Below, piece after piece: positions 1 through 64,000 of a DNA stretch of 64,000 nucleotides (position 1 is the stretch's first letter; every line of letters starts with the position of its first letter). The notes beneath the pieces were generated by a model, which worked only from the letters and a program-made list of their open reading frames with translations, had not been told where the DNA came from and did not search any database. This stretch comes from Macrolepiota albuminosa (Eukaryota > Basidiomycota > Agaricomycetes > Agaricales > Agaricaceae), in the NCBI GenBank assembly GCA_027475525.1, contig JAMWFC010000067.1, positions 1-64,000 of the forward strand, given 5' to 3'. The translations under genes were made by a program, and so were the position numbers.

Positions 1-2115
1 AAGGTCAACGATCCCCACGAATATATGTTTTTCCAGGATTTCCGTCAGTTCTAGAACCACCTGTCAGCCTGGTCATAATCTGTTAGGGAACATTGAAAAC
101 GAACGTCTGTGTTTCCCTTTCATAATCTTCCGACGTAAATCCAATACCGAAGTCAAGAAACACATTGACTCCTTGATTTCACGAGATTTTAATGTTTTTG
201 CAGACGACTCGTCCTGACCCTTTCCTTGACTCGAAGAACTCGCAATTTGAGCGGGATTTGTGACGGGGAACATTGAATCAAGGGTCCGATCTTTCAATGA
301 GGTTCGGACTTTGTGCTGGGACAATGTTTTTCTCAATTTTGGGGCTGAATTAGACTGTCAGTGCCATGAATATGGAAATGTATGACGTATCATAGGCACC
401 CTTGGACACATTTGATGATCCTTCTTCTTCTTCATCCTCATCTTCCTCTACCTCCATGGCATCACTGGTTTCCCGTTGCTTCCCTTTTCTCTTCTTCGAA
501 AGCTCTGGCTCAGTACTGGCGACCCCTCCAGTAAGCAAAGTCTGACAAGAATGTAACAAATCTCAGGCACGATCACATTGCACGAAGACGAGTCATCCAC
601 CAACCTGATATTCAAAAGTCCTCGAGTGGTTCTGTACCGCCAGTGCCTTCTGGAATGCATCCGATATCCTCTCAATTATTTCTTCCTCATTTAAGAAGTG
701 AACTTCACGTTTGGTTGGATGTACATTGACATCAACCGATCTTGGGTCTATCTCCAAGCTAGATAGACAATATTGAAAGGCGAATGCAATCACTAGAAGA
801 GACTGACCTGAGGTACACGAACGGGGAACTACCTTTTGGCAGAATTCCGTTATATACTGCTTCAAAGGCGCGTTTCATGCGCGATGATTCGACCAACCGG
901 TCTTTGAAAACGTAAAAAGTGACGACTTGGCTGAAAAAAAATGCGTACGATTGATGAAAAGAAGGAACACCATTTTCTTCGCTTGATAGTTAGCGTTAGT
1001 GATATGAGCCTCAGCATGCCATGCTTCTGGGTCGTCTTCAGGTTCATCCGTTCCCATATCTTCATCTTCGCCTTCTTGAATAGACTTCTTGTCCCTGAAC
1101 GATACCTTGACCGGCACAAGTTCCTTAGCAATGGAATGGCCATAAAGCAGCCGGATATTGTTCGGAATTTCAGATGCAGATGGGCTCGAGAGGTCAGGAG
1201 TTGGAGAACCTGCCTACAACGTACGTATAAATCGGACGCTAAAGAAATTTGGGAGGTGGGCCGACCTTCTTGCATACAAAAGCGACCTTGGGATTGTGTA
1301 TTGCATATTTTGTCAGAACGTCAAGTATACGAGAATATTCCTCAGAAGAACTCTTCAATGCAGACAGTCGTGTCGGCGTATTATAGAACATATCCTCTAT
1401 CTGACAATTGAAATGGGACATTGTATTCTAAAGGAATGAAAAAGAGACTCTACTTACTGTAATCGTGGTTCCATCATTCCCCGCGCATGGTTTGGGGTCA
1501 ACACTCTGACCAGGTTTCGGTGGTGCAAGATGACCATCCGCATAACAGGCTCTATGCAAACCTATTCATCTGTCATCTACTCCAAAAGGTGGCGCTGTTC
1601 TTACTTCCATGCACAAGATTCAGCTTTAGTCTTTGTGATGACTGACAGATGAGACACGTGTGATATAGAGGCTAAGGCCTCGCCACGAAATCCATAAGTT
1701 TGAATACGCGACAAGTCAGAAAACGTTTTGAGTTTAGAAGTTGTGAAACGTTCTGCAAGAATGGCAAGGTCCGATTTCTACAAAGAAAAGTATTAATGCG
1801 ACATTTTATGGATTCCCTCCCTTAATTACGCGTATTCCACATCCGTTATCCTGAATCTGCAGGAGTTTCATTCCTCCATCTTTGACAGTGACGCGTATTG
1901 ATGTTGCACCCGCGTCAAGGCTGTTCTCTACCAGCTCTTTCAGTGCAGAGGCTGGTCTGTGGATGATCTTAAAGATAGCTGAGACTTGCCTATGCTTACC
2001 AGTGATGCTCAAGATGAACACCCACCTCGCCAGCAGCAATTCGGTTGATGAGAGATTCATTGAGTCGACGAATTGGAAGAGGTTCTGCAGAATCTCTAGA
2101 GTCTTCAGTAGTCAT
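1..2115 (-). CDS. MLH1: DNA mismatch repair protein MLH1 (5' part; C-terminus outside window)
   Basis: This is the MutL-homologue ATPase that pairs with PMS-type partners in nuclear mismatch repair. I start it at the ATG at 2113-2115, which gives [14 protein letters not shown] followed by [16 protein letters not shown], the classic MutL N-terminus. After a short intron comes [12 protein letters not shown] and ENSLDAGA (GHKL ATPase motif I), then DNGCGI (motif II). [11 protein letters not shown] (motif III) is near 1660-1690. Further exons carry [18 protein letters not shown] near 680-740. An acidic, low-complexity linker (about 415-480) precedes the start of the C-terminal dimerisation region. 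The gene runs off the left edge, so the C-terminal domain is not visible. At least seven short introns interrupt it. It is divergently oriented to the CBS-domain gene at 2969. Identification is firm from motif order; exact exon ends are inferred. Confidence 0.95.
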
Positions 2116-2968
2116 CGAAACGCAGATAAAAAAGATCGTGAGGAGAAGAAAAAGAGAGGTGCCACCCAAGGTTTGGATCAGCCCGTGACCAGCGCGTCAA
2201 AGTAACGTGACCAAGTCCGCCAGCCGATCCGGATCTAGAAATTCGAACCCAAACGCGCAGGTCCGATACGGTAATTTCTTTAAGTTTGATTCGAAGAAAA
2301 GTATTGCCTTCCCAGCTATAGCTTCCGGCCCTCCACTCTTTTTCTTTCTTTTTTTTTAAAAAAAAGGCTCTTTATTACGAGCACGAGGTGCTGGGCACCT
2401 ATTTTGCTCGGTACTACGGACGGAAACATAAGCTATAAGGGCCAGGGAATCCCGAGACCCCCCGCGTACGGGGAGAAAGAGCCGGTCGACGCTTCCCGTT
2501 GAGACTCTGCCCCCCTGTTAGATCCGAGAGGCCCTCCACTCACCTAATGTATCCAACAAGAAAAGTCAAGCACTTGACACCCCTCAACAGTACTCGGCAA
2601 TTGCCGATAGGCCGTTGATCGGTGTTGGGCCTCGTTTGAGAAGGCCAGTTGCAGTAGTCCGTGGTTATAGCCCAAATTAAACGGCATGCGTTCTTTCTAT
2701 AGACTATAAGATGTGAATACAGCGTTTTTCGGAAGATTCTGCCCACCGCAGGAACACATGCTGCCCTTTTGCCCATGTGCGTGTCAGTTCAATCTCCTTT
2801 TAAAATGTAGAGCCGTTTTCGGCACGATGCTATTGGCTGACAGCCGTGTCTCAGGCTTCTGTGATCCATCGTCTATAAATTTCGTTGCTCCGAGTAAACA
2901 ACCCATCAGGCCTCAGAGCGAATTCTGTGATAACATTCTTCCTTTTTGACGTCCACATTGTTCCAATA
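2116..2968. other. Divergent intergenic region between MLH1 and the CBS gene
   Basis: Apart from the SINE-like insert at 2339-2529, I see no gene in this 853-bp stretch. It must contain the promoters of both flanking genes. No TATA-like or other regulatory site is clear enough to call. Confidence 0.6.
2339..2529 (-). mobile_element. SINE-like retroposed insert with 12-bp target-site duplication
   Basis: A 191-bp segment is bracketed by a perfect 12-bp direct repeat, GGCCCTCCACTC, at 2327-2338 and 2530-2541. Read on the minus strand, the insert ends in an A-rich tail (T-rich on plus, 2339-2363) preceded by AATAAA. This is the signature of target-primed reverse transcription of a short polyadenylated RNA. 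The body contains two small hairpins, AGGTGC-CCA-GCACCT and CCCC-GTACGC-GGGG. I see no ORF and no convincing tRNA-like A/B box, so the parent RNA is unknown. It lies in the shared upstream region of MLH1 and the CBS gene. Confidence 0.7.
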
Positions 2969-3661
2969 ATGGCCGCAATTGCGTCGACACAGACACCCAT
3001 AAACTCACCACTACACGCCATGTCAATGGAAAGCGATAAGTATAAAGGTGCAGTAGTAGAGGTGCGTACTGCTACTTGTATATCGCGTAATGTAGCAACC
3101 GACATTCCAACCAGGATCTTCAACTGCCTCCTGCATTTTCCCTGCCGCTTTCTGAGCCGATATCACAGGCCATCGAGTTTGCGTACGAGCGCGATTTCTC
3201 GCATATACCGTACGTGGAGTCCGAAATCCGTACAGATCGTTTACTTAGGCAGTACTGTTAGTGTTTTGGACCGTCGCAGGAGGCCGGTGGGATACGTGGA
3301 TGTTGCCACGTTGAAGGAGAAGTGGGAAGCAAACGAGGCCGATCCCGTGAGCCGATATACCTTTGATTCTATTACGTATGCTGGTCTGACCTACGAAGAC
3401 CGATAAAGTATCCCAGTATATGACCAAGTTTATGCGAACTGCGTCTCATCCATATACCATCATCACACCTTTGACGCCGCTTTTGGATCTCGAACATTTC
3501 CTTCAGTCACATCTTTTTGCACTGGGTGCGTTGTTCAATTCTTCTCGCTTAATCTTTAGGTATATTTCTGGCTTACAGTGACCGATGCGAATCGGAAGTT
3601 CGTTCTCGCAGTGGCTACACAGCAGGATCTCAACAGTTTTGTATCGCGTCGGGCCATCTGA
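2969..3661 (+). CDS. Small protein with a CBS-domain pair
   Basis: Five exons, joined across introns starting GTGCGT (3061), GTACGT, GTGAGC and GTGCGT, give a protein of roughly 170 aa. The first CBS motif reads LSEPISQAIEFAYERDFSHIP then RRRRPVGYVDVATLK. The second reads PYTIITPLTPLLDLEHFL then LVTDANRKFVLAVATQQDL, ending FVSRRAI and a stop at 3659-3661. CBS pairs usually bind adenosyl ligands and act as energy or ligand sensors; here they form the whole protein, with no catalytic partner domain. A second in-frame ATG at residue 18 is possible. The family is conserved in fungi, but its role is not established to my knowledge. The fold call is strong; the ligand is unknown. Confidence 0.85.
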
Positions 3662-3865
3662 ACCTAAGTGTATGCTATCACGTACGATTCTGCTTAGCTA
3701 ACTTTGTAGTATTATGTAAATATGCCTTATTGCAGACTGTTCTCCTAATCCACTGTTGTGTCCCTGACTCTATTGAATGTTTAAGTCCGCACAGGAGTTC
3801 TCCTAAACTATCGTCGCTTCATCGAAAATCCACCCTCGTACCTGCGCCACAAATGTCTCTGTTTA

Positions 3866-3964
3866 TGATGTTATAGGAGGTCAGGCAGCGCCATGGCATC
3901 CACTTGAATACGCCACAGCCTCAACAATAGGAGGAGTGACCCACTTTTCCCCCGCCATAAAAGG
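3866..3964 (+). promoter_or_regulatory. Core promoter of C2H2/RING copy 1
   Basis: A TATA-like CATAAAAGG at 3956-3964 sits about 95 bp before the start codon at 4060. At the position where copies 2 and 3 have the palindrome TGACGTCA, this copy has TGATGTTA (3866-3873). Copy 1 therefore probably lacks the CREB/ATF-type site of its sisters. Confidence 0.5.
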
Positions 3965-4059
3965 ACCTCTTTGTGGCGCAAACAAATCCATCGAACCATC
4001 GAACCAACCACAACCTACTTGACTATCAGCACTACTAAACCATCTAACACTCATCTATT

Positions 4060-4790
4060 ATGTCGTCTTCTGACTACACCAACTACGAAACTGCCTACGC
4101 CTACGAGGAGCCCTACTACCATACCCCGGCTCGTGAGCGCCCTCGAGACTCAGCCGCCTTCTGGCTCGAGACTCCTGAGAGCACAGAATACAATCAATGC
4201 TACTGCGCGCTTTGCGACAGGCACTTTAAATCGCTGAAGAGGCGCGAACGACATGTTGCCAGATCCTCCAAACATCCTTACTGTGAGGTCTGCGATCGTC
4301 GATTCTTGAACGGCAACGCTTTGCGTGCAGTAAGTTACATTTGTCCTATCTTCGATACCAGTGAGGCTGACTCTTTTTTCCCCTATAGCACCGCATGTAC
4401 TCTTATGATCATTTCTTCAAGGCCGGAGGTGATTACGATTTGGACAATGGGCAGCTTTCCTACAAGGATATGACCTGGGAGACCCATGACGAGTTCGATT
4501 GTGACGATTTTGATTATGCTGGAGATGAAGTCCACGAATGCATTGCGCACCTTGTCAAAATAGACGAGGAAGAGGAGCAGGAAGAGGAGCAGAATGAGTC
4601 GGGCCCTCCAGCGACAGACTTCACTTGCCCGATCTGCGAACACACTCCCAAGACCGTATGCTCTACCCTTTGCGGTCACATGTTTTGCGCGCCCTGCATC
4701 AAGATGGCGTTTGATGTTTCTGGGATGTGTCCGGTCTGTGATGAGGAAGGGAAAGTCAATCAACTTAGAAAGATGTACATCTCTTCTTAA
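4060..4790 (+). CDS. C2H2 zinc-finger plus RING-finger protein, tandem copy 1
   Basis: Two exons (4060-4329 and 4389-4790), separated by a 59-nt intron with GTAAGT and TATAG ends, encode 223 aa. Residues 1-45 are rich in Tyr, Glu and Pro. Next comes a paired zinc-finger region, YCALCDRHFKSLKRRERH and YCEVCDRRFLNGNALRAH; the second finger's His is contributed by exon 2. An acidic linker (DEEEEQEEEQNESG) leads to a C-terminal C3HC4 RING: CPIC, then LCGHMFCAPC, then CPVC. RING domains of this type usually act as E3 ubiquitin ligases; the C2H2 part could bind nucleic acid or protein. AATAAA follows the stop at about 4793. I infer an E3 role from the RING alone; substrates are unknown. Confidence 0.88.
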
Positions 4791-5956
4791 CTCAATAAAC
4801 CTCCTTTTTTTTCAACCCCTTTTCTCCTACTTCTCAAAGATTCAAGTGCATTTTGTGTATCCGGGGTATGCATTTTTCGCTTTGCCGCGCTTAACAGAAG
4901 AAAGTTGCAATGAATGGTTTCTATCTTCGCTCCGTGTCCTGTTTATGTTACATCCGTTGTGGTGTAAGGCGGTAATGGGTCTATTTATTTATTGATTTAT
5001 TACGCGCAGACATAGACACTGCTGGACCTTTGAATGAGTGATACAACACACATTCCTTTGTGCGTTGCGACCGCTAGCTTTGACAATGACCATTCACTGG
5101 GTGCAGGGAACAATATTCTTCGATATATCTCTGGTGTGATATTCATTTTTCAGTATACATAAACTTATCTACACTGTTACCTTGGTGGGGTCATGTCCAG
5201 TTTCCTCAGGGCTTCAATGAATGATCAGTTGATTAGACAACATGCTGCCAATTGTCTTGATTTCAATTGATGCTCAGTTATGTTAGTATCTGATACCAAT
5301 GAATCTAAGTACAACTGTAAGTATATTCTAAGGTATTGTCAGCAACGTATGTGAAAAGTAAATATTAGTTTACGCACCTCAGTCTCGTATGAGTGACTGA
5401 GGGTTGCCTTCGTATTAGGTCTGTATATATATATAGCCGTCCATATAGCAATGCATTGTTAATATATTGTGTCACACGGGTTGGATGAGGCGGCCATTTG
5501 GTGTGATAAGTGTGACGGTGTACTTTGAAGAGACGAGGACGTCGTGGTTGATGGTGGCCAGATTTCGGCATGCTGACAAGTTACCAATCCACAGACCTTA
5601 TCACAAATTTTGAATAGAACACAAATTTCTTCCTCAACTCTTGTTCCACTTCCATGTATGTCTGCTGAACCTATTATGATGCCTGTATTTGCCTTTCCAT
5701 ATACATGAGTTGGAACAGCAAAAGTAGGATAATTATTTTGTAGTAAGCGGCACAGGTGTGACTAATTCATAATTTCACGCAAGCGGTTACCCCGCACATG
5801 TCCCGACTAGTGGAAGGCTGACAACTATGCGCTGTATGCCAGCCATGGCGACCCACCAAAAAAAAAAAGAAACAAGAGTCAAGGACTTATAAAGAAGTTA
5901 CAATTGATCTTGGTTCAAAGGATTTTTCATTTTTCATCAGGACTGACGTTTTGGGC

Positions 5957-6110
5957 CATTTCTCATGTCAAGAAACTCAAGGAATTAGCTTTTTAGACAC
6001 CATTTGGAATCAGCTGGCTTCAACAGAGAGGGGCATTTCTCATGTCAAGAAACTCAAGGAATTAGCTTTTTAGACACCATTTGGAATCAGCTGGCTTCAA
6101 CAGAGAGGGG
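5957..6110. repeat. Perfect 77-bp tandem duplication in the first array spacer
   Basis: Units 5957-6033 and 6034-6110 are identical. The homologous segment in the second spacer (about 8577-8653) is present once. Confidence 0.95.
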
Positions 6111-6481
6111 GGACAGAGTCAATGACAATGCTACAAGAGGACGACACTAGATGTGCAGTATCTGGTTTTATGCATAATATTTATATAGTATAGACTTAGT
6201 GAATGTATATTTAAGGATTAGTTATCCTTCTTTGAAGTTAGCATTGCATAGTTATCCATAAGCTGCCGAGGTGAGGTACTCACATACTTTGAAATATAGT
6301 CGTACAATTTTGTGCTTAGTAGTAGTACTATGTAAATTGCATCCCTCATTGTAGACTATCCTTAAATGCACCGTTGTACCGGAAGTTTGTCGAACGTTAA
6401 GTCCACACAGGAGTTCTCCTAAACTATTGTCACTTCGCTGAGAATCCACCATCGCACCTGCGCCACAAATGTCTCTGTTTA

Positions 6482-6580
6482 TGACGTCATAGGAGGCCAG
6501 ACAGCGCCATCGCATCCACTTGAATACGCCACAGCCTCAACAATAGGAGGAGTGACCCACTTTTCCCCCGCCATAAAAGG
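6482..6580 (+). promoter_or_regulatory. Copy 2 promoter with TGACGTCA palindrome and TATA-like box
   Basis: TGACGTCA, the full CREB/ATF bZIP palindrome, lies at 6482-6489. CATAAAAGG lies at 6572-6580, about 95 bp before the start codon at 6676. The spacing matches copy 3 exactly. Confidence 0.55.
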
Positions 6581-6675
6581 ACCTCTTTGTGGCGCAAACA
6601 AATCCATCGAACCATCGAACCAACCACAACCTACTTGTCTATCAGCACTACTAAACCATCTAACACTCATCTATC

Positions 6676-7406
6676 ATGTCGTCTTATGACTACACCAACT
6701 ACGAAACTGCCTACGCCTACGAGGAGCCCTACTACCATACCCCGGCTCGTGAGCGCCCTCGAGACTCAGCCGCCTTCTGGCTCGAGACTCCTGAGAGCAC
6801 AGAATACAATCAATGCTACTGCGCGCTTTGCGACAGGCACTTTAAATCGCTGAAGAGGCGCGAACGACATGTTGCCAGATCCTCCAAACATCCTTACTGT
6901 GAGGTCTGCGATCGTCGATTCTTGAACGGCAACGCTTTGCGTGCAGTAAGTTACATTTGTCCTATCTTCGATACCAGTGAGGCTGACTCTTTTTTCCCCT
7001 ATAGCACCGCATGTACTCTTATGATCATTTCTTCAAGGCCGGAGGTGATTACGATTTGGACAATGGGCAGCTTTCCTACAAAGATATGACCTGGGAGACC
7101 CATGACGAGTTCGATTGTGACGATTTTGATTATGCTGGAGATGAAGTCCACGAATGCATTGCACACCTTGTCAAGATAGACGAGGAAGAGGAGCAGGAAG
7201 AGGAGCAGAATGAGTCGGGCCCTCCAGCGACAGAGTTTACCTGCCCGATCTGCGAACACACTCCCAAGACCGTATGCTCTACCCTGTGCGGCCACATGTT
7301 TTGCGCGCCTTGCATCAAGATGGCGTTTGATGTTTCTGGGATGTGTCCGGTCTGTGATGAGGAAGGGAAAGTCAATCAACTTAGAAAGATGTACATCTCT
7401 TCTTAA
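6676..7406 (+). CDS. C2H2 zinc-finger plus RING-finger protein, tandem copy 2
   Basis: Exons 6676-6945 and 7005-7406 encode 223 aa with the same layout as copy 1: a paired C2H2-like region, an acidic linker and a C3HC4 RING. Only two residues differ from copy 1. Residue 4 is Tyr instead of Ser, and the Asp just before FTCPIC is Glu. The intron sequence is the same. Other differences from copy 1 are synonymous and cluster in exon 2. Such low divergence with intact zinc ligands suggests a recent duplication or gene conversion under constraint. Confidence 0.88.
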
Positions 7407-9215
7407 CTCAATAAACCTCCTTTTTTTTCAACCCCTTTTCTCCTACTTCTCAAAGATTCAAGTGCATTTTGTGTATCCGGGGTATGCATTTTTCGCTTTG
7501 CCGCACTTAACAGAAAGTTGCAATGAATGGTTTCTATCTTCGCTCCGTGTTCTGTTTATGTTACATCCGTTGTGGTGTAAGGCGGTAATGGGTCCATTTA
7601 TTTATTGATTTATTACGCGCAGACATGGACACTGCTGGAAGTTCAAGACCTTTGAGTGAGTGCCACAACACACATTCCTTTGTGCGTTGCGACCGCTAGC
7701 TTTGACAATGACCATTCACTGGGTGCAGGGAACAATATTCTTCGATATATCTCTGGTGTGATATTCATTTTTCAGTATACATAAACTTATCTACACTGTT
7801 ACCTTGCTGGGGTTATGTCCAGTTTCCTCAGGGCTTCAATGAATGATCAGTTGATTAGACAACATGCTGCCAGTTGTCTTGATTTCAATTGATGCTCAGT
7901 TATGTTAGTATCTGATACCAATGAATCCAAGAACAACTGCAAGTATATTCTAAGGTATTGTCAGCAACGTATGTGAAAAGTAAGTATTAGTTTACGCACC
8001 CTCATTCTCCTATAAGTGACCGAGGGTTGCCTCTGTATTAGGTCTGTATATATATTCGTCCATATAACAATGGTAGCATTGTTAATATATTGTGTCAGAT
8101 GGGTTGGATGAGGCGGCCATTGATGTGATAAGTGTGACGGTGTACTTTGAAGAGACGAGGACGTCGTGGTTGATGGTGGCCAGATTTCGGCATGCTGACA
8201 AGTTACCAATCCACAGACCTTATCACAAATTTTGAATAGAACACAAATTTCTTCCTCAACTCTTGTTCCACTTCCATGTATGTCTGCTGAACCTATTATG
8301 ATGCTTGTATTTCCCTTTCCATATACATGAGTTGGAACAGCAAAAGTAGGATAAATATTTTGTAGTAAGCGGCACAGGTGACTAGTTCATAATTTCACGC
8401 AAGCGGTTACCCCGCACATGTCCCGACTAGTGGAAGGCTGACAACTATGCGTTGTCTGCCAGCCATAGCGACCCACCAAAAAAAAAAAGAAACAAGAGTC
8501 AAAGACTTATAAAGAAGTTACAATTGATCTTGGTTCAAAGGATTTTTCATTTTTCATCAGGACTGACATTTTGGGCCATTTCTCATGTCAAGAAACTCAA
8601 GGAATTAGCTTTTTAGACACCATTTGGAATCAGCTGGCTTCAACAGAGAGGGGGGACAGAGTCAATGAAAATGCTACAAGAGGACGACACTAGATGTGCA
8701 GTATCTGGTTTTATGCATAATATTTATATAGTATAGACTTAGTGAATGTATATTTAAGGATTAGTTATCCTTCTTTGAACTTAGCATTGCATAGTTATTC
8801 ATAAGCTGCCGAGGTGAGGCACTCACATACTTTGAAATATGGTCGTACAATTTTGTGCTTAGTAGTACTATGTAAATTGCATCCCTCATTGTAGACTATC
8901 CTTAAATGCACCGTTGTACCGGAAGTTTGTCGAACGTTAAGTCCACACAGGAGTTCTCCTAAACTATCGTCACTTCATTGAGAATCCACCATCGCACCTG
9001 CGCCACAAATGTCTCTGTTTATGACGTCATAGGAGGCCAGACAGCGCCATCGCATCCACTTGAATACGCCACAGCCTCAACAATAGGAGGAGTGACCCAC
9101 TTTTCCCCCGCCATAAAAGGACCTCTTTGTGGCGCAAACAAATCCATCGAACCATCGAACCAACCACAACCTACTTGTCTATCAGCACTACTAAACCATC
9201 TAACACTCATCTATC
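7407..9215. other. Second array spacer and promoter region of copy 3
   Basis: No credible gene is present. The region matches the first spacer closely but has one copy only of the 77-bp segment that is doubled at 5957. The copy 3 promoter occupies its right end. Confidence 0.7.
9022..9120 (+). promoter_or_regulatory. Copy 3 promoter with TGACGTCA palindrome and TATA-like box
   Basis: TGACGTCA is at 9022-9029 and CATAAAAGG at 9112-9120, about 95 bp before the start codon at 9216, as in copy 2. Confidence 0.55.
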
Positions 9216-9946
9216 ATGTCGTCTTCTGACTACACCAACTACGAAACTGCCTACGCCTACGAGGAGCCCTACTACCATACCCCGGCTCGTGAGCGCCCTC
9301 GAGACTCAGCCGCCTTCTGGCTCGAGACTCCTGAGAGCACAGAATACAATCAATGCTACTGCGCGCTTTGCGACAGGCACTTTAAATCGCTGAAGAGGCG
9401 CGAACGACATGTTGCCAGATCCTCCAAACATCCTTACTGTGAGGTCTGCGATCGTCGATTCTTGAACGGCAACGCTTTGCGTGCAGTAAGTTACATTTGT
9501 CCTATCTTCGATACCAGTGAGGCTGACTCTTTTTTCCCCTATAGCACCGCATGTACTCTTATGATCATTTCTTCAAGGCCGGAGGTGATTACGATTTGGA
9601 CAATGGGCAGCTTTCCTACAAGGATATGACCTGGGAGACCCATGACGAGTTCGATTGTGACGATTTTGATTATGCTGGAGACGAAGTCCACGAATGCATT
9701 GCACACCTTGTCAAGATAGACGAGGAAGAGGAGCAGGAAGAGGAGCAGAATGAGTCGGGCCCTCCAGCGACAGACTTTACCTGCCCGATCTGCGAACACA
9801 CTCCCAAGACCGTATGCTCTACCCTTTGCGGCCACATGTTTTGCGCGCCTTGCATCAAGATGGCATTTGATGTTTCTGGGATGTGCCCGGTCTGTGATGA
9901 AGAAGGGAATGTTAATCAACTTAGAAAGATGTACATCTCTTCATAA
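9216..9946 (+). CDS. C2H2 zinc-finger plus RING-finger protein, tandem copy 3
   Basis: Exons 9216-9485 and 9545-9946 encode 223 aa. The protein matches copy 1 except that Lys near the C-terminus (EEGKVNQL) is Asn. All C2H2 and RING ligands are intact. The coding part and the upstream 350 bp match copies 1 and 2, but the 3' flank after 9950 has diverged strongly from the 3' flanks of the other two. This makes it the oldest right-hand boundary of the array. Confidence 0.88.
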
Positions 9947-10447
9947 ACAATAAACCTCCTTTTTTCAACTCCTTTTCTTGTATATCTCAAGTTTCAAGTG
10001 CTTTTCGTGTTGTCGCGCTTAACAGAAAGTCGCATTGAATGCTTTGTCTTCTCTCCTGAACACTTCCTCGTGTCTTGTCTATGTTGCGTTCGTTGTAAAA
10101 GCGAAAGGTGGGAATGGGTCGGTTTGCTTATACGTGTCGTAGAGTTGTTCCTGATATATCTCTGGCGTTCAGTATACATCGACACACTTATCTACATTGT
10201 CGCCTTGCAGATTTCCCGGACAGTTTTCTCAGGGCTTGACGATGAATGCTCGGTCAATTAGATGCGCTCGGCGTGCTGCCGATGGGTTGCGTGTAAACAC
10301 GCGTCATTCCATTTTCGCCGATCGTTACGCGCGTCTTACCGGCACATCAAAAGAGCTCACTTGACTTCAGTATTAATACAGATGTAGTCGACCTTGTATG
10401 CCACCACCTTTCAGCATCTATCTCGTATTCCACCTCGGTAACATAGG
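9947..10447. other. Diverged 3' flank of the array and upstream region of the SLP2-like gene
   Basis: AATAAA lies just after the copy 3 stop. Weak similarity to the internal spacers continues to about 10280. From there to 10447 is unique DNA that must contain the promoter of the stomatin-like gene. No separate gene is seen. Confidence 0.6.
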
Positions 10448-11993
10448 ATGCTCTCAGCCTTGACTCGGACGCATGCCCGTTTGGGGACAGCTAGAATTAC
10501 ACGCCGCTGCATGCAGCGCAGAAATTTCGTCTCCATTATTCAACAAGGTCATGAAGGGTGGCGTCTAACGTGTGTTTCTCTGAACTTCTGTACAAGTTTC
10601 TAGCTCAATGAATGATAGCCTTGGCCGAGACCCTGTCAAACTGGAGCCTGGGCTCAACCTTGCTATACCAATCTTTCATGAAGTACTCATTATGGACATG
10701 AGGGAGTCCTCTATCGCCATTCCTCATGTCAGCCATTGTTCTTCCAACTGCTATTTTTGTTCTCAACCTCTGAACATTCTTAGCTCACCGGATATACATT
10801 AGATAATGTGCGTTTTACCTGCGGCTTTCTTATCACTACATCTCATTTTATAAAGGTGCCAGTGACATGCTCTGGCTCTCTCTTCTACCGGGTCACCAAT
10901 GGATACAAGGTATAAGACCGTCACTTTCTGTAGCATCCCGAGAGATTCACATGGCGCGTCTGCCAGGCTCTGTTCGAAGTAAGCAATGTTCACGAGAATA
11001 TCAAGAACACCGGAACTTCAGCGGTCAGATCCGTCCTTGGGCTCTTTTCCTATGATCAGGTATAGTGTACACCCGTATTTTTGTCCGGCGATCCCGTAGA
11101 TTGATTCGTTCGCAGGTGATAAGTGACCGCAATGAACTCAATAAGCGCTTGAACACTGTAATTGGGAACTCCATAACAGTATGTAGTGCTTCGTTCAACG
11201 TACCAAAGCGTTTGAGCTAATTTTTTCCCAAGAACTGGGGCGTGGAGTGCTCCAGATTCGAGATACAGACCTTCAAGCCAGCGAATAGGGAGGTGGAGGT
11301 ACTGTCCATTTTCCATGCTTTTTGAGACCGCCTGGAATATGAATTTCTCTGAAATATTAGCGTCAACTAGAACTTCAAATGGAGGCGGAAAGAAACCGGA
11401 GAAAACAGCTTTTGGATACACAGGCACAAATTAATATTGCTGAAGGCCAGAAACAACGTGTAATTCTTGAAAGTGAAGGCCATGTAAGGCTTTGATATCG
11501 TTTCCTTCTGTTTTCTTGACAAGCCTTCGGCAGCTTGAAGCCAAATCTAATGAAGCCGACGCGTTTTACAAAACCGTCGTACGCGAGGCCGAAGCAAGGT
11601 CAGTGCATACCACATTATTTCTCTGCGTAATACTGGAAAAAAAAAACAAAATCAAATAGGCAGAAGCAGGCGCTCCTGGAGGCATCTGCGCTCGCATCTC
11701 AAGTTGAGGAGCTTGCTCGGTCGATAGCCAAAGACAAAGAGAACATTCTTTCCGAAGAGCGACAACGAGCGCTGACTTCCTTAATCGAACTACGACGATT
11801 GGATCAGCTCAAAGCGATCGCTCAAAGTAAGAGTAACTCAACATACTTCTTTGGCGATCAGGCCGCCCTTGGACGAGGAAATGATTCGTATAATATTGAT
11901 TATGCTGAGCATGTTAAAGGTGGACTACTTTCAAAGCCACTGGGCCGGCCAGAGTCTGGGATTGCTACAGTGGTGTCCGAAGTAGTTCAGTAA
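10448..11993 (+). CDS. Mitochondrial stomatin-like protein (SLP2-type SPFH/PHB)
   Basis: The ATG at 10448 opens an Arg-rich presequence (MLSALTRTHARLGTARITRR) followed by NFVSIIQQGHEG, consistent with mitochondrial import. Spliced exons then read LGRDPVKLEPGLNLAIP, VLIMDMRESSIAIP, VFYRVTN-like sequence, and VISDRNELNKRLN with NWGVECSRFEIQT, typical of the SPFH domain of SLP2. The segment RQLELQMEAERNRRKQ then QRVILESEG is the diagnostic SLP2 coiled-coil region. SLP2 proteins scaffold cardiolipin-rich inner-membrane domains. The C-terminal part after ILESEG differs from typical SLP2: a longer Glu/Lys-rich helix ends in DQLKAIAQSKSNSTYFFGDQ. About seven short introns. The family is firm; the tail is unusual. 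Confidence 0.82.
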
Positions 11994-14738
11994 CTTGTTA
12001 GGTTGATGAATATGGGGACCGTCCAGGCACGAAAATAGTCTACTGTGAGTACTTCGGTAATACATACTCAATAGAGATACCTGTACAAAGAGCTCTGGTT
12101 CTTTTTCCTTAGATTTTGTACCTATTATGGACCTGTATCGTAAATAAATTAATAACGCGAGGCATTCCTCTGCTGCTGATTTCTGCTGATTTACTCTTGT
12201 CACAAAGGAGATTGCGAGAATTTGGAAAGAAAGAAAACTGGAGAGCATGTTTCTCATCGAACTGTAATCGCACGGTCACGACCGGCTGAAATGTACGATA
12301 TATTTATAATTGTCTGTACGAGCTTTGCTTCCATTTTGCTTTATGTCCGCCGCATATCGACCCTTCCTTCATTACCTTTCCGCACTCTTGCCGTTTTCGT
12401 ACGTACACTAGTAGCTTTCTGGAAAAAATGCAGCAAGCTTCTAATGTCTACACCATTCAATCTACACAAACATCACTAGCCGTGTGGCGATAAATTATTG
12501 TTCTGAAACTTGACTTATGCAAGTCAGAGAAGAAACAAGCTCTTGGAGATATCGTTAGGGCGGGGATGTCGACATCAGGAAGAAGCGCAACATGATCTTT
12601 CTCGGTACGTTACTCCGCTTTATTGCTGATCCGACTGGCCTATTTTAGAAACTGACGTGGCGCATCCAGTGAACTGGCAGGTGGTCATGTAAAAATACAG
12701 GAATGCCGCTCCTTGTTCTCTCAAAGAGTTCTGTCGGTCTTTGGCTCAGGAATCGACAGTTGGGTGTTATGTCCAATTTCATTTCACTACTTGTGCTTAA
12801 CCGGGAAATACAGAAGCGCATTCATGCCGAACTCCCTGCAAAGTCCGTTTGGATAGCTTTTGATTTAGCTGTGTAGAGTAGTAGTACACTGATTAGTCTA
12901 CAGGAATTAATGGTAAGTGGAAAGAAGTAAGTCGAGACAAGCTCAGTCACACTAGAATATTGTAGTGGTCGAGTTTTGTGTACTCTAGATAAGTAACGAG
13001 AATAATTAGGGTTCGTCCACAAAGACTAGAGTACAGGTCACTAAGCCACACTGCCTCGGGTGCAGGAAAAATATAGGAGTACCCGAAAAAATAATGTATT
13101 ATAAAAATGACGTACCGTGTGGGGTAAGTCATTACTCAACATGATGCTTCTTTGTTCTCCCGCTATTTAAAAAGTTCTGCAGCGTAAGAAAGCGACGTTG
13201 GCTTCGATTTCGTTAGCTAGATAGTTTACTCCGTTCTGAGGCTTGCGTGCCGTGAAACCTTTCGACTCTTCACTCCTGTCACATTTGTTTGGCGTTGGCG
13301 CGTGTCCTTCGTTCAGCTTTCATAATATACCCTCAAGGACGCTGACATCTCTGCAGGGACATCACCGAGGAGGTCACAAATGTTACCGAGAGGTGACTGG
13401 GCAAGGGCTGGACACGACCCAATTGCCAGTGAGGGCACACGGCAACCCTTATGCAAGTCACACCGCCTACGACAAATGCCAGGTCCAAAGAATACAACGA
13501 CCCAGGATTGCCAGTGAGCACGATGCTTGGATTACCGCCGATAGCTCGAACGGTTGACATTAGGAGATGAATTTCATAACCAGGAACGAGATTCATGTTT
13601 CATGCAAATGACATCGTCCACATGTTTTTGTTCAGAGTCTTACGGTGTTGTTGGACACACATCTGATCAGAACATGTCCTTTTGTCCCTCATCACCCCGA
13701 CTCCCTATTCCCATGGGTCAAGCGAGCCCTGCATATATGGTCTGTATGTCCTGGAATTTTTTGGGAAAGTTTAGTTCCGTCCATGCTTTCTTTCACACAA
13801 TCGTCACCTTGAGTTTTGTTGTTCTCGTTTGTGTGACTGTTGTATTTGTTATGCATTCTCGTGCCGTCTTACCCTGTATGCCTCCGTCTCATGACGTCCT
13901 AGATGCCTCGAGGCGAATCACCTTTTTTGACTACATTGTCACCACAATGCCCACGATGAGATACCCCGTCCGCAGCTTAAACGCAGACCTTCAAAATTGA
14001 ACAATCGCCATTACAAAGGCATAATACAGCTCTTCAAAGTATATAGAGAATAATAGAGAACACGGAGTTTAACAGGCGGGGCGACCAAGAAAAACCATTC
14101 CAAAACCGCCATGAGGGACAAAAGGTATTGGAGTCGAAGATGAGGACAAAATAAGGCTGTGATGACAAATCGAGCAGGGTGAAAGCGAGTGGAAGTGCTA
14201 CTGCGCAGAGTGGCGTTGACAGCAGTAATGTAGCGTGATGCGTGGCACGCCCAGCTGGTCCAAAAAGTCCACGACATCAAAATGCGTGGCTGGAGGAGCC
14301 AACAGCGGCGTAGAATAGGATCCGCCCGTGGACCGCGTGGACGGTGTCGGGCGCTCGTACCAAGGGGGAGGTAGGTTGTGATGGGATGTACGGTTGTACA
14401 AATGCTGGGTTCAAGGATATGCCAATGCAAGAAGAGAGAAAGGATAAAATGAGGCCATTAAGCGCGTTCCAGAGTTGACGAAGAAGAATGCGTGTCATGC
14501 CAAAGAACATCATGAGAGATTGAAATGCGATGAAGGTATATCGACAATGAGGTAGTGCATGCGTGCGTAGGCTGTAGAGATGTAATTTGAGAGATGAGCG
14601 GATCCATGAATGTTTTTAATTATTTAAAGCCGAAACCGGAACGTCCAAGTTGGGCCAGGTCGACGGACATTTCAAAGAGGGTTGCTGGCGTGCATTTTTG
14701 ATGCCGGCATTGAAGCCATGACTGATGTGAGTGGAAGA
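11994..14738. other. Long region without a recognisable gene
   Basis: About 2.7 kb between two convergent genes. I cannot find a conserved protein on either strand. A minus-strand ATG frame from 14513 (78 codons) begins with a hydrophobic stretch. Another minus frame at 14401-14198 contains a Pro/Thr/Ser-rich segment (WYERPTPSTRSTGG). Together they might be exons of a small secreted or membrane protein, but I could not join them with confidence. The plus frame at 13554-14000 has one hydrophobic helix but no ATG start. Confidence 0.4.
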
Positions 14739-16726
14739 TCAGACCTCATACTCGTCCATCGCGGCCTTCTCGGCCAGAGTCAATATTCCCTCTCGTTGAG
14801 CCAATCGTTCTTCCGTTTGGCGCTGCAGACGTATTTCAGCCTTGATGTTGGGCAGCTCCTTGTGCAGATCAACGTGCGTGCCTTCTGCCCACCGTTTAAG
14901 AACCCAATCCCTCATATAATTGCTCGCCTGTAAGACTATAGTCAGGGCCTCGCGCCGGAGCCACGGAGATGGATACTTACCTTATAATACCGCTTGCCTG
15001 AGTATTTCTTGTAGAATGATTCGTGACGGATGGGTTTAAGGATGTAGTTCAACATCAAGTTCGCAGTCGGAATCAGAGCCGACTCAGGATAGGACGAGTA
15101 ATGGGCCAAGTTGGGCGTCTTTGACGAAAAATACTGAGTCAAGGTCTAAATTGTTGAAAGTGACATACCCAAACTTCCAAGTCTAGTGCAAGTCGTGCAA
15201 GCCATATCGATGCTGCAGCCAAAAGCGATGGTGGCGCAGCGATCAGCCGCCATTCTAAGCATGATATCTCCAGGAGGAATTTTGCAAGCGTTCGGACCTT
15301 GACATTGTAGTCGTCTGCCTTGCTTACTCGACGGAGGAAGTGCACAGGGTTCGGGTAGCTGAGGTTCCAGTCGAGGGTCTTGAGCACATATCGTTCAGCC
15401 TGGAGAATCTCAGACTCAGTGTAGGAGGCGTCGGCGCACATCAGAAAATGTGTGACTGAGGGGGCAACAATCTCTTCAAACTTCGCTGCGATAAACATGC
15501 ATGTTACACCAACAAGCTGTAGCTTAGCGAGGGAAACGACGCGTGCGGAGAGAAAGCGATCAATAATGTTGACGCAGAGCAAGAGGGTCTCAGGCAAGAG
15601 GCGGAAACGAACGTGGACTTGGATCAGCCAGTCAGTCAGAATCCCGCGCATCTTCCATGCGAGCTCTTTCTGGCTCTCCATATAATTCGGATTCGGCATC
15701 GTAGTGATCTATAATGAGACGTTAACCTGAGGACCCTTCAAATATGTTCAAAGCCTTACTTCAATTTGTTTCAAGTAGTCGAAAATTTCGACGACATAGT
15801 CGCTAACCATGAGAGGATCATCAGCATCGTCGGCGTCGAGGTCGTCCCATTGCGAGGTCTCTGGGTCAGCCTCGGGCTCATTAGCGAAGGACTCAATTTC
15901 AGCAGCAAGCTGAGCAGCTGCGAGTTCCTCATCGTTGGGTAGTTGATCATCTTCGACTGGAGCAGGGATATCGTCTGGTGACTCGGAAGATGTCCGCCGT
16001 TTCTTGAATACCCGGCTTGACTCGGCATCATCCACTTGTCGCTGAGTGCGTAACGAGATGCGACGTTGAGCATCGGAACGACCCTGGGTAGTTGAGAGCC
16101 TTTCCTTAGAAACAAAAGCCTTACGCGTTGTGATACTGGGTATTCGTGAAGCGGGCGGGTCAACAACCATCGCATTATCATCGGTTTTGTTTGTCGTCCC
16201 TGCCCTCAACTCCTCCAGGACCTCTACTTTTGTAATCGTCGCTGTTGTCATCCGGGCAGTCTGCCTAGTTCCAGCCACAGTCCGGAGGGGCTGGCGCGAC
16301 ACAGGTGCCTTAGACTTAATCACTACACCATCGAACTTGTCCTTGAGGGCATCCTTGTCCTTGCCATTTCCCGCCGCGGACTTGTTGTTTGCAAGAAAGC
16401 TTGTCACTTCCCCCAGTGCCTCTCGTTTCCTCTTTCCCGCAATCGCGTCTCCCTTATTTTCTGTGTTGATTTTCCCGCGAGAAGCAGCCGTACCAGCGGT
16501 TGCTCGACTGGTCCCGCCAGTGGCAGTGGTGGTCGAAGCTAGTGAGGCGGGTTTCGCACGGGTGGTAATGCGAGATGGGCGAGCATTGGCATTTTCACTG
16601 TCCTTGGCCGTTGCCGTCCGTGTTGTCCGTGTTATACGACGAGTCTGATAAAGTGAGCCAAGTTAGGCCTATAGGTGCTCGCTAAAGATGATAACACGGG
16701 AAACTAACCGGAATAGCTGAGGACAT
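14739..16726 (-). CDS. G2/mitotic B-type cyclin
   Basis: This is the regulatory subunit of the mitotic CDK. The start codon at 16724-16726 begins a tiny first exon (MSSAIP, 16709-16726). The next exon encodes a basic, Ser/Thr-rich N-terminus with REALGEVTSFL, a plausible destruction box of the RxxL type for APC/C. It ends in VVEIFDYLKQIE. The cyclin box begins MRGILTDWLIQVHVRFRLLP and continues with LVGVTCMFIAAKFEE and YVLKTLDWNLSYPNP. The C-terminal cyclin fold includes LAHYSSYPESALIP and SFYKKYSGKRYYK, and the protein ends in AAMDEYEV. Five exons. The B-type assignment rests on the MRxxLxDWL signature and N-terminal degron; length (about 550 aa) is usual for basidiomycete mitotic cyclins. 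Confidence 0.93.
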
Positions 16727-18181
16727 GGTGTCTCGCCGCTGTGCGATGCGTCGAAAGAGAGGGTTTGGTGGATAATGGCGAGACAGTGAAGAGCGGGAGA
16801 CAAGGTCCACTCCAGAAAACCAATTTGGATTCAACATCACGTGCATCATTTATGCACACAATACGTCACAACAAACAAAACGACGCGTTGCATCAGGTGA
16901 CCGTTTTATTTTCTACTCGGTGAATGGCTGCTAAAAGCACTTCTTCACTTCACAACGTGAGTGTTAATTTCAGAAATCTATGCCGTTGGATGAACCAAAG
17001 GGCGAGCCGTTGATGTCGAATCATAAAGTCAGGACACTTGAAAAGCACGCGCCTATCACATGCCCAAGCATGATCTTGTGTGAATGATTTATGAAATTCG
17101 ATCTTGATCGCAAGGATATCACCAAGTAAACAGCTTTGTCTGAGCTCAAGAAGACTCTGAAAGGAATAAGTGTTTTACTAGATTTTTTTGTAAAACTCTT
17201 TACCAGAGTGTAAGCCTGCAGCTTACAACAGTTTCCATGCCACGGAATTGTGTATATTGAATTAGGTGTTGAGTAATATAGCGGATTCAGATGTGTCCTT
17301 CATAGGCTGTAAAGGCTGCTGCGGTCTGGCTCCACGGATATCAGCGTGGGTCTCTGTCGATGACTCAGTTATGAAAGTGACATGGAACGGCGGATGTAAA
17401 AAGTCTCCACGAAGGTGCCCACTTGTCGCAATTCTCCTCCTTTTGATTTATCGATTAATGCTGTACATATTATGGGTCCTCGTCCACGAAGGTGCCCACT
17501 TGTCGCAATTCTCCTCCTTTTGATTTATCGATTAATGCTGTACATATTATGGGTCCTCGTCAGATACCATGTCTGTTAGGAGAAGGATGGAAAAAATAGC
17601 GAGTCGCGAGGATCATCTCTGAATTTTCGAAAGGTATTGAAAATGCAAGCGTCCTTGGGCATGTGTGGATGCAAGCTTTGATCAAGGGAAATTTTCGAAT
17701 TCTTTGGATTTCGGGCCGGTATTCCACCAATTAATGCGCAGGTGCGTTCATAATGGTGACCCTGCAGAGTTTTCAAGTTTTGCAGGGTCACAAGGCCACC
17801 TTTCTTTCATTTTGTAAAGTCGAGCTTTCAGCTGCTTATTGTTTAGCGGAGATATGACTCAAGATCAGTAATATGGTAGCAACGTGATCCTGTGACTGTA
17901 ACACTATTGACCGGGCCGAATGGGTGGGAATTTCCATAGATTTTTTCTGATCTACATAGACATGACAGCTTTCTTTGGTCCTTGTGCCAGTGTCGTTGCG
18001 AGTATCTTCCATGTTGTCATGGATAATGACGTTCCAGGATCGAGCCGGACGATTCATCGATTTCGATGGGCTTTTGCTACTTAGACTTAGAGTATAATTT
18101 TTTCTTAATCGGTTAGATCAATTATGAGGGGTCGTGAACGCTGTTCGCTGTCTTCAACATCCACGACTTTCTCCATAACTT
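16727..18181. other. Divergent intergenic region between the cyclin and ProRS genes
   Basis: Contains promoters of both flanking genes and the 77-bp duplication at 17406-17559. No ORF in it resembles a known protein. Confidence 0.6.
17406..17559. repeat. Perfect 77-bp tandem duplication (intergenic)
   Basis: Units 17406-17482 and 17483-17559 are identical. The flanks do not match beyond 2 bp. Confidence 0.95.
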
Positions 18182-20874
18182 ATGTTCGCTGTCCGGCATG
18201 TTGCAAGGCAGCTGAATCGATACAGGACCTCCCATCTGATAAGAGTCAGATTGGGATATTCCGAGTCACACAAAAAAGTACTACTCTATCCTAATTTCCG
18301 TCGTGCCTCCACATTCCAGCCACATACCATGGCGTCGCTCGACTCTATTACCAGCACTCTCGCTGCTCTTTCCATAAAACCTGCTTCGTCTATCAGCCAC
18401 GCGGCTACCACTTCCCCAGCCGAGTGGAAAGAGGCTCTGATCGCTGATAACTCTACGCCGAAAGGTTTCGAACTCATCAAAACTCTCGTCTACAAACCCA
18501 AGACGGCGAAAACAGCCACACCTGTGCCGGTCGTTGTTATCGCGCGCGATTCGACGGAAACCAACTCGGGAGCGATTGGGAAAGCGCTTAACCTGAAGGA
18601 GTTGCGGTTGGCGTCTGCAGATCTCTTGACAGAATTCTTCTCTTTGGATAAGGACTCTTGTGAGTATCGTTTTCTTTTCAGTTTCTTTTTGCGACACGAC
18701 TTGTCTTCGTCAAATCTTCCATCGCAGGAATTGTGGGGTTTGTTTTCGACTGTCTTTACTTTATTTTCTCTGTACAATGTATTTTTTTTGTAGAACCTGT
18801 TATGATCGGTTGAACTTCTATTGGATCGATTGCTAACACATCATTAACAGTGTCCCCCCTTGCTCTCAACGAACAGACCTTCCCTAGAGTCCAAACTATC
18901 ATTGATTCCTCAATCGCTACCTCTTCTTCTTTGTTCGCACTTCATGCCCACTCTTCATCTGCGACCATTTTCCTCACTGGTGCCGATATCCTTGCATATC
19001 TCCAGAAGCTTCAAACGGAGGACGTGAAACTCCAAGAGCTGGACTTTTCTACCCTGACCGCCTCTCCTGGAGCAGTAGCTCAGACGTCGAAGGCTCCGGT
19101 TAAGGAGAAGGAGGATGCCAAGATCGAGGGTGCAGTCCAGATTGCCATCGGTGTCAAAAAGGAGGTTGATTTTGCGGCATGGTACACTAATGTGAGTCCT
19201 TGCAAGTCTCGCTGATGTATGTCGTGTGACAAAGAAATAGGTCCTCTTGAAAGCCGATATGCTGGACTACTATAGCGTTAGCGGTTGCTACATTCTCAAG
19301 CCATGGTCCTATAGCATCTGGGAAGAGATCCAGGAATGGTTCAACGCGCAAATCAAGGAACTTGGAGTTCAGAACTCGTACTTCCCCATGTTCGTATCAC
19401 AAAAGGTTCTTGAGCGTGAAAAAGACCACATCGAGGGCTTCTCTCCCGAAGTTGCCTGGGTTACACGCGCTGGCCAATCCGACCTCGAAGAACCCATTGC
19501 TATTCGTCCGACTTCTGAGACTGCTATGTATCCTTGTAAGTAATCATTGCGACACATTTCATTCCTTCTCACCCATTCATAGACTACGCCAAATGGATTA
19601 AGAGCCATCGCGATCTCCCGCTCAAACTGAACCAGTGGAACAGCGTCGTCCGATGGGAATTCAAAAACCCTCAGCCGTTCCTCCGGACCCGTGAATTCCT
19701 GTGGCAAGAAGGACATACTGCTCATCTTACCAAAGCCGAAGCCGACACTGAGGTCCGCCAGATTTTGGACCTCTACCGTCAAGTTTACGAAGATCTACTG
19801 GCTATTCCCGTCATTCCAGGTATCAAGTCTGAAAAGGAAAAATTTGCTGGTGGGCTGTACACCACTACACTTGAAGGCTTCATCCCGACATCTGGACGGG
19901 GTATTCAGGCCGCAACGTCCCACTGTCTTGGTCAGAATTTCTCCCGTCCGGAGATGTTCAACATTTTCGTAGAAGACCCGAATGATCCCGCAGGTGGCAA
20001 GACCTATGTTTGGCAAAACTCTTGGGGTCTCTCAACCCGTACAATTGGTGTGATGGTCATGGTTCACGGCGACAACCAAGGTTTGGTGCTTCCGCCGCGC
20101 GTCGCTAGTATTCAAGTCGTCATCGTCCCTTGTGGCATCACTGCCAAGTCTTCCGATGAGCAGCGCGCAAATATCAATGCCGCTTGCGAAGAGCTTGCGA
20201 AGACCCTCAAGAGATCAGGCGTCCGGGCCAAGGCAGATCTCCGTGACGGCTACACTCCGGGCTACAAATTTAATGATTGGGAACAGAAGGTACCTCGTTT
20301 CTGACACATAATACGTATATTATTAGTGCTGATACAGATGATTGCTTGTAGGGTGTCCCCGTTCGTCTTGAGATCGGCCCCAACGATTTGGCTAAAGAAC
20401 AAACGTTGAGTGTCCGCCGTGATACTGGCGTCAAGACTCCGATTTCACTCAAAGATATCGGAAACACTGTTAATGAGCTTCTGAAGACCATCCAGAGCGA
20501 GATGTTTGCACGTGCCCAGTCCGAATATTACTCGCGTGTCAAGGAGATTACTAAATGGGACGACTTTGTCCCAACTCTCGACAACAAGAGTATCGCGGTT
20601 ATTCCCTGGTGCGAGGTCGAGGCCTGTGAAGATGACATTAAGGAGCGCAGTGGCAGAACGTAAGTAAACGGCATGTGTACCTGAGTCAGTTCCCAACTTG
20701 ACGGATCACAACAGTGCTGAGCCTCAAGACGCCCGTGCGCCTTCCGCTGGTGCCAAGTCCCTCGCTATTCCTTTCGATCAATCAAGATGGACCCCGATTG
20801 AGCCTGGCAAGACGAAGTGCCCGGCGTGTGGCCAGGATGCCAAGAGATGGACGATGTTCGGGCGTTCGTACTAG
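18182..20874 (+). CDS. Prolyl-tRNA synthetase (eukaryotic type)
   Basis: A class II aminoacyl-tRNA synthetase that charges tRNA-Pro. The N-terminal third (from [16 protein letters not shown]) resembles the YbaK/ProX-like editing domain of fungal ProRS, with [18 protein letters not shown] and [16 protein letters not shown]. The catalytic core follows: [51 protein letters not shown] (motif 2), then [20 protein letters not shown] (motif 3). The anticodon-binding domain and a C-terminal zinc-type domain (CEVEACEDD, then [12 protein letters not shown]) end in MFGRSY. Two in-frame starts exist: ATG 18182 and ATG 18329. The extra 49 residues from the upstream ATG are rich in Arg and nearly free of acidic residues, like a mitochondrial presequence. 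The 18329 start gives the usual cytosolic form. Six exons; internal introns near 18660, 19195, 19535, 20290 and 20660. Confidence 0.95.
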
Positions 20875-21284
20875 ACGAGAGGGGTAAGGACATTGAATCG
20901 CTGTTTGTATATCTTCGGTCTGTCGCTTTGGTTTTCTATTCTGTTCCCAGAATTCCACGTCTAATCTGCACCTATCAATGGCATGAGAGTTTTGATCATC
21001 ACTTTGACCATAAGCAAGTCCGTTCATACTTACGTACGTTTTTGGAAGGCCTATCATTGATGTGAGCCCCAATTCTATCTCCGGTCGTCGACATTGCCTT
21101 TTCGAGTGGGTGTGTGTGATTGGCTTGGGCAATGTAACTGCCACCACGCAAGTGCGCTGTCCTATATTCGCCACACACTAAGTTATGTGTCATGTGCTGA
21201 TCTACTAATGGCATCTTTTATAGTATTAGATCATGATCCCCGTAACACCCACCATTCTTCCAACCCTTACCACCACTACGTACG
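20875..21284. other. Intergenic region between ProRS and the F-box gene
   Basis: Contains the 3' flank of ProRS and the presumed promoter of the F-box gene. I see no other feature. Confidence 0.5.
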
Positions 21285-22673
21285 ATGCCGAACACCCCAG
21301 CACCCACGGAACCACCCAGGTCTATCCTCCGTCGTCGCCAACCACCACCTATTACGCCACTATCTCCGAGCATCTGTCGGAGACTACCTTCTGAAGTCAT
21401 TCATATCATCATTGAGAGGATTGCGAGCTTCGATGTACCCACGCTCCGAGCTTGCAGTCTGGTATGCAAGTCATGGCTACCGGTTAGCCGATGGCATCTC
21501 ATACCAGCCGTATCACTTGGTTCTAAAAATGTCAAGAGCTTTCTCCGACTGCTTGAGTCGCCATATTCCACTATATTCCAGAGCATTCACCATGTCTCGA
21601 TTCAGAGCGACTCAAACGCCATAAGCCATCGAAAAACGAGAGAAAGCAGAATATTTCCGCCAGACCTGGTCGTTAGTCCGGGTTCTTCTCCGTTTACATG
21701 TGACGAAGTCCTACTGCAGTGCCTTACTCGGTTTCCGGCGCTTACGTCGTTGTTATTTTCATGGCTTCAGGAGGGGCTGGCCCTACCAACAAGCAATACG
21801 CTTACGCAGGGTTTTCCGGGGCTTACGAAAATTGAATTCCGAACGTGTACATTCCCCTCCTTTGAAGACTTCACTCATATGATATGTGCGCTGCAGAACC
21901 TTCAGCGCCTCGTACTTATGGACGTCAACTGGTGTGACCTCAGACGACCTGAATCACCCACCCGTCAAGTGCTCCCTCCCCACTTGGAGACGCTCGAGTT
22001 GTACCTCTCTCCAATCGGACACGTATGCACATGGATCGCAGAACATTCTGGCGATCTTAATGAGCTGGAGACGGTTAGCTTATGCAGTGCATTCTGGGAG
22101 GACATCGACTCCCTGGCGATTGCGTGGATGCTGCGGCGACTTGGTCCAAAGGTGAAGCATCTGAGTTTGCCATGGCACCTCCTCGAAGGTACGTCTTCAC
22201 CTCCGTTGAGCACAGCTTTAGAAGTCAATATAAGGGGTACTTAACTTTACTTGATAGTTGATTTGTCCCACCATACGGAGCTCCGGACTCTCCGCATCAG
22301 CCATTTTTGGTTCAAACCTATTGCGGACAATCCCACAGAGGAGTGCTTCACAGCCAAAGGGATTGAGAAGACGCTCCTGCAGCTTAATTCGTACCAGATA
22401 CGGAATATCGAATTTCAGGTGCTCACCCTGTTTCAACTGACGGAGAATGAATTGGGCTTGGATTGGGAAAAGATGTGGAAGATACTATCAAGGAAATGTT
22501 TTGCCCAACTCCAGAGCGTCACGTTTGGTCTTTCTGCCTATGACAAGAGACTTCGGCTAATGCTGAAGAAAATCTGGGGTGGCAACCGCGACAGTGTTGA
22601 TGACACTCGTCGGCATTCAAGGAGATCTGGAAGGCGATTGACCAGGTTGCAAGTGGACGAGGTAACCCGCTGA
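21285..22673 (+). CDS. F-box protein
   Basis: Two exons joined at LPWHLLE/VDLSHHTEL across a short intron (GTACGT at 22189 to TAG at 22257) give about 455 aa. After a Pro-rich N-terminus, the F-box reads RRLPSEVIHIIIERIA then LRACSLVCKSWLPVSRWHL. The remainder has leucine-rich spacing (LETLELYLS, LKHLSLP-like, LRTLRISHFW) suggestive of an LRR-like substrate-recognition region. Such proteins usually bridge Skp1-Cullin1 to ubiquitylation targets. Expanded, poorly conserved F-box families are common in Agaricomycetes, so the target cannot be inferred. The C-terminus is strongly basic (RRHSRRSGRRLTRL). Confidence 0.85.
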
Positions 22674-22865
22674 GGTTGGGCGAGAGCTGACAAGAGCTGC
22701 TACTTGATCTAAGTACTAACTAACCACACCTGCTATTTCAAAATGTTCCTTGAAGCATCATATTACCAAGGCCGTAAACTCATTGTGGAAACCCTTCAAG
22801 AGAGTTGAGCCAAAATTACAGATTACCATACGGATAAAGGTCACAGCAACTTTTCTGATCCGGTA

Positions 22866-25800
22866 TCAATGCTCTATCGTATTAATGCATCGGGGGCAGA
22901 TTTTATCTACAGCTGGCGCGGTGTAGGTCCAGCAGCGTGGACATTTGTGGTGTGTAGCAGGCCTAACTCGGATTGCTAATTCGTCGTCGGATCCTACAGA
23001 TACACTTGAGCATAATATAGAGATGATTGATACAAATATGGACATACCAGGTATTGTCAAAGTTTCTGTAAACAACCATTCCGGGGATGATGTTCCCATT
23101 GAACCCTCATCAATGACAAATGCATTTGACACGATGAATAAAGTTTTCAAGAAGTTTTCTAAGTAGATCTTAGTACGCAGTTTGAATGATCAGGGAACAT
23201 TGCGCACCTTCCCGTTGCAGTAATGCCCCAAGGGTTGTTCTGTCTGCCCCTTCAGGAAGGATAATATCAACCTCGGCCTCCAAAGAACTCTTGAGAAGTC
23301 TCTGGTTTTGGTTGGATGCATCAACAACAGCTGATTTGTTGCCGCGAGCCCTTTCCAACAGGAGAAGGACCACGCTGCGGACACGGAGAAGTTCCGCCAT
23401 TTCGCTGGCTACGTGTTCATCCTTCCATTCCGAACTCTGAAAAGCGCAAAATTGATTATTGATTGAGAGTTGATGTGTTACAACGTACCATGCACCTCCA
23501 TGTAGTCATAAATATCGACGAACCATCAGGGTTGCGGGTGTTGTGAATCTCTTCTGCCAAGTGGGGAAGAACGGGTGCAAGGACCGAGGTCATTGTCGTC
23601 AACGCCTATAATGGCGATGAAAACAAGAAACAAAAAGTTAGGGGTAAAAAAAAATTGACCTGTTCAAGAACAGTTATAATAGCTCTACGTTCTGGGCTTG
23701 ACAGTGAATTAGCGTAAAGGCAATCTTTTGTAATGTCGAGGTATAGCGACGAGAGAGTGACATTAGCGAAATTAGTCAAGGAGTTGACGACTGGAAATAA
23801 TTGTATGAGCTTTGAGCGAAAGATGAACATGATCAGAAGATTTCTCTACCTTTTGGGAAGTTGTAGGAAGAATAACCCTCAAGTGCAGTCTGTTCCAGGG
23901 TATACAACTCGTGCATGACATATCGCTCAGCCTGCAAGGACAAAATTTCGCCGGACGAATCGGGAAACACGAGAAAAGGCTTACCAGTCCCAATTCTTCT
24001 TTTGGTACAGGCTGGAAGGAGGTATTCTCACCAATGGAACCAAGCATGAAACGCGCAGAGTTGCGAATCTTTCTTAGTGACTCCGCAATTTGAGCCAGAA
24101 CGGTAGGACCGATTGACATATCACGCCAATATTCGACAGTTGCGGCCCACAGTCTCAGCACATCAGCGCCATATGCGGGTTCACGTCTTGGGTCCTGTCA
24201 CAATGTTCAGCCCAAATATAGTGCATAAACGCACACCCCAGTAACACACCTTGCCGCCCAGAACGATTGTTAGCGGGCTGATGATATTCCCCAATGATTT
24301 GCTCATCTTCTTCCCCGCCTGATCTAAAACCATACCATGAGTGATGAGCGTCCCATACGGGCTTACGCTCGGAGCGTCCTCAGGTGCTGAGCTGATGGCA
24401 GTCAAGAGTTGGCTCTGGAACCATCCTCTATGCTGATCTGAACCCTCCAAACAGATATCTGCAAGATATTTTCTGCCTTTTCCGAAGTCCTCCTCGCCTA
24501 ACATCGACCAGGATGTTCCACTGTCAAACCAAACATCCATGGTATCTGTCCCTTTGCGCCACGTCTCGGACGGTGAACCACCTTCCCGAAGAGCGGGTGG
24601 GACGAAGTCATCGATAGGTCCGTTCCACCAATGCGAGACACCTTTCTCTTCTATCACGGAGATGATGTGGTCCAGGGTTTCAGCGTCAAGAACGGCTTGA
24701 TCGGAATCGAGGCGATGTAACGCGGGAATTGGGACCCCCCATACACGTTGACGTGAAATACACCACTCAGACCGAGAGCGAATGAAGGATTCTAATCGAT
24801 TTCGAGCTGATGAAAAACGACTTCCAAGTTAATATATCATAAATCGAAAACATACACTCACATTGTGATGGGAAGAAGGAAACATCTCCTAGCGCACGCA
24901 ACGCGTTATCTTTAATGCCCTCTAGATCAGCAAACCATTGGGATGTCGCACTAGAAAATGTATAAGGATTGTGCACATGACTCGGGACCCTTCACTCACG
25001 TCACAATGATTGGTTTGTCCGTTTTCCAGTCGTACGGGTAGCGATGTTTGATGCGCTGTACCTTGACAAGCGCGCCAACCTGCTTAAGCAGCTCAACGAT
25101 AGATCTCGACCCATCGCTTAGAACTTCTTTCCCGGTCAAGCTAGCCGCATACTCTCCAACCACATCTGCAACCTCCTTTGTGAACTTTCCTTCGTCGTCT
25201 ACATGACAAATCATGTTCTTCGAAGTTGACACGAGGCCTAGAGAGAGAAACGCATGATAATCCTCAGCACCATGAGCTGGTGCACAATGGACGAGACCGG
25301 TTCCCGATTCTGAAGTGACGTGAGAAGCGGGGATGATCTTGAAAGAAGTAAAGGTAGGTGCCAATGGTGCGAATATTGGATTATAGGCGATGCCAATTAA
25401 ATCCGATCCTGCGTAGTACATTAAACAAGAAAGTATAAGAAGGTTCCAATAGATCATCGTACCTCGAACTTCACCAATAATTTCCACGGGTCCCAGAAGA
25501 TCTGCCAATGGAGCCACACGTTCTTGAGCTATGATACCAACGTAACCACCCTCTCCGACGCGTCTGATGATCGAATATGTCATCTCTAAATTTACTGCAA
25601 TACCCTAGGTATGGTTACTTTTAACTGGAAAATAACATAGAAAAGATACTGACCATGTTTGCGGTTAAAGTCCACGGCGTGGTAGTCCAAACGAGTAGTT
25701 TAACCGATGGTGTTGTGGATACAAGCTCTTGAAGGATAGAGTTGTTGATTGGGACTTTCTTATCAACTTCAAAAGTAACGTAAACAGAATGGGAGACATG

Positions 25801-26818
25801 ATTGTCTTTATACACCAACTCCGCTTCGGCTAGCGCAGAACGAGAAGAAGGGGAGTAGTGCACGGGACGATAATGACGGTATATAAGACCTATCACATAA
25901 TATTAATTCTGATTAAACCAGGCAGGTCGCATGAAAGCACCTTTTTCGACCATTTTTTGGAAAATACGCAATTGTCGAAGTTCATAAGCAGGGTCTAACG
26001 TCAAGTTTAGAATATTGCAGCAGAAAGACTTTCCATGTGCTATTCACCCAAAGTGCGATAAGTAGAGTCGTCACTCCAATCTGCCATGAGACCAAAGTGC
26101 TGGAACTGTTCCTTTTGTGACGCTATTTCCCGTGTGGCAGTCGCGTGCGCTGCCTCGCGGATGGTCCAGGCCGGGGTGTTTGACGAGTCTTGCTTTTAAA
26201 CGATATAAGCGGGAAATGTCAGAGAAAGGTGTGGCCACGTACACCTAACTCTTGAAGGGCTTTGTTCTCGATCGGCAGGCCATGGCAGTCCCAACCAGGA
26301 ATATAACTAGTCATGTTAGGGCATTCGTGTTCCAGAAGAAATTCAGGGCAAGCTCACTTGACTTTTCGACCCATTAAAACGTGGAATCTATTGATTATGT
26401 CCTTCAAAATCTTGTTAAGTGCATGCCCTTGACGCGAGATATAGTTGAATGCTGTATAAATCGCGTGTAGAACTCACCCATGTGTAAGTTACCATTCGCA
26501 TAAGGTGGCCCATCGTGAAACACAAATAATGGCCCTTTTGCGTTCTCCCACTGTATTGTGTACATAGTGAAGTGAAAGCTGGTTATGAATGACGTATCCA
26601 CGTACTTGCCAACGATAGAGCTTTTCTCCAGTCCGTTCTCGAAACGGCACCTCACTCTGGGACGGGTTTGCCCGTAATGGAAAAGATGTTTTAGGAAGAA
26701 GCAAGGTGTCTTTGTAAGCGTTTTTTTCAGCTGGTTTCTGAGATTGTACGGCAATTGAGGAGAACCCTTGAACGCGTCGATTCCACGGTCGTCTGCTGAA
26801 AACGCGAGCAGGCCTCAT
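22866..26818 (-). CDS. Mitochondrial isoleucyl-tRNA synthetase
   Basis: A class I aminoacyl-tRNA synthetase charging mitochondrial tRNA-Ile. I choose the ATG at 26816-26818, which yields [20 protein letters not shown], a basic presequence. The HIGH-type motif is [14 protein letters not shown] (about 26473-26515). [11 protein letters not shown] is in the next exons. The editing (CP1) region has [14 protein letters not shown] and [20 protein letters not shown]. Then come [26 protein letters not shown] and [24 protein letters not shown] lies near 24286-24312. The C-terminus carries the zinc ligands [11 protein letters not shown] and CPRC, as in bacterial/organellar IleRS. More than a dozen short introns. 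Its 3' end converges on the F-box gene with 192 bp between stops. The mitochondrial form is inferred from the presequence and the C-terminal zinc motif. Confidence 0.93.
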
Positions 26819-27703
26819 CGCACTAGACGGCGAGAAACACAGGCCCAAAGCGCACCAGAGGCTTATGTTAAAATTGTATCACAAGCCCTTCTAGATTTAA
26901 AAACCAAGCTTAAGGTCAAGCCTCCCCCCACAGGCCGCTTAAGGTTTCCAAATTATTGTCACAGTAGTCGTGACGTAACAAGACTGTCACATTCCAAAAT
27001 TCCGGGCCGACGAACCCTTGCGCAGACACTCCGCCTTTACATCTTGACCGAGATTCAAATCAGTTTCGAAGTGTAATTTTGCTGGATGTTATGATGTTTG
27101 TGCCCGTGGACTCGTTTTCCTTTCTCGAGATTCAAATCAGTTTCGAAGTGTAATTTTGCTGGATGTTATGATGTTTGTGCCCGTGGACTCGTTTTCCTTT
27201 CTGTACGGCCTTTTCCTGTTCTCAAGTATTCCTATAATGCCTTTACGGGCAACGTCTGGAGTCATCCATCCTTGAGGCGAATTCGTCCTGCGTATCGGAG
27301 CTTACGGCCCGGTAATATCAAGGATGCACCCATCGCTCGGTATTGAATATCGAGCAACTGCAGATGCTGTCTACCAAACCAGATCAAGTGACTTCAGAGG
27401 AACTCTACGAGATTAAAAAGATGTAACTGTGTCAACTTTGAGCGGAGGGCATACGTCTTTTTTATCGACGCTGAATCGCACGTTACCCCTACGTGTTATA
27501 CAATTGAAGGTTCTTGGATTGCTGCACGCCGGGCCGTTCAACAGATCGTCTTTTTGACCACATTTCAGCCATGTCTCATGATTGTCTCCCGTGACAATTT
27601 GGCAATAGAGCTTCCGTCTCATTATTGCTTCCATTATGCCGGTACTGATGCCTACTGGCTTTAAATGCGACGCATGAGAGCTGTCTGAAGCCCTGTATAG
27701 CCA
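26819..27703. other. Intergenic region between IleRS and GH16 genes
   Basis: Holds the IleRS promoter, the 77-bp duplication at 27049-27202, and the GH16 upstream region. No further gene recognised. Confidence 0.5.
27049..27202. repeat. Perfect 77-bp tandem duplication (intergenic)
   Basis: Units 27049-27125 and 27126-27202 are identical; neighbouring bases do not match. Confidence 0.95.
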
Positions 27704-28879
27704 TGTTGCTTCGGTAGGTTCGAACATGCTACTTTCTTTGAAGGGCTACTGATTCGAAGTTTTCAGAAAGTGTGCTACCCATGCCTTCTGGGGTGCTGTG
27801 ACGATTTCAATCTCCCCGATATTTGTCCAAGCCGCTACTACTGTCATTCCTTCCACATCTTTCTCCTCGTACTCGGTATTTGAGACCTTTTGGGCATATC
27901 TTTATCCATGGGGCTCTGACCACAACGGAAGTGCGTCTGGGCTCGGATTTTCAACGCTGGATTATGTGGCTTATGATTGAGACAGGTGCTCGCATGGTAG
28001 GAAGCTCAACAGATCATAGTCATATCGTTGTTGCTTCGAATACCCTGAGTCTCATTGCCACCCCTACTTCCAACCCTGTCCCGCCCACGAGCGCTTCTAA
28101 CCCTCACCCAGCTATACATTATGCAAGGTGTTTTTATCGTCTTCCCGATAGACTATCTTTTACTGACAGACACCTCCCAGTGGAGCGATCCATGCTAAAT
28201 CTCAGATTACTGTTACAGCAACAAACGCATACACCTTGTCTGGTGATTTTAGTGCTCCGACTACCAAGGGGACCTGGCCTGCATTCTGGTAACACACAAA
28301 TGCCCCTTAAAACATTGTTTCACTGATCTCGTCATTTCTGCTAGGTTGACAGTTAGTCATTGGTATTGGTATTGAAATATAAAGCTGTACACTGACTCCG
28401 GTTGCCAGGCTGTCAACAGTTGGCCTCCAGAGACTGATATAGGAGAGTGGAAGGGCACAGCAAATAACTGGTACAATACGTTCAACACATCATCTATCGT
28501 GCGATCCGATCTCGTCAGTTGGCCCACGGACCTATCCTTCCACTCCCTTAAGGCTGTTCTTACGGCTGAGAAGAATAACGTGGATGTCAGGATTGACTTC
28601 TACATGGACAATGTGTTGAGGGCGACCCAATACGGTGCAGGATTTGTTGGAAAGCCTCTTTGGTTGTACGTCTCGCTTACCACTCACAACAAACGCAGCC
28701 ACTGACTAAAGACTGGCAGGATTGTTAATTTACAGGTAGGGCACATAAGTTTAGGCACGTATATTCCCGTCGCTGACACGACCTTTCTTGAGATGGAAGG
28801 ATCTTCTGGGTCACCCGGTCCGACGGGTACGACAACGTACAAAGTACGCAACTTGGTCGTGACCAGAACTGGTTCTTGA
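27704..28879 (+). CDS. Secreted glycoside hydrolase family 16 protein
   Basis: My reconstruction uses eight exons: 27704-27714, 27767-27930, 27986-28127, 28181-28288, 28345-28351, 28409-28665, 28720-28735 and 28793-28879. The first two join to give MLLRKCATHAFWGAVTIS followed by ISPIFVQA, a good signal peptide with probable cleavage before ATTVIPS. The mature part reads FETFWAYLYPWGSDHNGSA, ASGAIHAKSQITVTATN, and TKGTWPAFWLTAVNSWPP. This is followed by ETDIGE, which fits the GH16 ExDxxE catalytic motif (nucleophile and acid/base Glu flanking Asp). PLWLIVNLQ near the end is the terminal beta-strand typical of the jelly-roll fold. GH16 enzymes act on beta-1,3/1,4-glucans or related wall polysaccharides; the exact substrate is not evident. 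A 7-nt and a 16-nt exon are needed to keep the frame. Confidence 0.85.
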
Positions 28880-30780
28880 ATCAATGATGTCTCGTTGCTC
28901 ATCTTTGTTCTTTGTCAAACACTCTCAAATCATGTGAATGTTGCAGTGCTTACCGTGATTGAATCCTTCGAGAACTTGCTGAAAGTACATTTTGGGCTTT
29001 CTTTCCCACTTTAAGATCGTATCATTAACTTGGGAACCTTGGAACCATCAAATCTTCAAGCACTCGTCTTATCTGCGTCCAAATAATCTTGGCTGCTTCT
29101 GGTTTGATGGTTTCCCATCAATCCAATTTGACACCTACTCCACGTCGTGAAATCATCTATCATGAGATTTATCCTCTTGATATGGCACATCGATTTCAGC
29201 TGGAAGGAGCTTATAGCCATATTGTACTTTCCTACTGATGCTCTTGCCAACACTTTGGCCGCAGTAGCAATGCTCGGTGAAACGCGAGAATTCAAGGGCT
29301 GTGGCAGCGTCAGTAGTTTGTTTTGTTCCAGTTCAAACAAGCACTAGGTATACCAGTCGTTCACATAGAACCCGCGAGCTTATGAGCCATGTTGAGAGTC
29401 TGATGTTCCTGCTTCATGAACATAATTAGAGTGCAAGTCGCACTCGCAACGACTTTTCTTGGACTCATTTACAACTCATCAACTTGTGAAACTGTCTTAC
29501 TATACTTCCAAACCGACATAATCGTGAGATTTTCTCTACTGAGAGATCATAGAGAATTACTCTAGCTAAGTACCTTTCCGCAAACGTACAAGTATTTGAT
29601 CCGCTGGCCGTCAATCATTTGATTAGTCTCTTGCTCAGGTAGATGCTGACTTTTCACTCGTAGGTCGTCATAGTCTCGTTCGCTTGGAAAAAAATCTTCC
29701 TGATACTGAACGCAACTAGTGGAGCCATTCATCGGGCTTCAGTTTGGATCCATGATATTGCCTCGTTATTCCGAGTGGCGCATGCTTGCTGATGACAAGA
29801 GAAATTCTATTTAATTAAGTTCCCACACATCTAGCTACATCTAGCTACAGCCGTCTATCAGGTAGGGTAGACTTGCATAGTGGACCTCACATTGATAGAC
29901 GCCGCATTCATGAAAGTCCTAGCTCCGGGTCTATAAAGAGAGTGTATATTAATGGACAGATATATATAGAGAATTTATGAACCCAGATTAGAGGGGACAT
30001 TTCGAAAGGCAGAAGAGCTCATGATGGTAGCAAACTGGGTTCGCGCATTTCCAAACGTATCAAAAAATGGTGCAATAGCTCGTCGTCGTCGAGGGTATTT
30101 GGCACGGGACAGGACATGAGATGAATGATTTTTCTCCAGTTTTTCTTACAGACAGCTTGTCATGCCCACCATTGGCGAAGTTGATGGAGATGCAGTTAAT
30201 TGCTTGTCATGCTAAGTGACTCGCCTAATTAAACGAATAACTTATTTGATACCTATTTCCTCGCACCAAGTTGGGTAATAGTTGCCTTCGAGCAGATGGC
30301 ACACGGGAACAAAGATTAGAAATTTCTAACCATAGGCAAAGATCCCAAAAACATTCTTGATCCTGAGAACACGGGGACCGGGGAGAGTGCTGATATTCAG
30401 GAACCCAGGAGGATATTTAGTTAACATTTTGAGAGAAAATATGATTGTTTTATAGTTGGCTTTAGATGTTGTGGATTGCAACTCTAGGACGCGCAGATGT
30501 GATTTTAAGCTAGCAGCATGACTGCATACTGCAGGCAATGCGGGCCTAACGAACTTTGTGCGGACATCCACGGCGACTGACAGATGGAATTGCCAATTGC
30601 TTGGCTGAAATAGTGCTTTATGTAAAGTCATGTGGCAACAAACGTTGGTACTTTCGGAACATCGGAACTTTTATTAGTCTAGTTCTCGTCCATCACTTAT
30701 ATACGCACTTGTCTTTCTTTGATCCATCACGCGGCGACAACCCCTTTTGCCAGCATACGACCAGCGCAATACACCTCAGA
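28880..30780. other. Intergenic region, 1.9 kb, no gene recognised
   Basis: AT-rich sequence with only short unconserved frames on both strands. The presumed promoter of the oxysterol-binding protein gene lies at its right end. Confidence 0.5.
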
Positions 30781-32711
30781 ATGGCCACCTACGAAGCCAC
30801 GAATCACGATCTCACAATGAAGGATGATGACGCTCCAGGACCACCGATATCTGTCCCTGATACAGGGGATACTGGTGAAGGAGGGAAGCTCAAGATGATT
30901 ATTCAATTGGTGAAGAAATGCTTCGGCGTGAAGGATATTGCAGCAATGTAAATCTTTCGTGACATGCATCGTTATGAATACCCACACAGTTTCAGGCGTC
31001 TTTCGCTTCCAGCATCCCTCTTGGAACCAATGCCTAATCTCGAGTACTGGCATTATCTAGACAGGCCGGACATGTTCGCTGCGTTGAGTTTCTTTAGTTT
31101 TCTATCCATGACGGGCTGTCTCAATAACCTCACAGTATTAATGACTCTGATGACCCTTTTGAACGAATGTTGGCCGTTTTGAAGTTCACTTTCACGAAAG
31201 ACCTTAAATTTGTGGTATGTTCGTGGTTTTGAAGTTGTCGACGACTTTTGATAAGTCTTGAAGCACGGGAAGGTTTGCAAGCCCTATAACTCTGTCCTTG
31301 GTGAACATTTCCGTTCGCACTGGGATGTCATTCCTGCCTCCAACGAGTCGACTCCGCATCTTTCTCCCACTGTCTCCACCTCTCTCAACTGCGGTCATGC
31401 GCATGTTCACGAGACATCTAGCCTTAAAAGTGTCAAAAGCTCAAAAAGCACTTTTAGCAGTCTCAGCTTCCGGTCTAAGACTGGAACTAGTCCATCTACC
31501 GCAGCCACATCTCCGCAGCCCCTGAGCGGAATCGATGAAGTGAATGCACAGATGTCGACTCTCAACCTGGCAAATGGCGAGGAACCATCGCCCGTGCGTG
31601 TTGTGTTCTTGTGTGAGCAGGTCTCCCACCATCCACCGGTTTCGGCTTTCTATGCATCATGCCCTGATCGCCACCTTGAGCTTGTCGGTATCGATCAGAT
31701 ATCTGCCAAGGTTTCGGCCACGGCCGTGCGTGTTGCTCCAGGCGAGTTCAACAAGGGCCTGTATTTGAATATTACTGGCGGTCCAGGCGAAGGCGAGCGG
31801 TATCATATAACCCATCCCATTGCCGCTGTCAATGGAATCCTTAGAGGCAGCTTCTACGTTACCATTGGTGAATCTACTATTATCACATGCGAAGGAGGAA
31901 GGCCTGGACAGAGGTTCAGGACAATCATAGAGTACAAGGAAGAGGTAAGCCACTCGCCTCACCTACTCCTATTTGTCATCTTATAGACTACTCTGGCAGT
32001 CTTGGCTTGGTAAAGCCCACTTCCTGGTTGAAGGTGTAATTCATACTGTACACGAAGGCGAAACGGAATGCAACGATTGGACTAAGGTCAAACATGTGCC
32101 ACATTCGCGTGTTGTGGCGGTCTTTGATGGTTCGTGGCGTGGTAATATCCGGTGGAGACGCGTAGGTCTAGGTTCCTACACGCGAGGGATTTCTTCCGTA
32201 GCATCGTCGCCTTCACCTTCCCACGTTACACTACCTCGGGGCTTGATTTCCACGCCTTCGGCGTCGAAAACCTCGCTGGGACATCTCCATGATGAAGAGT
32301 ACGCGACCCTCATTGATCTGTCTGTATTACAGGCCTTGCAAAAGACCGTGCGTCCGCTTGAGAAGCAGCTTCCGAGTGAGAGTCGGAAGATGTGGGCAAA
32401 GGTTACCGATCACTTGTTGAAGAAAGAGTATACGGACGCGACCAAGGAGAAGGTCGCGATTGAGCAGAGACAGAGGGATGAGGCGGCAGAGAGAAAGAGG
32501 AAAGAGATCCGGTGAGTAATTGTCTACAATCCAGATTCACATCTTATCGATTCGATTTTGATACAGATTTACTCCAATTTACTTCGAACAAAGCCTTGAG
32601 AAAGGATATTCACTATTGACACCGGAGGGACATGCTGCTGTTAAGGAGCAACTGGAGGAGGGTTCTCTCGACCAAATAGAGGGATCGAAAGACGTCAAAC
32701 CATCGTCTTAG
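30781..32711 (+). CDS. Oxysterol-binding protein-related protein (ORP/OSH)
   Basis: A lipid-transfer protein that moves sterols and phosphoinositides between membranes. The start ATG 30781 begins MATYEATNHDLTMKDDD. The first exon contains MIIQLVKKCFGVKDIAAM and later exons RLSLPASLLEPMPNLEYW. HGKVCKPYNSVLGEHFRSHW carries the conserved NPxLGE-like sequence. The OSBP signature EQVSHHPP is at about 31615-31640. YITHP-like, GILRGSFYVTIGES and LVEGVIHTVHEG follow. WTKVKHVPHSRVVAVFDGSW and RRKEIRFTPIYFEQS complete the domain. A Ser-rich insertion (SSLKSVKSSKSTFSSLSF) sits between the LGE and HHPP motifs, longer than in the yeast Kes1 type. No PH domain or ankyrin repeats precede the domain, so it is a short ORP. 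Confidence 0.93.
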
Positions 32712-33208
32712 TGTCTTTTGTCTGTTCTATTGCATCTAGATTGTTTATGACCATGACACGACATGCCTTTCATCTTCATATCTCGTTTTTTGGGATTCTC
32801 ACTGTGTATATCACAGCCTATATTACTGTATGTCTTGTACATAATGATTCATCTATATGGTAGTAACTCAGTAGACAACATCCAATGTTTCATGATTGAT
32901 CTCTCGCAGGCAGTAAACCCACATGCGATTATAAATAAGCAATGGAAAGTCTTCCACGGGATAGCTGATTCTGAGCCCACAGTTCTTTGAACGGCAAGTC
33001 TTCATTCATAAACTAAGACCACATCTTTGGAAGAAACCGGCTTCTCTCTCCCCTACGACTACGAGCAGTCGTACGAGCAGTCGTTACGATGCATAGCTTC
33101 TGGTTATTGGATATGCATGGCGTCAAAGTAAGCGACGTGTTCACGGCGAGGGCCGTGATGCAAAAAGGCTTCAGAGTGTAGGCCAAACAAAAGCACGCCA
33201 AATCCTGA
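32712..33208. other. Intergenic region between ORP and the membrane protein gene
   Basis: Nothing recognised beyond presumed 3' flank and promoter. Confidence 0.5.
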
Positions 33209-34366
33209 ATGTCGGCCACGACGACGTTCGTCGCCACCGCTTTAGTCATCGCTTTTCCATGGATATACTCTCTACGTAGATCGTCTCTGTCGTGGCAAAC
33301 AGTAGTGTCTCTCTTACTACTAGCTCATTCATTAGCTGGCTTGCACACTCTACTGTTGCGATCACCACCAAACGTATTCAAAGCTCTTCGAGTACCATTT
33401 AATACCCCAACAGATGCGATACGTGCTTTGCTTTTACAGAAATCAGATACCCCAGAGATAGGTTCAGAACTAGATGAGCTCTTGAGACGGCTAGCTTCTC
33501 TCGAAACGCGATCTTTGTACCCGCGATTTGGCCACAATGTTATCGCGACGTGCTCGTATTGCTATTCATTCCAAGATTTCGCGTTGTACTTTCTACCTCG
33601 CCCAGTCATGTCATATCTACGTGAGGTAGCATTCATCGGGGTACGTCATGATACATCTTTCGACGCGCCGTTTCGTATTAACTATACCATCAGCTCATAA
33701 CGATCCATAGGCGGAAAACAGCTGTCACCATCCTTTTTCTAATGTTCGTACTGGAGATGTACATCATTTTCACTGCAGAAATCAAAATTCTACCGAGCGA
33801 TAGGTCCCAACTTCCTTTCACAATATGGGTAAGTCTTCTCCTTTTTGTCAAGATGAAATCGTCTCCTGATAAATGAATACATCTAGTGGCATGATGTAGC
33901 TCTCCTCATACGCTGCGTCTCGTTTCTTCTCCTACCACTCGCCGTCCACAACGTCCCAAATATCCGGATTCCTTTCATATCAGGCTCCTCACCGTCATCC
34001 ACTGTCAACACGTCTGCCCTCCTTGTGCAGACACATAAAACTCTGGTACACCTACTTCCAGCTCTACATCTCCTAAAATATGGGCAAGCCGCCACTATGC
34101 GCGTCCCAGAGCTCCGAGAACGTGCTGCCTCCTGGTGGGAAGAGGAAGCGAGAGTGGGTACATGGATACGCCAGGATGGTGCAGATGACCCGGATACACG
34201 CCTGAGCGTGCGTGGCGTCGCGAGGGGACTTGGTACCTCGTTTGACGAGGCCGGGGAAGGTGTAGAGGAGGGCAAACTGCGGACGAGCGCAAAAGTTATG
34301 ACGAAAGTGCTTATGATTGATGGTGTGAAGCCAAGTCCACATTGGCAGCCACGTCAGGAGAAGTAA
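33209..34366 (+). CDS. Conserved fungal membrane protein of unknown function
   Basis: Three exons, joined at YLREVAFIG/LITIHRRK and PFTIW/WHDVALL, give about 345 aa. Hydrophobic segments are at residues 5-20 (TTTFVATALVIAFPWIY), 27-45 (WQTVVSLLLLAHSLAGLHTL), after the first junction (TAVTILFLMFVLEMYIIF) and near LIRCVSFLLLPLAVH. Between them lie motifs that look conserved: SPPNVFKALRVPF, YPRFGHNVIATCSYCYSFQDF and PRPVMSYLREVAFIG. A second half without membrane segments ends in a Lys-rich tail. I recognise this as a fungal hypothetical-protein family, but no function is assigned to it that I know. Confidence 0.75.
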
Positions 34367-35366
34367 CTGCGGAATTTGTATCGTCCTATCATGCTAATGT
34401 ATAACGCTGCGTTTCAGAAAGGTTTATAGAAGAAATTACGCGCCCAAGTCTCCACACGAGAATGGAAAACGATTCTTATTGTCAACTCACTGAGGAAATC
34501 GGGTTGCCTTTTCCCAGCATATATATGAATGGCTTGATTTGGGCGCTAGCGAACTGCCTCAACTACGTAACAAATTCCGAACAATTTTTAAAGTTACGTC
34601 TAGTTGATAGGAATGGATTGCGCACATGACCATCCTCCTGGTGATAATTTCTCTGAAACACTTGCATTGGAACCGTAATAGGCAGTTGCTCTCCTGTTCT
34701 GTCATCTCGGTTGGTGAGGAGGATAACATCGGTGCTCTGGATTGATATCCCCGCAACGTCGCGGAGAATTACGCATTGAAGCTTGTTCAAACGAAACGTG
34801 TTGTGTTTCTTTTCTTCGCTTCGCTTGTTGTTCTTCCACTCCACGTTCACAGTAACGCCTCATATCACAGCAGTGAATCAGATTTTTGTCAGACTCCTAT
34901 TCCCATGACCCGCAAGATGATAATAATAATCACCCAAGCCGGCCGGCCGAGCGATTCACGTGGTTACTAAGGGCGGAATAACGACAATTATGTTATTGGA
35001 GGTGTCCCACGCACACCGCATTTGCAGTAGAAACACTGGGGCTAGTGATGCCATGAGTACTGATTGATACCACATTTGGAGAGGGCATGGCTTTCGAAGA
35101 CCATTCCTAGTGATCGGAAAGGCGGCGCTTGCAACGTGAGTTCGATTTTTTACCATATTTTGACTGTTCTTAATGTGTTCCCAAGATACGTGACGTTAGG
35201 CGCCCATTGAACGGCGTTCTCGCGCTCAACCATTGATATGCAAGGGGCACTAGATAATAGATTGACACGCCGTTGACTACACGTGCCTCGATGTGGATTT
35301 TTATTATTATAAGGGCTTGAACTCAATCAGGACGAAACCCAACTCCTTCCCTCGCTACTTTGTAAT
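34367..35366. other. Intergenic region, 1 kb, no gene recognised
   Basis: No conserved frame on either strand. The BTB gene promoter should be at the right end. Confidence 0.5.
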
Positions 35367-36147
35367 ATGGGATCTGAAACCAATGCGCTCAACCACCTTG
35401 AAAGGAATCGGTATTTCTTGTCCGGTGGCGATGGATATTTTTTGGTATGTCTGATGACTTCGTCCTCGAGATACACAATGTGATATTACGATTCGTCAGG
35501 CTAAAAATCAGCTCTTTCGGGTTCATCGATATTTTTTAGAACGAGAGTCTCCCGTATTTCAACAATGGTTCCAGTCGGGTGGGGTCCTTGGAGGCCCCCG
35601 GAATGGCGAGACTGAATCAACAGCCATCGTCCTGGACGTCGCCCCCGCGTCATTTGAAAAACTGTTGAATGTATTTTATAATGAGTCAGTGCAAATTCTG
35701 ACTCCAGAGTAAGAGGCATTGCTAACGTTTTCATCAAGACAATATTCTGTTTATGATTGGTCGATTGATGACTGGACAATCGTCGTAGAGTTGGCCCAGA
35801 AGTGGGAATTTCGTCAGGTCCTCGAATTGGCTATAAGAGAACTGTCGAAAATGGACATGCCCTTGATTTCTCGCATCCGTCTTTATCAACAACTCAAAAT
35901 TAATCAGAAACATTTACTCCCCTTGTATTCAAAGTTATCTACACGACCGCAGGGTCTGACTAAGCGAGAATCCGAGGCCATCGGATTGACAACTACGGTC
36001 CTCATTTTCAATGCCCGCGAACGTCTCCGGGCGACTCCATCGACTAATGGTCTGAGCCCACTTCCAGCTGGACTCGATGACGGAGACGCGGAAGCTGTTC
36101 TTGTCGACCTTCTTAAATCTCCTCACCACATGCTGAACTTTGTCTGA
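35367..36147 (+). CDS. BTB/POZ domain protein
   Basis: The ATG at 35367 gives MGSETNALNHLERNRYFLSGG. Exon 1 ends at DGYFL before GTATGT, and exon 2 continues AKNQLFRVHRYFLERESPVF then QQWFQSGG, the first half of a BTB fold. SFEKLLNVFYNE then QYSVYDWSIDDWTIVVELAQ and KWEFRQVLELAIREL complete it. About 235 aa. Such BTB-only proteins are numerous in mushroom-forming fungi; many are thought to be Cullin3 adaptors, but that role is inferred. No other domain is visible. Confidence 0.85.
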
Positions 36148-37228
36148 CTAGACAGGTGAGATGATTCGATTACATTTCATTTGCATTGTGGATGCTTACT
36201 GATTTCGAGGCCCAACAGTATATGTTCCGAGTGGTTATGGATCGAACAGTGCCGGTGATATCTTGGATCTCCAATCAATAATTTGTATATAATCATATTG
36301 TCAATTTGCTGGTGAAATCTTTGGATTTACGATTTGCTATATGTTCAAAGAAAAACACTGAATTTCAGTGTGAACGTGTAAGCATGATGCTTACAAGGTA
36401 CCATTCACGAACTCCACGACTACTCACATCTTCACGAACAACTCACTCATTACATCGCGTCGCATATCGCATATCGTCCTTTTCGCTTTCGATCAAGTCC
36501 GTCGATCGAGACATTTGTTTGAACCTTATTTCCGTACCGACATATATACGAGGTCGTCATTCTATTGTAAAGGTAGACTACTTTTGAATCCTACTTTGTT
36601 CCTATCAGCTTGTTCCGGTCGTAAGTGAAGTCGGACGACACAGTCCGCTTACAGAACGCCATTATTGCAAGGACTACCATTTATGTTCCATGCAGCCTAT
36701 TCCTCCAACATGTATGTCGTTGACATTTGCCACTGACGACTCATGATCTTTTCAATTTTGTATACATGTTTCTAATTTCATGGGCCATGAATGCCGCCAA
36801 ATCACGAAGGAATTTTTAGAATCATCGCGGGGTTCAAAACAAACCATCACGTCTCCGCGACGCGCCACATTTGAAATTCAGTCAACCTCGTGCGCAAAGT
36901 ACCACTATTGAATTTGAATAACAAGAAATTGATATCACTCCCAATGATTCTTATAACTTAGGACGATGAACAATAGAAGACTTTGCAGTCGTGAATTGTC
37001 ATTAAGAAAGACACGTACAAGGCTCTCGAAGCCTCAAGTCATACATAGATAGCATTACAATACGCAAAGCGAACGATCCAATATCTCAGACGAACAAAGG
37101 TATAAATAAACGTTAGTGAATGATGAATGCATAAGTCGTGTAGATCCAAGATGAGAGGTATCAAGAAGAACAAGAAAAAAATCAGTGCATAATCGAAAGG
37201 ACGCATTAACGGTGAATGAACGAAAGAC
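36148..37228. other. Convergent intergenic region, 1.1 kb, no gene recognised
   Basis: AT-rich 3' flanks of the BTB and Ser-rich membrane protein genes. Short frames here do not resemble known proteins. Confidence 0.5.
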
Positions 37229-38899
37229 TTAACGATGGGCGACAGGCATATCCGGAATCAAATAATGAAGCTGCTTGCCCTCCAGTCCGCCCGGCCCGAA
37301 GCTGTTTTTGTGTGCCAGAGTCTGCGGAGCAGCAGTAGGAGCAGGAGCAGGGATCTCCTCGCGGCTGGCATTCGCCGAGCTCGTAACGCTCCTGTCCTTC
37401 CGGAGTTTCGACTTTGACTTTGACGAGAGGGATTTGAGGCTTTCGCGCTCGGCACGTGTCGAGTAGTGGCCGGAAGACGCAGGCACGGCATGGGGAAGCA
37501 CGGGATCTGCAAATGGCGTGGAGGCCGGGGCAGGAGCAGGAACGGGCGGAGATGAGGGGGCGGGTGACGTCACAGGAACAGCGGAGGTCTCGTCATAGGC
37601 AGGGACAGGCTTGCGTGCGGGCTTGCGTGGAGTGGCTGGTGTGACTGGTGAGGGTTTACGGGCGAGGGAGGCGGAAGATGGAGCGGGAGGATTGGCGGCG
37701 TGTGACTGCCCGTGGGACGACGAAGAATCTAGCGACGAACGCCGCGCTTGTGTTTGCGAGTAGCGGTGTTCAAAGGGACTGGGAGGAGGAGGAGCGGAGG
37801 GGCGTAGATTATTGTTAGGTATGTGGAGTTTAAGATCGTGGCCACGGTATGGAACCGCAGACAACATCATCTCATCTGATGGTGAACTTGAGAATTTTTC
37901 CTCAGAAGGGGATCCAAGATAGCTGCCGTAGTGGGCAGATCCAGAACGTGAGAGGTCAGAGTTGATATCATCTTGAGAGACTCCAGCGCCAATCGATTGA
38001 CGCCCTGTGTTCCCATATGGTCGCACTTTGGATTCGTTCGGTGGGATGTGCGAGTCAATAGAAGCAAGGCCACCCCAGCGTCCACCTCCGTCTCTGCCAC
38101 CAGAGGCACCAGTGTTAAATCTACCCTTGACAGGACCATGGCTATGCGGACCTCCTGGAGCACGGCTATGTGCCCGTGATCGTCCGCGGTGAATGACAAA
38201 GAAGTAGAATACGGCTATTGCAATTAGCACGGCGATTCCTGCGACGACACCGCCAGCAATTGCACCTTTGTTGACTGGAGTACTGGAAACTCCGCCGACT
38301 GGGACGACCGTGGGTGAGGTTGCTGACACATCACTGGAAGTAACTGATGCGAAGCCAGACGACGTGGCCGTCGAAGACAAGGCAAAAGTCGAGGAGGTCG
38401 AAGAGGATGTTGGAGAGGATAACAGGCATGATGTGCTGCTCCCTTCGTTGACTGTAAACACTGAAGAATTGCTGGAGTACGGAGGGTTGGAGATCATCAT
38501 AGCAACTAGCTTATACCTTCCTGGAGGAACAGAAAGAGCCGACACGTTCAGCTGTTTATCGAAGGGAGATATAGACGATGCGATTCGAAAAAAAGATTCG
38601 TCACGACGATGAAGGCTGCGGACATTAGAATTGAGATTATCCGTGAACGTTGGCAGCGGCCTCGTCGACGTTGCGGTATCATTGGCAACATCTATACGAT
38701 CCAGGAAAAAGGAAAAAGGGACGTCGGGCCCTACATAGCGCCAGTTAAAGGTCGCTGGGGCGCAGGATGTCCACTCCGAATTGAGATCCTCAGGAAAGAC
38801 AAGGAGCTCCTTCTGGCGTGCAGCAATGTCAGCAGAGACTCGATCCACAAACCTGCATGCCAAGGTCAGCAGGATCAGCCATGGCATTTTGGCAGTCAT
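37229..38899 (-). CDS. Ser/Pro-rich single-pass membrane protein with signal peptide
   Basis: An uninterrupted frame of 556 codons from the ATG at 38897-38899. The N-terminus (MTAKMPWLILLTLACRFVDR then VSA) is a signal peptide. The extracellular part, WTSCAPATFNWRYVGPDVPF and later LNVSALSVPPGRYKLVAMMI, resembles the ligand-like Ig fold of many Agaricomycete cell-surface proteins. A Ser/Thr-rich stalk (SSPTSSSTSSTFALSS) follows. The transmembrane helix is GAIAGGVVAGIAVLIAIAVF then YFFVIHRGR. The cytosolic tail of about 300 aa is disordered, with many PxxP stretches. Upstream in-frame ATG at 38971 adds 24 residues and would spoil the signal peptide. The topology suggests a wall-sensor-like protein; no function is established. 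Confidence 0.85.
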   Translation of the reverse strand: MTAKMPWLILLTLACRFVDRVSADIAARQKELLVFPEDLNSEWTSCAPATFNWRYVGPDVPFSFFLDRIDVANDTATSTRPLPTFTDNLNSNVRSLHRRDESFFRIASSISPFDKQLNVSALSVPPGRYKLVAMMISNPPYSSNSSVFTVNEGSSTSCLLSSPTSSSTSSTFALSSTATSSGFASVTSSDVSATSPTVVPVGGVSSTPVNKGAIAGGVVAGIAVLIAIAVFYFFVIHRGRSRAHSRAPGGPHSHGPVKGRFNTGASGGRDGGGRWGGLASIDSHIPPNESKVRPYGNTGRQSIGAGVSQDDINSDLSRSGSAHYGSYLGSPSEEKFSSSPSDEMMLSAVPYRGHDLKLHIPNNNLRPSAPPPPSPFEHRYSQTQARRSSLDSSSSHGQSHAANPPAPSSASLARKPSPVTPATPRKPARKPVPAYDETSAVPVTSPAPSSPPVPAPAPASTPFADPVLPHAVPASSGHYSTRAERESLKSLSSKSKSKLRKDRSVTSSANASREEIPAPAPTAAPQTLAHKNSFGPGGLEGKQLHYLIPDMPVAHR

Positions 38900-39041
38900 T
38901 GTCAGAGGACAGCAAGACTTTGAGCACAGCCGCGGCGGCCTTACGAACGACATCAAAATCAAATCAATCATCTGTCAGCTGCGGCGTTGATCTCCGTGCC
39001 ATCTGAAGCGGTATTACAATATCCTTGTACAATATTATCAA

Positions 39042-39130
39042 GGTCCAATGGTCTAGTGGTTATGATTTCTGTCTTACAAAGGCATTGCCTTGAACACAGA
39101 AGGTCTCCAGTTCGATCCTGGATTGGACCA
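39042..39130 (+). tRNA. tRNA-Val (anticodon TAC) with a 16-nt intron
   Basis: The acceptor arms GGTCCAA and TTGGACC pair perfectly. D-arm GTC/GAT pairs with one wobble. The anticodon stem TCTGT/ACAGA encloses CTTACA, then a 16-nt intron, then C; the anticodon is TAC. T-arm TCCAG-TTCGATC-CTGGA is canonical. The intron AAGGCATTGCCTTGAA is itself self-complementary. A T-run after 39131 is a likely Pol III terminator. Confidence 0.9.
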
Positions 39131-41735
39131 ATTTTTGTTTTTTCTCCTTTCCAGATTCAATTGCCTCGGACGGTGTTTGTGTTTGAGCGTCGGATATCGC
39201 GCGGATTGTTCGCTCCTGTTCTCCTGATCCATGGAGTACTATTAAGCTATGTCAGCCTCTCATGACTTACCTGTCGTCAGGATCACATATGGCAGGATCA
39301 CTTCTATAAGGTTCAAAGTGTCATGCAGTAGCCCTCGTTACTCGATGGCGTTGCTCGACGCTATCTATGAGGGTACCTAATGGGATCATACTTTGTGATA
39401 ATCCACCTGGACATCCGAACTCAAAAAACGTTTGCCGACTGCAGACTTCCCCGAATCTGCTGTAATCTGACTGATGTATTCAAAGCTGTCGCGTTTCAAC
39501 CATCTCCCAATGGTGAACCTTGTGTCTAATCTACTCTGTGTCTTCATCTGCGTGTTGGTCAACAATGCTCTTTGTAATGCCATTACTTAGAAAGCATGAT
39601 TGCATTGACTACATCACACCTTGGTCAGATCCATTAGTAACTCCACCCGCGTCAAGCTATCTAATGTTACCTTTTCCAGGCAACGTTATATCGTAGGGGT
39701 GGAACCGTAGCTTCGCTCCTAGCGAGCGATGTCGCAAACTGTATATGACGTCCTTTTTGTTGACAAGCGAATCAGAAGCTTTATTGATAGAAAGCATGCT
39801 GAGGATGTGGTAAACGAAAATCGAAACCTAAGGCGCAGATTGCGGCCCCAACAATCAAGTCTGACGCGTCGACTAACGCTAAAGCATTTTGTCAAGCAAA
39901 GACGTTTGATAAAGCAAACTATCGCGTCACTTCTCCCGTCTCGTACATTCCGTCCGCTCATTGTCTAATCACCGTATTTTCTCATCATAGCAGCTAGCGG
40001 TCGTAATCATCTTCTTTATCACAAGCTTATCAGATGGGTAACTCCAGTCATGCCGAATGCTCCTCTTGCTTGTTTAACTTCCAACGGCCCGTGGGTGCCC
40101 CCTGTTTTCGAGGAGATTAACGTTTTCGTCAGGCGCTCTGAAGCAAGTCAATCGGGTGCTTGCTAAATGATGTACACGCGCGGTCACCGTAAATTAGGCA
40201 TCTCCGGACCCTATCGGTACGGATCTCTTCCGCGCATGCAAGTTGGTGGCTATTTCGAAGCCCGAGCTACTCAGAACTCGGGGATTGTCTCGATCAACGA
40301 GAAAAGATCGTACCCTATGGTGGTGCTCCTATCAAGTTTCCGCGGCGCAATGGGTCAATGAACATAATATACGAGTAAATGTGAAGTGGTATGTATTTTT
40401 CATTCAAACCGGTGATAGTCGTTTCGGATTTGTAGTGCGGGTTACCGTGGGCCCTAAGATTTGAGATATTGCTCCTGTTGGACAACTGAATGACGTTACC
40501 TTGAACAAAGTTCTGTTGCCTCCGAACCGCGAATAGTTCTAGGTTTTTCGATTGCATATAACGCGTAATTCTGCCTTGTCTTTTGCTTCCATGATGGTTA
40601 TCGGTCAGCCCAGACCACAAGTCCGATCACTGGAATCTCAGTTATTGATTTGATTTTTTTTGTGGCAGGTTTGTCGGAAAGTTCATTGCCTCATAAAACT
40701 TCTTGTTGCTCTTATTGTACCGTACTTTTAGACTATTTCAACGATATAGACTCTTGGAAGCCTGTGTATATTAGACCTTCTATGCTCGACCGAAGCCTGT
40801 CCACATCCACTTTTGCTCGAGCTCAAGCTCCGAATCATCACGAAGTTAGAATGTTCTATTCTCAGCATGGACTATTTGTGCGTCCACCGACTTGCCCGAT
40901 ATCTTTGATTTGGAGCTCTGGATCCCACAGTCGGAACTCCCCAGCGCTGTTTTGACAGCCTGCGAGCTCTCGGACTTATTGTCTTGGGTATTTATCATGC
41001 ACATGGTGTCATACGGCTAGAAGCTCGTCCGTGATACGCTGCCGTCGCGGCCAACTTGTTATCGCGACAAATACACAAGTAGTCCGAAATAACTGCTTTC
41101 AGGCCATCGTGGTTGACAGCAGTTATAATAGGCAGATAGGGCTATTTATATGGCTGAATCTTTTTGATATTGCGTATCACTCGTCACCTGGTGAGAGATT
41201 TTGACCTGATAACACCATGAGAACAGTATGGGCTGGCCGGGAGAAGCCTCTCCCGGAATAAGATATCGTCTTCGATGAGAGAAATTTTGGGACATGAAAC
41301 GCAGCAGACAGCCTGAATGACATCTTCTATACTAAGGTTCGGGGAACTTGTAATCTGAACAGGAGAAACTCTGCCACGGAAAGCATACGTTACTAATGTA
41401 ATTGAGTCATCATCCAAAAGATGATAGAAATACATTCCATTTTTGGTAGCCGATAAGGAGATCATTACAACACTGAAGATCCAAGTTCCAAGGTCATTAG
41501 GCGCTGATATGTGGTGCTCGACTATGAAAACATTTGAAAGGTTATATTTAGTATGTTACATGTGCACACCTTGGGGAAAAGAGTGCAAAAGCGCACAAAG
41601 TGTGCAACACCGTCGTCATGACTTGGCATCTCTTGGATCCATCCATCAGTCTTCGCAAGAGATAACGTACTGACCCCAAACGGTCCAAGATCCCCCCATT
41701 CATGCAAATCCTCGGGTTTTCCTATCCACATCGCG
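39131..41735. other. Long region without a recognisable gene, 2.6 kb
   Basis: An ATG frame at 39729-39968 (79 codons, Arg/Lys-rich) and a minus frame at 41465-41184 (93 codons) are the only ATG-started ones of note. Neither has a recognisable domain. The right end is the 3' flank of the gene at 41736. Confidence 0.45.
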
Positions 41736-42521
41736 TTAGCGCATCCCGTATTTTCTCCTGATCGCTGACCACGCAGGTGCCACAGACGAGTTCCGAGCAA
41801 CAAATACACCCATGTCTTGTTCAGGTATTCGATTGATATCCACCCTGTTCCAATAGCGAGAAAGCACGTAAGCAATATCTTGAGCATCACCTTCCGCACC
41901 ACGGCTAGGAAGCTAAATTGAGATGGATCCATCACAGCAAGACACAAGCAATACGTACATGATCCATGTCTTCAGCTTTGCTCGAATGAACTCTGATATC
42001 GTAAGGAAAGGGACACCTTCAAGTTTCATCACAGTCATGTCGTCCAAATGGCGAGGTCCTGACTCTCCGGCGGCCAGTATCTCAATCTGGTGGCAGACCC
42101 GGGATGTAATAGAACGTTAGAGGTCGTGAAGGATAGCTTACATCAATGGGCGGGATTAATCGACGGTATGTGGCGTGAAGTCTAGACATGTATAAGGTTC
42201 GGGGACCGAGTAAACTAGGTAGAAACCAACCTGTTGGTCCATGGTGAATTTGTCGTTGTAAAGTCAACGTTGTTCGCAAGTGCATCACGAACGCGCCGAA
42301 ACGGGTGCGTATGACCATACTCGACTATACAGAAGATCTCCTGAAGATCAAGTGTAAGGACATGAACTCTGGGCAAACAATGTATGACTTGCATAGGCCT
42401 GAGGAGCTTTGGATAGAACTGCAATCAGGACATTCCCATAGAAAGCATGGGGGACCCCGCCCTTATGGAGAAGATACGACAGAGCAGCAGCGGCTTCCAA
42501 GAGCCTTCGAGTTTCAGACAT
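41736..42521 (-). CDS. Nucleotidyltransferase-like protein of an Agaricomycete family
   Basis: The ATG at 42519-42521 gives MSETRRLLEAAAALSYLLHK then GGVPHAFYGNVLIAVLSKAP. Later exons read LQEIFCIVEYGHTHPFRRVR then DALANNVDFTTTNSPWTNRL, HATYRRLIPPIDV, and MKLEGVPFLTISEFIRAKLK. The last exon continues RGAEGDAQDIAYVLSRYWNR then VDINRIPEQDMGVF and ends IRRKYGMR before the stop at 41736-41738. The layout (small helical start, FYG motif, a long C-terminal helical part beginning at an RAKLK motif) is like nucleotidyltransferase folds of the MNT/AbiEii class. I see this as a remote resemblance only. Many paralogues of this type exist in mushroom genomes, with no known function. About four short introns; exact joins near 42380 are uncertain. 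Confidence 0.7.
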
Positions 42522-43076
42522 GGTAGCAAGGAGAAGAGGAGGAGATAACGGGTCTAGTGCATGTTATAAGTGAGGAGAGGCAATAGAGAAGGACCCGGCA
42601 GGTGCTGGGTATGTAATAAATTTATGTGACGAGTGTAGCCCAGAAAGAAGAACCAAAGCAGATGTCAGATCTTGTCATCATCTGTTAGCCAGAAACAGGC
42701 ATGTCCGATCAGTGAGAATTGCCAGCAATTTTTGTGGCAACGTTCCAGGTCCGACAGGGGAAAGAAACCTCGTGAACATGTGAACTCTGGAAGGTAAGGG
42801 GTGATGAATGAATCGATATTTACATTGGGTCGACATAAGTTTGGCAAAAGGTGGGGTAACGGATCAAATAGCCGTCCATGGGGTAAATCTCAGAGATGAA
42901 ACGCTAAAATAAAGGCACATCCAGGATCGAATGTTTTCTGATTCCAGGAGGCAAGGTCATATTGCCGTAACAGCGTGACTCGTTACGGTCATGTGAGTCA
43001 CGCGATCAAGCTGGGCTGAAATTTCCTGGCGCTGCGCTTCTCGTCAGCGCGCTTCCCAAGGGCTTCTATCTTGCGC
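42522..43076. promoter_or_regulatory. Divergent promoter region with a 9-bp inverted repeat
   Basis: The region between the nucleotidyltransferase-like and MRS2 genes contains GCGTGACTC at 42973-42981 and its reverse complement GAGTCACGC at 42995-43003. Each arm contains a TGACTC/GAGTCA core like those recognised by AP-1/Gcn4-type bZIP factors. No other feature is seen. Confidence 0.45.
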
Positions 43077-45045
43077 ATGCATACAGGGTTCTGCGCTAAA
43101 GCTTCCAGTCATGTAATGCGAGAACTTCGCAGGGTTGCTGCCCCGAACCTGCGCTATTATATAGGTCAACGATGTTACACGATGCTCTACAGGCCCAAGG
43201 CCACATGTCTTTTGTTAGGAACAAGGAATAGATCATGGACGAGTCAATTACTGCTTCGGGCTATATCTTGGAGTCCGAAGAAACGTCCTGACGAGCACCA
43301 GCCTATTGATCAGCTGCAGGATGATGCAACGAAGGCTGCAATTCTTGAGAAGGTCATGAAAGGCCGTCAGCCAACGGACCTCATGCTGCGCTGTGAGTAA
43401 TACGCCTATGGTATCCTTCTTTGGAGCTCAATGCCTTATAGGTACCATTCTGGATGCCGCAGGTCAGTTTGACTCGCTCAGGGTGATTTTGCAATGTAAC
43501 CTTCTTTCCCTAGGTAATGTGAAGACAATATCAGGCCAATTCAAAAAAGCCGATCTCAGCTCTGAACACGGTTTGAACGTGAGAAATATCAATTCGTCCC
43601 TCATCCTGACCTTGGCTAACAGGATTGTGAAGCCTCGTGATTTGCGCAAAATCGATTCCCGAGTCCCAAATCTTGTTCCAACTATACTTGTACGAAAGGA
43701 AGCTATATTAGTGCGTCTCTGCGCCGCTAAAAGTGCTATTGACTGACCTTTATAGCTTTAGATTAACATTCTCCATATCCGAGCTCTTGTAAAGTCTGAT
43801 GCTGTCATCCTCTTTGATACCTATGGCTCCGCTGATTCACGACTTCATTCTGTGTTCCTTTACCATTTGGAGGTTAGAGCTCCACTGTTTCCCCTCTCTG
43901 GTTTCATTTAACGCCCCAAAAACAGCACAACCTGAAGTCTAAAGGTTCTGCGTCTCCCTACGAATTTAGGTAACTGATCTTTGAGTTTTACTTTCACATG
44001 ACGTTCATAAATTTCCCAGGGCTCTAGAATCCATTCTCCTATCTGTCTTAAGTGCTCTCGAGGCCGAGATGGTCTTCATTCGCAACTTAGTCGGTGGTCT
44101 GCTGGCAGAACTAGATGATAACATCGATCACGATAGATTCAAGCGCTTGCTCCATTACTCCAGGAGATTGACCAGTTTCCAGAACAGAGCCAGTTTGGTA
44201 TGTCCGCTTCCATAGGTCCAGAAAAAGCAAGCTAAACACTTGACAGATCGAAGAGGCTTTAGAGGAAGTTTTACGCCAAGGTAATTGGAGTCACCACACA
44301 TCATCTATTACAGGTATTTTTGACGAATGACCGTTTAGACGACGACATGAATGCCATGTACCTGACTGATAAGAAAAAGGGAATCGTTCGAGAATTTCAA
44401 AATCACGAGGAATTAGAGGTATTGTTAGAGTCCTTCTCAAAACAAGTGGAGGAAGTGGTAACAGAAGCGGAGAATATCCAAGTACGTCTTTCACAACCGC
44501 TGCAAGACTTCACTAACAGCGGCACAGAGCAATGTACAATCCACTCAAGAAATAGTGGAACTAATACTAGATTCTAATCGTAATGCTCTGCTTGCCCTTG
44601 ACTTACAGGTACGATATAATCCATATTTCTAAGACATTTGACTGAGTTTTCTAGGTGTCCATTGTCACGATGGGTGTGGGCGCAGGTGCATTAATCGGGG
44701 GACTTTTCGGAATGAATGTAAACCAATTTCAATTCTCAATTTCCATACGGCGCCGCTGAATATTTTTTTCAAGTTGACAAGCCATCTTGAGGAACACGCT
44801 TACGCATTCTATATCATGTCTGGAGGGTCTGCTGCGCTAGCGCTGATCGTAGCGTCGGTGGGATTGAGAAAGTATGATCCCTTTCTGTTTCTCAAAATAT
44901 TGTGACGACTTATTGATGTCACACAACCCCTAGACTGTCTAAAATCCGTAAAGTTGGCCTATCATCCAGTCAGACCAACCGAAAAACCAAGAAACCTTGG
45001 CTCCCACTTCCACTCCGGAAGAGAAGCCCCGATGGCTGGCTATAA
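43077..45045 (+). CDS. MRS2/LPE10-type mitochondrial magnesium channel
   Basis: A CorA-superfamily Mg2+ channel of the mitochondrial inner membrane. The ATG at 43077 gives MHTGFCAKASSHVMRELRRV, an Arg-rich presequence. Spliced exons then read INILHIRALVKSDAVILFDT, LHNLKSKGSASPYEFRALE, and ILLSVLSALEAEMVFIRNL. MNAMYLTDKKKGIV and the Glu-rich helix of the funnel follow. The first membrane helix is VSIVTMGVGAGALIGGLFGM with the signature FGMN at its end, and the second is YIMSGGSAALALIVASVGLR. The C-terminus (KTKKPWLPLPLRKRSPDG) is basic, as expected on the matrix side. About ten short introns, some with joins I could not fix precisely. The GMN signature makes the family assignment firm. Confidence 0.92.
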
Positions 45046-47565
45046 CCCCCGTCCACATAAACATAAATAACACGGAGAGTTCCCGATTGCGCCCACCACC
45101 CACCCCACACTATGGACGTTACACGTGTCCGGGTTTTTATTTTTATTTCAACTGGGCCTTGTCGAGGTGATACGTGTATACCCAGACGGTCTGTTTTCGT
45201 TGTGTTGATCTTCTCTCCGGGTCATTGCGATGTCGACAGAAATGATACGGAGAACATCGCGGCTTCCGGCGGCGTGGCTCCCCTGATTCTTTCATTGTAT
45301 GTATTTAGATCTGAGCGAAAGATCGCCCAAATCGATGTTATCGACGATCTTGAGACAAAAATAATTTGTAGGGTTGAGTTCTCGGCTGTTCACACTCAAC
45401 GCTTGTGAAATTATCGCCCTTTCGAACTCTGAGGCTTGAGTTACAAACGTATCAGAGATATTCGACCGTTCGAGCTCTCTGGACAGACGAGACGACGCGT
45501 ACGTAAGGTGATTTGCGATCTCCCATCTCGCAGGACTGCATCAGGAGTGTTTCACCCAGACAAATTTTATTGCTCTGGTTATGCCCTTTTGCTGGGGCAT
45601 CTGATCTCACGAGGGTTGTTTGTTGCAAGGCCAGAGACACATGTTTTGATGATGAAAGCCGCGTCATTCATCCAGAGACTTAAAGGTGGCGCTGTGAGCC
45701 GCATCGTGAAAGGGTGCGGTGCATTACTCTTGAAAAAAAGGCCTTGGTCGTACTCATGCCGACCGAAATTCGAGTGTCGTAGAACGCTCAAAGTGGAGAG
45801 TAAAATAAAACGAATTCGTTGGCCAAAAAGATTACCATGTGATATTTTCTCCTTCCAACGAAGCCGGATTGCAAAGAACGATGGAGCAAATACAGGGGCC
45901 ACTGCTTTTCCAGAATTCAAACGATATCGGGCACATAGCCGAGATGGAGCGAAAATAAGGGGTTCAATGCCAGTGGGTATCCTTGGGGCTGGCGCGACAT
46001 GGACAGAAGCCACGAGTAACTCTTATCAACTTTTCTGGGACAAAGGAGTTGCAGATCTAAGCTGGTAGACTTTCATGCTGGTAACGAGTGCGTGTATACG
46101 GACAAGAACATACACAAGCTGTGGAAAGGCGAAGGCATGTTTCACGAGACTTGTGATTAGTCAACGGACTGAGTGTCATGTTGAGCTGATGGACATCACA
46201 TTGAATGGATAATGCGGTAGTGAACGGAGGTTAATCATGAGTCAATCAAAACGCTACCTTTCATCTGGGCCAGGATACTCAAAGTATTTCTCCGTAAAAC
46301 GCTGCACTTGTGACCATGCCATGTAGATTGAGCGGCGGTGTGGATTCTCTTAAGTCGTGCGATGACATGACAAGCCGTGATTGACAGATAAAAAAGGGTC
46401 GCATGTCCAGTGGATATGATTCTCACCACATATCACAATGATCAAACAGTGTTCTTTAGGCCATCCTCATGCGCGCGTCAGTGGATAAATTTGGATTACG
46501 GATTCAAGGTTTCACAAGCGTCATCAATTGGTATGCTCAGAAACCTGGTTGAACACGGTCCTAAGTGCGATTTATGCAACATAGTGCATCTCTGATGACA
46601 GATACAAGAGCCACGGATATTCTAAGCTTGGCGTGGCGAGAATGTTCACGTCCATCGGGAGAACGGTAGCCGGGGCCTCATGGTCGTATGAATACCTTAT
46701 CTGTGGTGCTAGAAAGGAGATGAGCCTAAATATAGAATTACAGAAATTTCATGCCACTTCTAGCTCGACTATAGAGCGGAGATTTCGATGCAATGATTGC
46801 GAGAATATTGATGTTCAAGAGTCATATGGTCTTCTTTCAAGGAACCGAAATGTTGAAAGGTAGGTGGTAGTGGAGCGGATGGAACTTACACCCTCAAAGT
46901 ACGTTCCTGGCGCGAGCCACAATGATCAAACTTGCACATTGTCAACCAAGGAAGCGGCCCCGAAAATGTTGTATTTGCAAGGCATGCTATGTCTTTTATC
47001 CCCAGCAGCAAGTCTATAGCACACCGCAGTATGATCAACCCGGGAGGTGTGAAGGTCAAGCAAAGCCATGAATACACGAGGTTCAAGTCCCTGTCTTTCA
47101 TGATTTTCTCTTCTGTTGTCTGATCCTGGGATACTGTGCTATCTGATGCGACTTTGAGGTCAAGAACAAAGGGTGCCAATAGGTTGCCAATGGGTGAGGT
47201 TCACCAGATATATGCTACGAACTTCAGTAGGATATAGAGGGTGACACGAAGCTATGGTTAGGCCGGAGTTGGTTGATACCATAATTTGATCTAGAGTAGC
47301 AAATCGAGAGGTCGCCGGCCAGGAGACATGATATACAAATGGGATCCGATGTTCATTCGCAGAGGAAGTTAGTATATGTCATCGAACCTCCGAAGTTACA
47401 TTTTAAAGTGCGAGGATTGTGTCATTCGCGAGTTCGCGATGACGGGACTAGCATAATAGTGGAAAGGTTTGAAACTCTGATCTCCCACGCGTGTCTTTAT
47501 CTTCGTTCATTCACAGCAGCTTCTGAAAAAACCTAGCTATATTCATTTCCGTTGTCATTGTGCAG
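45046..47565. other. Long region without a recognisable gene, 2.5 kb
   Basis: Several long frames overlap on both strands (plus 45436-46068; minus 46013-45579; minus 47179-46886), but none starts with a convincing ATG and none shows a domain. The minus frame at 47179-46886 carries a hydrophobic segment (SWLCLTFTPPGLIILRCA) and could be an exon of an unrecognised membrane protein. The right end is the 3' flank of the lyase gene. Confidence 0.4.
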
Positions 47566-49071
47566 TCATGTAATAGCACACGATCTGTCAGGGTTTGTTA
47601 CTCGGAGGGTCATTTCCTTACTCAACCCCATGTAGTTAGCGGGATCGCACCACGATTCCAGTTCATTCCTTGTTACGCCAGTATTCAAGACAACCTCGTT
47701 CTCGGAGAGAAGATCCACCAACGGCACCACGATTCCAGTTCATTCCTTGTTACGCCAGTATTCAAGACAACCTCGTTCTCGGAGAGAAGATCCACCAACG
47801 ACCGATCTTCTTGGGCTGCCCTGTGACAGAGGTCGTAGATGAGATCGTGAGCGACCTGCCTACCAATCAATTTTCCCAGCTGCATCATTACTGCTTCGCT
47901 TGTAATCGCTCCTTTCGTTTTATCCAGGTTTTTTCTCATTGCTTCAGGGTGAACCTCAAGTCCATCCAGAATCTCTTGGGTGTGCGTCAAGATCGCATGG
48001 GTCATTGTGCATATCTGGGGCAGGACGATCCACTCAATTTCCCAAGGTCCAGTACTTCGTTCGTGGTCCTCGACCATTGCGTCGAACAGGGCAGCACTCA
48101 ACTGCTTCACCGTACTGCTCATTGCTGTGATATATACGCTCGATATTGGGTTCCTTTTCTGGGGCATCGTGCTACTCGATCCACGATGGGCATAATATGG
48201 TTCAGAAACTTCTCAACTTCTGTTTGCATAAGCAGTTTTACATCGAACGCAAACTTGGCACACGTTCCAGCTACCATCGCGAAGAAGGAACCAATTTCCG
48301 TAATTCGGTCCCGTTCTGTATGCCATGCAATTTCTGGAACGTTTAAACCCAGTTCTTTGGCGAGTTCCTCCTGAACTTGTAATGCAACACCTGAATCTGA
48401 AATGGTAGCGAGCGTCCCAGCTGCCCCTCCAAATTCTACAACTAGCAGGCGCGGAAGGATCTCTGAAAGTCTAGTTGCGTGGCGTTCAAAAGTGGCGAGT
48501 AAACGTGCCAGTTTGAAACCGAAGGAAATAGGCACGGCCTGCTGCAAATTAGACCTGGCTGCCATCGGAGTAGATGCGTGTGTACGCGCAAGTTTTCGAA
48601 GGATGCAAGTTATGTTCTCGAATGACTTAGAGACCAGATCACACGTGTCACGCAGTTGGAGGACCGTCGCAGTGTCTGTTACATCCTGATAATATGTTAC
48701 GGCATAGTAACTTCTCTATCATATGTACAATTGCGTACTTGTGTGGTGGCTCCCCAATGAGCCCACTCTCCCAGACCAGGTTCGATTTCATTCACTAATC
48801 GCACAAGCTGCTTCACGACTGGCAACACGGGATATCCGATTTTACGGGTTTCCGTTTTCAGCTCCTCCATGTCAATCAAGTCGACATCACATTTTTCCGC
48901 AATTGCACTAGCTGCCGTGCGTGGAATGATCCCTAGACGTGCTTGGACCGTGGCAAGAGCGGATTCAAATCGGAGATAGTATGACGTGCGAGACTTGTCT
49001 GACCAGATGGCTGATGACGAGGACGAGGAGAAGATGTCTTGAAACACGGAAGAGTCTGTTACTGTGGACAT
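47566..49071 (-). CDS. 3-carboxy-cis,cis-muconate cycloisomerase / adenylosuccinate lyase-like enzyme (frame broken twice)
   Basis: A member of the fumarase/aspartase superfamily. The ATG at 49069-49071 begins MSTVTDSSVFQDIF; then FESALATVQARLGIIPRTAA, EWAHWGATTQDVTDTATV, MAARSNLQQAVPISFGFKLA and VVEFGGAAGTLATISDSG. These are closest to the PcaB-type cycloisomerases of the beta-ketoadipate route. The superfamily signature GSSSTMPQKRNP is at about 48140-48175. Two faults break the frame. First, near 48209-48216 the frame before the signature (LLMQTEVEKF) does not continue into EPYYAHRGSSSTMPQK; a missing single base would explain it. Second, the 77-bp duplication at 47647-47800 shifts the frame about 50 codons before the stop. 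With one copy, the frame would reach a stop at 47566-47568. Substrate is not certain. Confidence 0.8.
47647..47800. repeat. Perfect 77-bp tandem duplication inside the lyase gene
   Basis: Units 47647-47723 and 47724-47800 are identical. The shift of 77 bp (2 mod 3) throws the C-terminal frame of the lyase into an early stop. Confidence 0.95.
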
Positions 49072-49761
49072 AGACCAGAATAAGCAAGGGTCGCACTGCC
49101 GCTTGTGGGAAGTCGAAGCAGAAAATGAAGCAAACGGAATTGTGTGAGAGTTGATATAGATCTAGACTAATATTATAATGACGTTACCTTTTCTTTCAAC
49201 TTGCCTCTTTTAGGTGGAGACATGAGCGCCTCCAAATGCATTGCCATATTCAGTTAACGTTTATTCCAGGCAAATTTCCAGAATCCACGAGGATGCTGCC
49301 CCTCACGATGTAGAACAAAAGCACACACAGTTAACGTTTATTCCAGGCAAATTTCCAGAATCCACGAGGATGCTGCCCCTCACGATGTAGAACAAAAGCA
49401 CACACTCAGAGCTATCTCAAATACGCATTTGACGGTGATCTATGCCTCGCAGAGTCCTGCGGCTAATCTCACTGCACTCGTTGAATCCTTCGATGCCTCG
49501 AGTTGTTTTTATGGACAGTAAAGTAATAGACGAGAAAGCAGAGAAAGGTCGATAAACTAGCTAAAGAAGACAATTCGGGGTGAATGTGGTAAAGTATCTG
49601 AGTGGAAGGTTGTATCACATAAGAATATCCGCGTCATAATTCAATGACAGAAAACCGAAAAATGAGGAGCTAGGCGATTCCAAAACGAATTAGAGAGAAA
49701 TGCGACAGCTCACCCCCTTGTTGCACATCGCCAATGAGGACTGCGTTATCAACAGCAAGGA
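49072..49761. other. Intergenic region between the lyase and calcineurin A genes
   Basis: Contains the lyase promoter, the 77-bp duplication at 49251-49404 and the 3' flank of the calcineurin gene. No additional gene. Confidence 0.55.
49251..49404. repeat. Perfect 77-bp tandem duplication (intergenic)
   Basis: Units 49251-49327 and 49328-49404 are identical. Confidence 0.95.
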
Positions 49762-52590
<2,829 letters not shown>

Positions 52591-53235
52591 ACTCGTATTG
52601 GGAGACGGAGTTGTCGACGAGTAGAAAGGGACGATGGGCGATAAAAGAGGAAGACAAGGAGAAGCGCTTGCAATTGTCTGTCGCAAAACGTGACAACTGA
52701 GATGATCAAAATCGTCAATCCGCTTAAGCGCGCTTGTTTTTATCAGGCGTGGACCCGCGCAGCACGAGATCTAGTAAGTAATTACAGAATTAAAAAAAAG
52801 ATGTGATGTCAACACTATTTCTGTCGTTGCTCCCCGTTCTCGGTTTGGGAGTCAGTAATTACAGAATTAAAAAAAAGATGTGATGTCAACACTATTTCTG
52901 TCGTTGCTCCCCGTTCTCGGTTTGGGAGTCGCAGCATTGAATAGGAAGTGTGGGATGCACATTGGTGTTGCATATTCAAAGCACAGGCTATACTGGTCAA
53001 GCTTTCAAGACTCGATTTATGCCATGTACTTTGCCCATTTTTCTTATATCAATACGAAAGATGTGCTTCGAGTTGTGAACATACCCACACTGCAATAGCT
53101 GTCGTGAATCATGTACGTTGTCATAGTCAGCTTTATTCAGAAGCGGAAGGCAAACTCTGGCGAAGTGGGAATTCTAGAGCACTGACCAATCTGAAAAACT
53201 CAATGTAAATGGTAGATATACATATTATTTTGCGG
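52591..53235. other. Intergenic region between calcineurin A and UNC-50 genes
   Basis: Holds the calcineurin A promoter and the 77-bp duplication at 52777-52930. No other feature. Confidence 0.55.
52777..52930. repeat. Perfect 77-bp tandem duplication (intergenic)
   Basis: Units 52777-52853 and 52854-52930 are identical. Confidence 0.95.
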
Positions 53236-54442
53236 CTATGAGCCAAAGTATACACCGAGCACGCCTTTCGCGACATTAAAGCCGAGAAGAGATATTATGT
53301 AGGCGGTAAACAATGGAAGGAGAGGAGACAAAAGCAGCTCTGAGCGAATGAGGAACGGTAAAGCTGCAATTTGTGTCAGGCAAAGGACAGGCAGTGTCCT
53401 AAACACAAGTAAAGCATACCATTTAGACCAAGATAAACTCCATATGTATACTGAGCGAATCTGCAAGCCAGATACACATCAGTGACGATGTTATTACGAG
53501 ACAGAAATGGACGGAGACATACGCAGCCAGATAGAGAGTATTTCCGACCCAAAGGCAGACCCAATTGTCCTTGAATATTATGGGAAGCAGGAAGAGCTGC
53601 GCAAGATAAAGAGCAAGGTATAAAGGAAAGAATGCATTTGTGTGAACATCAAACGCATAGCCCCACTCAACCTGGGAATCGGCGGGCGACGTATGTGATG
53701 GCGGAGAGAGTAACATACGATTCGAAACGAACCTAAGGTGCTTGTTAATTCCCAAAACACGTCTTGAAGGATTATGAATGACCATATAACGGTGGCAATA
53801 ACGAAACCGGACAAGAGATAATCTCGCAGTATCATAAGAAGGGCAAGCTTGAGGGTGTCAAAGATGCCATATGAATACACAATCGACCATGCAACAGCAG
53901 CGACTTCCAACGTATCTCAGCAAGCAATTTTAGGGCTCGGGGAAACTGGCGCACCACAAAGACATGCAGATAGCAAGACAAGAATAGCGGGGTCGTCTCG
54001 TGCCCACGTATTTTTGGTTTCTAGATCGACGTCAAGTCATACATAGGTATGAGAACGGGCGACAAACGTTTATGGAAATAGACATTTCGATAACTATGTT
54101 CATGGTCAATTTATACTCGCATGTGCGGCCAAATGAAGCTCACACTCACACTCTCCGAGGTGCTAGGCAAAGATATGTGAGTTGCCACGCTGCAAGCATG
54201 TGCGGCCAAATGAAGCTCACACTCACACTCTCCGAGGTGCTAGGCAAAGATATGTGAGTTGCCACGCTGCAAGTTCAAAATCCTGCATAATTCTTGAGAC
54301 ACAGGTAATATAGGTAAGATATAGTACACACCATCTGATGAAAGCGATGTAGCCGCCTGAAGATGGCAGGAATGCGCTGGGTCAAGCTACCAGAGTTGCG
54401 GTGCATGTTTCCATCCTCAGAGACACTCGTCGGGAGAATCAT
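53236..54442 (-). CDS. UNC-50/GMH1 family Golgi membrane protein
   Basis: A multi-pass inner-nuclear/Golgi membrane protein linked in other eukaryotes to receptor trafficking and Arf-GEF function. The ATG at 54440-54442 gives MILPTSVSEDGNMHRNSGSL. The next exons read DFELAAWQLTYLCLAPRR, then TKNTWARDDPAILVLLSACL, matching the conserved UNC-50 N-terminal block. Further on are AAVAWSIVYSYGIFDTLKLA, VEWGYAFDVHTNAFFPLYLA (the family's best-conserved motif) and DNWVCLWVGNTLYLAAYV. The protein ends ISLLGFNVAKGVLGVYFGS. Five or more membrane helices are evident. The duplication at 54119-54272 doubles the exon carrying ELAAWQLTYLCLAPRR and its donor, so the assembled gene is damaged there. Confidence 0.9.
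54119..54272. repeat. Perfect 77-bp tandem duplication in an UNC-50 exon
   Basis: Units 54119-54195 and 54196-54272 are identical. Confidence 0.95.
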
Positions 54443-54676
54443 CGTATTATAAGCAAGCCTCTGGCGTAGAAAAAAAGCCAGCTTAATGAATCAGTTGAGA
54501 AAGTTTAGAGAATACGCGACCGACAGTGTACAGCACGTCAAGCACGCCAGTCACGGTCGATTGGAACAGTTTATTTTTAAGCGGAGCTCAAACCAAAACA
54601 ACATCAAACTTCCCACAGTCTCCGTCACTGTCCTTTGTACTATCTCTCTTCTTTTCTTTTACCCAACACGACCACG

Positions 54677-57600
54677 ATGGAGGACGAGAACGATGTTCTA
54701 GACTGGGGCGCAGAAGAAGAGGAAAGCAAAAATCAGGACGCTGGTAAAAATGGTTATGCCCGCTCAGCTGCCGGTGACAACGATGATGCTGAAGACGCAG
54801 TTTCACTTGGTGACGAAGAGGAATCACAGGAATTCTATCTGTATCAGCAGGAAGAGCAGAAGGAACTGAAGACGCAGTTTCACTTGGTGACGAAGAGGAA
54901 TCACAGGAATTCTATCTGTATCAGCAGGAAGAGCAGAAGGAACCGCTGTGGAAATGGAAAACAGCGAAGTCAATGTCGCGCCACGTTCCATAGGCGCCGA
55001 CGATGCAGCTTCAACCGCGACTCCCAGCGGGCTTCAGCCAGAAGATTCATCAACAAGCTCACAGTCTTCACAGTTACCGATGCAGCTTCAACCGCGACTC
55101 CCAGCGGGCTTCAGCCAGAAGATTCATCAACAAGCTCACAGTCTTCACAGTTACCTCCTCGAAAACAGGAACGCCTCGCAGAAACAGCAGCACTGGCCGC
55201 CGTTCTCCGCAGCCTACTTTGGCTCCAAGGATAACTCATGCTCTCCCTCCAAAACCAGTTGTGGCGAATGTGCCTTTCCTGCCCCCTTCCCACCCTTCTA
55301 TCGTTGAGGCAACAGCAATGTCAGCACCAACACGGACGTCAGGTCGTAGTGAGTCTCAACACAGCAAGGTTCATGGAACTTCGACATCGACCGTATCTAC
55401 TACAGGTAATGGAAAAGGTCTTGCTTCAGAGAATGAGCTTCCACCTCTACCTCGTGGTTGGGAAACTCGTGAAGCGCGAAGCGGATCAGGAGGAACCTAC
55501 TATTACAACGTGCGGACCCATGAATCCACCTGGACTCGTCCCGTGAGCAACTCTTCTTCCTCTTCACCTAGTAGGCACCTCCGTGGCGACAGCGCTCGTC
55601 GTCGTCGCGGTAGTGACTCGTTCTTGGGAGCCAAGTCTTCGAGTCCACGACGATCTGATAACTCCCATTCTCAGTCTCAGGAACCCACTCGACACTCTAG
55701 GCGCACACAGCCACTTGATCATAACCATGTTACAGATTCGCAAATAATCGCTCCCACAAATGTAACCACGATGTCTTATAGTGACCGTCATTATCGTCCA
55801 GGAATTGAACCAGATAACGCAAATTCTAGTGGTAATACTAATGACAGACCCCATCGAAATCGCCAAGACGTGAATCCACGTTTTAACTCACGATCAGGTC
55901 AAGCATTTACGCCATCTCCTGAAGCCTCACCGCGTGCTCGTGAGCGCCCCAGATCTCTCTCCCCGTTGCCCATGTCTTCACAGGTTGCTTCTCGTGGTCG
56001 AGACTCTAAGCCTACTCGTCCCCCGCGTACTGCACGTGGTGGCCGGAATGGCAATACTGATGCAGATTCCTCGATATATAGAGACCGTGATCCATTATTA
56101 GGCTCATATCTGGTTCGAGACAGCTGGGATCAAAGTAACGCCTACCAAGAGTCTCGTCGTCACTCGCGCAACTATCATGAGACACCTTATGACACGTCTT
56201 TCAACGACAACAGACCGCCTATGTTACCGCGAAACGGAACAGCAAGGGGTCGCCGTGAAAGAGATCAGCCGATGCGTGAAGAGAGCCAAAACATGCCCGA
56301 TTCTAGTACGTTGTCCGCCTCATCCCATACCTCCTCTATCCCCCCTCCGTATGCGGGCACGGCCACGGTGGCATTAGTATTCCGCGGGCGGGGCGAGTCG
56401 ATGTTTTTTCTGCCCAGGCTTGTCTTGCCAGGCCTGATTGAGGCAGCTCACCGTGTGCCGTTGCTCTTGTTCTCCGTTCCATATTCCTCGGCCTCTCTCC
56501 TCTCCTACTCTGTCGACTTCAAGGACGCTCATTACGGATCATTTTTTTCTTTCCTCCCCCTTTCCACCTTTATCGCATGTTGTATCGAAAACCATGTTTT
56601 TTCCCCCTAAACTTTCCCACCTATTTTTTTTGAATCTCTATAGGGAACAGATCGCTGCCTCCAGGCAAGCATGACACACACATGCGCCACGATGAATCAC
56701 AAGATGCCCAACGTTGGCCTTTGCCACAGTTGCGTGGACACGAAGGTCACCAAACGACATCCAATACGATGAATCACAAGATGCCCAACGTTGGCCTTTG
56801 CCACAGTTGCGTGGACACGAAGGTCACCAAACGACATCCAATTAGTTGCGCCGCCTCCATTATCGCTACACCCACCCCCGCAACGCAAACGCGACCGGCC
56901 ATCACGATTTGGACAGCAGCCTAATACAACGATCTCAAAACCTGGAATACCGTCTGCCCGGCTTCCAACACTCGAGCTGCAAAGTTATCCGCATCGGCCC
57001 ATGGAAGAGGACGATCCCTTTGTGCCTGACGACATTAGGTCTCCACCTCCGTACGAACTTCAGCAAAGACGTGAAGGCCTAGATGAGAAATCGTCCTTGT
57101 TTGAAGCGTCCGTACAAGCCATAGAGAATGGTCCATATCGCCAGGTCAGGCACTTAGAACGGACAGATGGACCTGATGATATGGAAAATGCATCTCCATC
57201 TGAGCAACGTACGTACCATTCCAAACCCCTCTTCCATCTACTTGACCGACGTCTTGCCTGCTTTTCCTTTCATTTTCTTTGGAAACGTCTCTCTCTTGAC
57301 CTTTGTGGCTTGGTCGGTCGTCATCGTACCTAGGTCGCGCTCGGCCGCCGTTGCCACCCCAGGCTACTCAGTTCGAAGTATCAAATCGACCACGTGATCG
57401 TCATGGTCGGCCTCCTCCAGATGGTGCTTCATTTTCTCGTATCAACGACCAGGATGGGCAACCATCCGTGGCATTGCACGATGCCCAGGGACCGGAACAT
57501 GGTAATGTATCGTTTGGTTCTCGTTCTCGACCCTACGGACACGGTCGAAACCTCGAAGACAACTATGATCGTGAAGATTCAGAATCTGCTTTTCGGCGAC

Positions 57601-59614
57601 CAAGGAATGCCGATATGGCGCAATTTAATTCGGATCCACAAGAGGGCCTCAGGAAAGATCTGGACTATAATCTCCAAATGAGGCGTTTTCCCAAGGCTGC
57701 TCAGGAAGAGAAGGTAGAGGGGATGATGGTTCGTGAAGAGAACATGGCTCGTGAGCCAACGTATACAGGGACTGAGATGGATCCCTCCTTGGACATTCGA
57801 AGGCCTGAGAATGAGGATAAATCCGTTGGATCTGGATATCCTTCAGGCCAGACGTATGCTCCACGCGGGCCACGAGCGATGCATTCTTCGGTGGACCAGG
57901 ATGAGGATAGATCACCCATCCCCCAATCAGTCTTTGGCCCTGGTACACGTGGGGGGAACCTGGAGCGGTCACCACCGCCACACCTTGGAAACCGTGGAAG
58001 GGAGAATGGTGGATGGCGGGAAGAACGCGGTGGTCATATGTTCGAGAGAGGTGTAAGTGCTGGAGGTCGTGAACTTGCTTGTCGTCGTCTTGACTTATCT
58101 CTAGGGACGTCGTGGTCGATTCAACGATTATTCTCGCCCACCTCCGTCCTCCGCTTCTGGACCGAACAGCGTACCCATTGGAAATCACAGGAAGCAACTT
58201 GTTGGCAATGGAGGTCCATCTGGACTATCTGCGCGTATGCAAAGCGGTCTTTCTGCATCTGAATTGGCCGAGACCAATCAACGACAGGCCAGAGATGGCG
58301 GTGCCATGAGAGGCGGTGCTGGTGCTTCGTCTCATCCAAATAGAGGACTGCAGTATGACAGAGTGTGTCTCTTCTTCGCCTTCGTCTAATTTCCAATATG
58401 AACAAACTTGTGCTAGGGTTACGGTATCGATCACGCAGATAGATTTCGATCTGGGAAGTTTGAGAATGATGGGCCACTTCCGCGTCGAAGGGACAGCAGT
58501 CGTCCTGTGCGTAGTCGTGTCAACGGAACTATGACGTCGCTGACTGGTTTTGTAGGCTTTTGAAGGGGAACCATTCAGTGTCGATACCGGCGTGCCCCAA
58601 GGGGACCACTTCTCGACCAGTCCTCGCGTATGTTTTTTAGTATTTATAAAAGTACCATAACTGATAGGTGTCAAGGATGCTCTCCACGAGCCGGCACCTC
58701 CAGACCCTGCGAGGTTGGCTAGGACATGGACTCCTCGAGGTGAAGCTCCTCCTGAAGTTTTTATGGGAAATGCTGGAGCAAATATCAATGATCGACATGT
58801 GGCCGCACCATCAAAGGCATTGCCTCACCTGTCGCCGCTTGTGGATACGGGAAGACCTTATAATCGTGATCGACCAGGAAGTTCACGAGGTCGACTTCCT
58901 CCGCCTGATGGACGATCCCACCAGGCAGACCGATTTTCTCGACAATCGAACGAGTCTCGCAGAGGCGCTGGCCTAGAAGGCCGGTTAAGTGACCGCTTTG
59001 ACGATACGACCTTATTGCATCAGTCTCGCGCATTCCCGCCAATTACCGACCAATCAAACTACTCAGTCAACGGGAGTGTCCCTGACATCCGTGTCCCTGA
59101 CACAAGAGACGAGTTAAGGAAGTCTCTTCCAGAATTCCGCGACCTGCCTTACGCCAAACGTGTATCGGAAAAGGACACCAAAATACATGAGCGCCATCAA
59201 CAGGAATCTTTCCATTACTCATCCCAGTCTTACGTCCCCCAAGAGTCGGACATGTCACATCGGAATTTCGATGTTGATGCTGTCATGGATGCAACACCAC
59301 AACTACATTCAAAAGTTGACCGTGATGACAATACGGGAAGAAAGCGGCGTTTAGATAACAGACCACAGATGGCACGGCGACCTGGGTCTTTGCTGGAGAG
59401 ACTGGAGATGGGGGACGAGGACAATATTGTAGAAGAAGAGACGTCGTTCTCTCGGTCATTGAGCGATCGGGTTCAGGTGCCTTCAAAGCGGGACAGAGAT
59501 GAGATGGCTAAAGATAGGTTTGGAGCAGACGATGCTTTTGGTTTTGACGATAGAAAACCTGCCGCAAAGAAATTCCGTCGAAGAGGCAAAAATATGAAAA
59601 TGGTACAATCATAG
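54677..59614 (+). CDS. Long WW-domain protein, Arg-rich and largely disordered (frame broken in its first part)
   Basis: The ATG at 54677 begins MEDENDVLDWGAEEEESKNQ, an acidic head. After a scrambled stretch (54789-55160) one frame runs to about 56310. It contains the WW domain: LPPLPRGWETREARSGSG then YYYNVRTHESTWTRP, with both signature Trp residues and the YYYN strand. The rest, over several exons, is rich in Arg, Pro, Asp and Ser. Pieces include PPTRTARGG-like RGG elements, PPLPPQATQFEV, and FRRPRNADMAQF. It ends with a basic tail, AAKKFRRRGKNMKMVQS. WW domains bind Pro-rich ligands, and the composition suggests a nuclear RNA- or splicing-linked scaffold, which is inference only. Three 77-bp duplications (54789, 55001, 56689) fall in coding sequence, and the frame changes at 54940-55160 are not fully explained by them. 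Confidence 0.78.
54789..54942. repeat. Perfect 77-bp tandem duplication in WW gene exon 1
   Basis: Units 54789-54865 and 54866-54942 are identical; the segment encodes EDAVSLGDEEESQEFYLYQQ. Confidence 0.95.
55001..55154. repeat. Perfect 77-bp tandem duplication in the WW gene
   Basis: Units 55001-55077 and 55078-55154 are identical. They lie before the WW domain. Confidence 0.95.
56689..56842. repeat. Perfect 77-bp tandem duplication in the WW gene
   Basis: Units 56689-56765 and 56766-56842 are identical. They lie in the exon that continues into QLVAPPPLSLHPPPQRKRDR. Confidence 0.95.
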
Positions 59615-60117
59615 CTTTAATTCATTGTTTGTATATATTCACACTCTTGCTATCCTCCACATGCCATACAGAGTCTCACGTTTCATTCCCTAAATACATC
59701 TGCATTCACATCTCTTGTATGAGCTATGTTGAAAGGTTTTGTTTGATGAAGTATTGGGTTTTTATTAAAGCTCGCTAGCTTGAATCTCATCGAGGGAGAG
59801 AATCCGGATTAGTATGTGGGATAGGCCACAGTAATGCCTGCATGAGCTTGAAGGTACAATTCTTTATTGTTGACGCCGACTTTGCAAGGGTACTCAATAA
59901 ATGCTTTCCCTGTCGTGGCTTTTCCGATAGTTCAAGTTTTTCGCCTGTGCAGATAGATTTTCTAACTGAAAGTGCGCCGAATTCAGACATGGAAGGCCAG
60001 GTGGATGGACTTCTTAAAGCATCGAATGGTGACTGCAGAGTAGCTGTCCGAGCAGGGATCCAAACTGACGGTTGATTGGGGTCTGACAAGACTAATGGGT
60101 GACCGAGACAAAAAAAA
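59615..60117. other. 3' flank of the WW gene, no further gene recognised
   Basis: The minus frame at 60089-59787 reads plausibly but starts with TTG and shows no known domain. The rest is AT-rich. Confidence 0.4.
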
Positions 60118-60198
60118 TGACCACCGCAGGGGTCGAACCTGCAATCTCCTGATCACGTCAGATCGTAGTCAGACGCGATGCCATTTCGCCAGGCGGCC
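60118..60198 (-). tRNA. tRNA-Arg (anticodon ACG) with a 9-nt intron, copy A
   Basis: On the minus strand the acceptor arms GGCCGCC and GGTGGTC pair with two wobbles. The D-arm is GCG-AAATGGCAT-CGC. The anticodon stem TCTGA/TCAGG encloses CTACGA, a 9-nt intron (TCTGACGTG) and A, giving anticodon ACG. The T-arm GCAGG-TTCGACC-CCTGC is canonical. A run of seven T follows directly. Confidence 0.92.
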
Positions 60199-60584
60199 TT
60201 GGATGTGTTGTCTACAAGCCATATGACCATTTGTCTGGTCCAACAATGTAGTTTTAACGTCGCGCTGATCAGCAGATCAGGGAGTGCCAGCTGAGAGTGT
60301 GATGTTGATGGCTGAGTAATTGCCAGAAGATGGCCAGGTCATGCAGTGATGCGTGTGATGGCAGGGGTGCTACATAAGTCAAGGGAGTGATGTGCATGAT
60401 GGCAGGGGTGATCCAGAATGCCAAACAGGGCACTGATGTGTGTGATGGTGGAGGTGACACAACTGATGATAGAGGTTGATCTGCATGATAGAGGCTGATG
60501 CACATGATGGTGGGGATGATGCATAAATTCAGGGAGAATGACACGTGCATCAAAATAACTTCTCGCCGACGAGGAAGACAAAAA
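60199..60584. other. Spacer between the two tRNA-Arg genes
   Basis: No gene. Mostly the degenerate TGATG-type repeat described separately. Confidence 0.6.
60300..60524. repeat. Degenerate TGATG-type minisatellite
   Basis: Irregular repetition of TGATG, GTGATGGCAGGGGTG and similar units between the two tRNA-Arg genes. Examples lie near 60347-60375, 60388-60412 and 60435-60520. Units vary in length and sequence, so it is an old, decayed array. Confidence 0.6.
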
Positions 60585-60665
60585 TGACCACCGCAGGGGT
60601 CGAACCTGCAATCTCCTGATCACGTCAGATCGTAGTCAGACGCGATGCCATTTCGCCAGGCGGCC
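60585..60665 (-). tRNA. tRNA-Arg (anticodon ACG) with a 9-nt intron, copy B
   Basis: The 81-nt sequence is identical to copy A, including the intron. A TTTTT terminator follows at 60580-60584. Orientation is the same as copy A; starts are 467 bp apart. Confidence 0.92.
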
Positions 60666-61027
60666 TTGAATGTCATTGCTACAAGCCATCCCATATCGCG
60701 ATACGCCTGAAATGAAAAGGCAACCACAAGGACAACCTTAAAAGGCCTCCGAGATCTACCTCCCTAATAGTTTTCATCGGAAGACAAACAGTCAGTGTTA
60801 AAGCTCCTGTGTTTAGTTCCAAGTCTCTGCTACTTCCTAAACGCCAGATATACACTTCAACTAACTACTGAGATATGTCACAGATACATTTGGTAGACGT
60901 AAATAATAGGAGTGTGAGGTATACACAACGAATAAATCAAGAAAGAAAAAAAAAGTCAAACGATAGCTGTTAAAAAAGCACCGCGAAAAAACTGTCAAAC
61001 AAAAAAAAGAAAAAGATAAAATTCCCT
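60666..61027. other. Intergenic region upstream of tRNA-Arg copy B and 3' of the SREBP gene
   Basis: Nothing recognised except A-rich tracts at about 60940-61015. Confidence 0.5.
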
Positions 61028-64000
61028 TCAATTCAAGCCTGCATTCCGTCTCTCGAGTTCAACAACCATATCCACCGCTCTATCCCTGGCGTCCTCGAGC
61101 ACCTCACTCTCCTCAAACACTCTACTCCCCAACGCGCTCCTCAACCTCCCGACATCCCTATCCCTATCCCTGTCCCTCCTTCCCGGACTAGGCGGGGGAC
61201 TCATCAGCGCCGACACGGCACCATTACCGCGCGCGCACCGCACACGAACATCACCAGCGCCCACACCATCTACAAACACCCTGCGATACAACACCACCGC
61301 ATCCACCAACGCCTCTATCCCACCCTCCTCCTCCTCCTCCTTTTTCACTTCACAGAGGACAAACTCCCCATTCGGCACCTTCCACAGCCTCTCGAGCCTC
61401 CTGCCAAGCTCACCAACACCACCCCCGAGCTCCTTCGCAGCCTCGACAGTCCGCCTCCGCTCCACGAGCTCTCTCCCCCTCTCCACCTCCTCACACTCCA
61501 CATCGTCCCCCTCCCCACGCACGCTCCCAACAAACAGCACACCCAGATGCGTGCGTACGCGCGCCCGGACGACACACGTCGCCAGCACGCGCATGGGGGT
61601 CCTACGCTCCTCCTCCTCTTCCTCCTCGTCGTCAAGGCCAAGGTCCGACGCAGACGCAGACGCGTAGGCGGTCCCCGAAAGTCGGGCAGCAGCTTGATCG
61701 ACGTTCATTTCTTCGAGCACTAGTCGTTCGTACAGCGACGACCCTGTGCGTTTGCTCCATACCGAGCGGGCTTTGGCGCGCGCGAGACAGCCGAGCGGGC
61801 CGGCGCACCCGTACAGGGCAAGTGCGGCTGTGCACAGGTCTCCAGGGCTTGCATTAGCCCACGAAGATACGTGGTAGTATACTTGGAGGCGGGAGAAGAA
61901 CGAGATGCGGGGTTGGTTTTGGGCTGTGTTCGTAGGAATGGATGAGATTTAGAAATTTACAAGCGGGGAGAAGTAGTGTAGGAAGGGAACGTACATGAAA
62001 ACACATACGACTCGGCGAGACGCACCCAATCTGCTGGTGTTCGGGTTTCCTTGTCTTTTTGTGCTGTTTTCTTGAGTGCGGTGAAGATGGAGGATGATCG
62101 AGGTTTGCCAAAGATGATAACAGGGCGGAATTTTACACCGGCCCAACTCGAGACGCAGCTGGCGAGCACGATGACGGAGACAAGGAGGTGGAAGAGCTGG
62201 AGACAATATGACAGGTCCCAACCTCTTGCATAATCAGTGGCGGAAGGTATTGTAGATCCGTTGAGAACGGTTCCCGTATGGACGTGCACGGGCTGTGACG
62301 AAGTCGATGAGGAGAACGAAGTGAGCGGGGAATTGAAAAACGAGAACAAGGCAAACGTCGCGAGGAGGTACTGCTGTGGAACCTGTGGCTGCTCCGTCGG
62401 GGAAATGGGTGGTGGCGGGACGGGGGGAGGTACAACCTTCCTCGGCCGTCCACGCTTGCGCTTCTCAGGCACTGTCCCATCTGGACTCAACACAACCTTT
62501 TTCTCCTTCTTCTCGACCTTGACCTGTGGTGTCCCTGCCGAAGGAGAAGATAAAGGGGAAACCTTTCCCCTCTTCCTCTTCCTACCGCCTTCCTCTTCAT
62601 CATCTACCTCGTCATCCGAATCGTCATAATCCGCTTCGAGCTCGCCCTCGCCCTCGACCTCATCCTTCTCTTCCCCACCAAACATCTCCTTCCACTCCCT
62701 TTCCCACTCTCTCAACAGCGCAGGACCACCCACAAGTCCCGAAATAAGACTCTTCAACCCCGCCTGCTCATTCTTCAACCTCACCTCTCTCTTCTTCAGT
62801 ACACGAATATATTCCACCGCTTTACCCAGCACGTTCGCCTTGCTGCACTTTCGTGCAACCTTAACGCCATCGACGAAACCGCGCTCGTCCACGACGTCTT
62901 CACCCATCGTGTACGACCTGAGCGGGTCGCCAGAGACAAGCACTTTGTTCGGTGCGCGCTTCTTGCTGCCGTCGCGGTCGTCGACGACGCGGAGGGCAGG
63001 GACGGCCATGCGTAGACTCTGGATGCGAGCATTGAGATTGGTACGGTATCTCCGTTCAATGGTGGTGTGGCTTGTCTTGGACCGAGGTTGAACGCCGGAC
63101 AGGGGGCTGGGCGCGGCTGCTGATGTGGGCGCAGGAGAGGGCGTTGAAGGAGGCGGCGTTGAGGCAGCAGATGTAATAGCAGAGTTGGAGACTGACTGGG
63201 AGATGTGGCGTGGGAGACGGGGAATGGGTAGCTTGGGGATGGCAGTAGGAGCTGTAATCTATAGTTAGTTTTTCAATGACGCCGAGTATTATTCGAGGCC
63301 GAACCTGTGGTTCCGGTTTGTTGATTTTCGAAAGCCTGCAGTTGGGCCGTCATTGGAAGAGCGAGCATCACACCGGCCGATTGACGGACTCGTTCTGCTA
63401 TGAGGGCTGCTACGTCAAAGGGAGAAGTGTTGGTTGTGGCGGGGTTCGCTACAGGGGGCTGGTTGGGCAAAAGGTTTGCGGTGGCTGGGCTAGGCACGGG
63501 CTCTGGGGCAGGCGACAAGGATGGGCCAGACGAAGACACTGACGAGGAAATGCTTAGCCTGCGTCCGCTCGAGCTCGACGACGATTGCATTGACGAAGAG
63601 TCCGATGGTGAGCTCGGGTCATGGTGGGCCTGGAATGTGTATGGAAGTTGTGTCGAGGAGAGTTCGTCGACATACGGCGCTGTATGGGCGTCAAAACCGT
63701 AATGAGGGTTGAAATTGTTATTGTACTGCAATACGCTAGGCTCGACAGCGATTGCGTTGACGTAGTCGATGTCCATGGACAACGACGAAAGGTCGGTGAA
63801 GTCGATCGGCCCATAGGACTTCATCTGGGCACTGAAATCTGGCTCAGGCCACATGGATGATGGCTGATTGAACTCGGCTGGTCCATCCAGCGGGGAAGGA
63901 TTGAGGAGAAAGTTGAATGGGTCTGCGGGATCGAGAGCGAGGTCTGAGGACGAGATGCGGGGCGACTGGGAGTCTGCACTGGACGGCGGGGACGGCGACG
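61028..64000 (-). CDS. SREBP-type bHLH transcription factor (N-terminus beyond window)
   Basis: A membrane-tethered sterol/oxygen-response regulator. The basic region reads RSKTSHTTIERRYRTNLNAR; the Tyr in ERRYR is the mark of SREBPs. Helix 1 is IQSLRMAVPALR. Helix 2 is KANVLGKAVEYIRVLKKRE. The loop between them is unusually long, near 45 residues. Two hydrophobic helices follow, QYLLATFALFSFFN and CLQLFHLLVSVIVLASCVSS, as in the hairpin anchor of SREBP. A KRKRGRPRK segment (about 62439-62464), like an AT-hook, lies between. The N-terminal Ser/Pro-rich part (SSSMQSSSSSSGRRLSIS) looks like an activation domain and continues past 64000. The C-terminus (to 61028) has a Glu-rich insertion and SPPPSPGRRDRDRDRD. 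It probably controls sterol genes; the ORP gene at 30781 is unrelated in position. Confidence 0.9.

Follow-up and report, generated by a model that had tools for sequence, protein, structure and literature searches.

The question raised by this locus is how one stretch of DNA could come to hold a series of perfect tandem duplications that all have a length of exactly 77 bp. The stretch analysed, called the window below, comprises bases 1–64000 (64 kb) of contig C13 (852,507 bp), which is part of an assembly of 100.1 Mb in 129 contigs. A scan of periods 20–1000 yields for the window 14 perfect duplications in head-to-tail order, each with a period of 77 (Table 1), and no perfect tandem duplication of any other period in that range. 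The preliminary description of this DNA had listed the same 14 starts, and all of them are found at those coordinates; its count of ten within 47.6–56.9 kb has to be changed to 11 of the 14. It had also stated that the match extends only 1–2 bp outside the unit, in agreement with the measured runs of 77–79: the identical run is 77 bases long in seven duplications, 78 in six and 79 in one. The runs of 78–79 would fit chance matches of the flanking bases, given that the expected share with no extra match is 0.56, and a 77-base exact tandem match is itself not expected by chance in 64 kb. The segments had been said to share no sequence, and a self-comparison of the window at E ≤ 1e-20 reveals no similarity between different 77-bp units. 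A further repeat of the window is a direct repeat of 110 bp (60113–60222 and 60580–60689), the copies of which are 95% identical and 467 bp apart.

Table 1. Duplications of 77 bp in the window and a frame-splitting deletion, in window coordinates, with the state of the corresponding sequence in the allelic contig C106.
Feature	Position	Identical run (bases)	In C106	Difference from C106 or other remark
Unit and copy	5957..6110	77	Single	Directly after unit
Unit and copy	17406..17559	79	Single	C/T directly before unit
Unit and copy	27049..27202	77	Single	G/A directly after unit
Unit and copy, in lyase-like gene (minus strand)	47647..47800	77	Single	None within 10 bp
One-base deletion relative to C106, splitting the frame of the lyase-like gene	~48212			tblastn frame change at 48212
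Unit and copy	49251..49404	78	Single	First difference 12 bp after unit
Unit and copy	50711..50864	78	Single	One base missing directly after second copy
Unit and copy	51129..51282	78	Single	None within 10 bp
Unit and copy	51516..51669	77	Single	A run after second copy short by one A
Unit and copy	51915..52068	77	Single	None within 10 bp
Unit and copy	52777..52930	77	Single	GG after second copy short by one G
Unit and copy	54119..54272	78	Single	Nearest difference 11 bases before unit
Unit and copy, in WW-domain gene	54789..54942	78	Single	One base missing directly after second copy; frame change
Unit and copy, in the same WW-domain gene as 54789	55001..55154	78	Single	One base missing within 2 bp after second copy
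Unit and copy	56689..56842	77	Single	Differences start after one matching base on both sides

Three kinds of natural repeat have to be considered for such an arrangement, namely ordinary minisatellites, inherited tandem duplications and the target-site duplications of an insertion. Tandem arrays do occur nearby, with 2.6-kb units in the window and 61-bp units in one of the further stretches described below (L014), and the window duplications resemble natural tandem duplications and minisatellites in the head-to-tail order of their copies. They differ from these in being fixed in length and undiverged, with two copies only of unrelated sequences. The point had been made beforehand that real tandem repeats diverge, and the array of ~2.6-kb units close by (3.7–10.0 kb) has indeed done so: it occupies 3702–10010 and consists of partial copies that are 94–97.5% identical. 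Minisatellites were rejected because all 14 duplications are perfect at 77 bp, with neither variable length nor divergence. Target-site duplications were rejected because the two copies of every duplication are directly adjacent, with nothing between them and hence no inserted element.

The duplications are not confined to the window. A further sample was made up of 16 stretches of 10 kb, five from C13 and 11 from eleven other contigs (12 contigs in all). It contains 21 perfect duplications, all of 77 bp, in ten of the 16 stretches, and the remaining six hold no perfect 77-bp duplication. The preliminary description had proposed the distribution of periods as a check, and the spike at 77 is present beyond the window: in the 224 kb of window and stretches together, a non-random sample of 100 Mb, 35 perfect 77-bp duplications stand against one 61-bp array. 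That array (L014:450) is a perfect tandem array with an identical run of 715 bases; a period of 21 bp, matching over 20 bases, occurs once besides. A looser scan (periods 30–300) finds two further 77-bp duplications with one mismatch in L006, together with scattered imperfect repeats of other periods. Outside the 35, two more perfect 77-bp duplications lie at locus L040 on contig C1. If the density in this non-random sample were extrapolated, on the order of ten thousand such duplications could exist genome-wide. The smallest interval between neighbouring duplications is 212 bp (n = 24 intervals), and their spacing is no more than suggestive of a lower limit on piece length. The letter N is absent from the window and from the 16 stretches, so that any joins are not marked as gaps, a fact that we count against an origin in assembly.

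A second version of the region provides the most direct comparison. Short queries around ten of the 14 units found contig C106 (3.43 Mb), the other four units being located in the flanks of these matches; a 16-kb query returned only weak matches on C95, and not C106. The matches of C106 to the window are inverted and colinear in order. Thus the assembly holds two versions of the region and is at least partly uncollapsed. A protein read from C106 shares 93% and 91% identity with hypothetical proteins from two Termitomyces strains, so that the organism probably belongs to this mushroom genus or close beside it. For another Termitomyces assembly, an excerpt of the published report gives 64 contigs and 70 Mb (PMC10021994). 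All 14 units occur once at their C106 loci, with 77 of 77 bases identical, and a scan of 14 C106 loci shows no 77-bp duplication. For the unit at 5957 the window contains, in addition, a sister copy near 8.57 kb, 2.6 kb away, which also has the unit just once. It should be noted that C106 is not itself clean, since a copy of a mobile element on this contig (L046) carries an interrupted duplication of period 76/77.

Mobile elements allow the same comparison to be made among many copies of one sequence. The duplication at position 7338 of stretch L006 lies within a putative Ty3-type retrotransposon, as read from its translation. A search with this element gave 70 match rows from the best 40 of 586 candidates, among which at least 11 rows besides the query are nearly full-length and 83–95% identical. 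Nine of these 11 were examined, along with one copy that aligned in two pieces. A perfect 77-bp duplication is present in seven of the nine, at starts of 50, 87, 89, 99, 105, 130 and 177 (101 in the query), so that seven copies have seven different starts and the position is not common to them. As the copies were picked by full-length alignment, those with 77 additional bases close to where the query has its own were more likely to be chosen, and these counts therefore give no frequency. Of the other two of the nine, one repeats at period 77 but matches over no more than 70 bases in a row, and one is interrupted by a one-base shift; the copy in two pieces has no 77-bp duplication. In the family of a second element, from stretch L005, one of three pieces contains a whole duplication starting 7 bp before that of the query. 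Its two halves carry the same two substitutions, which means that the doubling came after them. In one of the other two pieces the duplication is truncated where the piece begins (run 65), and in the other it is imperfect (33 + 30, with one mismatch). Imperfect duplications were met in L006, L046, L050 and L056, and could be the result of later polishing. The doublings within elements look like separate events that share one length and took place after the elements had diverged.

These comparisons bear on the natural repeats considered above. Inherited duplication was rejected, as the units of the window are single in C106 and the duplications of seven element copies start at different places. 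More generally, the duplications are shared neither with the allele, nor with the sister copy at 8.57 kb, nor in position among the copies of an element, and we give minisatellites, inherited duplications and target-site duplications together almost no credence. The same evidence can be put to a real cellular process that duplicates exactly 77 bp in tandem, with all cases recent. C106 has no second copy at any of the 14 places, pairs of copies are identical inside elements that are only 83–95% alike, the units adjoin differences between C13 and C106 above chance in a test made on the units that prompted it, and the frames of two genes are broken (both described below). No process that copies in steps of 77 bp irrespective of sequence is known to us, nothing specific speaks for one, and a real process of this kind is extremely improbable. 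A mechanism of replication or repair would have to copy 77 bp, have done so recently, in one of two genomes, and prefer the sites at which these differ; we consider that hardly conceivable.

The relation of the units to differences between the two contigs is informative about the step at which they arose. If the pieces of an assembly graph with k = 77 end at the last 77-mer common to two versions of a sequence, units that adjoin differences are to be expected. In nine of the 14 cases C13 and C106 first differ 0–2 bp outside the unit. The difference is a single-base deletion in C13 at six of these, a substitution at two (17406 and 27049) and, at 5957, two extra G (read by eye). In the aligned block that contains 11 units, six have a difference at ≤1 bp, compared with 0.020 expected per unit (binomial p = 3e-8), and five have one at distance 0 (p = 4e-8); the cut-off was picked on the very units tested, and the p values rest on those data. 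The expectation was derived from random difference-free placements, with one-base indels allowed anywhere within a single-letter run. Of two queries for adjacency at new junctions, one (L005:7480–8160) fell in a repeat family, and for the other (L008:500–1200) a second copy of the locus was not found. Five of the 14 units (47647, 49251, 51129, 51915 and 54119) have no difference from C106 within 10 bp. A branch between C13 and C106 leaves these five joins unexplained, and repeats or read errors would have to account for them.

The densest part of the window had been proposed to mark a poorly covered or heterozygous stretch. Greater heterozygosity does not hold, as the two contigs are more alike here than in the flanks: the 8365 bp from the first to the last unit of the 11-unit block contain 31 substitutions, and the ~2.5 kb outside contain 42. 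What marks it instead is the presence of one-base deletions in C13. Over the same 8365 bp, C13 has 13 one-base and two two-base deletions relative to C106 and no insertion (13 one-base deletions versus no insertion, two-sided p = 0.0002), whereas indels of both signs are found in the ~2.5 kb outside. The frame-splitting deletion near 48212 is one of those in C13. The one-sided deletions suggest errors of uncorrected long reads, and their occurrence beside units suggests that uncorrected long-read sequence entered at the joins.

A further question is whether the fault lies in a k-mer-anchored correction or gap-filling step applied to a long-read draft. Such a tool would take as its anchor the final 77-mer that is still reliable ahead of an error, fail to bridge that error and write the anchor twice, with the error staying in place. 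The excess of 13 one-base deletions over no insertions in the block (p = 0.0002) is in keeping with this, as are the six one-base deletions 0–2 bp after the second copy, a position to be expected if each unit were the final correct 77-mer ahead of an error, and the element copy in which a one-base shift interrupts the duplication. The substitutions that adjoin 17406 and 27049, however, look allelic. Moreover, four units (47647, 51129, 51915 and 54119) are followed by 30 bp free of differences and have no adjacent difference before them, and plain joining explains these four equally well. We regard correction or gap-filling as the step at fault as possible but less likely than not.

At least two genes have a broken reading frame in the window and an open one in C106. 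The first encodes a lyase resembling 3-carboxy-cis,cis-muconate cycloisomerase, with Lyase_1 and ADSL_C domains, and has in C106 an open frame of 357 codons. When its Termitomyces relative P0111 is compared with the window by tblastn, the frame changes at 48212 and a second time at the 47647 duplication, with residues 407–432 being read there twice in two frames; residues 111–452 of the same protein match C106 in one frame. The second is a WW-domain gene with an open frame of 634 codons in C106, represented in the window by two overlapping frames of 217 and 538 amino acids. The relative P0001 shows a frame change at the 54789 duplication. A join of this kind within an exon changes the reading frame, since 77 is not divisible by three.

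The preliminary description had attributed the duplications to scaffold joining that left a k-mer overlap in place twice. An assembly artefact with k = 77 is very likely, and the analysis supports it, with either joining or k-mer-anchored correction as the faulty step. The grounds for this are the constant length and exact identity of the copies across many contigs, the single copies in the allele, the frequent location of units at differences, the varied positions in elements and the broken frames. Irrespective of the step at which the fault occurred, we are highly confident that the 14 duplications are an artefact of this sort. Each unit would be the 77 bases by which neighbouring pieces overlap in a de Bruijn graph with k = 77. 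Such pieces would end at the k-mer where versions of a sequence part, be these alleles, copies of a repeat or read errors. Both neighbours would then carry the end k-mer, and joining them without trimming would write it twice.

A value of 77 is a common last k in SPAdes-type assemblers. The SPAdes process creates overlaps at contig ends, and Unicycler is described in an excerpt of its report as removing them so that contigs run directly into their neighbours (PMC5481147). An untrimmed overlap of this type would share with the present duplications the fixed length, the perfect identity, the lack of a common motif and the frequent location beside differences; it differs in that the one-base deletions beside the units here point to an additional long-read step. 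False duplications of the heterotype and homotype kinds in assemblies, as far as the excerpted account goes (PMC9516828), are similar in producing false gene changes, and those of the window are distinct from them in being all exactly 77 bp and directly adjacent. The exact fault was not found reported in the literature searched (titles and the openings of abstracts).

In all likelihood, then, the 77-bp duplications are not a real biological feature, and the finding is a warning about the quality of the assembly rather than a statement about biology. Gene models, pseudogene calls and counts of tandem repeats from this assembly are unreliable where the duplications occur. Any assembly can be checked for this fault at little cost by looking for one period that stands out among its perfect tandem duplications. 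As a separate observation, pairs of repeat matches with equal scores occur at constant offsets on C90, C81 and C59 (236,323, 556,397 and 228,712 bp, respectively), and C27 has one such equal-score pair with an offset of 174,194 bp; these are possibly large false or segmental duplications.
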